Shown here piece by piece: positions 1 through 44,969 of a stretch of DNA of 44,969 nt (within the stretch, counting starts at the first letter, position 1; every line of letters starts with the position of its first letter). The notes beneath the pieces were generated by a model. It searched no databases, was not told where the DNA came from, and saw only the letters and a program-made list of their open reading frames with translations. Origin of the DNA: an uncultured beta proteobacterium (GTDB lineage: Bacteria > Pseudomonadota > Gammaproteobacteria > Burkholderiales > Burkholderiaceae_C); contig CAJBMJ010000060.1 in NCBI GenBank assembly GCA_903954045.1, positions 1 through 44,969 on the forward strand. Reading direction: 5' to 3'. Position numbers and translations under genes: made by a program.

Positions 1-34
1 ACCCCCAAAAAAGTCAATATGGGGAAACTACTCA

Positions 35-65
35 CAAAAACGGTGTCGAAATTCAAATCGGCACC
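35..65 (-). terminator. Rho-independent terminator after matB
   Basis: Read on the minus strand, an 8-bp stem with one mismatch (arms at 65-58 and 49-42, 8-nt loop) is followed directly by GTTTTTG. It lies 16 bases past the matB stop codon and would end the malonate operon. The single C-A mismatch makes it moderate in strength. Confidence 0.55.
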
Positions 66-80
66 AAATAAAACTGGCCG

Positions 81-1697
81 CTAACCCGCGTGGTTATTGG
101 TTTCTTGCCGAAACCGAGCGGCGTTCACCGGACGCCAGTGGTATTCGGTACGAAGCAGATTTTTCTGGACTTTTCCCATGGCGTTGCGCGGTAGCTCCGC
201 GACCACATAGCAGCGCTTGGGCACCTTGAAGTTGGCCAGTGTGGCTTTCAGTTGGGCAATGATGGCTGCAGCATCCAGCAAAACGCCTGGTTTGGTCACC
301 ACCACTGCCACCCCCACTTCGCCAAAGTCGGCATCCGGCACCCCCACCAGGGCGCTCTCGGCTACGCCGGAAATGGCGTTGATGTAGCCCTCGATTTCAG
401 CTGGATAGACGTTGTAACCACCGCTGATGATCAGGTCTTTGCTGCGACCCACAATGGTGACGTAACCATTGCCATCAATCCGTCCGACGTCGCCGGTCTT
501 GAAGAATCCGTCTGCAGTGAATTCCTGCGCTGTCTTGTCGGGCATGTTCCAGTAGCCCTTGAACACATTGGGGCCCTTGACCTCGATTCCCCCTATTTCA
601 CCGACCGGCACGGACTTAGCGTTTTCATCCTGCACGCGCAACTGCACGCCTGGTAGCGGCCGGCCCACGGTTCCACCGATGCGCTTGCCGTCCTTGGGGC
701 GACAGGGGTTGGATGTCAGCATGACGGTCTCCGACATGCCGTAACGCTCCAGAATCGCGTGCCCTGTGCGCTGCCTCCAATCCGTGAAGGTTTCAATCAG
801 CATGGGGGCAGAACCCGAGACAAACAGCCGCATGTTGCGCACGACCTCCGGCGTGAGGCCTGGCTCAGTGAGAAGCCGCACGTACAGCGTGGGTACTCCC
901 ATAAATACCGTCGCGCGGGGCATGGCCTGCAACACTGCCTTGGGATCAAACTTCGCCAGCCAGATCATCTTGCTGCCGTTAATCAGCGCACCATGAATAG
1001 CCACGAAAAGGCCATGCACGTGGAAGATAGGCAAGGCATGAATCAAAACGTCGCCACCCTGGGCCGGGCTGCGCCACGCCCAGTACTTTTGCAATACCAG
1101 TGCATTGCTCAGCAAATTGCCATGGGTCAGCATGGCGCCCTTGCTACGCCCGGTGGTACCACTGGTATAAATGATTGCAGCCAAATCGTCGGCACTGCGA
1201 TCGGCCACCCCATGCGTGCGCGGAAAATGGGCAGCACGGTCCAGCAGGGAACCGGTTCGGTCGTCGTTGAGGGTAAATACATGGGCTGTGCCCGTTTGAA
1301 ATGCCAGCTTGCTGATCCAGCCAAAGTTGCTGCCGCTGCACACTACCACCGCCGGACGGGCATCTTCAATGAAGTACGCCATCTCGGCACTCTGGTAGGC
1401 GGTGTTCAGCGGCAGATAGACCAGCCCTGCGCGCAGCGTTGCCAGATAGAGAATGAGGGCTTCTACCGACTTGTCCACCTGTACCGCAATGCGTGCTCCA
1501 GGCTCCAGATCCAGCGACTCAAGCAGGTTGGCCACCATGGCAGTGGCATCGAGCAGGTCTTGCCAGGAGTACTCCAGACCGGTTTCTGTCTCGACCGCAC
1601 AAGCGGTGCAGTCTTTGGGAAATGCGGCCGATAAAGTGGCAAACAGGTTGTCGTTGGCAACTGCCGATTTAGCTGGGGAATAAGTGGTCTTGGCCAT
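81..1697 (-). CDS. matB: Malonyl-CoA synthetase (malonate--CoA ligase)
   Basis: An ANL-superfamily acyl-CoA synthetase of 538 residues that should activate malonate with ATP and CoA to malonyl-CoA in the cytoplasm. The P-loop-like AMP-binding motif YTSGTTGRSKG is at residues 177-187, a RYGMSET A5 motif lies mid-protein, the TGD hinge region is present, and the C-terminal NAMGKVQKN carries the catalytic lysine. Length and motifs fit MatB. The substrate is inferred mainly from context: it is the last gene of an operon with malonyl-CoA decarboxylase and a GntR regulator, 7 bases after the crotonase gene. Another short-chain or methylmalonate ligase activity cannot be excluded. Confidence 0.9.
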   Translation of the reverse strand: MAKTTYSPAKSAVANDNLFATLSAAFPKDCTACAVETETGLEYSWQDLLDATAMVANLLESLDLEPGARIAVQVDKSVEALILYLATLRAGLVYLPLNTAYQSAEMAYFIEDARPAVVVCSGSNFGWISKLAFQTGTAHVFTLNDDRTGSLLDRAAHFPRTHGVADRSADDLAAIIYTSGTTGRSKGAMLTHGNLLSNALVLQKYWAWRSPAQGGDVLIHALPIFHVHGLFVAIHGALINGSKMIWLAKFDPKAVLQAMPRATVFMGVPTLYVRLLTEPGLTPEVVRNMRLFVSGSAPMLIETFTDWRQRTGHAILERYGMSETVMLTSNPCRPKDGKRIGGTVGRPLPGVQLRVQDENAKSVPVGEIGGIEVKGPNVFKGYWNMPDKTAQEFTADGFFKTGDVGRIDGNGYVTIVGRSKDLIISGGYNVYPAEIEGYINAISGVAESALVGVPDADFGEVGVAVVVTKPGVLLDAAAIIAQLKATLANFKVPKRCYVVAELPRNAMGKVQKNLLRTEYHWRPVNAARFRQETNNHAG

Positions 1698-1704
1698 AAG
1701 TGTC

Positions 1705-2523
1705 TTAAAAATGGGGAGAACGCTTTTCTAGGAAGGCTGAAATGCCCTCACGGTGCTCGGCACTATTGGCGTAGGCATAGGCCGAAGCAGCGACTGCGTC
1801 GCTATCGATTGCTACGTTTTTTATAGCTTCTTGCGCAATTTCGACGGGCGCTTGAGGCATATTTTGTCGCAGGGTTTGTTTGTTCATGCGTGCCGCTTGG
1901 GGGGCTAGCGTGGCAATGCGTTGGGCGACCAGCTGTACGTGGGTGGCGAGGTCGCCAAGTTGCATCTGCCGGGTTAGAAAACCCTGCGAGCACATATGGG
2001 CCGCATCAAATACATCAGCGGCGAGCAGCATGGCACGTGCGGTGGTGCTACCCACGGCAGAGGCAACCAAAGCAGCCTCTTTGGGCGCCATAGGAAAGCC
2101 CAGCCGCGCTATGGGGGCACCAAATTTGGCGTCCGTTGCGGCCAGACGCAAGTCACAACAGCTGGCAATTTCCAGCCCCGCGCCCATGCAATTGCCCTCG
2201 ATGTGGGCCACGATGGGCACGTCACATTGCAGCATCGCGTTGAGTCCACCCCACACTTCATTTTCATGAAAGTGCGCTAGCTGGGCCGCGTCAAACCGAA
2301 AACCCGGGTATTCGCTGATGTCGCCACCCGCGCAAAAATGACCCCCCTGGCCCCGCAGCACGACACAGCGCAGATTGGGGTCAGCCTGAATAGTTTCGAA
2401 AATCGTTTTCAGCTGAAGCCACATCGCACGCGACATGGCATTGAACTTACCCTCGTGCACAAGGGTAACGAAAGCCACGCCGCCCTGCTCCGGGTCAGCG
2501 GATAAATGAATCTGCCCCGCCAT
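1705..2523 (-). CDS. Enoyl-CoA hydratase/isomerase (crotonase) family protein
   Basis: Crotonase-fold protein of 272 residues. The oxyanion-hole segment GGHFCAGGDISEY is at about residues 60-72, and GNCMGAGLEIASCCD at 110-124 supplies the first catalytic glutamate, Glu118. The second hydratase glutamate, expected in an FGxPExxLG motif, is replaced: here the motif reads FGAPIARLG, with Ile138. Ordinary hydratase chemistry is therefore doubtful; an isomerase, hydrolase or acyl-CoA decarboxylase role is possible. A GAGGAC ribosome site precedes the ATG. It sits between the Bug receptor and matB in the malonate operon. Residues about 222-240, including AQEAIKNVA, are encoded by a dispersed 56-bp repeat. 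Confidence 0.85.
   Translation of the reverse strand: MAGQIHLSADPEQGGVAFVTLVHEGKFNAMSRAMWLQLKTIFETIQADPNLRCVVLRGQGGHFCAGGDISEYPGFRFDAAQLAHFHENEVWGGLNAMLQCDVPIVAHIEGNCMGAGLEIASCCDLRLAATDAKFGAPIARLGFPMAPKEAALVASAVGSTTARAMLLAADVFDAAHMCSQGFLTRQMQLGDLATHVQLVAQRIATLAPQAARMNKQTLRQNMPQAPVEIAQEAIKNVAIDSDAVAASAYAYANSAEHREGISAFLEKRSPHF
1811..1866 (+). repeat. Dispersed 56-bp repeat, copy in crotonase gene
   Basis: Matches GCTAC-N6-TATAGC-N3-TTGCGC exactly, followed after 10 bases by GGCGCTTGAGG and then ATTTTG. It aligns without gaps to the copy at 5014, about 45 of 60 bases by hand count including 4 flanking bases. Read on the minus strand, the gene's strand, it encodes MPQAPVEIAQEAIKNVA, close to the C-terminus of the crotonase. 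Confidence 0.85.
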
Positions 2524-2549
2524 TGATTGCTGTCCTCAGCCCGACTGGC

Positions 2550-3569
2550 TCAGTCCAGTTTGGCGCCCGAGGCCTTCACGACGGTAGCCCAGCGTTTGAT
2601 TTCAGAACTGACAAATGCACCAAACTGCTGAGGAGTCAGGTTGGGAAACTCCGCACCGTTGCTAGCCCAGCTGGCCTTGGTTTCATCGGTGGCCGCAACG
2701 CGGCGCACCTCGTCCACAATGCGCGCCTGCACATCGGCTGGAGTGCCTTTGGGGGCCCACAGGCCGTACCAGGTGGACACGGTGTAGTCGGGCAGACCCA
2801 ACTCGGCCGCGCACGGCACATCGGGAAATGCGGGATTGCGCTTGGGGCCTGACACCATCAGTGCCTTGATGCGCCCACCTTTGATGTGGGCCGCGGATGA
2901 GCCCAGACCGTCAAACATCATGTCGACGCTTCCTGCCATGAGGTCTTGCAGGGCAGGTCCAGCTCCACGATAGGGGATGTGGGTGATGAAGGTTTTGGTC
3001 TGAATTTTGAAGAGCTCGCCTGCCAGGTGGTGCGAGGTTCCACCGCCAGCCGATCCGTAATTCATCTTGCCGGGGTTCGCTTTAACCTGCGCCAAAAACG
3101 CCTTGAAATCGCCCGGCACGTTTTTCGGGTTAACCACCAGCACCTGCGGCACATTGGCGACCAGCGCCAACGGCACAAAGTCTTTCTCAATGTCGTAGTC
3201 CAGCTTGGGGTACATGGACGGTGCGATCGAGTGGTGCACTGCACCCATAAACAGGGTGTAGCCATCGGGCGCGGCCTTGGAGGCAATGCTGGCCCCCAAA
3301 GTACCGCCCGCGCCGCCTCGGTTGTCGATCACCAGCTGTTTGCCTGTGAGCTTGGCAAACTGGGCAGACATGGGACGTGCAAATGCATCGGTTCCGCCCC
3401 CCGCCGGAAACGGAACCACCAGCGTCACCGGCTTAGCAGGCCATGCGCCCTGGGCAAAGCTGCTCAGGGGCAAGCCCAGGCTACCCAATCCCGCGGCGGC
3501 CGCAGCGGCCAGCACACTGCGGCGTTGCAGGGATGTGTTTTGATTGGAGTGTGGTTTGGAATCTGTCAT
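2550..3569 (-). CDS. Bug-family tripartite tricarboxylate transporter substrate-binding protein
   Basis: Periplasmic solute-binding protein of the TctC/Bug family, 339 residues. A twin-arginine-like leader (QRRSVLAAAAAAGLGSLGLP, from residue 15) ends near SSFAQ at residue 40. The mature part opens with WPAKPVTLVVPFPAGGGTD, the family hallmark, and contains the ligand-loop segment NRGGAGGTLG and the AAPDGYTL motif. An AGGAGA site precedes the ATG. It lies between matA and the crotonase gene, so malonate or a related dicarboxylate is the probable ligand (inference). No TctA/TctB membrane subunits are encoded nearby, so it either uses a transporter elsewhere or acts in sensing. Confidence 0.92.
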   Translation of the reverse strand: MTDSKPHSNQNTSLQRRSVLAAAAAAGLGSLGLPLSSFAQGAWPAKPVTLVVPFPAGGGTDAFARPMSAQFAKLTGKQLVIDNRGGAGGTLGASIASKAAPDGYTLFMGAVHHSIAPSMYPKLDYDIEKDFVPLALVANVPQVLVVNPKNVPGDFKAFLAQVKANPGKMNYGSAGGGTSHHLAGELFKIQTKTFITHIPYRGAGPALQDLMAGSVDMMFDGLGSSAAHIKGGRIKALMVSGPKRNPAFPDVPCAAELGLPDYTVSTWYGLWAPKGTPADVQARIVDEVRRVAATDETKASWASNGAEFPNLTPQQFGAFVSSEIKRWATVVKASGAKLD

Positions 3570-3614
3570 GTCGTGTCTCCTGTGGTTTTTACTGACGCTG
3601 TTTACCGAAAAATT

Positions 3615-5129
3615 CTAAAGGCAGGCATCTTCAATGCCCCGGGAAGCCGGAATTTTGCCCTTGGCCAGCAGCGTGCGGTTTTTGTCCAGGCGCTGCAGAT
3701 CGTAAAGGTAATTGACCATCACGCCATAGGATTGCTTCAGCCCCTTGGCAGACGGGTCGCCCGCCCAATTGAGCCGCTCTATCCGAGCGCCATTGCCCAG
3801 ATGAAAACGTGCAACCGGGTCCAGTGGCTTATCGTTTTGCATTTCTTTGGCCAGGTACTGTGCAGCGCACTGCATCAGCACACGGCGCACTGGCGACTGC
3901 GCGTCCAGTTGGAGCGGCTGATCTGCTGCGCCCAGCACATGTGTGGCGGTGGGAGGCTCGAAACCCACAGCGCGCCCCAACTCCTGCAATGCCCGCTCAT
4001 CGAGCTTGTCCAGCATGGCTGGCATGTTCTTGCCAAGCCAGGAGCGTAACCCGGGAATAGGTGAAAGCGTAGCAAACGTCTTGAGCTTGGGAAATTCGGC
4101 CTTCAGGGTTTCCACTACGCGCTTGATCAGCGAGTCACCGAAGCTCACACCGCGCAGGCCCTCCTGCGTGTTGCTGATGGAGTAAAAAATGGCTGTGGTG
4201 GCGGTATTGAGGTCCACTGCATCGGCTGATTCATCCAGCAAGGGGGTGATGCAATCCGACAAAGCATCAACCAGCGCCACCTCTACAAAGATCAAAGGCT
4301 CTTCGGGCAAACGGGGGTGAAAAAAACCGTAGCAACGGCGGTCAGAGTCCAAGCGGTTTTTCACATCCGCCCAACTCTTGATATCGTGCACTGCTTCATA
4401 TTTGATGAGCTTTTCGATCAATGACGCAGGCGAATCCCAGCTGATGCGACGCAAATCCAAAAAGCCCACATCAAACCAGGTGGAGAACATGTACTCCATC
4501 TCAACGTCCAGCGCCATCAGCCGCTTGTCGGTCTTGAGGTAGGGCTGCATTTCTGCCCGCACGCCAACCAGAAACGCCACACCGCCCGGATTGGCACTAA
4601 AACGCTGCAACAGGCGTCTGCGCGGTGACACCGTAGCGCGGCGAAACTGCACTTCTGCAGCAGCCTCATCGGGCGTACCCAAAGCAGCGGCATACAGTGC
4701 TTGCGCTGCCTTGACCTTGGGCGCGTCGGCCATGAACTGCTCACTCATCAATAGCCACATGTCATGTCTGCGCGCCGCCGTGGCGCCCATGTACCAGGCG
4801 GTCAGTGTGGCCGCGCGGCGACCACCCTCCACTTCGCTGATGCGACCATCAATCACTGCCTGCAGCTCTTGCAACACCCTGCGCAGGGCGCGGGGAGATA
4901 AGGCCTCGCTTTTTTGGGCCAGCGTGGCCTGCAGGCGCTCGCGGGTGGTTCGGGGCGCCACCGCCTTGAGACCAGGCAGGCCCGTTTTCTGTTCTGCATT
5001 TCGAGGAGAGTTTGCTACTTTTTTTATAGCTTCTTGTGCAAGATTGATGAGGGCTACAGCCTCATTTGGCTTCAAATTCTTCGGCTTCCAGCGCGCTACG
5101 CTGCGGGTGATCCAAGAGTCTTGGCTCAT
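3615..5129 (-). CDS. matA: Malonyl-CoA decarboxylase
   Basis: Malonyl-CoA decarboxylase of 504 residues, converting malonyl-CoA to acetyl-CoA and CO2. The C-terminal catalytic GNAT-like domain is recognised by YGFFHPRLPEEPLIFVEVAL and the later FATLSPIPGLRSWL segment, both typical of the family. The ATG overlaps the matR stop codon (ATGA), which shows translational coupling to the regulator. With matB downstream it forms the standard malonate route malonate to malonyl-CoA to acetyl-CoA. Residues about 22-40 (ALINLAQEAIKKVAN) are encoded by a dispersed repeat; the same peptide pattern appears in the crotonase of this operon and in NadE. Confidence 0.95.
   Translation of the reverse strand: MSQDSWITRSVARWKPKNLKPNEAVALINLAQEAIKKVANSPRNAEQKTGLPGLKAVAPRTTRERLQATLAQKSEALSPRALRRVLQELQAVIDGRISEVEGGRRAATLTAWYMGATAARRHDMWLLMSEQFMADAPKVKAAQALYAAALGTPDEAAAEVQFRRATVSPRRRLLQRFSANPGGVAFLVGVRAEMQPYLKTDKRLMALDVEMEYMFSTWFDVGFLDLRRISWDSPASLIEKLIKYEAVHDIKSWADVKNRLDSDRRCYGFFHPRLPEEPLIFVEVALVDALSDCITPLLDESADAVDLNTATTAIFYSISNTQEGLRGVSFGDSLIKRVVETLKAEFPKLKTFATLSPIPGLRSWLGKNMPAMLDKLDERALQELGRAVGFEPPTATHVLGAADQPLQLDAQSPVRRVLMQCAAQYLAKEMQNDKPLDPVARFHLGNGARIERLNWAGDPSAKGLKQSYGVMVNYLYDLQRLDKNRTLLAKGKIPASRGIEDACL
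5014..5069 (+). repeat. Dispersed 56-bp repeat, copy in matA
   Basis: Exact match to GCTAC-N6-TATAGC-N3-TTGTGC, then 10 bases, AGGGCTACAGC and ATTTGG. It lies at codons about 22-40 of matA in the opposite orientation and encodes EAVALINLAQEAIKKVA there. Same orientation and same translated frame as the copy in the crotonase gene. Confidence 0.85.
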
Positions 5130-5794
5130 GCGAGTAACCTGCTTTTCTGGTTGCGAGACAGTTCGCGCAAGGCTTCGCGCTGGCGCAGCAAATGGGTGCG
5201 CATGGCGGCATCAGCGCTATCGCCATCACGCGCCTTGATCGCAGCGAACACAGCCAAATGCTCGCTCAGACTTTGATCCAGGCGTCCAGGGGCATGCAAC
5301 TGCTGCATGCGCGCCAGCTTTAGTATTTTGCGCAAATCCGCAATCACCAGGGCCAGCCATTTGTTGTTGGCCAGGGTGATGATGGCCTCGTGAATAGCGT
5401 AATTGGCGTCGTAATAGCCCTGAATGTCTTTGCTGCTGGCGTGCGCCTGCAAGCGCTGGTGCATGGTCTCTAGTGCAGCAATGTCGCCATCACTGGCGTG
5501 GGTGGCAGCCTCGTTGGCACAGCGCCCTTCCAATAATGCGATGACGGGAAAAATCTCGTCCAAATCCTGCTCGGTGACCTGGCTCACGAAGCTTCCGCGA
5601 CGCGGCTCGTGGCGCACCAGTCCTTCGGCGGCCAGCACCTTAAGGGCCTCCCGCAAGGGTGTGCGCGAGATGGCCATGTCCGCACAGAGCTGAACCTCGT
5701 CGATAAAGCTACCCGGAGCTAACTGAGCGCTAAAAATACGCTCCCGAAGCTGATTGGCAACGTCATCGTGCAGGGAGTTGTAAATAGGTCGCAT
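5126..5794 (-). CDS. matR: GntR-family (FadR/FCD) transcriptional regulator of the malonate operon
   Basis: A 222-residue regulator. The N-terminal winged helix (residues about 8-75) contains ISRTPLREALKVLAAEGLV, the GntR recognition helix, and the wing RRGSFV. The C-terminal all-helical FCD ligand domain has the spaced Asp/His residues (NYAIHEAI, LSEHLAVF, MRTHLLRQ) that usually bind a metal and an organic acid. It is the first gene of the operon and overlaps matA by 4 bases. By analogy with rhizobial MatR it probably represses the operon in the absence of malonate. A palindromic candidate operator lies at 5822-5851. Confidence 0.88.
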   Translation of the reverse strand: MRPIYNSLHDDVANQLRERIFSAQLAPGSFIDEVQLCADMAISRTPLREALKVLAAEGLVRHEPRRGSFVSQVTEQDLDEIFPVIALLEGRCANEAATHASDGDIAALETMHQRLQAHASSKDIQGYYDANYAIHEAIITLANNKWLALVIADLRKILKLARMQQLHAPGRLDQSLSEHLAVFAAIKARDGDSADAAMRTHLLRQREALRELSRNQKSRLLA

Positions 5795-5821
5795 CGTGAC
5801 GGTGAATGGCTTAAGCCGAGC

Positions 5822-5863
5822 GGTAATTTCAAATAATTATGAATAATTACCACTAATGCTAAA
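5822..5863 (-). promoter_or_regulatory. Candidate matR promoter and operator
   Basis: A 30-bp dyad has GGTAATT at 5822-5828 and AATTACC at 5845-5851, with an inner perfect repeat TAATTAT-GA-ATAATTA at 5834-5849. On the minus strand TTTAGC (5863-5858) and CATAAT (5841-5836), 16 bases apart, make a plausible -35/-10 pair whose -10 lies inside the dyad. It sits 27 bases before the matR ATG, as expected for an autoregulated GntR operator. Motif assignment is by eye. Confidence 0.5.
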
Positions 5864-5869
5864 GCCATC

Positions 5870-5884
5870 TTCCTGCGGCAGGAA
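5870..5884. repeat. Short inverted repeat upstream of matR promoter
   Basis: TTCCTG-CGG-CAGGAA, a perfect 6-bp inverted repeat just upstream of the proposed matR -35 element and 39 bases past the lgt stop. It could be a second regulatory site or a weak hairpin; there is no T-run beside it. Confidence 0.3.
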
Positions 5885-5923
5885 CAGGGGCTTACCCTAC
5901 TCAAACAAAAAAATAGAATTTAG

Positions 5924-6736
5924 TCAGGCTTGCTGAGGCCGACGGTTAGCCCATAGCCAGAGCACCACACCGCCTGCGATCATGGGAACGCACAACCACT
6001 GCCCCATGCTCATCCCCAAGGACAGCAGACCAAGGTGGGCATCGGGTTCGCGGAAAAACTCGGCGACAAAACGGAATACGCCGTAACCCAGCAGGAAGGC
6101 AGCTGCAACCTGACCGCGTTTGGGTGCGCTTGTGGCGTACCACCACAACAGGACAAACAGCAAAATTCCTTCCAGCAGAAACTGATACACCTGCGAAGGA
6201 TGGCGAGGCATGTCCCCAGCCCCCCGGAACACCATGCCCCAAGGAAGGCCGGGATCGGCCACCCGGCCCCAGAGTTCGCCATTCATGAAATTGCCAACAC
6301 GCCCCGATGCCAACCCCGTCGGCACACAGGGGGCTACAAAATCGGCCACTTGCCAAAACGGCTTTGAGCGGGACACAGAGAACCAGACCATGGAAGCAAT
6401 CACCCCCAGCATGCCGCCATGAAAACTCATGCCACCTTGCCAGACATAAAACACCTCCAATGGGTGGGCGGCGTAATAGGCAGGTTTGTAAAACAGACAG
6501 TAACCGATGCGCCCGCCCAACACCACGCCCAGCACCCCGAGAAACAAAATGTCCTCCACATCCTTGAACGACCAGGCTGAACTGCCAGTCTTGCCGAGGT
6601 AAGGGCGGTGCTTGAGCCTGCGGCTACCCAAAAACATGAACAGGCCAAAGGCCACAAGGTAAGTCAGACCGTACCAGTGCACTGCTACGGGGCCCAGCTG
6701 CAAGGCAACGGGGTCGATTTGTGGATGCATCAACAT
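5924..6736 (-). CDS. lgt: Phosphatidylglycerol--prolipoprotein diacylglyceryl transferase
   Basis: Inner-membrane enzyme (270 residues, about seven membrane spans) that moves diacylglycerol from phosphatidylglycerol to the lipobox cysteine of prolipoproteins, the first step of lipoprotein maturation. The Lgt signature [14 protein letters not shown] is complete, with the conserved HGGMLG segment before it (MSFHGGMLG) and HPSQVYQ after. It stands alone on the minus strand between the malonate operon and a small membrane protein gene. Length and motifs are normal. Confidence 0.97.
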
Positions 6737-6798
6737 AGGCCCATTGTGCCCTGACTCAAATGGTGAAACTCAGACACGGCGCACAAGGCCACACCCAA

Positions 6799-7044
6799 TT
6801 AACGCCGCTTCTTGTGATTGACAGTGCCCATGGCCTCCTTGCTGCGTAGGATGCGCGCATCGCGGCGGGCATTCTCCTTTTCCATCACCTTTCTTTTGGT
6901 GTACCCGGAGGCATCGGCCCAGGCCCACCAAGCGACTGCCAATGCAAAGGGTGCCAAAACGAAGTACCAGGGCCAGGTGGCCACAGGCCCGAATTCCAGG
7001 TACTTCATTGCCATCAAAGCAAGACCCAAAACCAATAAATACAT
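6799..7044 (-). CDS. Small Trp-rich membrane protein (TIGR04438-like)
   Basis: An 81-residue protein with two hydrophobic stretches (about residues 1-15 and 24-43) rich in tryptophan (TWPWYFVLAPFALAVAWWAWA), followed by a strongly basic tail ending NHKKRR. This resembles the small Trp-rich proteins found in betaproteobacteria; function is unknown. The start at 7044 is chosen because AGGAGA lies 6 bases before it; an upstream ATG at 7071 would place non-hydrophobic residues ahead of the first span. It is divergent from the cytochrome c gene. Confidence 0.72.
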   Translation of the reverse strand: MYLLVLGLALMAMKYLEFGPVATWPWYFVLAPFALAVAWWAWADASGYTKRKVMEKENARRDARILRSKEAMGTVNHKKRR

Positions 7045-7138
7045 GAAGTTCTCCTGAAATCCGGCAGTCACAGGACGATGTCAACCACCATCCATAGAAT
7101 CCCGTTACCGAAATGTAAACCAACCAACGAGGTATTCC

Positions 7139-7450
7139 ATGAAGCGTTCCGTGTTTGCTCTTGCCCTGAGTGCTAGCGCCATTTTTTCCGCAAGCCCGGC
7201 GTTTGCCGACTTGGCCTTGGCAACCTCAAAGAACTGCATGGCCTGCCACGCCGTAGAAAAGAAAGTGGTTGGGCCTTCCTACAAGGAAGTTGCTGCCAAA
7301 TACAAGACTGACAAAGCCGCCGCGGGCAAGCTGGCGGAAAAGATCATCAAGGGTGGTAGCGGCGCTTGGGGTGCGGTTCCCATGCCAGCCAATGCGCAGG
7401 TCAATGACGCGGAAGCCAAAAAACTGGTGGCCTGGATTCTGACGCAATAG
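7139..7450 (+). CDS. Class I c-type cytochrome (c551/c552-like)
   Basis: A 103-residue periplasmic monohaem cytochrome. A Sec signal peptide ends at SPAFA (residue 23). The haem site CMACH is at residues 33-37, and Met82 in GAVPMPAN is the likely sixth ligand, as in Pseudomonas-type cytochrome c551 electron carriers. GAGGT precedes the ATG. It is monocistronic, with a strong terminator 20 bases downstream. The redox partner cannot be read from the context. Confidence 0.93.
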   Translation: MKRSVFALALSASAIFSASPAFADLALATSKNCMACHAVEKKVVGPSYKEVAAKYKTDKAAAGKLAEKIIKGGSGAWGAVPMPANAQVNDAEAKKLVAWILTQ

Positions 7451-7470
7451 GCTTGCGCAGCTCCATACAA

Positions 7471-7500
7471 AAAGCCCATCGAATGATGGGCTTTTTTTCT
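7471..7500 (+). terminator. Rho-independent terminator, cytochrome c (possibly bidirectional)
   Basis: A perfect 10-bp stem, AAAGCCCATC-gaat-GATGGGCTTT, followed by a run of seven T. The opposite strand reads CTTTTTG after the stem, so it may also stop transcripts arriving from acs. Confidence 0.9.
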
Positions 7501-7526
7501 TGTAGCGCTTACAGATTAAGCGTGAA

Positions 7527-7547
7527 CTGCTCCTTATTCAGGAGCAG
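7527..7547 (-). other. Stem-loop after acs
   Basis: An 8-bp perfect stem, CTGCTCCT-tattc-AGGAGCAG, lies 12 bases beyond the acs stop codon. There is no T-run on the acs strand, so it may be a 3'-end stabilising hairpin rather than a terminator. Confidence 0.4.
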
Positions 7548-7559
7548 CGAGTTGGCTTA

Positions 7560-9554
7560 TCAATAAGCTTGACCCAACTGATCGAGGATGGCTGGATTCT
7601 CGAGTGTCGATGTATCCTGCGTAATTGCTTCGCCCTTGGCAATCGAACGCAGCAAGCGGCGCATGATTTTTCCAGAGCGGGTTTTTGGCAGGTTTTCACC
7701 AAAACGAATGTCCTTGGGCTTGGCAATGGGGCCAATCTCTTTGCCCACATGGTCACGCAGTTGTTTGGCAATGGCCTTGCCTTCGTCACCGGATGGCAGA
7801 GGACGCTTGAGTACCACAAAGGCGCACACGGCTTCGCCGGTAGTGTCGTCAGGACGACCCACCACTGCAGCTTCAGCCACCAGCTCGGTGCAGCTCACCA
7901 ATGCGGATTCAATTTCCATGGTGCCCATGCGGTGGCCCGAAACGTTGAGCACGTCGTCGATACGGCCGGTGATGGTGAAGTAACCGGTTTTCTCGTCACG
8001 GATGGCTCCGTCACCAGCCAGGTAGTACTTGCCCTGGAAGTCTGCGGGGTAGTAGCTCTTCACAAAGCGATCAGGGTCACCCCAGATGTTGCGGATCATG
8101 GAGGGCCATGGCTTTTTCACAACCAGGATGCCGCCCTGGCCGTTGGGCACGTCTTTACCTGTCTCGTCCACGATGGCAGCCTGGATACCGGGGAAGGGCA
8201 AGGTGCAGGAACCTGGAACCATGGGAGTTGCGCCTGGCATGGGGGTAATCATGTGACCACCGGTTTCCGTCTGCCAGAAGGTGTCCACGATGGGGCAATT
8301 GCTGCCGCCAACGTGCTTGTAATACCACTCCCAGGCGGCAGGGTTGATAGGCTCGCCCACAGAACCCAGCAAGCGCAGGCTGGTCAGGTTGTAGCTCTTG
8401 GGGTGCACTTCGTCCTTGGCTTCAGCGGCCTTGATGAGCGAACGGATCGCTGTGGGAGCGGTGTAGAACACGGTGCACTTGTGGTCCTGAATCATCTTCC
8501 AGAAGCGGCCAGCGTCGGGGTAAGTGGGTACGCCCTCGAACACAATTTCAGTACCACCCAAAGCCAAAGGACCGTAAGTAATGTAGGTGTGACCGGTAAC
8601 CCAGCCAATGTCGGCCGTGCACCAGAAGACATCGTCAGACTTCAGGTCAAAAGTCCACTTCGTGGTCAACGCCGCGTGAAGCAGGTAGCCGCCAGTAGAG
8701 TGCTGGACACCCTTGGGCTTGCCAGTAGAGCCGGAGGTGTACAGCAGGAACAAAGGATGCTCTGCCTCGACCCACTCGGGCTCGCAGGTAGTGGACTGGC
8801 CAGCAGTCACGTCGTTCATCCACTTGTCCCGACCAGCGGTCATGGCGATTTCGGAACCGCTGCGCTTGACGACCAGCACGTTCTTGATGGAATCACAGCC
8901 ACCAAGTGTCAGGGCCTCGTCGACGATGGATTTCAGGGGCAACTGCTTGCCGCCACGCACCTGGTGGTCAGCGGTGATCACAGCGACGGCGCCGGTATCT
9001 TCAATGCGGTCACGCAAGGACTGGGCAGAGAAGCCACCAAACACCACCGAGTGGGTTGCGCCGATACGGGCGCAGGCCTGCATGGCTGCCACGCCTTCAA
9101 TGGACATGGAGATGTAGATGACCACACGGTCACCTTTTTTGATGCCCAGGGACTTCAGGCCGTTGGCGATCTGGCTGGTCTTGGCCAGCAGGTCCTGGTA
9201 GTTGATTTTGGTGACTTCGCCGCCATCAGCCTCAAAAATGATGGCAGTTTTCTCGCCCAGGCCCTTTTCCACATTGCGGTCCAGGCAGTTGTAAGACGCG
9301 TTGAGCTTGCCGTCGGCAAACCATTTGAAAAACGGCGCGTTGCTGTCATCGAGCACCTTGGTGAAGGGCTCTTTCCAAGTGATCAGTTCCTTAGCCAAAC
9401 GACCCCAGTAGCCTTCGTAATCGGTATCAGCTTCCTTGCACAGGGCTTCGTAAGCAGCCATGCTGGGGATGGCTGCGTTCTTGACGAATTCGGCGCTGGG
9501 AAGGTATACGTGGGTTTCGGTCGCGGCGGAATCGCCAGCAGCGGTTGCACTCAT
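7560..9554 (-). CDS. acs: Acetyl-CoA synthetase
   Basis: AMP-forming acetate--CoA ligase of 664 residues from the chosen start. [20 protein letters not shown] is the AMP-binding motif, [10 protein letters not shown] the A5 motif, and [14 protein letters not shown] near the C-terminus holds the catalytic lysine that is acetylated in related enzymes. The ATG at 9554 follows AGGAGA by 5 bases; an in-frame ATG at 9617 would add 21 residues with no ribosome site and no family similarity. Monocistronic and divergent from the fumarase gene. It fits the acetyl-CoA theme of the malonate operon. Confidence 0.97.
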
Positions 9555-9750
9555 GGAAAGTCTCCTGGGGGTTATGAAAAACTGCGCGGATGTTGGTGCC
9601 AAGCACTTACATATCACTGACTTGGGCTACAGGTAGTTACCCGCCCCAGCGACTTTGAAGCGAGGCTCCCGTCAGCTGATTGTGGGGAGGATTGGCTAAA
9701 CTTGGGCGGTTTGCACCCTCCCCTCCCATTTTCAAATTGACGATCACCCC

Positions 9751-11304
9751 ATGACCACATCCATCCGCCAGGCCGACCTGATCGAATCCGTTGCAGCTGC
9801 TTTGCAATACATCAGCTACTACCACCCCGCAGACTACATTGCCCACCTCGCCCGTGCCTATGCGCGCGAGCAAAGCCCTGCGGCCAAAGATGCCATCGCT
9901 CAGATTTTGACCAACAGCAAAATGAGCGCGACGGGGCACCGCCCTATCTGCCAGGACACTGGCATCGTGAATGTTTTCCTGAAAGTAGGTATGGATGTGC
10001 GCTGGGAGGGCTTCACCGGCAGCCTGGACGACGCTATCAACGAGGGCGTACGCCAGGGATACAACCATCCCGACAACATGCTGCGTGCCAGCGTGGTGGC
10101 AGACCCCGAGTTTTTGCGCAAGAACACCAAAGACAACACCCCTGCTGTCATCTTTACCGAGATCGTGCCTGGCAATACGGTGGAAGTGACGGTGGCAGCC
10201 AAAGGCGGCGGCTCGGAAAACAAGAGCAAGATGATCATGCTCAACCCCGGCGACTCCGTGGTGGATTGGGTTCTCAAAACTGTGCCCACCATGGGCGCTG
10301 GCTGGTGCCCGCCGGGCATGCTGGGCATCGGCATCGGCGGTACCGCCGAAAAAGCCGTGCTGATGGCCAAGGAAAGCCTGATGGACGACCTGGACATGTA
10401 CGAGCTGCAAGCCAAGGCGTCCAGCGGCGCCAAGCTCACCCAGACCGAAGAGCTGCGTCTGGAGCTGTATGAAAAGGTCAACGCTCTGGGTATTGGCGCG
10501 CAGGGTCTAGGCGGCCTGACCACCGTGCTGGACATCAAGATCAAGATGTACGCCACCCACGCGGCCAGCAAGCCGGTAGCGATGATCCCCAACTGCGCAG
10601 CCACCCGCCACGCACATTTTGTAATGGATGGCAGCGGCCCTGTGTACATGGACCCGCCCAGCCTGGATTTGTGGCCGGACATCGCCTGGACACCGGACTA
10701 CGTCAAAAGCAAAAAAGTGGACCTGAACACCCTGACCAAAGCGGAAGTCGCGAGCTGGAAACCAGGCGACACCTTGCTGCTCAATGGCAAGATGCTCACC
10801 GGGCGCGATGCTGCGCACAAGCGCATTCAGGGTATGCTGGCCAAAGGAGAAAAGCTGCCGGTCGACTTCACCAATCGGGTGATTTACTACGTTGGACCTG
10901 TGGACCCCGTCGCTGGCGAAGCAGTCGGACCAGCGGGCCCGACCACCGCAACGCGCATGGACGGATTTACCGAAATGATGCTGGCCCAAACCGGTCTGAT
11001 TTCCATGGTGGGCAAGGCTGAACGCGGCCCGGTAGCCATCGAAGCCATCAAAAAGCACAAGAGCGCCTACCTCATGGCGGTGGGCGGTGCAGCCTATCTG
11101 GTGAGCAAGGCCATCAAGCATGCCGAAGTGGTAGGGTTCGCGGACCTGGGCATGGAAGCCATTTACGAATTCGACGTGGTGGATATGCCAGTGACCGTGG
11201 CAGTGGATTCTGGCGGAACCAGTGCCCACATCACAGGCCCGGCCGAGTGGCAAAAGAAGATTGCGACGGGTGAATTCAAGAACATCGCCATTCAATCGAA
11301 GTAA
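9751..11304 (+). CDS. fumA: Class I (iron-sulphur) fumarate hydratase
   Basis: A 517-residue fusion of the alpha (N-terminal) and beta (C-terminal) class I fumarase/tartrate dehydratase regions, a TCA-cycle enzyme interconverting fumarate and malate with a [4Fe-4S] cluster. RPICQDTGI, GGGSENKS, GWCPPGMLGIGIGG and PNCAATRHAHF carry the expected conserved cysteines, and VGPAGPTTATRMDGF lies in the beta region. murI begins 11 bases downstream, so the two are probably cotranscribed. The symbol follows common usage for single-chain class I enzymes; substrate specificity is inferred from the family. Confidence 0.93.
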   Translation: MTTSIRQADLIESVAAALQYISYYHPADYIAHLARAYAREQSPAAKDAIAQILTNSKMSATGHRPICQDTGIVNVFLKVGMDVRWEGFTGSLDDAINEGVRQGYNHPDNMLRASVVADPEFLRKNTKDNTPAVIFTEIVPGNTVEVTVAAKGGGSENKSKMIMLNPGDSVVDWVLKTVPTMGAGWCPPGMLGIGIGGTAEKAVLMAKESLMDDLDMYELQAKASSGAKLTQTEELRLELYEKVNALGIGAQGLGGLTTVLDIKIKMYATHAASKPVAMIPNCAATRHAHFVMDGSGPVYMDPPSLDLWPDIAWTPDYVKSKKVDLNTLTKAEVASWKPGDTLLLNGKMLTGRDAAHKRIQGMLAKGEKLPVDFTNRVIYYVGPVDPVAGEAVGPAGPTTATRMDGFTEMMLAQTGLISMVGKAERGPVAIEAIKKHKSAYLMAVGGAAYLVSKAIKHAEVVGFADLGMEAIYEFDVVDMPVTVAVDSGGTSAHITGPAEWQKKIATGEFKNIAIQSK

Positions 11305-11315
11305 AGATCGCTTCC

Positions 11316-12134
11316 ATGGCGCTGGCTGAACGACCCATTGGCGTTTTTGACAGCGGCGTGGGGGGCTTGAGTGTGCTGCGCGCTTTATGCGCTGAATTGC
11401 CGAACGAGCGGTTTGTCTACGTGGCCGACAGTGGCCACGCGCCTTATGGTGAGCGCGATGACAGCCACGTCATTGAACGTTCTCGCGCCATCACCCACCA
11501 TTTGCGGCAACAGCACGATATCAAAGCACTGGTGGTGGCCTGCAACACCGCGACTGCAGCCGCCATTCACCTGCTGCGCGAAGAATTGGCACCACTGCCC
11601 ATCGTAGGCATAGAGCCAGCGCTCAAACCTGCGGCGGCAACCAGCCAGAACAAGCGGGTGGGCGTAATGGCGACCCGCGGCACGCTGCAAAGTGAAAAGT
11701 TCAGGATTCTTCTCGAGGGATTGAAAGAAAAAGCGCACTTTACATTGCAACCCTGCGATGGCTTGGCGATTGCCATTGAGCGAAACGACACTACAAAAAT
11801 AGGAGCACTTTGCGCAGAGTACACGGGCGCTATGGGCATATTTGGCATGTCATCAGGAGAGATGGACACACTGGTGCTGGGGTGTACCCACTATCCTTTT
11901 GTCGAACAGGTGTTGCGCCAGTACATAGGTCCCGACGTTCAACTGCTGGAGGGAGGCGCGCCCGTGGCGCGGCAAACCCGCCGCTTGCTGGAAGCGGCCG
12001 GGCAGCTGGCCAAAGGGCTACAACAACCCTCCGGTCGGACCGCTTTTTTCAGTACAGGTGACACACAGGCACTGATGGAATCGGCAAAGCGCTGGCTGCG
12101 CTGGGATGCGGATGTAACAGCGCTGAACATTTGA
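11316..12134 (+). CDS. murI: Glutamate racemase
   Basis: Makes D-glutamate for peptidoglycan; 272 residues. GVFDSGVGGLSVLR is the N-terminal motif. The two catalytic cysteines are Cys76 in VACNTAT and Cys190 in LGCTHYPF. It follows the fumarase gene by 11 bases. Residues about 159-177 (TTKIGALCAEYTGAMGIFG), shortly before the second catalytic motif, are encoded by a copy of the dispersed repeat, so this surface segment may be an insertion relative to other betaproteobacterial MurI proteins. Confidence 0.96.
   Translation: MALAERPIGVFDSGVGGLSVLRALCAELPNERFVYVADSGHAPYGERDDSHVIERSRAITHHLRQQHDIKALVVACNTATAAAIHLLREELAPLPIVGIEPALKPAAATSQNKRVGVMATRGTLQSEKFRILLEGLKEKAHFTLQPCDGLAIAIERNDTTKIGALCAEYTGAMGIFGMSSGEMDTLVLGCTHYPFVEQVLRQYIGPDVQLLEGGAPVARQTRRLLEAAGQLAKGLQQPSGRTAFFSTGDTQALMESAKRWLRWDADVTALNI
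11790..11845 (+). repeat. Dispersed 56-bp repeat, copy in murI
   Basis: Aligns without gaps to the family: ACTAC, N6, AGGAGC, N3, TTGCGC, N10, GGCGCTATGGG, N3, ATTTGG. The TATAGC block is degraded but both ends and all spacings are kept. Here the repeat runs in the direction of the gene. Alone it would be weak; the conserved spacing is what supports it. Confidence 0.65.
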
Positions 12135-12223
12135 CTCCCCTATCCAACACCAGCGGAGTGTGGCCCACAAATTATCGTTGAGGACCATTGCAAGCGCTTT
12201 ATGGCCAGCTTTACAGCGGTTGA

Positions 12224-12826
12224 TCAGATCTGGCTGAACAGGTAAAGCCCACTGGCACTAAACAGTGAACCCAGCCCAATCATCACCCAGTTCGCTTTTG
12301 TCGCCAAGAATTTGCGGATACCCAGAGCAAAGGCCATGCCGCCTAAATGAAGCATCGCCGATGTCACCAAAAATCCTATGGCATAGGTTTCAAACCCGGT
12401 CGCAGGTGTCTCGGCACCGTGGGCCAATCCATGCAGAAAAGCTGCCAGCGCCACAAAACCCAAGCCTAAGGTTGCTGGCACACGCACACGCGTCAGCAGT
12501 AACATGACACCAAATAACACTACGCTCAGGGAGATTAACTGCTCCAAAAACGGAACGCTGAGGCCAGCTGCACCCAAGGCCGCACTGACGATCAGTGCCA
12601 GCAGGAACGTTGCCGGCCCCCACCATACTTTTCCGGCAGGCAGCGCTGAAATGGACCAGAGTCCGACCGCAAGCATCGCCAGCAAATGGTCAGCACCCAA
12701 AGGGTGTGCCAGCCCCTCGGACAAACTCGACGTTCCGTGTCCGGTATGCGCTTGCACGGCGCCCGAGGCCGCCAGGAGTCCTAGGAGAGCCGTGGCGCGG
12801 ATTAACTGGGGTGCGATGCATTTCAT
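12224..12826 (-). CDS. HupE/UreJ family protein
   Basis: A 200-residue membrane protein with a signal-like N-terminus (LLGLLAASGAVQAHTGHG) and about six membrane spans. The family motif HPLGADHLLAMLAVGLW follows the signal, and HGLAHGAE lies in a later span; these histidines suggest nickel or cobalt transport. The start at 12826 has GGAGTT 6 bases upstream; the ATG at 12844 would add six residues without a site. No hydrogenase or urease genes are in the window, so its metalloenzyme partner is unknown. Confidence 0.85.
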   Translation of the reverse strand: MKCIAPQLIRATALLGLLAASGAVQAHTGHGTSSLSEGLAHPLGADHLLAMLAVGLWSISALPAGKVWWGPATFLLALIVSAALGAAGLSVPFLEQLISLSVVLFGVMLLLTRVRVPATLGLGFVALAAFLHGLAHGAETPATGFETYAIGFLVTSAMLHLGGMAFALGIRKFLATKANWVMIGLGSLFSASGLYLFSQI

Positions 12827-12866
12827 TGGAAACTCCGACAACAAGTAAAGGCGTCAATAGTAAGCG

Positions 12867-12943
12867 TGGCCAGCCCGGAGGGACTCGAACCCCCTACCCA
12901 TGTCTTAGAAGGACATTGCTCTATCCAGATGAGCTACGGGCTG
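12867..12943 (-). tRNA. tRNA-Arg (anticodon UCU)
   Basis: Full cloverleaf on the minus strand: 7-bp acceptor CAGCCCG/CGGGCTG, D stem GCTC/GAGC, anticodon stem ATGTC/GACAT with loop CTTCTAA (anticodon TCT), T arm GGGGG-TTCGAGT-CCCTC with one G-U pair, discriminator G and an encoded CCA end. Reads AGA codons. Total 77 nt. Confidence 0.96.
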
Positions 12944-13052
12944 ATGCAAGGTTCATTTTAAGCGACTCGTGCTCGGCGCCGGGAAGTCAAAAACGCTACC
13001 CAAGATGTTTGCGCCCCTTCGAGACGTATTGCTTATCCAACTTCACTGCGAC

Positions 13053-13083
13053 AAAAAAGCAGAAAGGCCCTCGAGGGGCCTTT
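13053..13083 (-). terminator. Rho-independent terminator after tRNA-Pro
   Basis: On the minus strand an 8-bp stem, AAAGGCCC / GGGCCTTT around a CTCGA loop, is followed by CTGC and a run of six T. It starts 12 bases after the tRNA-Pro CCA end. Confidence 0.85.
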
Positions 13084-13094
13084 GCAGTGTGTAA

Positions 13095-13171
13095 TGGTCG
13101 GGGCGGCGGGATTCGAACTCGCGACCCTCTGCTCCCAAAGCAGATGCGCTACCAGGCTGCGCTACGCCCCG
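13095..13171 (-). tRNA. tRNA-Pro (anticodon UGG)
   Basis: Cloverleaf on the minus strand: acceptor CGGGGCG/CGCCCCG, D stem GCGC/GCGC, anticodon stem TCTGC/GCAGA with loop TTTGGGA (anticodon TGG), T arm GCGAG-TTCGAAT-CCCGC, discriminator A and encoded CCA. The T stem contains an A-C opposition at positions 52/62. Total 77 nt. Confidence 0.96.
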
Positions 13172-13179
13172 ACAGCTGA

Positions 13180-13186
13180 TATTCTA
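13180..13186. promoter_or_regulatory. Overlapping divergent -10 elements of aat and tRNA-Pro
   Basis: Only 20 bases separate the tRNA-Pro 5' end (13171) from the aat ATG (13192). In this gap TATTCT (13180-13185, plus strand) and TAGAAT (13186-13181, minus strand) are -10-like hexamers sharing five positions, each at about the right distance from its transcript start. No Shine-Dalgarno sequence precedes aat. -35 matches are weak on both sides. Confidence 0.4.
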
Positions 13187-13191
13187 ACCCG

Positions 13192-13941
13192 ATGTCGCAC
13201 CCAGTTCCCCCACTTGCTTGGCTAAATCCTGGAGATTCGTTTCCTCCATCGGAAAACGCGTGGGATCAATCAACAGACGCTCCGGGATTACTGGCAGCTG
13301 GCGGAGACTTGAGCGTTCAATCCTTGAGTCGGGCCTACAGGCGAGGGATCTTCCCCTGGTTTAGTGAGGGCCAACCGATCTTGTGGTGGAGTACGGATCC
13401 GCGCATGGTGTTGCGCACCGAAGAATTCAGATTACATCGCTCTTTGAAAAAAACAATCCAGAAATTCCTACAAAACCCAGAATACGAATTGCGAATGGAC
13501 TCTGCTTTTAGGCAGGCAATTGAGGCCTGCTCGGCCAGTGCACGATCGGGCCAATCAGGCACCTGGATTGTTCCCGAGATGGTGAATGCATATTGCGAAC
13601 TGCATCGCAGCGGACTCGCCCACAGCGTAGAAGTCTGGGTTCGGGGTGAACTGGTGGGTGGACTCTACTGCGTGACCCTGGGACAGGCTGTCTTTGGCGA
13701 GTCGATGTTCAGCAAGATGTCCGATGCATCGAAAATCGCGCTGGCTGCTCTCGTAGCCTTCTGCCGCGCCAACAAAATGCCCTTCGTGGATTGTCAACAA
13801 GCCACCTCACACCTGGCATTCATGGGAGCCCAGGAAATGCCGCGAAAAGACTTTCTGGAATTGGTAGCGCATCAGGCCGCGCTGACCCCGCCACTGTGGA
13901 GCTTTGACCCTCTATACTGGAAATACGTTCTGAATCCCTAG
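13192..13941 (+). CDS. aat: Leucyl/phenylalanyl-tRNA--protein transferase
   Basis: Cytoplasmic enzyme of 249 residues that adds Leu or Phe from tRNA to proteins with N-terminal Arg or Lys, creating N-degrons for ClpS/ClpAP. The family sequence [24 protein letters not shown] and the later [19 protein letters not shown] (each read here as one family block) are clear. The gene has no visible ribosome site and begins where transcription would start from the -10-like TATTCT, so it may be leaderless. bpt follows after 10 bases. Confidence 0.96.
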
Positions 13942-13951
13942 GGTATTTGCT

Positions 13952-14698
13952 GTGACAGACCTGACAGATTTGCCGCTACAAACACTGCAGTTTTACGCAA
14001 CTGCCCCCTACGATTGCAGTTACCTGCCCGGAAGACAGGCTCGTTCGCAGGTGGCCACTCCCAGTTACCTGATCAATCATTCGACTTATTCTGGCTTGGT
14101 AGAGCGAGGTTTCAGGCGCAGTGGCATGTTTACCTACAGACCCTACTGCGATGGCTGTCAGGCCTGCACGCCTCTAAGGGTCAAAGCCAACACCTTCGTT
14201 CCAGATCGCAGTCAGCGCCGGGCATGGAACAAGCACGAAGGGCTCATCGCACGGGTCCTTCATCTTGGATTCGATGCAGAACACTACGCTCTTTACCTGC
14301 GCTACCAAAACCAGCGCCATGCGGGCGGTGGTATGGACGAGGACAGTGTGGACCAGTACTCCCAATTTTTACTGCAGAGTCGCGTGAATTCACGCCTTGT
14401 GGAGTTTCGGGAGCCGGACCCGAACGGGCTGCCAGGTCGTTTAAAAATGGTTTCCATACTGGATGTTCTGGATGACGGTCTGTCTGCGGTTTACACGTTT
14501 TTTGACACTGCCGACAGTGCAAGTTACGGAACCTACAACGTGCTCTGGCAGTTGCAGCAGGTCAAATCCATGGGCTTGGAATTCGTATATCTCGGGTACT
14601 GGATTAAAGACAGTCCCAAAATGAAATACAAAGCGCGCTTTAAGCCCCTGCAGTTGTTGCGCAACGGCATTTGGTGCGACGGCGATGGTGCGGAGTAA
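13952..14698 (+). CDS. bpt: Aspartate/glutamate leucyltransferase
   Basis: Leucyl-transferase of the Ate1-like superfamily, 248 residues, that adds Leu to proteins with N-terminal Asp or Glu. The conserved segments SYLPGR (as [12 protein letters not shown]), [22 protein letters not shown] and the C-terminal [18 protein letters not shown] are present. The start is GTG at 13952. It is coupled to aat 10 bases upstream; the pair covers both classes of secondary N-degron in one transcript. Confidence 0.95.
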
Positions 14699-14712
14699 GA
14701 TCAACACACACC

Positions 14713-15501
14713 ATGGTAAAAAAAGATCCCTCCCTACCAGCAACTCCCGCCGTTCAGGTCATCGAACGGATGTTCACCTTGATCGACGTTCTTGCCTCTC
14801 GAGAGGAGGCTATCACCCTGAAAGAAATCAGCGAAAAGGCGGGTCTGCATCCCTCCACCACACATCGCATACTGAATGATTTGGCGACCGGACGGTTTGT
14901 CGACCGATCCCAACCCGGAAGCTACCGCTTGGGGATGCGATTGCTGGAGCTTGGCAATCTGGTCAAGGGGCGATTGAATGTGCGCGATGCTGCACTGACA
15001 CCCATGCGGGAATTGCACAAGTTGATCCAGCAACCTGTCAACTTGAGCATGCGCCAAGGCGACGAAATTATTTATGTCGAGCGGGCTTACAGCGAGCGGT
15101 CTGGAATGCAGGTGGTTCGCGCCATCGGTGGACGCGCCCCGTTGCATCTGACATCTGTAGGAAAGCTCTTTCTGGCCGCAGACGATCCCCAGAAAATCAG
15201 AGCTTATGCCAGCAGAACCGGCTTGCAGGGACATACCAAAAACAGCATTACGTCAATAGAGGGTTTGGAACGCGAACTATCGCGTGTTCGCCAATACGGT
15301 CAAGCCAGCGACAACGAGGAACTGGAACTGGGCGTGCGCTGCATGGCTGCTGGAATATATGACGACCAGAACAAACTGGTGGCCGGGCTTTCCATATCAG
15401 CTCCATCAGGAAGGCTGGAGGACGGCTGGCTGCCCAAACTGAGAGAAACTGCGAATCAGATATCTGCTGCCTTGGGCCATAAATCCGGCCCAGGGGTTTA
15501 A
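14713..15501 (+). CDS. IclR-family transcriptional regulator
   Basis: A 262-residue regulator. The N-terminal winged helix (residues about 12-75) holds LKEISEKAGLHPSTTHRILNDL; the C-terminal ligand domain has the usual RAIGGRAPLHLTSVGKLFLA and NEELELGVRCMAAGIYDD segments. The ATG at 14713 is used because upstream in-frame sequence overlaps the bpt end and does not resemble the family. It ends 4 bases from the convergent D,D-peptidase gene. No adjacent catabolic genes reveal the ligand. Confidence 0.92.
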   Translation: MVKKDPSLPATPAVQVIERMFTLIDVLASREEAITLKEISEKAGLHPSTTHRILNDLATGRFVDRSQPGSYRLGMRLLELGNLVKGRLNVRDAALTPMRELHKLIQQPVNLSMRQGDEIIYVERAYSERSGMQVVRAIGGRAPLHLTSVGKLFLAADDPQKIRAYASRTGLQGHTKNSITSIEGLERELSRVRQYGQASDNEELELGVRCMAAGIYDDQNKLVAGLSISAPSGRLEDGWLPKLRETANQISAALGHKSGPGV

Positions 15502-15505
15502 TGCG

Positions 15506-16534
15506 CTAGTTCAGAGCGACCTGGCGATCCGCAGTAACGCTCGCAAGCGGAGCACTTTTAGACAGCGAAGGTGGATTGGACTCTACCCAACGTCTGACAC
15601 GCTCGGCATCCGCAATACGGCTCAGTTTGCCCGCTGAGTCGAGAAAAACCATGATGAGTTTGCGCCCTGAAACTTTGGCCTGCATGACTAGGCACTGACC
15701 GGCTTCAGAGATATAGCCCGTTTTTTGCAGCCCGATGTCCCAGGCAGGATTTTTGACCAGGCGATTGGTGTTGTTGTACTGCAAAGTACGGTGGCCCACT
15801 TCCACCTGGTGCCCTGTAGACGTTGAAAGCTCACGCAGCGTTGGATCGCCGTAGGCAAAACTGACCAATGTTGCCAAGTCACGGGCGCTCGATTGATTTT
15901 TGCTGGAAAGCCCAGTAGGTTCAACATAGCTGGTGTCACTCATCCCCAAAGACCTGGCCCTGGCATTCATCAGCCCCACGAATGTCGAGAGTCCCCCCGG
16001 ATAGGTGCGACCCAAGGCATGTGCAGCGCGATTTTCGCTCGCCATCAATGCAAGATGCAACAATTCACCACGGCTTAACTCTGTACCTACACCCAAACGG
16101 GAACGACTCCCTTTTTCGGTGTCCACATCCGCCTGGCTGATGGTGATCATTTCTTCCATTGGCAAGCGCGCTTCACTAACGAGCAAACCAGTCATTAATT
16201 TGGTGATGGATGCAATGGGAAGCACCGCGGACTCGTTCTTGCTAAACAGTACTTCCTTGGTGTCCTGATCCACAACCAGGGCGACGCTGGAGCGCAAAGC
16301 CAACGAATCTGCTGCGCCATGAAGTCCGGCACGCTGCCCGTAAGAGGGCGAAGTGCGCACCGTCGCGTTGGCTGCACTTGTTTTGCGGACCACTCTGGGT
16401 TTGGCAGTGGCTTTTTTGACCACTTTCTTGCTGGCTGTTGATGCCTGCTTCTGCCCTGCCAGTGCCGATACTGGTGACGCAGCCACCGCTAGCAAAATAC
16501 CGAGCGAGAGAATGTGCGCAGTTGAGAATTTCAA
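15506..16534 (-). CDS. D-alanyl-D-alanine endopeptidase/carboxypeptidase (PBP7 family)
   Basis: Periplasmic serine peptidase acting on peptidoglycan crosslinks, 342 residues. A signal peptide (residues 1-26, ending VSALA) is followed by a Lys/Arg/Ala/Thr-rich linker at about 29-70. Catalytic motifs are SITK at 109-112, SEN at 166-168 and KTG at 271-273, the order of peptidase family S11. The start codon is TTG, with AGGA 9 bases before it; no ATG in frame gives a signal peptide. pbpG is the nearest named relative, but dacA-type activity is possible. Confidence 0.92.
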   Translation of the reverse strand: MKFSTAHILSLGILLAVAASPVSALAGQKQASTASKKVVKKATAKPRVVRKTSAANATVRTSPSYGQRAGLHGAADSLALRSSVALVVDQDTKEVLFSKNESAVLPIASITKLMTGLLVSEARLPMEEMITISQADVDTEKGSRSRLGVGTELSRGELLHLALMASENRAAHALGRTYPGGLSTFVGLMNARARSLGMSDTSYVEPTGLSSKNQSSARDLATLVSFAYGDPTLRELSTSTGHQVEVGHRTLQYNNTNRLVKNPAWDIGLQKTGYISEAGQCLVMQAKVSGRKLIMVFLDSAGKLSRIADAERVRRWVESNPPSLSKSAPLASVTADRQVALN

Positions 16535-16643
16535 GATATGTCCTAACCGTAAATGGCCAAACCCCAGATTTGAGTATCCAATCTTTTGCCAATGCCACCA
16601 GTTTAAACAGAAAAGTTACACAATATCAACCACTTGCACGCGA

Positions 16644-16667
16644 AACTTCAAGAAATATCCTGAAGTT
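16644..16667. other. Stem-loop between leuA and the D,D-peptidase gene
   Basis: A perfect 7-bp inverted repeat, AACTTCA and TGAAGTT, with a 10-base spacer, lies 7 bases beyond the leuA stop. There is no T-run, so it is probably a 3' stabilising structure or chance. Confidence 0.3.
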
Positions 16668-16673
16668 GGACCG

Positions 16674-18212
16674 TTACCCTTGAGCAGCAACCCGGTCGCC
16701 TTTGCCATGGAGCTTGTTCAGCGCACTCAAATAGGCTTTAGCCGATGCAACAACGATATCGGGATCAGCGCCTACGCCATTGACGACACGACCACTGTTT
16801 TGCAAACGCACGGTGACCTCTCCCTGACTTTCTGTTGAACCACTGATGGCATTGACCGAGTAAAGCACCATTTCGGCGCCGCTCTTTACGTGTACCTCAA
16901 TAGCTTTCAGGGAAGCGTCCACAGGCCCGTTACCGTCAGATGAACCTTTTACCTCTTTACCATCCACAGTGAATACGATTTCGGCCTGCGGCCGCTCACC
17001 GGTCTCACTATGCTGCGACAGAGACACGAAGCCGTATTGCTCCTTGTCGTTGATCACGCTTTCCTCGCTCACCAAAGCCAGGATGTCTTCGTCAAAGATC
17101 TCGCTCTTGCGATCCGCAAGCTCCTTAAATCGGGAGAACGCAGCGTTGATTTCAGCCTCGCTCTCCATTTGCACGCCTAGCTCCTGAAGCCGCTGCTTGA
17201 ATGCATTGCGTCCACTGAGCTTGCCAAGAACAATTTTGTTGGCAGTCCAGCCCACGTCCTCCGCCCGCATGATTTCATAGGTATCCCGTGCCTTCAGCAC
17301 GCCGTCTTGGTGAATGCCAGACGCATGTGCGAACGCATTCGCCCCCACTACGGCCTTGTTTGGCTGAACAACAAACCCGGTGGTTTGGCTGACCATTCGG
17401 CTGGCAGCAAGAATGTGCCGTGTGTCGACACCTAGCTCGAGATTGAAGTAATCCTTGCGCGTTTTGACAGCCATAACGACTTCCTCGAGACTGCAATTTC
17501 CCGCACGCTCACCCAATCCATTGATCGTACATTCGACCTGCCGCGCACCGCCAATCTTGACTCCGGCCAACGAGTTGGCTACGGCCATTCCTAAATCGTT
17601 ATGGCAGTGGACCGACCAAATGGCCTTATCCGAGTTGGGGATGCGTTCGCGCAAGGTTTTGATGAAATTCCCATACAGCTCCGGTATGGCATAGCCTACT
17701 GTGTCGGGCACGTTGATCGTGGTCGCCCCTTCGGAAATAACTGCCTCAAGTACGCGGCAAAGGAAGTCCATATCACTGCGGTAACCGTCCTCAGGGCTGA
17801 ATTCGACATCCTCCACCAGATTGCGCGCGAAACGGACTGACTGCTTGGCTTGCTCAAACACCTGGTCTGGCGTCATGCGCAACTTCTTCTCCATATGCAG
17901 AGGTGATGTTGCAATAAAGGTGTGAATCCTCGCCCGGTTGGCTCCCTTCAGAGCCTCCGCAGCACGTGAAATATCGCGGTCATTGGCCCGGGACAGAGAG
18001 CAAATGGTGGAGTCTTTGATGGTGTTAGCAATTAACTGGACGGCCTCAAAGTCACCGTTGGAGCTGGCGGCAAAGCCCGCTTCAATGACGTCCACCTTAA
18101 GCCTTTCCAGTTGCCGGGCAATGCGCAACTTTTCGTCACGCGTCATGGATGCCCCGGGCGACTGCTCGCCGTCACGCAAGGTCGTATCAAAAATGATCAA
18201 TTGGTCAGCCAT
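16674..18212 (-). CDS. leuA: 2-isopropylmalate synthase
   Basis: First committed enzyme of leucine synthesis, 512 residues, condensing acetyl-CoA with 2-oxoisovalerate. [12 protein letters not shown] opens the TIM barrel, the metal-binding [11 protein letters not shown] is central, and the C-terminal third is the allosteric LeuA dimer domain that binds leucine. It lies downstream of pssA on the same strand, 103 bases after an 18-codon leucine-rich leader with an attenuator structure. The ilvBNC genes supplying its substrate are a few kilobases upstream. Confidence 0.97.
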
Positions 18213-18259
18213 TTATTCACTCCTCAAATTTGCAAATCTGCACCAAGGCTTGTAGCCCC

Positions 18260-18332
18260 AAAACACAAAAGGCCCGCTGCGGTTGCATACGGGCCTTTAA
18301 GGAAAAATGCGTCCGCTACTTTTTCCGCCCAT
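18260..18332 (-). promoter_or_regulatory. leuA transcription attenuator
   Basis: RNA regions on the minus strand: the 3:4 terminator is a 9-bp stem AAAGGCCCG (18298-18290) with CGGGCCTTT (18276-18268), followed by a U-rich tract. The 2:3 antiterminator pairs ATGGGCGGAAAAA (18332-18320) with TTTTTCC (18307-18301) and, after a 6-nt bulge, GCCCGT (18294-18289), which uses up the terminator's left arm. The 1:2 hairpin pairs CGCTACTT (18353-18346, two leader Leu codons) with AAGTAGCG (18321-18314). The three structures are mutually exclusive, as in classical amino acid attenuators. Confidence 0.82.
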
Positions 18333-18372
18333 TAAGACGCGATAGAAGTAGCGTTAAAGCCAATAAATTCAT
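18316..18372 (-). CDS. leuL: leu leader peptide
   Basis: An 18-codon reading frame, MNLLALTLLLSRLNGRKK, with seven leucines. The Leu codons are TTA, TTG, TTA, CTA, CTT, CTA and CTT; none is CTG, the dominant Leu codon of the neighbouring genes. It ends with TAG at 18318-18316, inside attenuator region 2. Stalling at the CTA-CTT-CTA run during leucine shortage would leave region 2 free for antitermination. Its ribosome site is weak and another out-of-frame ATG lies 16 bases upstream, but composition and placement argue strongly for a true leader. Confidence 0.82.
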   Translation of the reverse strand: MNLLALTLLLSRLNGRKK

Positions 18373-18409
18373 GGTGCCAATGTACCATAAACGGGGTTGG
18401 AACGATTCA

Positions 18410-19225
18410 TCACTTGTGTAACCCGCGCTCGTCTGGCTCGTCTGTTGACGTGCTGATGACACTGGTCTGTACGCCGCGTGCCTTGCGCACACCATAAATC
18501 ACATATCCGCTGAGCCCATACAGAACAAAGATGCCAAACATCACCGTTGGCGGATCGATATTGATTACCGCGATACCCAAAGCAATAAGCACAATGACAA
18601 CGAAGGGGACGCTACGCTTCATGCCGATGTCCTTGAAGCTGTAAAACGGTACGTTCGTGACCATCGTCAAACCTGCATAAAGGCAAAGTACAAACATGGG
18701 CCAGGCGAGGTCCGTCCCCTTCCAACCCAAATCTGTAGCCAGCCAAATGAACCCTGCGACCAAGGCAGCAGCAGCTGGTGACGGCAGTCCCTGAAAATAG
18801 CGCTTGTCCACAACCGCCGTATTCACGTTGAAGCGGGCCAATCTGAGTGCTGCACAGGCACAGTACACGAAGGCGGCAAACCAGCCCCAGCGCCCAAGAT
18901 CTTTTAAGGCCCATATATAAGAAATGAGGGCAGGCGCGGCGCCGAAAGACACCATATCGGAAAGGGAGTCCATTTGTTCGCCAAACGCACTTTGCGTATT
19001 GGTCATCCGGGCCACCCGACCATCCAGACTGTCCAGTACCAGCGCGCAGAACACGCCCACCGCCGCCAGATCGAAGCGACCGTTCATCGCCATCACGACA
19101 GCATAAAAACCACCAAAAAGTGCGGCCAGCGTAAAAAGATTGGGGAGAACGTAAATGCCTTTACGCCGCTTGCGAATCACCACCGCCGAACTGTTCGCGT
19201 CGTTCGAATCAATTTCATCTTCCAT
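18410..19225 (-). CDS. pssA: CDP-diacylglycerol--serine O-phosphatidyltransferase
   Basis: Inner-membrane phospholipid enzyme of 271 residues making phosphatidylserine. The CDP-alcohol phosphatidyltransferase motif runs from DSLDGRVAR through FGEQMDSLSD with the expected spacing of Asp residues; about seven membrane spans follow. The ATG at 19225 has AAGGA upstream; the TTG at 19240 is an alternative. ilvC upstream ends in a terminator, so pssA should have its own promoter in 19226-19355, and leuA probably depends partly on transcripts passing through pssA. Confidence 0.95.
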   Translation of the reverse strand: MEDEIDSNDANSSAVVIRKRRKGIYVLPNLFTLAALFGGFYAVVMAMNGRFDLAAVGVFCALVLDSLDGRVARMTNTQSAFGEQMDSLSDMVSFGAAPALISYIWALKDLGRWGWFAAFVYCACAALRLARFNVNTAVVDKRYFQGLPSPAAAALVAGFIWLATDLGWKGTDLAWPMFVLCLYAGLTMVTNVPFYSFKDIGMKRSVPFVVIVLIALGIAVINIDPPTVMFGIFVLYGLSGYVIYGVRKARGVQTSVISTSTDEPDERGLHK

Positions 19226-19358
19226 ACTTTTCCTTGACAAGGGCTGGGTGCGTGCAATGCAAGAAACCTAGCTATTGAAGAACCCATGTGGCCGAAGTGT
19301 AGTTCAGCAGGGCTGAATCCTTCTCATCAGCATTGATGCGCCCAAATACAGCTCAAAG

Positions 19359-19384
19359 AAAAAGGCCACCTGAGTGGCCTTTTT
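19359..19384 (-). terminator. ilvC: Rho-independent terminator after ilvC
   Basis: An 11-bp perfect stem, AAAAAGGCCAC and GTGGCCTTTTT around a 4-base loop, 23 bases after the ilvC stop. It ends the ilvBNC operon and separates it from pssA-leuA. Confidence 0.92.
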
Positions 19385-19407
19385 GTGAAGCATCTGAAAC
19401 AATTTGC

Positions 19408-20490
<1,083 letters not shown>

Positions 20491-20982
20491 CTAGATTCTC
20501 AAAATTCGCTCGCCGCGGCCGACGCCGCTGGAGCCCGTACGCACTGTTTCAAGAATAGCTGCACGCTCGATGGCTTCCAAAAAAGCATCATTCTTGGACT
20601 GGTCACCTGTGAGCTCGATGGTGTAGCTTTTTTCGGTGACATCAATGATTCGACCTCGAAAAATATCAGTCATGCGCTTCATTTCTTCCCGCTCCTTACC
20701 TACAGCGCGGACCTTCACCATCATCAACTCCCGCTCGATGTAGGCACCTTCAGTCAGATCGACCACTTTCACCACTTCAATAAGTCGGTTCAAGTGTTTG
20801 GTGATCTGCTCGATGGTGTCATCCGACCCGGTCGTCTGAATGGTCATTCGCGACAAACTCGGGTCTTCCGTAGGAGCAACCGTCAGGGATTCGATGTTGT
20901 ATCCGCGCGCGGAAAACAAGCCCACCACCCGGGACAAGGCGCCCGGTTCATTTTCCAGCAATACTGCAATGATGTGTTTCAT
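20491..20982 (-). CDS. ilvN: Acetolactate synthase, small regulatory subunit
   Basis: A 163-residue regulatory subunit. The N-terminal ACT domain opens with KHIIAVLLENEPGALSRVVGLF, giving the valine feedback site, and a C-terminal ALS small-subunit domain follows (FRGRIIDVTEKSYTIELTG). The ATG at 20982 has AGGAG 9 bases upstream; an in-frame ATG at 21042 would add 20 unrelated residues. The 150-base gap to ilvB, unusually long for this pair, contains a dispersed repeat. ilvH is the alternative name; orthology between the two was not tested. Confidence 0.95.
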   Translation of the reverse strand: MKHIIAVLLENEPGALSRVVGLFSARGYNIESLTVAPTEDPSLSRMTIQTTGSDDTIEQITKHLNRLIEVVKVVDLTEGAYIERELMMVKVRAVGKEREEMKRMTDIFRGRIIDVTEKSYTIELTGDQSKNDAFLEAIERAAILETVRTGSSGVGRGERILRI

Positions 20983-21076
20983 ATAGACAGACTCCTCTTT
21001 TCGGTGCCCTCCCCCCAATGCGGTAACACCTGGGCTTGGCAAACAATAGATTCGTCAAAAATTGGTTGAAAAAAAC

Positions 21077-21132
21077 GCTACTAAAAATATAGCTAGTTGT
21101 GCTTTATCTGTAAGCGCTAGAGGACAATTTGG
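21077..21132 (+). repeat. Dispersed 56-bp repeat, ilvB-ilvN intergenic copy
   Basis: The clearest copy: GCTAC, TAAAAA, TATAGC, TAG, TTGTGC, ten bases, AGCGCTAGAGG, ACA, ATTTGG. It abuts the ilvB stop codon (21133-21135) exactly. The sequence GTGCTTTATCTGTAAGCGC can fold as a small hairpin. It is the only intact copy outside a reading frame in the window. Confidence 0.85.
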
Positions 21133-22920
21133 TTAAAGATCTTCACTGCTGAGCAGCATTTCGGTAATGCCTTTGCCAGCCTGCACCATGGGGAACACGT
21201 TTTCGGTAGGGTCGGTCCGGAAATCCATGAAAACTGTACGGTCCTTTAATTTACGGGCTTCGCGAATGGCACCTTCTACATCTCCCGGCTTTTCAATCAG
21301 CATACCCACATGGCCATAGGCTTCGGCAAGTTTGACGAAGTTCGGCAAGGCATCCATGTAGCTGTGGCTGTAGCGGCCTTCGTAATCAATTTCTTGCCAC
21401 TGTCGGACCATGCCCAGGTACCGATTGTTCAGCGCCATGATCTTGATTGGCGTGTTGTATTGCAGGCAGGTCGAGAGTTCCTGAATGCACATTTGCACGG
21501 AACCTTCCCCAGTTACACAAAAAACCTCAGACTCAGGCTTGGCCAACTTGATTCCCATGGCATAAGGGATACCGACGCCCATAGTGCCCAAGCCACCGGA
21601 ATTGATCCAGCGGCGTGGCTCATCAAAGCGGTAGTACTGTGCCGCCCACATTTGGTGCTGCCCCACATCTGAAGTGACGTAAGTATCGGTGCCTTTGGTC
21701 AAGTTCCAAAGTGTCTCGACCACATACTGCGGCTTGATCACATCGCCCTTACCGTGGTCATAGGCAAGGCAGTTTTTCTTTCTCCAACCTTCAATGGTGT
21801 CCCACCAGCCAGCCAATGCATTGGCGTCGGGCTTGACTGCGCTTTCCCTGATCATGGCAATCATCTCGGTCAGAACGTCTTTGACGTCGCCAACGATCGG
21901 AATGTCGACCCGAACCCGTTTGGAAATGCTGCTAGGGTCAATGTCGATGTGGATGATCTTGCGCTCGTTCTGAGAGAAGTGCTTTGGGTTACCAATGACA
22001 CGGTCGTCAAATCGGGCCCCGACCGCCAACAAAACATCACAGTTTTGCATGGCATTGTTGGCTTCTACAGTGCCGTGCATACCCAACATGCCGAGGAATT
22101 TCCGGTCGCTGGCCGGATACGCACCCAACCCCATCAGGGTGTTGGTACAAGGGTATCCCAGCATGTCCACCAAAGTACGCAGTTCGGCAGAGGCATTGCT
22201 GAGCAATACCCCACCGCCGGTGTAAATGTAGGGACGCTTGGCAGCAAGCAAAAGCTGCAATGCTTTGCGAATTTGACCGCCGTGGCCTTTGCGAACCGGG
22301 TTGTAGGAACGCATGGTGACCGCAGAAGGATAGCCTGTAAACGGCACCTTTTTGAAGGACACGTCCTTCGGAATATCAATCACAACGGGGCCTGGGCGAC
22401 CACTGCGGGCAATATGAAAAGCCTTCTTGATGGTCTCGGCCAAGTCGTTGGCATCCTTGACAAGGAAGTTGTGCTTCACAACGGGGCGGGTAATACCCAC
22501 GGTGTCGCACTCTTGAAAGGCGTCCAGGCCAATCGCATGAGTGGGAACCTGCCCGGTAATGATGACCATCGGGATGCTGTCCATGTAGGCGGTCGCGATA
22601 CCTGTGACAGCGTTGGTTACTCCAGGACCGGAGGTGACAAGTGCCACCCCCACATCCCCGGTTGCACGGGCGTAGCCGTCAGCGGCATGTACGGCCGCTT
22701 GCTCATGGCGCACCAACACATGCTGCATTGTGTCTTGCTTATACAGAGCGTCGTAAATGTGGAGTACCGAGCCCCCGGGATATCCCCAGATGTACTTGAC
22801 GCCCTCTGCCTGAAGACCTTTGACAAGTATTTCCGCGCCACGCAACTCTTGCGCTGCAGGTGCTGATTTCGCGTTTGAAGTAGCTGCTGCCGAAGCAATT
22901 TCGGCCTTTGAAATTTCCAT
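21133..22920 (-). CDS. ilvB: Acetolactate synthase, large catalytic subunit
   Basis: ThDP-dependent enzyme, 595 residues, making acetolactate or acetohydroxybutyrate. The N-terminal domain has GYPGGSVLHIYDAL and the catalytic glutamate in VRHEQAAVHAADGYAR; the FAD-type middle domain and the C-terminal ThDP site follow. The ThDP metal motif reads GEGS...LNNRYLGMV rather than GDGS, an Asp to Glu change that I recall in other betaproteobacterial copies. The start at 22920 (MEISKAEI) is chosen; longer in-frame sequence upstream is not protein-like. First gene of ilvBNC. The ilvI name is equally possible. Confidence 0.96.
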   Translation of the reverse strand: MEISKAEIASAAATSNAKSAPAAQELRGAEILVKGLQAEGVKYIWGYPGGSVLHIYDALYKQDTMQHVLVRHEQAAVHAADGYARATGDVGVALVTSGPGVTNAVTGIATAYMDSIPMVIITGQVPTHAIGLDAFQECDTVGITRPVVKHNFLVKDANDLAETIKKAFHIARSGRPGPVVIDIPKDVSFKKVPFTGYPSAVTMRSYNPVRKGHGGQIRKALQLLLAAKRPYIYTGGGVLLSNASAELRTLVDMLGYPCTNTLMGLGAYPASDRKFLGMLGMHGTVEANNAMQNCDVLLAVGARFDDRVIGNPKHFSQNERKIIHIDIDPSSISKRVRVDIPIVGDVKDVLTEMIAMIRESAVKPDANALAGWWDTIEGWRKKNCLAYDHGKGDVIKPQYVVETLWNLTKGTDTYVTSDVGQHQMWAAQYYRFDEPRRWINSGGLGTMGVGIPYAMGIKLAKPESEVFCVTGEGSVQMCIQELSTCLQYNTPIKIMALNNRYLGMVRQWQEIDYEGRYSHSYMDALPNFVKLAEAYGHVGMLIEKPGDVEGAIREARKLKDRTVFMDFRTDPTENVFPMVQAGKGITEMLLSSEDL

Positions 22921-23220
22921 GATGAACCTTTGTGAATTTCTCTGACGAAAAACCTTGGGTGCCCCTTCGCAAACACTTGTGGAGTCGCGTCGGGACTTGA
23001 GAACCAGGCCATGGGCGCATTGAATGCTGCACCGGACCGGGTCCCGTTTGCCTTTTGATGTGCAAGGCGGATTATCGCATTTGAAATGCCCGTTTCTTAC
23101 AAACCACCAAAAAAGCACTTTCGCGGTGCCATAATCTTCCAACTACATTGGGTGCGGCAATTGCGGCCATCGACCTATAACCTGTTTCTTTCAGCCGTTT
23201 TCTTAACTGATTGGTTGCCT
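22921..23220. other. Divergent promoter region of ilvB and the sigma factor gene
   Basis: About 300 bases without a convincing gene. On the minus strand TTGCCG followed 18 bases later by GATTAT near 23130 is a possible ilvB promoter, giving a leader of about 200 nt. I searched that leader for a branched-chain-rich leader peptide and terminator like the one before leuA and found neither. On the plus strand several weak -10-like sequences (CATAAT, TATAAC) precede the sigma factor start. Confidence 0.4.
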
Positions 23221-23787
23221 TTGGCTTCTGAACTCGAACTCTCCGATTTCCTGAAAAGCGTCGAAAAACGCGCTTTCAAGCGCTCGATTTACCACGTTCG
23301 CAATGAGGAATCGGCACTGGATATCGTTCAGGACAGCATGATGAAACTGGCCGAGCACTACGGACACAAACCACCGGAAGAACTTCCCATGCTCTTCCAA
23401 CGCATATTGTCCAATTGCATTTTGGACTGGTTCAGGCGCCAGAAGACTCAAAACGCCTTGTTTTCCAATATGGGAAGCTTTGAATCCGACGAACTTGGCG
23501 AAGATTTCGACCTTTTGGAAACTTTGCAGGCCTCAGGTGACTCTGAAAAAAGCGAGAGTGCGCAAGACCTGACCGAACGGGCACAAACCTTGCGTGAAAT
23601 TGAAACGGAAATTATGCAATTGCCAGCACGTCAACGGGAAGCCTTCCTGATGCGTTATTGGGAGGAAATGGACGTGGCTGAAACTGCGGTGGCAATGGGC
23701 TGCTCTCAGGGCAGTGTGAAAACGCATTGTTCGAGAGCGGTTCACGCTTTAGGACAGGCACTAAGAGCCAAAGGGATTCGATTATGA
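23221..23787 (+). CDS. Sigma-70 family (ECF-like) RNA polymerase sigma factor
   Basis: A 188-residue two-domain sigma factor. Region 2 spans about residues 10-75 (SVEKRAFKRSIYHVRNEESA, IVQDSMMKLAEHYG, QRILSNCILDWFRRQKT) and region 4 about 125-185 (LPARQREAFLMRYWEEMDVAE then MGCSQGSVKTHCSRAVHAL). The start is proposed as TTG at 23221 because family similarity begins at ASELELSDFL; an ATG at 23086 would add 45 unlikely residues. The stop overlaps the next start (ATGA). The adjacent DUF3619 membrane protein is a candidate anti-sigma factor (inference). Confidence 0.85.
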   Translation: MASELELSDFLKSVEKRAFKRSIYHVRNEESALDIVQDSMMKLAEHYGHKPPEELPMLFQRILSNCILDWFRRQKTQNALFSNMGSFESDELGEDFDLLETLQASGDSEKSESAQDLTERAQTLREIETEIMQLPARQREAFLMRYWEEMDVAETAVAMGCSQGSVKTHCSRAVHALGQALRAKGIRL

Positions 23788-24209
23788 CAACACACATATC
23801 CAGCGTGCATTCAAACGAGCAATTTGCAAGGCGCGTTGCGTCACAGCTGAATGATGCAGCAAATCAACTGCCGCACGACATCTCTGAGAGACTCAAAGCC
23901 GCCCGCTCTTTGGCGTTGAGCAAGCGCAAGGTCGTCAAAACGGTGACAGCTTCCAACGTCAGCGTAACGGGTAACGCTCTTACCTTGCAAGGCGGGGGTG
24001 ACTGGGGCGGGCTCTGGAAATGGCTGGGTTCAGCACTGCCTTTGGTGGCTCTGGTTGCAGGTTTGATGACCATTGCCTTGGTGCAGGACGATTTACGTGC
24101 GCTGGAAGTGGCAGAAGTAGATGCTGAGTTACTGACGGACGATCTGCCGCCTGCTGCATACACCGACCCAGGTTTTACCCAGTATTTGCGTGGCGAACTA
24201 AACCGCTGA
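23784..24209 (+). CDS. DUF3619 family membrane protein, candidate anti-sigma factor
   Basis: A 141-residue protein: an N-terminal soluble part of about 85 residues (FARRVASQLNDAANQLPHDI, RLKAARSLALSKRKV), one membrane span at about residues 87-107 (WLGSALPLVALVAGLMTIALV) and an acidic C-terminal tail ending in YTDPGFTQYLRGEL. The layout, cytoplasmic helical segment plus one span, and the 4-base overlap with the sigma gene are what one expects of an anti-sigma factor, but no zinc-binding HxxxCxxC motif is present. Recognised as DUF3619 by its wording; function unproven. Confidence 0.75.
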   Translation: MTTHISSVHSNEQFARRVASQLNDAANQLPHDISERLKAARSLALSKRKVVKTVTASNVSVTGNALTLQGGGDWGGLWKWLGSALPLVALVAGLMTIALVQDDLRALEVAEVDAELLTDDLPPAAYTDPGFTQYLRGELNR

Positions 24210-24225
24210 ACACATTAAACCAAGC

Positions 24226-24891
24226 ATGATTTTTTTTGGTTTTGGTCCTTTTTTTACACCTTTCCTGCCAACCGTGACGCGTATGAGGTTGGTCTTCCTC
24301 GCCGCAATGCTCGCTGCTGCCAGTATGCCCGGACTCTTGCTCGCCCAAGTGCCCAACCCAGGCTCCCAAGCGTCGGCACCCGTGAGCAGTGCAGACACTC
24401 CTCGTTGGAACGGGTTGACGGCAACACAAAAAAAATCCCTCGCACCACTTGCAAAGACCTGGGATACCCTCAGCGATGGTCACAGGCGCAAGTGGATCGC
24501 TCTATCTTTAACCTACCCCAGCCTCGCCCCTGCCGAACAGGAAAAACTGCATAGCCGAATGGCAGAATGGGCCGCGATGAAACCCAAAGATCGTGAGCTG
24601 GCTCGACTGAACTTTGTAGAGACAAAGAAAATTGCACCCGAAAACCGGGCTGCCAACTGGGAAGCCTACCAGGCTCTGAGCGCGGAGGAACGGGGAAAAC
24701 TGGCTTCCGGCGCCCCCGGCAAGCCCAGTGGTGCTGCCATTGCCATAAAGCCTGTTCCTGGAAAAATGACCTCGGTTCCTGCAACCAGCAACGCACCAGA
24801 GTCAGCACGGCCACTCCTTAGTGGTTTGAAAGGGATTGACCCTCAAACTCTGCTTCCCCTGCGAGCATTGACGCCTGCCAGCACTGACTAA
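24226..24891 (+). CDS. DUF3106 family exported protein
   Basis: A 221-residue protein with a hydrophobic N-terminus and a DUF3106 region at about 62-150 (WNGLTATQKKSLAPLAKTWD, LSDGHRRKWIALSLTYPSL, RMAEWAAMKPKDRELARLNF). Alternating W and helical repeats suggest a periplasmic helical protein. A better signal peptide would start at the ATG at 24283 (MRLVFLAAMLAAASM ... LLAQ); neither start has a clear ribosome site. It follows the DUF3619 gene by 16 bases and precedes an RDD protein, so it belongs to the sigma factor operon. Function unknown. Confidence 0.78.
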   Translation: MIFFGFGPFFTPFLPTVTRMRLVFLAAMLAAASMPGLLLAQVPNPGSQASAPVSSADTPRWNGLTATQKKSLAPLAKTWDTLSDGHRRKWIALSLTYPSLAPAEQEKLHSRMAEWAAMKPKDRELARLNFVETKKIAPENRAANWEAYQALSAEERGKLASGAPGKPSGAAIAIKPVPGKMTSVPATSNAPESARPLLSGLKGIDPQTLLPLRALTPASTD

Positions 24892-24939
24892 AGCCCGTAA
24901 TGCGAGCCGCGAACACGGCCCACATACAATGCTGGGCGC

Positions 24940-25455
24940 ATGACACCCCAGGACTCCACCGCAAGCACCCTACCTGACACTCCCGGACTGTGGCGCCGCA
25001 TGGCGTGCTGGTTATATGAAGGAATGCTTCTATTTGGCGTGGTTTTCCTATCGGGCTATCTCTTTGGGACTCTCAGTCAGACCCGCAATGCCATGGACAA
25101 CCGGCATGCCCTGCAGGCCTTTCTCGTCATTGTGTTTGGCATTTACTTTGTGTGGTTTTGGTCCAAGGGGCAAACACTTGCGATGAAAACTTGGAACATC
25201 CGCATTGTGGACACACAGGGAATCGCAATCAGTCAGTGGCGTGCACTTTGGCGATACATCTTGAGCTGGGTGTGGTTTTTGCCGCCACTCGTTGCCGTTT
25301 CGCCGTTCAGTTTGAATGGTGCAGAGACTTTTGTCATCGTACTTGGGTGGGTTGCTTGCTGGGCACTGCTGAGCCGATTTCAGTCAGAAAACCAGTTTTG
25401 GCATGACCGGGCTGCAGGAACCAAATTGATCACGTCCAAACCTATGAGTCGGTAG
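24940..25455 (+). CDS. RDD family membrane protein
   Basis: A 171-residue inner-membrane protein with about four hydrophobic segments. The RDD hallmarks appear as LWRRMACWLYEGMLLFGVVF near the N-terminus and FWHDRAAGTKLI near the C-terminus, with the central KGQTLAMKTWNIRIVD loop. Role unknown; RDD proteins have been linked to transport. It lies 48 bases after the DUF3106 gene and 2 bases before dgkA, suggesting a single envelope-related operon. Confidence 0.85.
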   Translation: MTPQDSTASTLPDTPGLWRRMACWLYEGMLLFGVVFLSGYLFGTLSQTRNAMDNRHALQAFLVIVFGIYFVWFWSKGQTLAMKTWNIRIVDTQGIAISQWRALWRYILSWVWFLPPLVAVSPFSLNGAETFVIVLGWVACWALLSRFQSENQFWHDRAAGTKLITSKPMSR

Positions 25456-25457
25456 GC

Positions 25458-25842
25458 ATGGAGCCCGCAAAAGATTTACTGAGGCACAAACAGCGCAAGG
25501 GCTTTGTCCGCCTTTGGCACGCGACCATGTTTTCATTTGCTGGACTGAAGGACGCCTGGAATGAAACAGCCTTTCGACAGGAAAGTCTGGCGGCCTTGCT
25601 ACTCATCCCCTGTGCATTTTGGTTGGGGCAGAACTGGGTCGAGACGACATTGCTGGCGGGCAGCGTGGTTTTGCTGATGGTGGTTGAGCTTCTCAACACA
25701 GGTATTGAAGCTACCGTTGACCGAATTAGTCCAGAATGGCATCCCCTATCCAGACGCGCCAAGGATATGGGGAGTGCCGCGGTACTGCTGAGCTTGCTGT
25801 TGTGCGCCGGAATCTGGGTAGCTGCCCTCTACCAAAAGATGT

Positions 25843-25847
<5 letters not shown>
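25458..25847 (+). CDS. dgkA: Diacylglycerol kinase (prokaryotic DgkA)
   Basis: A 129-residue trimeric membrane kinase recycling diacylglycerol to phosphatidic acid. The signature ELLNTGIEATVDRIS, with catalytic glutamates, lies between the second and third spans; FRQESLAALLL and SRRAKDMGSAAVLLSLL mark the others. It begins 2 bases after the RDD gene. Diacylglycerol arises in membrane-derived glycan synthesis, consistent with an envelope operon. Confidence 0.95.
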
Positions 25848-26214
<367 letters not shown>

Positions 26215-27891
26215 TCAGGCCCGAAAGCTGTTGGTAATAGGATAACGCCAATCCTTGCCAAAGCTGCGGTGGGTTACCCGAATTCCAACCGGTGCCTGAC
26301 GACGTTTGTATTCATTGATTTTGATGAGGCGGGTCACTTTTTCCACATCTTCGCGGGCAAATCCCGCCTCCACAATGGTGTCGATGCTCTGGTCGTTCTC
26401 CATGTAGCGCTCCACAATAGCATCCAAAACATCGTATGGAGGCAAACTGTCCTGATCCTTTTGGTCTGGTCTCAGTTCTGCGCTGGGAGGACGCTCAATG
26501 ATCCGCTCAGGTATGGGATTTTTGCCTGAGCCATAGGGGTCATTGTCATTGCGCCAACGGGCCAGCCGGAAAACAAGTGTCTTGGCGATGTCCTTGATCA
26601 CAGCAAAGCCACCCGCCATATCGCCATACAAAGTGCAATAGCCCGTGGCCATTTCCGACTTATTGCCCGTTGTCAACACAATGCTGCCGAACTTGTTGCT
26701 CAACGCCATCAGCAGCGTGCCACGAATCCGCGCTTGGATGTTTTCTTCCGTCGTATCCTCCGCCCGGCCCTGAAAGTCGGCGGCCAAAGAAGCCTTGAAC
26801 GCTTCAAACTGCGGCACGATTGAAATTTCTTCATAGGCGACGCCCAATCGCCGAGCCATTTCCCGCGCGTCAATCCAACTGATATCCGCGGTGTAAGGCG
26901 AAGGCATCATGACCGTCCGAACCTTCTGTGGGCCCAATGCATCAACAGCAATTGCCAACACCAAGGCAGAGTCAATGCCCCCTGACAGACCCAACAAGGC
27001 TCCGGGGAAACCATTTTTCCCAATGTAGTCGCGCACGCCTAACACCAGGGCATCCCACAAGTCTGCTTCCGGCGTGCGCAAAGGCTCCACATTCGCTACT
27101 ATATTTATAGCGCCTTGTGCTCTGTTTACCTGGGCTAGGAACAGATTTTCCTGAAAACTGGGAGCACGCCCCACTACAGCGCCGCCGGCGTCCAGTACGA
27201 AGGAGTGGCCCTCGAAAACCACTTCATCCTGCCCTCCAACCAAATGGGCGTAGACCGTCGGCAACCCCGTAGCTACCGCGCGCTGCGCCAGAGTGGCCTC
27301 ACGCTCATACCCTTTACCAACGTGAAATGGCGAAGCATTGATCACCGCCAGCATTTCGGCTCCCGCCTCTCGCGCCAGACGCGCTGGCTCTTCAAACCAG
27401 GCATCTTCGCAAATCAGCAAGCCAATTCGTACTTTTTGGTCTGAGGCTCCGGCTTCGAAAACACAAACTCCCCTGCCTGGCGTGAAATACCTACGCTCGT
27501 CGAACACCTGGTAATTGGGTAACTCACGCTTGGCATAGCTTGCAACGACGCGGCCTTCCTGCAGTACGCTGGCGGCATTGAAGCGACTTTGCACAGCGAC
27601 AGAACGGGTACGCAAATCACCACCGGTAGGGTGTCCCACTACCACCGTCATGTCTTTTAACCCGGCGGTCTGCTGTGCCACTGCATTCACGGCATCATCG
27701 CATGCTGAAATAAAGGCGGGTCTCAAAAACAGGTCTTCTGCTGCATAACCGCAAATAGACAGCTCTGGAGTGAGCAGCAGACGGGCACCCTCTGCGTAGG
27801 CGTGGTGTGCAGCATCAACAATTTTCCGAGCATTGCCGTCCAGATCGCCAACAATGAAATTGAGTTGTGCAACGCACAGGGTGAGAGTCAT
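26215..27891 (-). CDS. nadE: Glutamine-dependent NAD+ synthetase
   Basis: Two-domain enzyme of 558 residues. The N-terminal nitrilase-type glutaminase has the triad Glu43 (PELSICGY), Lys121 (KRELPNY) and Cys161 (LLICEDAWF). The C-terminal synthetase has the P-loop GLSGGIDSAL at about 301-310. It amidates deamido-NAD+ with ammonia channelled from glutamine. The linker between the domains, residues about 251-268 (AQVNRAQGAINIVANVE), is encoded by a dispersed repeat. Cotranscribed with glnB downstream. It diverges from the FemAB-like gene, 62 bases away. Confidence 0.96.
   Translation of the reverse strand: MTLTLCVAQLNFIVGDLDGNARKIVDAAHHAYAEGARLLLTPELSICGYAAEDLFLRPAFISACDDAVNAVAQQTAGLKDMTVVVGHPTGGDLRTRSVAVQSRFNAASVLQEGRVVASYAKRELPNYQVFDERRYFTPGRGVCVFEAGASDQKVRIGLLICEDAWFEEPARLAREAGAEMLAVINASPFHVGKGYEREATLAQRAVATGLPTVYAHLVGGQDEVVFEGHSFVLDAGGAVVGRAPSFQENLFLAQVNRAQGAINIVANVEPLRTPEADLWDALVLGVRDYIGKNGFPGALLGLSGGIDSALVLAIAVDALGPQKVRTVMMPSPYTADISWIDAREMARRLGVAYEEISIVPQFEAFKASLAADFQGRAEDTTEENIQARIRGTLLMALSNKFGSIVLTTGNKSEMATGYCTLYGDMAGGFAVIKDIAKTLVFRLARWRNDNDPYGSGKNPIPERIIERPPSAELRPDQKDQDSLPPYDVLDAIVERYMENDQSIDTIVEAGFAREDVEKVTRLIKINEYKRRQAPVGIRVTHRSFGKDWRYPITNSFRA
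27095..27150 (+). repeat. Dispersed 56-bp repeat, copy in nadE
   Basis: Exact GCTAC-N6-TATAGC-N3-TTGTGC, then N10, TGGGCTAGGAA, N3, ATTTTC. The first 27 bases (from CGCTAC to GTGC) match the ilvB-ilvN copy at 21 positions with the same spacing. On the gene strand it encodes AQVNRAQGAINIVA, the same AQxAIxxVA pattern as in MatA and the crotonase. Confidence 0.82.
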
Positions 27892-27953
27892 GAAACAGCA
27901 AAATTATGGTTGCAGCAGGCATACAACTACGGCCGCTGCACAAGGAACACTCC

Positions 27954-29150
27954 ATGCAGCGCGATGATTATGTCATTCGGTTGAGTACCCACCCTCGGGA
28001 CGTGGACGCGAAATCTTGGGATGCGTTGCTCCGACTCCAAGAGCAACCGACCCCATTCATGCGCCATGCCTATTTGGCTGCGCTGCATGAAAGTGGCAGC
28101 GCATGCCCGGAAACGGGGTGGATACCCCATTTTTTGACTCTGCATGCAGGCCCCGCTCTTGTGGCTGCTTGCGTGGTTTACCTGAAGACGCACTCTCATG
28201 GGGAGTATGTTTTTGATTGGGCCTGGGCCAGTGCCTACCAGCAGCATGGCGTTGCCTATTACCCGAAGGCTGTAGTTGCAGTGCCATTTACGCCCGTGCC
28301 CGGAACGCGCTTGCTTGCCAGAGATACCGATGCCCGCATTGCGCTACTGCGCGAACTGCTAGCCTGGAGTGAGCGGATGGGTGTCTCTTCCATTCATTTG
28401 TTGTTTAGTACCGATGAGGACACATTCGCCAGCAAGCAACTGGGAATGATGCAGCGCAATACTGTTCAATTCCATTGGACGAATACACAACCTGCATTGA
28501 CAAGCTTCGAGACCTTTCTGGGCACACTCACCCAGGAAAAGCGAAAGAAAATCCGACAGGAAAGAAGAAAAGTCGCAGATGCAGGGGTCAGTTTTCAATA
28601 TGCAAAGGGGACGGAAATTACTCCCGCCCAGTGGGAGTTCTTTTATCGTTGTTACGAGAAGACCTACTGGGAGCACGGCAACCCGCCCTACTTGAGTCGC
28701 GATTTCTTTGCTCGCATGGCCAGCACCATGCCTGAGCACTGGTTGCTGTTCATCGCCTACCGTGAACAGCAACCGATTGCTAGTAGTTTGATAGCAATTG
28801 ATGAAGTAAGCACGGGCGATACGATGGATTTCAACCCGCCAATGAAGAAGATTGCCTACGGCCGCTATTGGGGCGCATTGGAAAGGGTTGATTGCCTTCA
28901 TTTCGAGGCCTGTTTCTACCAACCCCTGCAATGGTGCATTGAAAATGCCTATGACCGGTTTGAGGGCGGAGCTCAGGGCGAACACAAAATGGCAAGGGCA
29001 CTACTTCCAGTCAAAACCAATAGTGCGCATTGGATAGCCCATCCGGCATTCGCAGACGCGGTCGCCAGATTTTTGGAGCGTGAAGGCCAAGGCATTGGAA
29101 ACTACCTTCAGGACTTGCAGGAACGCATCCCCTTTAAACAAACGCTTTGA
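27954..29150 (+). CDS. FemAB/GNAT-like acyltransferase (peptidogalycan biosynthesis-like, DUF482)
   Basis: A 398-residue protein of the GNAT-fold FemAB-like group once called DUF482. Recognisable blocks are PFMRHAYLAALHESGSA, LTQEKRKKIRQERRKV, YEKTYWEHGNPPYLSRDFF, GRYWGALE, LHFEACFYQPLQWCIE and FEGGAQGEHKMARALLPV. The acyl donor and acceptor are not known. AAGGA precedes the ATG at 27954. Residues about 276-293 (ASSLIAIDEVSTGDTMDF), just before the conserved GRYWG block, are encoded by a dispersed repeat; in relatives, as I recall them, this loop is shorter. Confidence 0.88.
   Translation: MQRDDYVIRLSTHPRDVDAKSWDALLRLQEQPTPFMRHAYLAALHESGSACPETGWIPHFLTLHAGPALVAACVVYLKTHSHGEYVFDWAWASAYQQHGVAYYPKAVVAVPFTPVPGTRLLARDTDARIALLRELLAWSERMGVSSIHLLFSTDEDTFASKQLGMMQRNTVQFHWTNTQPALTSFETFLGTLTQEKRKKIRQERRKVADAGVSFQYAKGTEITPAQWEFFYRCYEKTYWEHGNPPYLSRDFFARMASTMPEHWLLFIAYREQQPIASSLIAIDEVSTGDTMDFNPPMKKIAYGRYWGALERVDCLHFEACFYQPLQWCIENAYDRFEGGAQGEHKMARALLPVKTNSAHWIAHPAFADAVARFLEREGQGIGNYLQDLQERIPFKQTL
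28779..28834 (+). repeat. Dispersed 56-bp repeat, copy in FemAB-like gene
   Basis: A diverged copy: GCTAG, N6, GATAGC, N3, a degraded TTGYGC block, N10, GGCGATACGAT and then ATTTC displaced by one base. The spacing is otherwise that of the family. It lies in the gene's direction, in the same forward frame as the murI copy. Confidence 0.6.
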
Positions 29151-29321
29151 TGTCAGCGATTCGACAGTTGCAGTGATCTAAACGGACGCTTTAGTCGCGC
29201 ATGTGACCACACACCGAGGGATACCTCTAATCGCACCACATTTGCGGCTTATGCCCAGTGAAAACTGATACCGTGCGGGACTATCTATCCAACTTAGTCC
29301 GATTTACTGCACGCTCAATCC

Positions 29322-30119
29322 ATGCGAAAAGCTTCTACCGTTGACGAACCAAAGCATCCGCCGCCGCCCAGCTCGCTGTTGGTAGCACTTGAACTCAGGG
29401 CACCATGGGAGTTGTGGTCAGTTATCCCTTCCTGGCCGCTACTTTCTCGGGCCCCGGCGGGAGATGGGCATCCAGTGATCGTGTTTCCGGGCCTATCGGC
29501 CAGCGACGGATCAACATTGCCAATCAGGGGGTTCCTGCAAAATCTGGGCTATGACGTGTCCGGATGGAACCAGGGCTACAACTTCGGACCCAGAGCCGGA
29601 ATCCTGGACACCGCAAAGCGCCAGGTGCAAGACACGTTTGAGGCCAGTGGAGAACAGGTGAGCCTTGTTGGCTGGAGTCTCGGCGGAATTTACGCACGCG
29701 AACTGGCCAAGGAATTGCCGCTTTGTGTGCGCAGCGTCATTACTTTGGGAACCCCCTTTACCGGCTCTCATAGAAGCACCAATGCATGGCGTCTTTATGA
29801 GCTCACCAGTGGCAGGGACATAGCGCAAGAACTCGCAAAGTTTGACCTTCCACAGGCGCCGCCTGTGCCAACTACTTCGATTTATTCCCGCACCGATGGC
29901 GTAGTGACATGGAACGCCAGCATTCAGGCACCCTGCAAAAAAAACCCCCACACCGAGAATGTGGAGGTTTTTGCAAGTCATATTGGGCTGGGTCTCAACC
30001 CTAGCGCCTGGTGGGCTCTGGCCGACCGTCTTTCGCAACCAGCGGGCAAATGGCGTCGCTTTGAGCGCCGAAATGCCTTGCAACGAATGGTGTTTCCCGA
30101 CCCGAATCGCAAAGCCTGA
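29322..30119 (+). CDS. Alpha/beta hydrolase
   Basis: A 265-residue alpha/beta-fold hydrolase. The nucleophile elbow GWSLGG has Ser119; HPVIVFPGLSASDGS supplies the oxyanion region, TLGTPFTGSHRS follows the nucleophile, SRTDGVVTW holds a likely acid and FASHIGLGLNP the catalytic histidine. It resembles lipase/PGAP1-like esterases; the substrate is unknown. No signal peptide. It is convergent with ppa, 5 bases apart. A terminator-like hairpin lies inside the coding sequence at 29941-29972. Confidence 0.82.
   Translation: MRKASTVDEPKHPPPPSSLLVALELRAPWELWSVIPSWPLLSRAPAGDGHPVIVFPGLSASDGSTLPIRGFLQNLGYDVSGWNQGYNFGPRAGILDTAKRQVQDTFEASGEQVSLVGWSLGGIYARELAKELPLCVRSVITLGTPFTGSHRSTNAWRLYELTSGRDIAQELAKFDLPQAPPVPTTSIYSRTDGVVTWNASIQAPCKKNPHTENVEVFASHIGLGLNPSAWWALADRLSQPAGKWRRFERRNALQRMVFPDPNRKA
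29941..29972 (+). other. Terminator-like hairpin inside the hydrolase coding sequence
   Basis: AAAACCCCCACA pairs with TGTGGAGGTTTT (12 positions, one mismatch, 7-base loop) and ends in five T; eight A precede and overlap the left arm. It encodes KNPHTENVEVF near residue 210. Shape and T-tract are those of an intrinsic terminator, in either direction. Confidence 0.5.
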
Positions 30120-30124
30120 AAAGC

Positions 30125-30661
30125 TTAGCCCAGAGACTTCTGGTAGTTGGCTATGCCTTCCATGATTTCTTGGCGGGCTGCTTCCGGGCCTTCCCAACCA
30201 AGAATCTTGACCCATTTACCGTCTTCCAGATCTTTGTAGTGCTCAAAGAAGTGGGCGATGGTTTTCAGGCGCAATGGCTGCAGATCTTCCGGCTTCTGCC
30301 AACGACTGTAAAGCGAGAGAATTTTGTTGATCGGAACAGCCAACACTTTGCCGTCCATGCCCGCTTCGTCTTCCATCTTCAGAATACCAATGGCGCGGCA
30401 GGGTACCACTACGCCGGGAATCAGCGGCACAGGTGTCACCACCAACACATCCACGGGATCGCCATCGCCAGAAATCGTCTTGGGGACATATCCATAATTG
30501 GTGGGATAGTGCATGGCCGTGCTCATGAAACGGTCCACAAAAATGGCTCCTGAAGCTTTATCCACCTCGTACTTCACAGGATCCGCATTCATGGGAATCT
30601 CGATGATCACATTGAACGCATCAGGAGCATTATTGCCAGGGGTAACGTTGTCGAGGGACAT
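30125..30661 (-). CDS. ppa: Inorganic pyrophosphatase (soluble, family I)
   Basis: Cytoplasmic enzyme of 178 residues that hydrolyses PPi. The metal and substrate motif [10 protein letters not shown] (DxDPxD), the N-terminal [15 protein letters not shown] and [11 protein letters not shown], and the later DGKVLAVP are complete, as in hexameric bacterial enzymes. It is divergent from hppA, which encodes a membrane pyrophosphatase, across a 220-base region. Start and length are normal for family I. Confidence 0.97.
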
Positions 30662-30828
30662 GGAAGATCTCTTGGGTCTAGTGGGTATGAAAGATTAGGA
30701 TTAACCCTGATTTTACTGACTGCACACTTTCGAATCGCCGGATTGAGACTTTTTTCACGTTAAAGTCCGGTTGTTGGCCAATCAACTCCGCAGCATTGAA
30801 GACGGGAGCAATGAGGAAGCAACGCAGC

Positions 30829-30852
30829 GGGGGTATCGCTAGCGCTACCCCC
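30829..30852. promoter_or_regulatory. Palindrome in the hppA 5' region
   Basis: A 24-bp near-perfect palindrome, GGGGGTATCGCT followed directly by AGCGCTACCCCC (11 of 12 positions symmetrical), 29 bases before the hppA ATG and just upstream of its AAGGAGTT ribosome site. It could be a protein-binding operator or an mRNA hairpin close to the ribosome site. Confidence 0.5.
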
Positions 30853-30881
30853 TCATTCGCGAAACAACAAAGGAGTTAGAT

Positions 30882-32951
30882 ATGACGGGCAACTCGGCGC
30901 TGATACTTGCGCTTGTTTGTGGCTTCATTGCCGTGGCCTACGGCTTTTGGGCACGCAATTGGATTCTTTCCCAAGATGCTGGAAACGCGCGCATGCAGGA
31001 AATAGCAGCAGCCATCCAGACAGGCGCTGCAGCCTATTTAAACCGGCAGTACAAGACCATCGCTGTGGTCGGTCTGATTCTGACCATACTCATTGCGGTC
31101 TTTCTAGACGGACTCAGTGCTGTAGGCTTCGTTATCGGGGCGGTCCTTTCAGGAGCCTGCGGTTTTATCGGCATGAATGTCTCGGTTCGGGCCAATGTCC
31201 GCACTGCACAGGCTGCTACCAAAGGTATTGGCCCAGCACTAGATGTCGCATTCCGTGGCGGTGCCATCACCGGCATGCTGGTGGTAGGTTTGGGATTGCT
31301 TGGAGTCACCGGCTTTTACTGGTTTTTAGTCGGCAATGGCAATCTGACGCCCGATAAAGACCTGGCCAAATTGCTCAACCCCTTGATCGGCTTCGCCTTT
31401 GGGTCTTCACTTATCTCTATCTTCGCTCGCTTGGGTGGCGGCATTTTCACCAAAGGCGCCGACGTAGGCGCTGACCTGGTGGGTAAGGTGGAAGCAGGCA
31501 TTCCGGAGGATGACCCCCGCAATCCTGCCGTAATTGCAGACAACGTGGGTGACAACGTAGGCGATTGCGCTGGCATGGCGGCGGACCTGTTTGAAACCTA
31601 TGCCGTCACTTTGATTGCTACCATGGTGCTGGGAGCTCTTCTGGTTACCGGAGCAGGCACCGCCGCAGTGGTTTATCCGCTGGCCCTGGGAGCGGTGTCC
31701 ATCGTCGCCTCCATCATTGGATGCTCTTTTGTCAAAGCCTCTCCTGGCATGAAAAACGTGATGCCAGCCTTGTACAAAGGCCTCGCGGTAGCGGGCATTC
31801 TGTCTCTCATCGCATTCTTTTTTGTGACCCAGTGGCTGATACCAGACAACGCTATTACCGCCAGCGGCAGTCAAATGAAGCTGTTTGGCGCTTGCGCAGT
31901 GGGACTTGTTCTTACAGCCGCGCTGGTATGGATTACCGAGTACTACACCGGAACGCAGTACGCACCTGTACGCCATATTGCACAAGCATCCACTACGGGC
32001 CACGGTACTAACATCATTGCGGGTCTGGGTGTTTCCATGCGATCCACGGCCTGGCCAGTGATCTTTGTTTGCATGGCAATTTACAGTGCTTATGCATTGG
32101 CTGGCCTCTATGGCATCGCTATCGCAGCAACTTCTATGTTGAGTATGGCTGGTATTGTGGTGGCGCTCGACGCTTATGGCCCTATCACAGATAACGCTGG
32201 CGGCATTGCTGAAATGGCAGAACTTCCAGCTAGCGTGCGAGACATCACCGACCCGCTGGACGCCGTGGGTAACACCACCAAAGCCGTGACCAAGGGATAC
32301 GCCATTGGCTCTGCGGGCCTGGCGGCACTAGTGCTGTTTGCCGACTACACCCATAAACTCGAGGCTTATGGCAAGGTAATTACCTTTGACCTAAGCAATC
32401 CTATGGTTATCATCGGCCTCTTCATCGGTGGCCTGATTCCTTACCTGTTCGGTGCCATGGCCATGGAGGCAGTGGGACGTGCAGCAGGCTCGGTGGTGGT
32501 TGAGGTCCGTCGTCAGTTCAGTACGATCAAAGGCATCATGGACGGTACCGGCAAACCCGAATACGACACTGCCGTGGATATGCTGACAAGTGCGGCCATC
32601 AAGGAAATGATGATCCCCAGTCTGCTGCCCGTGGTGGTTCCCATCGTAGTGGGCTTGGCGCTGGGACCAGCCGCACTGGGTGGCCTTTTGATGGGCACCA
32701 TCGTCACCGGCCTGTTTGTCGCCATTTCCATGTGTACGGGTGGAGGCGCCTGGGATAACGCCAAAAAATACATTGAGGACGGCAACTTTGGCGGAAAAGG
32801 GTCAGAAACCCACAAGGCCGCAGTCACCGGCGATACGGTAGGCGACCCCTACAAAGACACGGCCGGCCCAGCCATTAACCCCCTGATCAAAATCATCAAC
32901 ATCGTTGCCCTGCTCATCGTTCCGCTGATGATGAAGATTCACGGCGGCTAA
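30882..32951 (+). CDS. hppA: K+-independent proton-translocating membrane pyrophosphatase
   Basis: Membrane PPase of 689 residues with about 16 spans that couples PPi hydrolysis to H+ export. The catalytic loop [20 protein letters not shown] and [20 protein letters not shown] are intact. The K+-dependence motif reads GNTTKA; lysine at this place, instead of alanine, marks the K+-independent proton-pumping class. AAGGAG precedes the ATG, and a strong terminator follows. It diverges from ppa, so the cell can recover PPi energy or dissipate it. Confidence 0.97.
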
Positions 32952-32970
32952 AGATATCTGTATTGATAAG

Positions 32971-32994
32971 AGCCCGCAAATGCGGGCTTTTTTT
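32971..32994 (+). terminator. Rho-independent terminator after hppA
   Basis: AGCCCGC-aaat-GCGGGCT followed by seven T (the last T of the stem included), 19 bases past the hppA stop. The next gene starts only 17 bases downstream. Confidence 0.93.
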
Positions 32995-33010
32995 GCGCCA
33001 TACTTCCTGC

Positions 33011-33589
33011 ATGCGCTCCATCGGGCATTTGTTCCAAGTTCTTATCGTGGCATCACTGGCTTCAGGCCTGAGCGCATGCGTGAGCTTGTTGCCCGAAAGT
33101 CGCAGCAACGTATCCACCTTCAACAGTTTTGAAGACGCCAAAAATGCGGTAGAGAGTCTCAAGCCGATGCAAAGCACCAGCGAGACACTCAAGGCTCTGG
33201 GTATCGAAGCCAATACCCAACCCAATGTTTCCTTGCTGACCCATGCAGATATTGTTCGCCGCTTGGCACCGGGGAGCGTTCTTACCAAGCTCGATCTTGA
33301 TCCTGGAATTGTTGTCTGTATAGAAGCCAAGGATGCCTGTCGAGGCCTTGAACTGCTGGCGAGTCGCATTGCCAAAGTGCGCAACGGCAATTTCTTTTCC
33401 GATTTTTTGAATTTTTCACGGCGTACAGAAATCAGTGGATGGCGCTTCAATGCCCTGATATTAATGGTCAACGACGTTGTGGTTTACCGTACCTGGGGCG
33501 GACAGCCTGCAATCCACGAAACTGAAGTGCAATCAAATCCACTCGGACCTCTTCAGGATATAGGGCCGGCAGCGGTCACTAGCAAGTAG
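33011..33589 (+). CDS. Putative lipoprotein of unknown function
   Basis: A 192-residue protein starting MRSIGHLFQVLIVASLASG with a lipobox LSAC at about residues 25-28, so it should be lipid-modified by Lgt. The mature part is soluble and mixed alpha/beta, containing NSFEDAKNAVESLKPMQSTS, VLTKLDLDPGIVVCIEAKDA and FNALILMVNDVVVYRTWGG. I do not recognise the family. It stands just after the hppA terminator and 49 bases before the response regulator, in the same direction, and may share its transcript. An earlier ATG at 32963 would overlap the terminator and is rejected. Confidence 0.75.
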   Translation: MRSIGHLFQVLIVASLASGLSACVSLLPESRSNVSTFNSFEDAKNAVESLKPMQSTSETLKALGIEANTQPNVSLLTHADIVRRLAPGSVLTKLDLDPGIVVCIEAKDACRGLELLASRIAKVRNGNFFSDFLNFSRRTEISGWRFNALILMVNDVVVYRTWGGQPAIHETEVQSNPLGPLQDIGPAAVTSK

Positions 33590-33638
33590 CTTTGTGCGAA
33601 CCAAATGAAAACAAAACCGAATTTGCAAGGTCCTGCGT

Positions 33639-34274
33639 TTGAAAATACTAGTCGTTGATGACCATGCTCTCGTTCGCGAAGGGCTTTGTCAGGTCCTGAA
33701 AGGACTCGATGAGGGCGTTACCGTGATTCAAGCGGGTGACTGCTCTCAGGCTTTCGCACTTGCTGAAGCCCATGCGGATTTGGACCTTGTCATGCTCGAT
33801 TACCACTTGCCGGACATGAATGGTCTGACTGCACTCTCTGTCTTTGGCAAAAATCACCCAGAGCTGCCCATCATCATGCTTTCCGGGTCCACCGGGACCC
33901 ACAGGGTCAGGCAGTTTCTGAGTGCTGGAGCTGCTGGTTTCGTCACCAAATCCAGCCATAGTGACGAGTTACTCAAGGCCGTTCGCCAGGTTCTTGAAGG
34001 CGATGTCTACTTGCCACCCGATTTTGAAAACCATGCGAACATAGTGGAGCCTGAAAAGCCGGATGCAGGTCAATTGCTGACAAAGAAACAGCATCTGGTT
34101 TTGAGAGGGATAGTGGACGGGCTCTCCAACCGGGAAATCGCAGAGTCCATGCACGTTTCTGAAGAAACCATCAAGTCACATGTCACTGCCATCCTTCGAC
34201 ATTTCGAAGTTCAGAATCGGACGCAGGCCGTTGTGGCAGCGGCTAAGTCGGGTTATTTTTCAACTTCACAGTGA
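33639..34274 (+). CDS. LuxR/NarL-family response regulator
   Basis: A 211-residue two-domain regulator. The receiver domain (1-120) has VDDHA, phospho-acceptor Asp54 in VMLDYHLPDMNG, and the conserved Lys in FVTKSSHSDELL. The C-terminal LuxR helix-turn-helix (about 145-205) has LTKKQHLVLRGIVDGLSNRE and VSEETIKSHVTAILRHF. The start codon is TTG at 33639, with AAGG 8 bases upstream. It is convergent with the hybrid kinase gene, 24 bases away, its likely partner. Confidence 0.93.
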   Translation: MKILVVDDHALVREGLCQVLKGLDEGVTVIQAGDCSQAFALAEAHADLDLVMLDYHLPDMNGLTALSVFGKNHPELPIIMLSGSTGTHRVRQFLSAGAAGFVTKSSHSDELLKAVRQVLEGDVYLPPDFENHANIVEPEKPDAGQLLTKKQHLVLRGIVDGLSNREIAESMHVSEETIKSHVTAILRHFEVQNRTQAVVAAAKSGYFSTSQ

Positions 34275-34298
34275 GCGCATTGTCTGCGCGTTCTCGCT

Positions 34299-36227
34299 CT
34301 AGACGCGCTGGCGCATGATGGTTTGCAACAGAATACGAAGTTTGGCTGCTCGAACTGGTTTGTGAAGTAGCTTGAGATTCGCCTTTGCAGCCGCATCCAT
34401 CAGCCCTGCGTCCGTGTCTCCGCTCAACAAACAGGCTACGATATCCCTCCCGGCAAGGGCCCGCAAAGAGGAAATCACATCGAGGCCTGTCTGATGGGTT
34501 TCCAGTCGGTAGTCACACAGAATGACGTCTGGCAATGCTTCAGATTGAATCAGGTGATGTGCTCTAACCGACGACTCCGCTGATCGAACCACACACCCCC
34601 ATGACATCAATAGCTCCGATACAGCATCCCTCGCGAAGTCATCGTCCTCGATCACCAAGATCCGCAAACCGGTGACGTCATCAACCGAATCAGAAGCCAA
34701 CGAAGCCACACCAGCTGAAAAACTTGCCGCCGGCTGTGTTCGAACCAAGGTTACGGTAAAGCGGGTGCCGCAGCCAGGCATGGAACTCAGAGTTATCGTA
34801 TGCCCCAGTAGTTGGACACTACGTTGCACTATGTTCAAGCCGAGACCTAAGCCTTGTTTGCGATTGCGCTGGGAGTTGCCGACCTGAAAAAACTCCCGAA
34901 AGATGTTGGTCTGATCCTCCTGAGCAATGCCTATGCCGCTATCGCGGACTTCAATACGTACGTTGCGACCGTCGTCACAGGACCGGCAGGCCAGCATAAC
35001 TGTGCCGCTTGGGGTATAGCGAACCGCATTGTTGGCCAGGTTCATCACAATGCGCTGCAGGATGGATCTGTCGCTGATAGCCCAAAGTCCAGTGGGTCGG
35101 ATTCGCAATCTCAGACCCTTTTCTGCTGCCTGCGATCGAATGGTATCTGCCAAAGACGCCAACACCAGGTCCAGGGAAACAGGCTCAAGCTGCATTGGCA
35201 CCGCCCCGGCTTCCAGCTGAGACAAATCGAGCAAACTGTCCAACAAGTCCTGCATTGAATGCACAGCACCACCCAGAGTGGCAACTACGCCTCTCATCGA
35301 AGCGTCCATCGGCATTTCATGGAGTCTGGACACCAGAAGTCCGAGTGCATGGGTCGGTTGCCGCAAATCATGGCTTGCTGCCGCAAGAAATCTGGATTTT
35401 TCCAGCGTCGCCTGCTCAGCTTCCTCTTTCTTGACACGCAGTTCCGCCGTGGCATTGTTAACCTTCTCCTCCAGTTCCTGCCGCCCCCACGAAAGACGGG
35501 TCGCCATTTTGTCGAGCGACACTTGCAAATCATGAAAAGGATCATCGGGGCGGGAGTCACCCTGTGATTCAAATTCACCTTGCCCGATACGCTGAATTCG
35601 TTTTGACAAAATCTCTACCGGCCGCTCCACCGCTCTCGCCAAGCGCAGAGCAAGTAAGGATCCCAGTCCAATACCGATTGCCGCGACACCCAGCGCAATC
35701 CACATCGCCAGGCGCTCTCGTTGGGTCAGCTCAGCCCGGGACAACTGAATAACCACATGACCAATGACCGGGCCGTTGGCCGCAGGCGCTTCGATACGCT
35801 GAGAACTGAAAAGGTCATCTATTTCGACCTGCCTGGTCACAATGGCTTCGATCACAGTATCAATGCCCAGCAATCTTTTTTCAGTCTGGGAGGCAGCCCC
35901 CGTGAGCTCATCAAATCCCGTGTAGCGCGTAGTACCTGCGCTCGCCATCAGTACACCTTGGGCATCAAAAATGTGCACTGAAATCACTTCAGACTGGCGC
36001 TTCACACTATTGGCGATACCTTTAAGACTGTCCAGATTCCCTGAAAAAACACCGTACTCGCTTGCCGCAGCCACTTGGCGAATCAAGAAAAGAGATCGCT
36101 CTCTGTGCGCGTCACCTATATCGTTGACGCGATCCACCCAGAAGAGACCCACCAAGGTCAACACCAGAAAGACCAGAGGGGAAACCGATGCCATCAACAA
36201 CCGGTGGCGGATAGAAAACGGCCTCAT
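34299..36227 (-). CDS. Hybrid sensor histidine kinase with receiver domain
   Basis: A 642-residue inner-membrane kinase. A span at about 11-32, a periplasmic sensor of about 140 residues, a second span at about 175-197, HAMP (about 198-250), a coiled-coil, HisKA with His286 (FLAAASHDLRQP), an ATPase domain with N400 (NLANNAVRYTPSG), GIGI and GLGLGL boxes, then a receiver with Asp572 (DVILCDYRLE) and Lys in LLHKPVRAAK. Its ATG overlaps the end of the binding-protein gene (ATGA), so the two are translationally coupled; the binding protein may present ligand to the sensor domain (inference). Confidence 0.93.
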   Translation of the reverse strand: MRPFSIRHRLLMASVSPLVFLVLTLVGLFWVDRVNDIGDAHRERSLFLIRQVAAASEYGVFSGNLDSLKGIANSVKRQSEVISVHIFDAQGVLMASAGTTRYTGFDELTGAASQTEKRLLGIDTVIEAIVTRQVEIDDLFSSQRIEAPAANGPVIGHVVIQLSRAELTQRERLAMWIALGVAAIGIGLGSLLALRLARAVERPVEILSKRIQRIGQGEFESQGDSRPDDPFHDLQVSLDKMATRLSWGRQELEEKVNNATAELRVKKEEAEQATLEKSRFLAAASHDLRQPTHALGLLVSRLHEMPMDASMRGVVATLGGAVHSMQDLLDSLLDLSQLEAGAVPMQLEPVSLDLVLASLADTIRSQAAEKGLRLRIRPTGLWAISDRSILQRIVMNLANNAVRYTPSGTVMLACRSCDDGRNVRIEVRDSGIGIAQEDQTNIFREFFQVGNSQRNRKQGLGLGLNIVQRSVQLLGHTITLSSMPGCGTRFTVTLVRTQPAASFSAGVASLASDSVDDVTGLRILVIEDDDFARDAVSELLMSWGCVVRSAESSVRAHHLIQSEALPDVILCDYRLETHQTGLDVISSLRALAGRDIVACLLSGDTDAGLMDAAAKANLKLLHKPVRAAKLRILLQTIMRQRV

Positions 36228-37174
36228 GGTCTTCTCTCCAGACGCTGCAGCCGTTGGGACAGGTCAACTTCGTTCAGATTGATGCCCAGGGACCTGGCGA
36301 CTCTGTCATTCACAGTCACTACGAACTCTGCTGGGTATTGAACCGCGTTGCCGGATCCGCCAAGCAACTGCCTTGCCATGCTGCCTGCCTGCCTGCCTAT
36401 CTGCTCGGCTGAAGCGTGTAACGAAAGCAAACCGCCAGCTTTGGCATAGCCAGGCGAAAATGCCAGAACAGGCACGCGCGAGCGGTAAGTAGTCAAAAAA
36501 ACATTGGCCACCGTTGACGCGTTGTAGACCTGGGAATCAGGAAACATCATCAGTACGTCAGAGGACTCAAGTACATCCCGAAGTCCAGCGAATAGTCCCC
36601 CAGACTGCGTCACCAGCGCTTCGTTCAATTGCAGTCCGTGAGAGCGTGCCAGAACCTGCAACTGGTTTTGGTGCTGTACCGATTCAGAACCCCACAGCAC
36701 ACCGATACGGCGGGCCTCTGGCAAAGCCAGCATGACAAGATTCACCTGCCTATGCACTGGCTGATCCAAGTACAAGACCGACAGAAAGGACACCGACTTT
36801 CTATCTGCATCCCGCAAAACTCGTTCGTATGCGGACTTGGGGATCAACGCAGCAAGAACTGGCGCACGTGGCTCCACTGCCAGCACCGATCGCAAAGCTT
36901 CGGTACCTAAGGCAATATACAGTTTAGGAGGCGTTTCTTGCGAATGAAAGTCTTTGGCATTGGTCAGTGCAATATCGGATCCGCGAAGGCCACCCCGCTC
37001 CAATTGCTGTACCAGTGCATCGGTGGCCTCTTTGTACGCAGATCCTGTATCGCTGGCAATCACCCACACAACCGGGGCAGCAAACGCTGTGCCCAAGCAG
37101 GCAAACAAGCAGGCGAGCGCAACCCGGACCCATCCGACGGACGATCTACATCTGTGACCCGGCCACCAAAGCAT
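36224..37174 (-). CDS. ABC-type (PF04392-like) periplasmic substrate-binding protein without a transporter
   Basis: A 316-residue exported binding protein. A hydrophobic leader (VALACLFACLGTAFA) ends near residue 33. The two-lobed fold is suggested by YIALGTEALRSVLAV, PVLAALIPKSAYERVL, EARRIGVLWGSESVQHQNQL, DVLMMFPDSQVYNAST and VPVLAFSPGYAKAGGLLSL. No permease or ATPase gene is adjacent. It is sandwiched between a TonB receptor gene (14 bases upstream) and a hybrid kinase gene (4-base overlap), which argues for a sensory role rather than uptake by an ABC system. The ligand is unknown. Confidence 0.82.
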   Translation of the reverse strand: MLWWPGHRCRSSVGWVRVALACLFACLGTAFAAPVVWVIASDTGSAYKEATDALVQQLERGGLRGSDIALTNAKDFHSQETPPKLYIALGTEALRSVLAVEPRAPVLAALIPKSAYERVLRDADRKSVSFLSVLYLDQPVHRQVNLVMLALPEARRIGVLWGSESVQHQNQLQVLARSHGLQLNEALVTQSGGLFAGLRDVLESSDVLMMFPDSQVYNASTVANVFLTTYRSRVPVLAFSPGYAKAGGLLSLHASAEQIGRQAGSMARQLLGGSGNAVQYPAEFVVTVNDRVARSLGINLNEVDLSQRLQRLERRP

Positions 37175-37188
37175 CTGAACAGACTCGC

Positions 37189-39153
37189 CTAGCGACTGAC
37201 CTGCAAACTGACAAAAAATCGCCTATCGAAAAAATACTTGCTGTCGCCGTCCCGGTAAGGAACATCAATATTCTGGACAGTCAAAGCAATTTCTGCCTTG
37301 TTGCTGCCAATTCGGAATGGCTTAGCCAAGCGGAGGTCCGTGCGCGCCATCGAATACAGCTTGCCATTGGTAGACATCAATGCGACATCCTGGGCGTTGC
37401 TGTGCATTACTGCGCCATGCAAGCCAGACTGAAAAACGTGCATCAGAGAAAAACTGGAGGCACTGCGCGGTGCGCCGTGGGTGACCCGAAATGGGTGGCC
37501 ATCGAATACATCGGCGGGTTCAGCAACACCCGAAATCGTTGTCCATGAAAGCCCCATGCCCACCTGTGTTGTTACCCAGGGTTTCCATTGCAACTGGTAC
37601 TCCATTCCCTGAATGCGGTAGTTGTCCATATTGCGGAACTGAATGGGAGATACATCCGAAGGGTAGTGAAGTCCATCCGAAATGTATTCGTTAAAGATTC
37701 GCACATCAGCACTCAAACGATACTTCGGAAGATTAAGGTAGTACCCCAGTTCCTCTGTGCGAATACGCTCCGAAACCAGTTCGCCGTTGCTCTGCGTGGT
37801 GTTGATAGGGTTGGCGCCGTTGACATCGTAATAGTTGACATTGGCAAACCGTTCAAAAGCACTGGGGGGTCGAAATGCCGTTGACACTCCTGCACGCAAC
37901 GTATGGCCCTCCGCAGCTTGCCAGTTCACCATGATTCGGGGCGACACGGAATTGCCTCCAGCGTCACTGTTTTCGGCCAACATGCCTGCATTTAGCAACC
38001 ATTGGCTGGAAAAACGCCATTCAGCGTTTCCAAAAAGGCGTGAAAATTTGCTGGTCACCCGCTCTCGAGAGTCGAACGACGAGCGGGACTTCACTTCTTC
38101 CTGACGCAACTCACCGCCCCAGACAGCCCGCAGCGATGGAGAGAAACGAACCGTGTGCTGCAGTGAAACTGCGTCATTGGATTCCGAACCACCAAAATCA
38201 ATGGGGATTCCGTAGTAGAGCGGTCCGTTTCCATTGGTCAGAAAAGGAAAACTGTCCCGATGGGAGGCCTCGGTGTGTGACAACGAAACCGCCAAATCCT
38301 GGTTTTCTTCCAGCGACTTGCGCACATCCAACTGTAGGTAACGAGAACCCATGAAGCGCATCCGTGCGTTGTTGCCTGCATCACCTTCAGTACCTCGCCC
38401 TGCATCAATATTCAGGGCACCCATCCGCAGATCAATCTCGGTGTCCGCTTGGGGAATCAGGTTACCCGAGAAATTGACGCGGGAAACGGCGGTCCGCCCA
38501 AACGCCCCACGTAAACCTGCATCTTGGCGTCTGTCAGCACTCAATCGCATACCAACGGGCCCGGCCTCCCAACCCACTCGCGCACCCGCGTCGGCCAGTT
38601 GGTTGTTTCCCGCACTCATGTTCGCACTCACACCCAGAGTTTCTCGTACGTTCCTTGAAATGATATTGATCACACCCAAGAATGCCCGGGCCCCGTAACT
38701 TGCGGAGTTGGAACCTCTCAGGACTTCAATGCGCTCGATATCGTCAATGGCTAAAGTTTGCAAGCCAAAACCGGACGAACTCTGCAAATGGCCGGAGTAA
38801 ACCGATCGTCCATCGACCAAAACCTGAATCCGGTTGGACCAATCGTCGTTGCGACCGTGATAGCTGGCCATAGGCGCATCTGTTTCAAAGGATGTCGTCA
38901 CCTGGAAGCCAGGAACTAGACGCAGTAAGTCGACTACATCTCTTGCTCCCGTCTTGCGTATGAAATCCCTGTCGAGAATGGTGACTGCACCAGGCGTTTC
39001 ATCGAGCCTCTGTGCCAGACGGGACACCGACAAAACCACCGGCACCTCTGACAAGAAATCCTGTTCAGAAACAGCAGTGGGCCCGCTATTGCTTTGGGCC
39101 AAAGCCGAGCCTATGGGCAAAGATAACAACGTCAGCAATAGTTTATTTTTCAT
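37189..39153 (-). CDS. TonB-dependent outer-membrane receptor
   Basis: A 654-residue receptor. A signal peptide ends at SALAQ (about residue 20). The plug domain has [20 protein letters not shown], the NIISRN and [17 protein letters not shown] blocks and VLVDGRSVY; the rest is a 22-strand barrel ending in the aromatic-basic FVSLQVSR. It resembles the BtuB/colicin I receptor type, but the substrate cannot be read. The ATG at 39153 follows GGAGGAGG. No Fur-box-like sequence is visible upstream. First gene of an operon with the binding protein and hybrid kinase. Confidence 0.92.
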
Positions 39154-39249
39154 GGGCGCCTCCTCCAAGCTGGTTCACTGTTCCGAATATGCTTTCATTT
39201 TGCACGGCTTTGTCCCTTTTCTTGGCCCATTCCGTGGAAAATACGAAGC

Positions 39250-40410
39250 ATGTCTGACCCCTCCCCCCATCGCTACATACCCTTAGTACAGGAGGGTGGG
39301 AAGGCTTTGCTTCAAGCCCCCCCGATTTTGCTGAACGCAAATACGACTGCCCCCAGTGGTCTTTTGACAGATGCCCTGGCAAGGCCACTGAGGGACTTAA
39401 GGATCAGCGTGACAGACCGCTGCAATTTTCGTTGCAGTTACTGCATGCCCAAGGCGATCTTTCATAAGGACTACCCCTACCTGCCACACCACGCTTTGCT
39501 GTCCTTCGAAGAGATAACGCGCATCGCCGGGATATTTGTAGCCCATGGTGTGCAAAAGATTCGACTGACCGGTGGCGAGCCGCTTCTTAGAAAGAACATT
39601 GAGGTGCTCATTGAGCAATTGGCATCGCTTCGCACACCGGAAGGAAAACCCCTGGACCTCACGCTGACGACGAACGGGTCGTTGCTGGCGCGCAAAGCCA
39701 AGGCACTGAAATCTGCCGGACTGCAGCGGGTCACGGTAAGCCTCGATGGGCTCGATGATGCTGTGTTTCGAAGCATGAACGACGTCGATTTTCCGGTTCA
39801 AGACGTATTGGACGGCATCGAAGCGGCAAAGCAGGCTGACCTAGGACCGATCAAAGTGAATATGGTCGTCAAGCGCGGCACCAATGACCACGAAATCATC
39901 CCGATGGCCCGGCATTTCAAAGGCAGTAGCGTCATCCTGCGATTTATTGAGTACATGGATGTGGGTGCCACCAACGGGTGGCGCATGAACGATGTCTTGC
40001 CGTCATCCGAGGTGATTGCACGGCTAAAGCAAGAATATTCGCTGTGTCCACTGGAACCCGCTTCGCCCGGAGAAACTGCGCAGCGATGGGGCTATGCCAA
40101 CGCGGTGGGCCAACATGACACCGATGCTGGCGAGTTTGGAGTCATCAGCAGCGTAACGCAGGCCTTTTGCAGTGACTGCAATCGCGCGCGCCTGTCGACA
40201 GAAGGCCAGTTGTACCTTTGCCTTTTTGCGCATCAGGGACATGACCTGCGAAGTTTGGTGCGCGGAGACTTCACCGATGCGCAAATTGCGTCTGGCATCA
40301 GTCATCTTTGGGGAACGCGATCAGATCGCTATTCTCAAATGCGCGCGACCATGGCACCTGACCTGGGCACTGGCAAACGTCGTGTTGAGATGAGTTACAT
40401 CGGAGGCTAA
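39250..40410 (+). CDS. moaA: GTP 3',8-cyclase (molybdenum cofactor synthesis)
   Basis: Radical SAM enzyme, 386 residues, first step of molybdopterin synthesis. The N-terminal cluster is Cys58-Cys62-Cys65 in [14 protein letters not shown]; the C-terminal cluster lies in [19 protein letters not shown]; the essential GG ends the protein. The N-terminal 45 residues extend beyond the E. coli enzyme. The gene diverges from the TonB receptor gene, with 96 bases between. First of a moaA-mobA-moeA operon; moaBCDE are not in the window. Confidence 0.96.
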
Positions 40411-40416
40411 GTTACT

Positions 40417-41076
40417 GTGGCCAACCGGATAGATGTAAAAAATATTTGTGCCATTGTGCTCGCTGGTGGTCGTGGTTCGCGCATGGGCGGGGTTGACAAG
40501 GGCTTGCAACTTTTTCGTGGAGTTGCTTTGGCAAAAAATGCAATGCTACGCCTGCAAAACCAATCGCTCGGGCCTCCAGGGAAAATGGCGTTCAATGCAA
40601 ATCGCAACCAGGAAATCTACGCTCAATGGGGTGCTCCAGTATGGCCCGATGCGATGGAGAACTTTCCTGGCCCTCTTGCAGGATTTTTGACTGGACTGCA
40701 ACGTTGCCATGAAACTCCTCCGTCGTCCAACTACGTATTAACGGTACCCTGTGACTCGCCCTTATTTCCATTGGACTTGATCGAGCGCCTGGCAACAGCC
40801 CTCCTTGAGCAAAGTGCAGACATTGCCTTAGCCAGTGCCCCCGAACTGGACGCCAACGGTGAAGTAATCATGCGGGCGCAACCTGTTTTTTGCCTGATGA
40901 AGAGTGATTTGCATCAAAGTCTGCTGAGCTTTGTCGACGCGGGAGGCAGAAAGATCAGAGCATGGACCGGACAACATAAGGAGGTTCTGGTTCGGTTTGA
41001 TACCCAGCAGGACTCGCCCAGCGCCTTTCTCAATGTCAACTCCCTGGCTGAACTTCACCAACTTGAGCTGGAATGA
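40417..41076 (+). CDS. mobA: Molybdenum cofactor guanylyltransferase
   Basis: A 219-residue nucleotidyltransferase attaching GMP to molybdopterin. LAGGRGSRMGGVDKGLQ is the nucleotide-binding loop, GPLAGFLTGL and VPCDSPLFPLDL the metal and substrate motifs. The start is GTG at 40417, 6 bases after moaA; the stop overlaps the moeA ATG by 4 bases, so all three genes are coupled. Presence of MobA suggests DMSO-reductase-family enzymes elsewhere in the genome. Confidence 0.95.
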   Translation: MANRIDVKNICAIVLAGGRGSRMGGVDKGLQLFRGVALAKNAMLRLQNQSLGPPGKMAFNANRNQEIYAQWGAPVWPDAMENFPGPLAGFLTGLQRCHETPPSSNYVLTVPCDSPLFPLDLIERLATALLEQSADIALASAPELDANGEVIMRAQPVFCLMKSDLHQSLLSFVDAGGRKIRAWTGQHKEVLVRFDTQQDSPSAFLNVNSLAELHQLELE

Positions 41077-42350
41077 AAGCAATAGAACAAATAGCCGCCC
41101 AACTGCAAGGCTACGATCCCAACGCATTGCAAGCAGACACCGCCCTTGCATTCCTGCACAACCTTGTTACCCCGTGTAGCGAGAGCCGCTTGGTTGATTT
41201 AAAAGATTCGCTGGGGTGCATACTGGCCGAGGACCTCATTTCGCCCATTCATGTACCCCCACACGACAACTCCGCCATGGACGGGTTCGCCTTTGCAGGG
41301 GAACAAATCAAGAACGGGGCGCCGCTGGAACTGAGTGTTGTCGGTACAGCGCTTGCAGGAAAGGCCTGGACAGGATCGGTTGGGCGTGGTCAGTGCGTCA
41401 AGATCATGACCGGTGCCGTCATGCCCACAGGACTGGACACCGTTGTTCCGCAAGAATTAGTGAAGCAACTTGGTGCAAACATTGTCATTGCCCCTGACAT
41501 ATTGCAGCAAGGAGACAACCGACGTTTCAAAGGTGAAGATCTGATGCAGGGCAAGCCTGCCTTGACAGCAGGAACCCGCATTGGGCCCGCCGCATTGGGC
41601 CTGGTGGCTAGCCTGGGCATTGCAAAGCTCAAGGTTTATCGTCGATTGCGTGTCGCATTTTTCTCCACTGGGGACGAAATCCTGAGTCTCGGTGAAGTAC
41701 TCAGGGAAGGCGCGGTGTACGACAGCAACCGGTATACCCTTTTCGGACTGTTGAATGGCCTGGGCGTTGAGGTCATTGACATGGGGGTTGTACGTGATGA
41801 TCCTGCATCCTTGGAACTCGCATTTCAGAACGCTGCCCAGGCGGCAGATGCCATCATCACCAGCGGTGGCGTGAGCGTGGGTGAAGCCGATCACACCAAG
41901 GCAGTTATGCGCAAACTTGCAGGCGATGGAAAAGGTGTGGCATTCTGGAAAATCGCCATGCGCCCTGGACGACCCATGGCCGTTGGTCATATTGGAAAAG
42001 CGGTACTCTTTGGTCTGCCAGGGAATCCGGTGGCCGTGATGGTCACTTTTTTGGCATTCGTGCGACCTACACTGCTGCGCATGATGGGTTGCACCACTTC
42101 GACGGCACCGCTCCTCAATGCCCGAAGTGCCGAATTCATTCGGAAAAAACCAGGTCGAACCGAGTACCAACGCGGCCTGGTGACTCGCGCAGCCGACGGC
42201 ACCTTGACCGTGGCGACCACCGGTCAGCAGGGATCAGGCGTACTCAGTTCGATGGTGCAAGCCAATGGACTGATCGTGTTGGCACATGACCAAAGCGATG
42301 TCCTGGCTGGGCAGGAAGTCGCTGTCATGATGTTTGATGGGGTAATCTAA
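41073..42350 (+). CDS. moeA: Molybdopterin molybdenumtransferase
   Basis: A 425-residue enzyme inserting molybdate into adenylylated molybdopterin. PPHDNSAMDGFAF and VKIMTGAVMPTGLDTVVPQE are the N-terminal hallmarks; GDEI and YDSNRYTLFGLL lead into the central domain with TSGGVSVGEADHTK; FGLPGNPVAVMVTFLAFVRP is the C-terminal motif. The ATG overlaps the mobA stop. It is convergent with the RND gene, with a 4-base overlap of the two coding ends. Confidence 0.97.
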   Translation: MKAIEQIAAQLQGYDPNALQADTALAFLHNLVTPCSESRLVDLKDSLGCILAEDLISPIHVPPHDNSAMDGFAFAGEQIKNGAPLELSVVGTALAGKAWTGSVGRGQCVKIMTGAVMPTGLDTVVPQELVKQLGANIVIAPDILQQGDNRRFKGEDLMQGKPALTAGTRIGPAALGLVASLGIAKLKVYRRLRVAFFSTGDEILSLGEVLREGAVYDSNRYTLFGLLNGLGVEVIDMGVVRDDPASLELAFQNAAQAADAIITSGGVSVGEADHTKAVMRKLAGDGKGVAFWKIAMRPGRPMAVGHIGKAVLFGLPGNPVAVMVTFLAFVRPTLLRMMGCTTSTAPLLNARSAEFIRKKPGRTEYQRGLVTRAADGTLTVATTGQQGSGVLSSMVQANGLIVLAHDQSDVLAGQEVAVMMFDGVI

Positions 42351-44969
42351 ACCGGGTGCGCTGGATCGTGTCCATCCGCTGCATCATGGATGTGATCGAC
42401 AACCACAGTTTTGATAGCCCCTGGAGCGTGCTTTCGCGCCAGCAGGGTGTACATGGTCGGGACGACAAAAACTGTCAATAAGGTTCCCAGGCTCATGCCG
42501 CCCACGATCACCCAGCCAATCTGACGGCGACTCTCGGCACCGGCACCGCTGGCATAGGCCAGTGGAAGCGCTCCAAGAACCATGGCGCCTGTTGTCATCA
42601 TGATCGGGCGCAAACGCTGGGACGCAGATTGCTTGATAGCCTGCACCATTTCCATACCCTGCTCGCGAAGCTGGTTGGCAAACTCAACCATCAAAATACC
42701 GTGCTTGGTAATCAGCCCGACCAGGGTAATCAACCCGATCTGACTGAACACGTTAAGCGTACCGCCAGACCATTTGAGCGCCAGCAAAGCCCCCGCCATG
42801 GAAAGCGGCACACTGAGCATGATGACCAGCGGATCTACAAAGCTTTCAAACTGGGCTGACAGAACCAAAAAGATGAAGACCAGCGCCAGCAGGAACACAA
42901 GCGTGAGCGAGTCCGAGGACTTGCGAAATTCCCGGCTCGACCCATTCAAATCTGTGGCATATCCGGGCTTGAGCACCTTCTGGGCTGTGGCATCCATGAA
43001 ATCCAGGGCCGCACCCACCGAGTAGTCAGCCGAGAGATTGGACGTGATCGTCGCAGAGCGCCGCTGCCCGAAATGGTTCAGCTCCCGCGGGACCACTACT
43101 TCGCGAATTTTCACCAGCGCGGAAAGTGGAATCATGGCGTCTCCCCGTCCTCGCACAAATATCTTTTCAATATCGTCGGGCGTATCTCGCCCACTGGGCG
43201 AAGTACGCACAACCACGTCGTATTGCTGTCCTTCGCGCTTGTATCGGGTTACATTTCGACCGCCCAACATGGTTTCCACAGACCTGGCAATCGCCTCAAC
43301 ACTCACTCCCATATCTGCCGCCCGCTCACGGTCAACTTCCATACGCAATTCAGGCTTGTTCAGACGCAAATCCGTGTCTACCTGCACAAATCCGGGGTTC
43401 TTGGCCAGTTCGTCCTGAAACGTCCGAACTACTTGCGACAAATTCTGATAGCTGTCAGAAGTGATGATCACAAAGCTGATTGGACGTTGACTAAAGCCCT
43501 GGCCCAGAGAAGGCGGAGTAATTGGGAAAGCAGTTACTCCAGACAAACCGGAAACCCGACCTGCCATGTCACGGGCCATTTCCTGGGTTGTACGTTGGCG
43601 CTCCTCCCAGGGTATTGCACGGAAGAATATATTTCCTTGGGCCACGGTCGGATTTCCCATGGTGGAGAAAATTCGATCAAATTCCGGGTAGTTCTCTCCA
43701 ATCTTTTCAATCGCTCGGGCGTAGCGATTTGTATAGTCGAGTGTCGAACCGTCAGGCGCATTTAGCTGCGCCAGGACGACGCCCCGGTCTTCGACCGGTG
43801 ACAACTCGCGCTTGATGTCTTTCAGGACAGACCAGGATACAACTCCACTTCCAAGCATTACCAGCACCACCAGCCACCGGGCCTTGAGCGTCCACGCCAG
43901 CATGGCTGCATACACTTTGGTGACACCCTGAAGAACGCGCTCCATCAAGCGATCAAACCACCAAGGATTGGGATTGTGGCGTAGTAAAACTGAAGATAAC
44001 ATGGGCGAGAGCGTGAGCGCCACCAGACCAGAGACCAGCACTGCGCCAGCCAGGGCCAGCGCAAATTCGGTAAACAAGCGGCCGGTACGGCCAGGAGCAA
44101 AAGCCAGCGGAACGTACACCGCCACCAGCGTAAATGTCATGGCGATGATGGCAAAGCCCACTTCACGCGAACCATGAATGGCTGCCTTAAAGGGCGGCAT
44201 TCCATCTTCGATGTGACGGTAAATATTCTCCAGCATCACGATCGCGTCATCCACCACCAACCCAATAGCAAGCACCAGCGCCAGCAAGGTCAGCGTATTG
44301 ATAGTGAAGCCGACAACTGCCATCAGAGCAAAAGTACCAATCAAGGCCACAGGTATGGTGACGAGCGGGATAATGGCCGCACGCAATGTCCGCAAAAACA
44401 CAAAGATCACCAAGGCTACAAGCACAGAAGCTTCAACGATAGTCGAATACACCGCCTTGATGGAGCGGTCAATAAATACCGAGTTGTCATTGGCAACCTC
44501 CACGGCAACACCAGGCGGGAGATCCTTCTGAAGTTTGACCATCAACTGCCGGACACCAGCGGACAGCTCCAGCGGGTTGGCAGTCGCCTGGCGAACCTGC
44601 CCCACATCCGCAATGCGCACGGAGTACCCGTTGACCGTACGAATCACGATCTGGGCAAACTCCTGCGGACGCTGGAGGTCCGTTGCCGTCGTCACGTTGA
44701 ACTCACGCAAATTGCTCTCGATGCGCCCGGCAGGCACCTCCAGATTGGACCGACGGAGTGCATCCTCCACATCCTGAATCGTCAAACGATACGCAGCCAG
44801 CTTGTCTGCATCCAGCTGAATTTGCATGGAAAAAAGACGTTGGCCAAATATAGTGACATCCGCCGCACCCGGCGCTGTCTGAAGCAAGGGCTTTACCAGG
44901 GTTTCAGCCATCTCTGACAACTGAAGCGCATTGTGAGTGTCTGAACTCAGTGACAGAAAAATGACCGGA
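42347..44969 (-). CDS. RND multidrug efflux pump, inner-membrane subunit (5' part missing)
   Basis: The C-terminal about 874 residues of an AcrB/MexB-type proton-driven efflux pump; the 5' end lies beyond the window. The frame is open to the last base, reading PVIFLSLSSDTHNALQ before the first internal methionine, which matches the usual PVIxxxxSSDT stretch of the porter domain. The span with LVVDDAIVMLENIYRHIEDG has the proton-relay aspartates, and GLITKHGILMVEFANQLREQG is in the second half. Expected full length is about 1000-1050 residues. The tail (HAPGAIKTVVVDHIHDAADG) overlaps a possible degraded dispersed repeat. Confidence 0.94.
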   Translation of the reverse strand, partial: PVIFLSLSSDTHNALQLSEMAETLVKPLLQTAPGAADVTIFGQRLFSMQIQLDADKLAAYRLTIQDVEDALRRSNLEVPAGRIESNLREFNVTTATDLQRPQEFAQIVIRTVNGYSVRIADVGQVRQATANPLELSAGVRQLMVKLQKDLPPGVAVEVANDNSVFIDRSIKAVYSTIVEASVLVALVIFVFLRTLRAAIIPLVTIPVALIGTFALMAVVGFTINTLTLLALVLAIGLVVDDAIVMLENIYRHIEDGMPPFKAAIHGSREVGFAIIAMTFTLVAVYVPLAFAPGRTGRLFTEFALALAGAVLVSGLVALTLSPMLSSVLLRHNPNPWWFDRLMERVLQGVTKVYAAMLAWTLKARWLVVLVMLGSGVVSWSVLKDIKRELSPVEDRGVVLAQLNAPDGSTLDYTNRYARAIEKIGENYPEFDRIFSTMGNPTVAQGNIFFRAIPWEERQRTTQEMARDMAGRVSGLSGVTAFPITPPSLGQGFSQRPISFVIITSDSYQNLSQVVRTFQDELAKNPGFVQVDTDLRLNKPELRMEVDRERAADMGVSVEAIARSVETMLGGRNVTRYKREGQQYDVVVRTSPSGRDTPDDIEKIFVRGRGDAMIPLSALVKIREVVVPRELNHFGQRRSATITSNLSADYSVGAALDFMDATAQKVLKPGYATDLNGSSREFRKSSDSLTLVFLLALVFIFLVLSAQFESFVDPLVIMLSVPLSMAGALLALKWSGGTLNVFSQIGLITLVGLITKHGILMVEFANQLREQGMEMVQAIKQSASQRLRPIMMTTGAMVLGALPLAYASGAGAESRRQIGWVIVGGMSLGTLLTVFVVPTMYTLLARKHAPGAIKTVVVDHIHDAADGHDPAHPV
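42402..42457 (+). repeat. Possible degraded copy of the dispersed repeat
   Basis: CCAC, N6, GATAGC, N3, TGGAGC, N10, GCCAGCAGGGT, at family spacing but with only the GATAGC block well kept. On the gene strand it encodes APGAIKTVV, similar to AQxAIxxVA. Lies in the extreme C-terminal tail of the RND protein. Weak; may be chance. Confidence 0.3.

What the first reader, a model, noticed from the sequence alone, without database searches (positions are those of the whole stretch)
1811..28834. A rigid 56-bp dispersed repeat that sits mainly inside genes
Six sequences (1811, 5014, 11790, 21077, 27095, 28779) align at family spacing, with one single-base shift at the 3' end of the last. Four match GCTAC-N6-TATAGC-N3-TTGYGC exactly, and most keep an N10 gap and a GGCGCTAGAGG-like block followed by ATTTKG. 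Ends and spacings are conserved while the middle varies, as in a mobile palindromic element. Five of six lie within reading frames without breaking them. Rickettsia palindromic elements (RPE) are the known precedent for in-frame, protein-tolerated repeats. I recall similar short sequences scattered in Comamonadaceae genomes, unverified.
Basis: partly seen in the sequence, partly recalled or inferred. Interest (0 to 1): 0.88.

Follow-up and report, generated by a model that had tools for sequence, protein, structure and literature searches.

The report
Dialect-forming DNA signal inside bacterial genes
A roughly 60-letter DNA motif occurs over a hundred times in this bacterium and in many relatives, often inside core genes, where it seems to be kept as a DNA signal with lineage-specific spelling rather than inserted like a jumping element; what reads it is unknown.

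Summary
The repeat is real. A model from 30 copies finds at least 150 in this Rhodoferax-like genome. The sixth (28779) is a decayed copy where relatives carry good ones. Copies are confined to one family, 0 to about 700 per genome.

The Rickettsia-palindromic-element reading fails at most testable in-gene sites. In nadE, yggS, coaBC, pgi, dppD and mutS the motif lies on conserved protein with little or no length change. In mutS its score separates 18 carrier genomes from 7 non-carriers without overlap. In the three genomes with their own matrix, that site fits its own dialect best. nadE codon choice follows the motif. Hairpin pairing is not above shuffle.

Best reading: a dispersed DNA recognition signal, working like uptake sequences but much longer, with an unidentified reader. 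Insertion also occurs: one 87-bp in-frame case in a relative, and many spacer copies turn over. RAYT-driven mobility is a serious rival. A 2017 survey lists what is probably this family as unexplained motifs.

The parts
1807..1868 (+). copy 1, antisense inside enoyl-CoA hydratase gene 1705-2523(-), reads ...EIAQEAIKNVA...
   Evidence: R1 53.1 bits; host gene Pfam ECH_1; 6 aa longer than the one motif-less homologue aligned
5010..5078 (+). copy 2, antisense in the N-terminal stretch of malonyl-CoA decarboxylase 3615-5129(-)
   Evidence: R1 58.1 bits; Pfam MCD; N-terminal region of variable length in relatives, so insertion cannot be judged
11791..11847 (+). copy 3, weaker, sense inside glutamate racemase 11316-12134(+)
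   Evidence: R1 23.6 bits; Asp_Glu_race; of 16 aligned homologues without the motif 6 have the same length, the other listed ones are 4-11 aa longer
21073..21139 (+). copy 4, in the ilvB-ilvH spacer, overlapping the ilvB stop by 2 bases
   Evidence: R1 47.3 bits; overlap; spacer stretch 154-177 nt in carriers recognised by eye, 88-130 nt in many non-carriers, 139-169 nt in some
27091..27158 (+). copy 5, antisense in the linker of nadE 26215-27891(-), between CN_hydrolase and NAD_synthase
   Evidence: R1 47.5 bits; 31 of 32 motif-less orthologues have the same length; codon constraint
28773..28844 (+). copy 6, decayed, sense inside FemAB-like gene 27906-29150(+)
   Evidence: score 14.9 in place; aligns to well-formed copies of relatives; relatives' R1 hits at the same distance from nadE
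26215..27891 (-). nadE, host gene used for the orthologue and codon tests
   Evidence: Pfam; orthologues L061-L140

Best explanation
The repeat is one site class of a genome-wide, duplex-DNA recognition signal of about 60 bp (core GCTAY-N7-ATAGCTGCTTGYGC, then a variable middle, then GSGCTAGAGGC and a T- or A-tract). SHOWN: many sites are shared between species at the same place, including sites inside conserved genes where little or no DNA was added; at nadE the DNA itself is constrained; at the mutS site the motif is present in carrier genomes and absent in non-carriers; several genomes spell the motif differently, and in the three that could be tested the mutS copy fits its own genome's spelling best. 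INFERRED: a trans-acting DNA-binding factor reads the motif. As its specificity shifts, sites drift with it under selection or drive, as DNA uptake sequences and their reader are thought to do (recalled). Fresh, well-formed copies also enter spacers and gene 3' ends. The factor and its job (uptake, chromosome handling or other) are unknown.
For: mutS: 22 of 24 relatives have the same length across the site; motif score 19-57 in 18 carriers against -70 to 11 in 7 non-carriers; Spearman 0.75 with copy number. The mutS centre scores best under its own genome's matrix for G000 (25.1 v 19.2, 12.9), G034 (29.0 v 24.0, 23.7) and G030 (18.2 v 5.2, -9.0; G030 matrix from 6 copies). nadE: 44 of 80 orthologues score 25 or more, 32 score below 12, and 31 of these 32 have the same length; the motif window is the most codon-biased 20-codon stretch of the gene over 73 orthologues (p 7e-8). 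Protein comparison with PDB chains: YggS and CoaBC run through the site without gaps, PGI net 0, DppD +2 aa, NadE 0 and +3 aa. With synonymous recoding, 0 of 67 in-gene copies reach their observed score in 300 tries each. Copies look close to independent draws from the weight matrix; one pair shares flanks.
Against: No reader protein was identified. The motif is far longer and sparser than any uptake sequence I know. Insertion also occurs: relative L116 has an 87-bp in-frame insertion with empty sites in L111, L091 and the window. Some sites are longer than homologues: TilS +6 aa, DapF +11 aa, enoyl-CoA hydratase +6 aa, L156 12 aa longer than its motif-less G119 orthologue; six of 21 Pfam-covered sites are 12-20 aa longer than the profile. 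13 of 31 non-genic sites have no copy nearby in the same-genus genome, several of the best-scoring copies among them. Nearest-neighbour identity exceeds the independent-column simulation (own mean 0.71 v 0.69, top pairs 0.84-0.91 v simulated maximum 0.81; G034 0.80 v 0.78, 0 of 200 shuffles), so some copying happened.
Confidence: 0.5

Rival explanations
1. REP-like non-autonomous element moved by the single-copy RAYT (Y1 transposase): RTAG followed by an imperfect palindrome is the substrate; in-gene copies are ancient relics.
For: 28 of 29 genomes with >=10 copies have a Y1_Tnp match against 54 of 91 other genomes (hand count). Just behind the RAYT stop codon, in one fixed orientation, 9 of 20 carriers score 5 or more with the motif matrix (up to 40) against 0 of 20 non-carriers; by eye about 15 carriers and 3 non-carriers keep at least a GCTAY-like part there. 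Some copies in other genera show GCGC..GCGC stems with swapped pairs.
Against: RAYT orthologues are common in non-carriers; one carrier (G092) is not among the matches; the RAYT of this genome has no copy beside it; stem pairing not above shuffle (own 584 v 593; 18 copies of four other genomes 80 v 77); little or no length change at most in-gene sites.
Confidence: 0.27
2. RPE-like mobile sequence inserted in-frame into proteins.
For: Strict frame use; the 87-bp in-frame insertion in L116 with empty sites in L111, L091 and the window (host gene taken as moeA from recall); sites 6-12 aa longer than homologues.
Against: Net length change 0 at 11 of 15 internal sites against the same-genus genome (at 12 of the 15 both genomes carry the motif), and 0-3 aa against PDB homologues for five of seven proteins aligned through the site; mutS and nadE. 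Ten of 21 sites inside Pfam stretches are at most 6 aa longer than the profile (two of them 11 and 16 shorter), six are 12-20 longer, five far longer and uninformative.
Confidence: 0.1
3. RNA-level 3'-end element (terminator, processing or stability signal).
For: 30 copies overlap gene 3' ends against 10 at 5' ends; the 2017 survey also found copies close to gene ends and often between convergent genes.
Against: 67 of 156 copies lie inside genes, in both orientations; no pair covariation; no Rfam match for the copies at gathering threshold.
Confidence: 0.08
4. Chance similarity or protein-coding coincidence.
For: None of weight; copy 3 in murI overlaps a conserved protein stretch.
Against: 0 control hits against 43; no recoding reached the score for any of 67 copies; 0 hits in a block-shuffled 797-kb sequence against 70.
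Confidence: 0.01

Closest known systems
Spaced motif pairs of Acidovorax ebreus GCTTAT(N)5AAGCG and Polaromonas naphthalenivorans ATAGCT(N)22CAAAAG (PMC5217627, section 13 read)
   Same: The A. ebreus pattern equals the centre of two copies seen here in related genera (L358; L384); similar copy numbers (114 and 125); near gene ends
   Different: Reported as unexplained 'potential novel motifs', mostly intergenic; the section read mentions no dialects, in-gene conservation or mechanism. That the P. naphthalenivorans pair is this element was not verified
DNA uptake sequences of Neisseriaceae and Pasteurellaceae (recalled)
   Same: Genome-wide consensus, embedded in coding DNA, lineage dialects, family-restricted
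   Different: 10-12 bp core (USS about 30 bp with tracts) and roughly one per kb; here about 60 bp and roughly one per 6-30 kb; uptake untested
REP/REPIN-RAYT systems (PMC3116915, passages read)
   Same: More than 100 copies; a Y1 transposase gene in nearly all carriers; a copy behind the RAYT in 9 of 20 carriers by matrix score
   Different: 43% inside genes here, hairpin pairing not conserved, little or no length change at most in-gene sites
Rickettsia palindromic elements (recalled)
   Same: Tolerated in-frame inside proteins
   Different: RPEs are insertions; here mostly overlays

Membership tests
RPE | Inserted block with empty sites in orthologues | tested here: not met
   Most tested in-gene sites show little or no length change; met at one relative's site, L116; partial gains of 6-12 aa at four sites
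RPE | Compatible reading frame through the element | tested here: met
   55 of 67 in-gene copies in one frame per orientation
REP | Short imperfect palindrome whose pairing is conserved | tested here: not met
   own 584 pairs v shuffle mean 593; RNAalifold predicts only 4 pairs, none with changes on both sides
REP | Extragenic | tested here: not met
   67 of 156 intragenic; but in G034, 23 of 31 exact-pattern copies intergenic and 2 intragenic
REP | High copy number (>100) | tested here: met
   at least 150
REP | RAYT gene flanked by the repeat | tested here: inconclusive
   9 of 20 carriers v 0 of 20 non-carriers by matrix score, not in the window's own genome
DUS/USS | Sites in coding DNA without insertion | tested here: met
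   with the exceptions named above
DUS/USS | One genome-wide consensus with lineage dialects | tested here: met
   own-dialect fit at mutS in the 3 genomes tested
DUS/USS | Short core, about one site per kb | tested here: not met
   about 60 bp; at least 150 in 4.4 Mb
DUS/USS | Promotes DNA uptake in transformation | not testable with these tools
   bench assay needed
MITE | Terminal inverted repeats and target-site duplication | not tested
   no recent gain between close strains was available
Rfam families | Score above a family's gathering threshold | tested here: not met
   only ilvH RNA and two tRNAs in the window

The most novel reading that the evidence does not exclude
Comamonadaceae run a previously uncharacterised, genome-wide recognition code: a ~60-bp duplex-DNA signal spelled in lineage-specific dialects at hundreds of fixed places, many of them inside core genes such as mutS and nadE, which evolves in concert across sites without inserting DNA and is lost wherever its reader is lost.
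Probability: 0.35. Interest if true: 0.9.

Novelty: new variant of a known kind. Interest (0 to 1): 0.72.

Why it matters
If right, core proteins of a common family of environmental bacteria have been shaped by a DNA-level signal that has nothing to do with their function, and the signal's dialects could be used to find its reader. It also gives a natural test of how dispersed repeats evolve in concert without transposition, a question usually posed only for much shorter uptake sequences.

Tried and rejected
Replication polarity: a truncated hit list suggested that copies point one way along the chromosome. A second list, complete to about 2.0 Mb, and contigs of the same-genus genome with GC skew show mixed strands; rejected.

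RNA or hairpin function: no covariation.

Copying by recent transposition: only one pair of copies shares flanks, though nearest-neighbour identity is slightly above simulation.

MutS, about 30 extra residues: first read as an element insertion; alignment shows the extra residues start at the motif's 3' edge and are peculiar to this genome.

ilvB-ilvH spacer as an empty-site proof: not decisive, because some non-carriers also have stretches of 139-169 nt.

Clean gain or loss pair in nadE: the closest mixed pair has 91% flank identity and is too diverged to read.

One search (PDB search for the L247 protein) found nothing at its threshold. One search failed to find most mutS sites (search word too strict) and was replaced.

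Literature: searched; apart from PMC5217627 I saw nothing in the listings that describes this family. The library lacks most subscription papers.

Limits: gene calls are my own rough caller. The weight matrix includes the copies tested with it (the dialect test left the mutS copies out). 'Carriers' were defined by one pattern that fits some dialects less well. The mutS genomes were chosen by me with copy numbers known but sites unseen. The 40 proteins given to Pfam were chosen from the hosts of 67 in-gene copies. Regions were held for 145 of the 150 model hits. Species of PDB chains are recalled.
Full report
OBSERVATION. The window is one contig (C60) of a 4.42-Mb draft genome in 605 contigs. 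Its nadE is closest, at 84-86%, to Rhodoferax and to unnamed Burkholderiales bins, so I call it Rhodoferax-like. In the whole genome the pattern gives 43 hits with up to one mismatch and none for the reversed pattern. Thirty copies align without gaps and define a block from about -4 to +63 around GCTAY. A sequence model from them gives 150 hits at E <= 3.5e-6, the cap on scoring. In the window it finds five copies; four of those were in the training set. The sixth (28779) scores only 14.9 but lies in a FemAB-like gene where 24 other loci, in the comparison made from L065, carry a proper copy, and it aligns to such copies base by base.

DISTRIBUTION. Of 200 genomes of the GTDB family, 82 have at least one hit and 46 have ten or more (hand count), up to 701. 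Of 291 genomes in the same order but other families, 3 have a single hit. BLAST matches to a composite copy on plasmids include Diaphorobacter, Comamonas and Acidovorax among 8 records. The pattern was found in 30 stretches of a viral collection of 2.9 million contigs.

WHERE COPIES SIT. By my own codon-based gene caller, 156 distinct copies fall 67 inside genes, 30 over gene 3' ends, 10 over 5' ends and 49 between genes. In-gene copies mostly use one frame per orientation (36 of 41 antisense, 19 of 26 sense), the one that avoids the motif's own TAG triplets (my reading of the sequence). In G034, the genome with most copies, 31 exact-pattern copies fall 23 intergenic, 6 overlapping and 2 intragenic (30 of 216 hits were fetched).

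LENGTH AT IN-GENE SITES. nadE: of 80 orthologues, 44 score 25 or more at the site and 32 score below 12; of these 32, 31 have the same length and one is 2 residues shorter. Two PDB enzymes (recalled as Burkholderia and Acinetobacter) are 3 and 0 residues shorter there. YggS and CoaBC align through the site to their PDB homologues (recalled as E. coli) without gaps, glucose-6-phosphate isomerase with net 0, DppD with +2. Against that, TilS is +6, DapF +11 against PDB enzymes though equal to its motif-less orthologue in G119, and the enoyl-CoA hydratase +6. Of 40 proteins given to Pfam, 21 sites lie inside a domain stretch: 10 stretches are at most 6 aa longer than the profile (two of them 11 and 16 shorter), 6 are 12-20 aa longer, and 5 are more than 50 aa longer and uninformative. 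Against the same-genus genome G119, 17 in-gene copies had an orthologue in 1.2 Mb. Fourteen are shared at the same site. The three that are not show length differences of 0, 0 and 12. Over 15 internal sites the net change is 0 at 11, with +2, -4, -8 and -12 (G119 minus own) at the others. Among 31 non-genic copies with an orthologous neighbour, 18 have a copy within 250 bp of the expected place (6% expected from density), 16 of these in the same orientation; the 13 without include several of the best-scoring copies. One relative, L116, has an 87-bp in-frame insertion carrying a well-formed copy, absent from L111, L091 and the window; L113 differs there too.

THE mutS SITE. Orthologues from 24 chosen genomes were compared with ours. 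Twenty-two have exactly 53 residues across the stretch. G030 and G001 have 68 and 63, and ours has 85, its 32 extra residues starting at the motif's 3' edge. The motif score is 19 to 57 in 18 carriers (ours included) and -70 to 11 in 7 non-carriers, and correlates with genome copy number (Spearman 0.75, p 1.3e-5). Other genomes spell the motif differently: CTTAGGC in G030, CTTGAGC in G034, GCGCTT...AAGCGC in copies of others. Scoring 27 central columns with matrices that leave mutS out, the mutS copy of G000, of G034 and of G030 each fits its own genome best (25.1, 29.0 and 18.2; next best 19.2, 24.0 and 5.2). G119, G115 and G014 had no matrix of their own, so only three genomes test this. The simplest reading is that dispersed sites have changed together, at a fixed place in a conserved gene.

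DNA-LEVEL CONSTRAINT. Over 73 nadE orthologues less than 90% identical, taken without regard to the motif, residues 247-266 form the most codon-biased 20-codon window of the gene (rank-sum p 7e-8). At residue 265, 22 of 25 Val are GTA against 7.5% overall; at residue 261, GCT is 46 of at least 52 Ala against 9.9%. Pairs that both carry the motif share 66.5% of its bases, pairs that both lack it 46.5%, at similar flank identity. Recoding the 67 in-gene copies synonymously never reaches the observed score in 300 tries each (mean 1.0 v 53.8). The matrix contains these copies, but the gap is too large for that to explain it.

STRUCTURE AND COPYING. Pairing in the proposed stem is not above shuffle in this genome (584 pairs observed, 593 after shuffling) or in 18 copies of four other genomes (80 v 77). 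The strongest dependencies are between neighbouring bases (GG or AA at 35-36; TTT or AAA at 51-53), which looks like DNA-shape readout (inference). Nearest-neighbour identity exceeds the independent-column simulation slightly (own mean 0.71 v 0.69, with a few pairs at 0.84-0.91 above the simulated maximum of 0.81; G034 0.80 v 0.78, 0 of 200 shuffles).

RAYT. A Y1 transposase match is found in 82 of 120 family genomes, 28 of the 29 that have ten or more copies and 54 of the other 91 (hand count). Just behind the RAYT stop codon, antisense, 9 of 20 carriers score 5 or more with the motif matrix, the best 40, against 0 of 20 non-carriers. By eye about 15 carriers and 3 non-carriers keep at least a GCTAY-like part. 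This genome's own RAYT has none. The link is suggestive. It does not account for in-gene sites without length change.

PRIOR WORK. PMC5217627 (section 13 read) lists GCTTAT(N)5AAGCG in Acidovorax ebreus (114 copies, 107 intergenic) and ATAGCT(N)22CAAAAG in Polaromonas naphthalenivorans (125 copies, 101 intergenic) as potential novel motifs. The first equals the centre of two copies seen here; the second was not verified. PMC3116915 (passages) describes REPINs beside RAYTs. Facts on RPEs, uptake sequences and REP tetranucleotides are recalled.

CONCLUSION. The family is real and largely shared between species at fixed places, with dialects that reach into core genes. It behaves like a recognition signal more than a mobile element, but its reader is unknown, and new copies in spacers, plus the L116 case, show that some route of insertion exists.

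Noticed in passing
window 20989-21056 (-): An ilvH RNA (Rfam RF02993) lies directly beside copy 4 in the ilvB-ilvH spacer.
   Followed up: no
L253 (own mutS), about residues 386-417: MutS of this genome has about 32 extra residues from the motif's 3' edge on, not seen in 22 of 24 relatives (G030 and G001 have shorter extras).
   Followed up: partly
L098, L100, L095, L105, L113, L116, L131: Some relatives seem to have lost nearly the whole ilvB-ilvH spacer (20-30 nt by my measure), apparently with the ilvH RNA (not searched there).
   Followed up: no
RAYT loci L371-L390: A RAYT-like gene found across much of the family has its own end sequence (RTGTCCC after the stop codon; GGAATCTGACCCC further on in several), independent of the repeat.
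   Followed up: partly
G014: Eighteen Y1-transposase matches, several with identical scores, in a genome with 482 hits of the motif pattern.
   Followed up: no
H2, plasmid NC_004956.1 (Pseudomonas sp. ADP), 33904-33967: A stretch 78% identical to a composite copy of the motif sits outside any gene listed in the table, perhaps marking DNA from a Comamonadaceae source.
   Followed up: no
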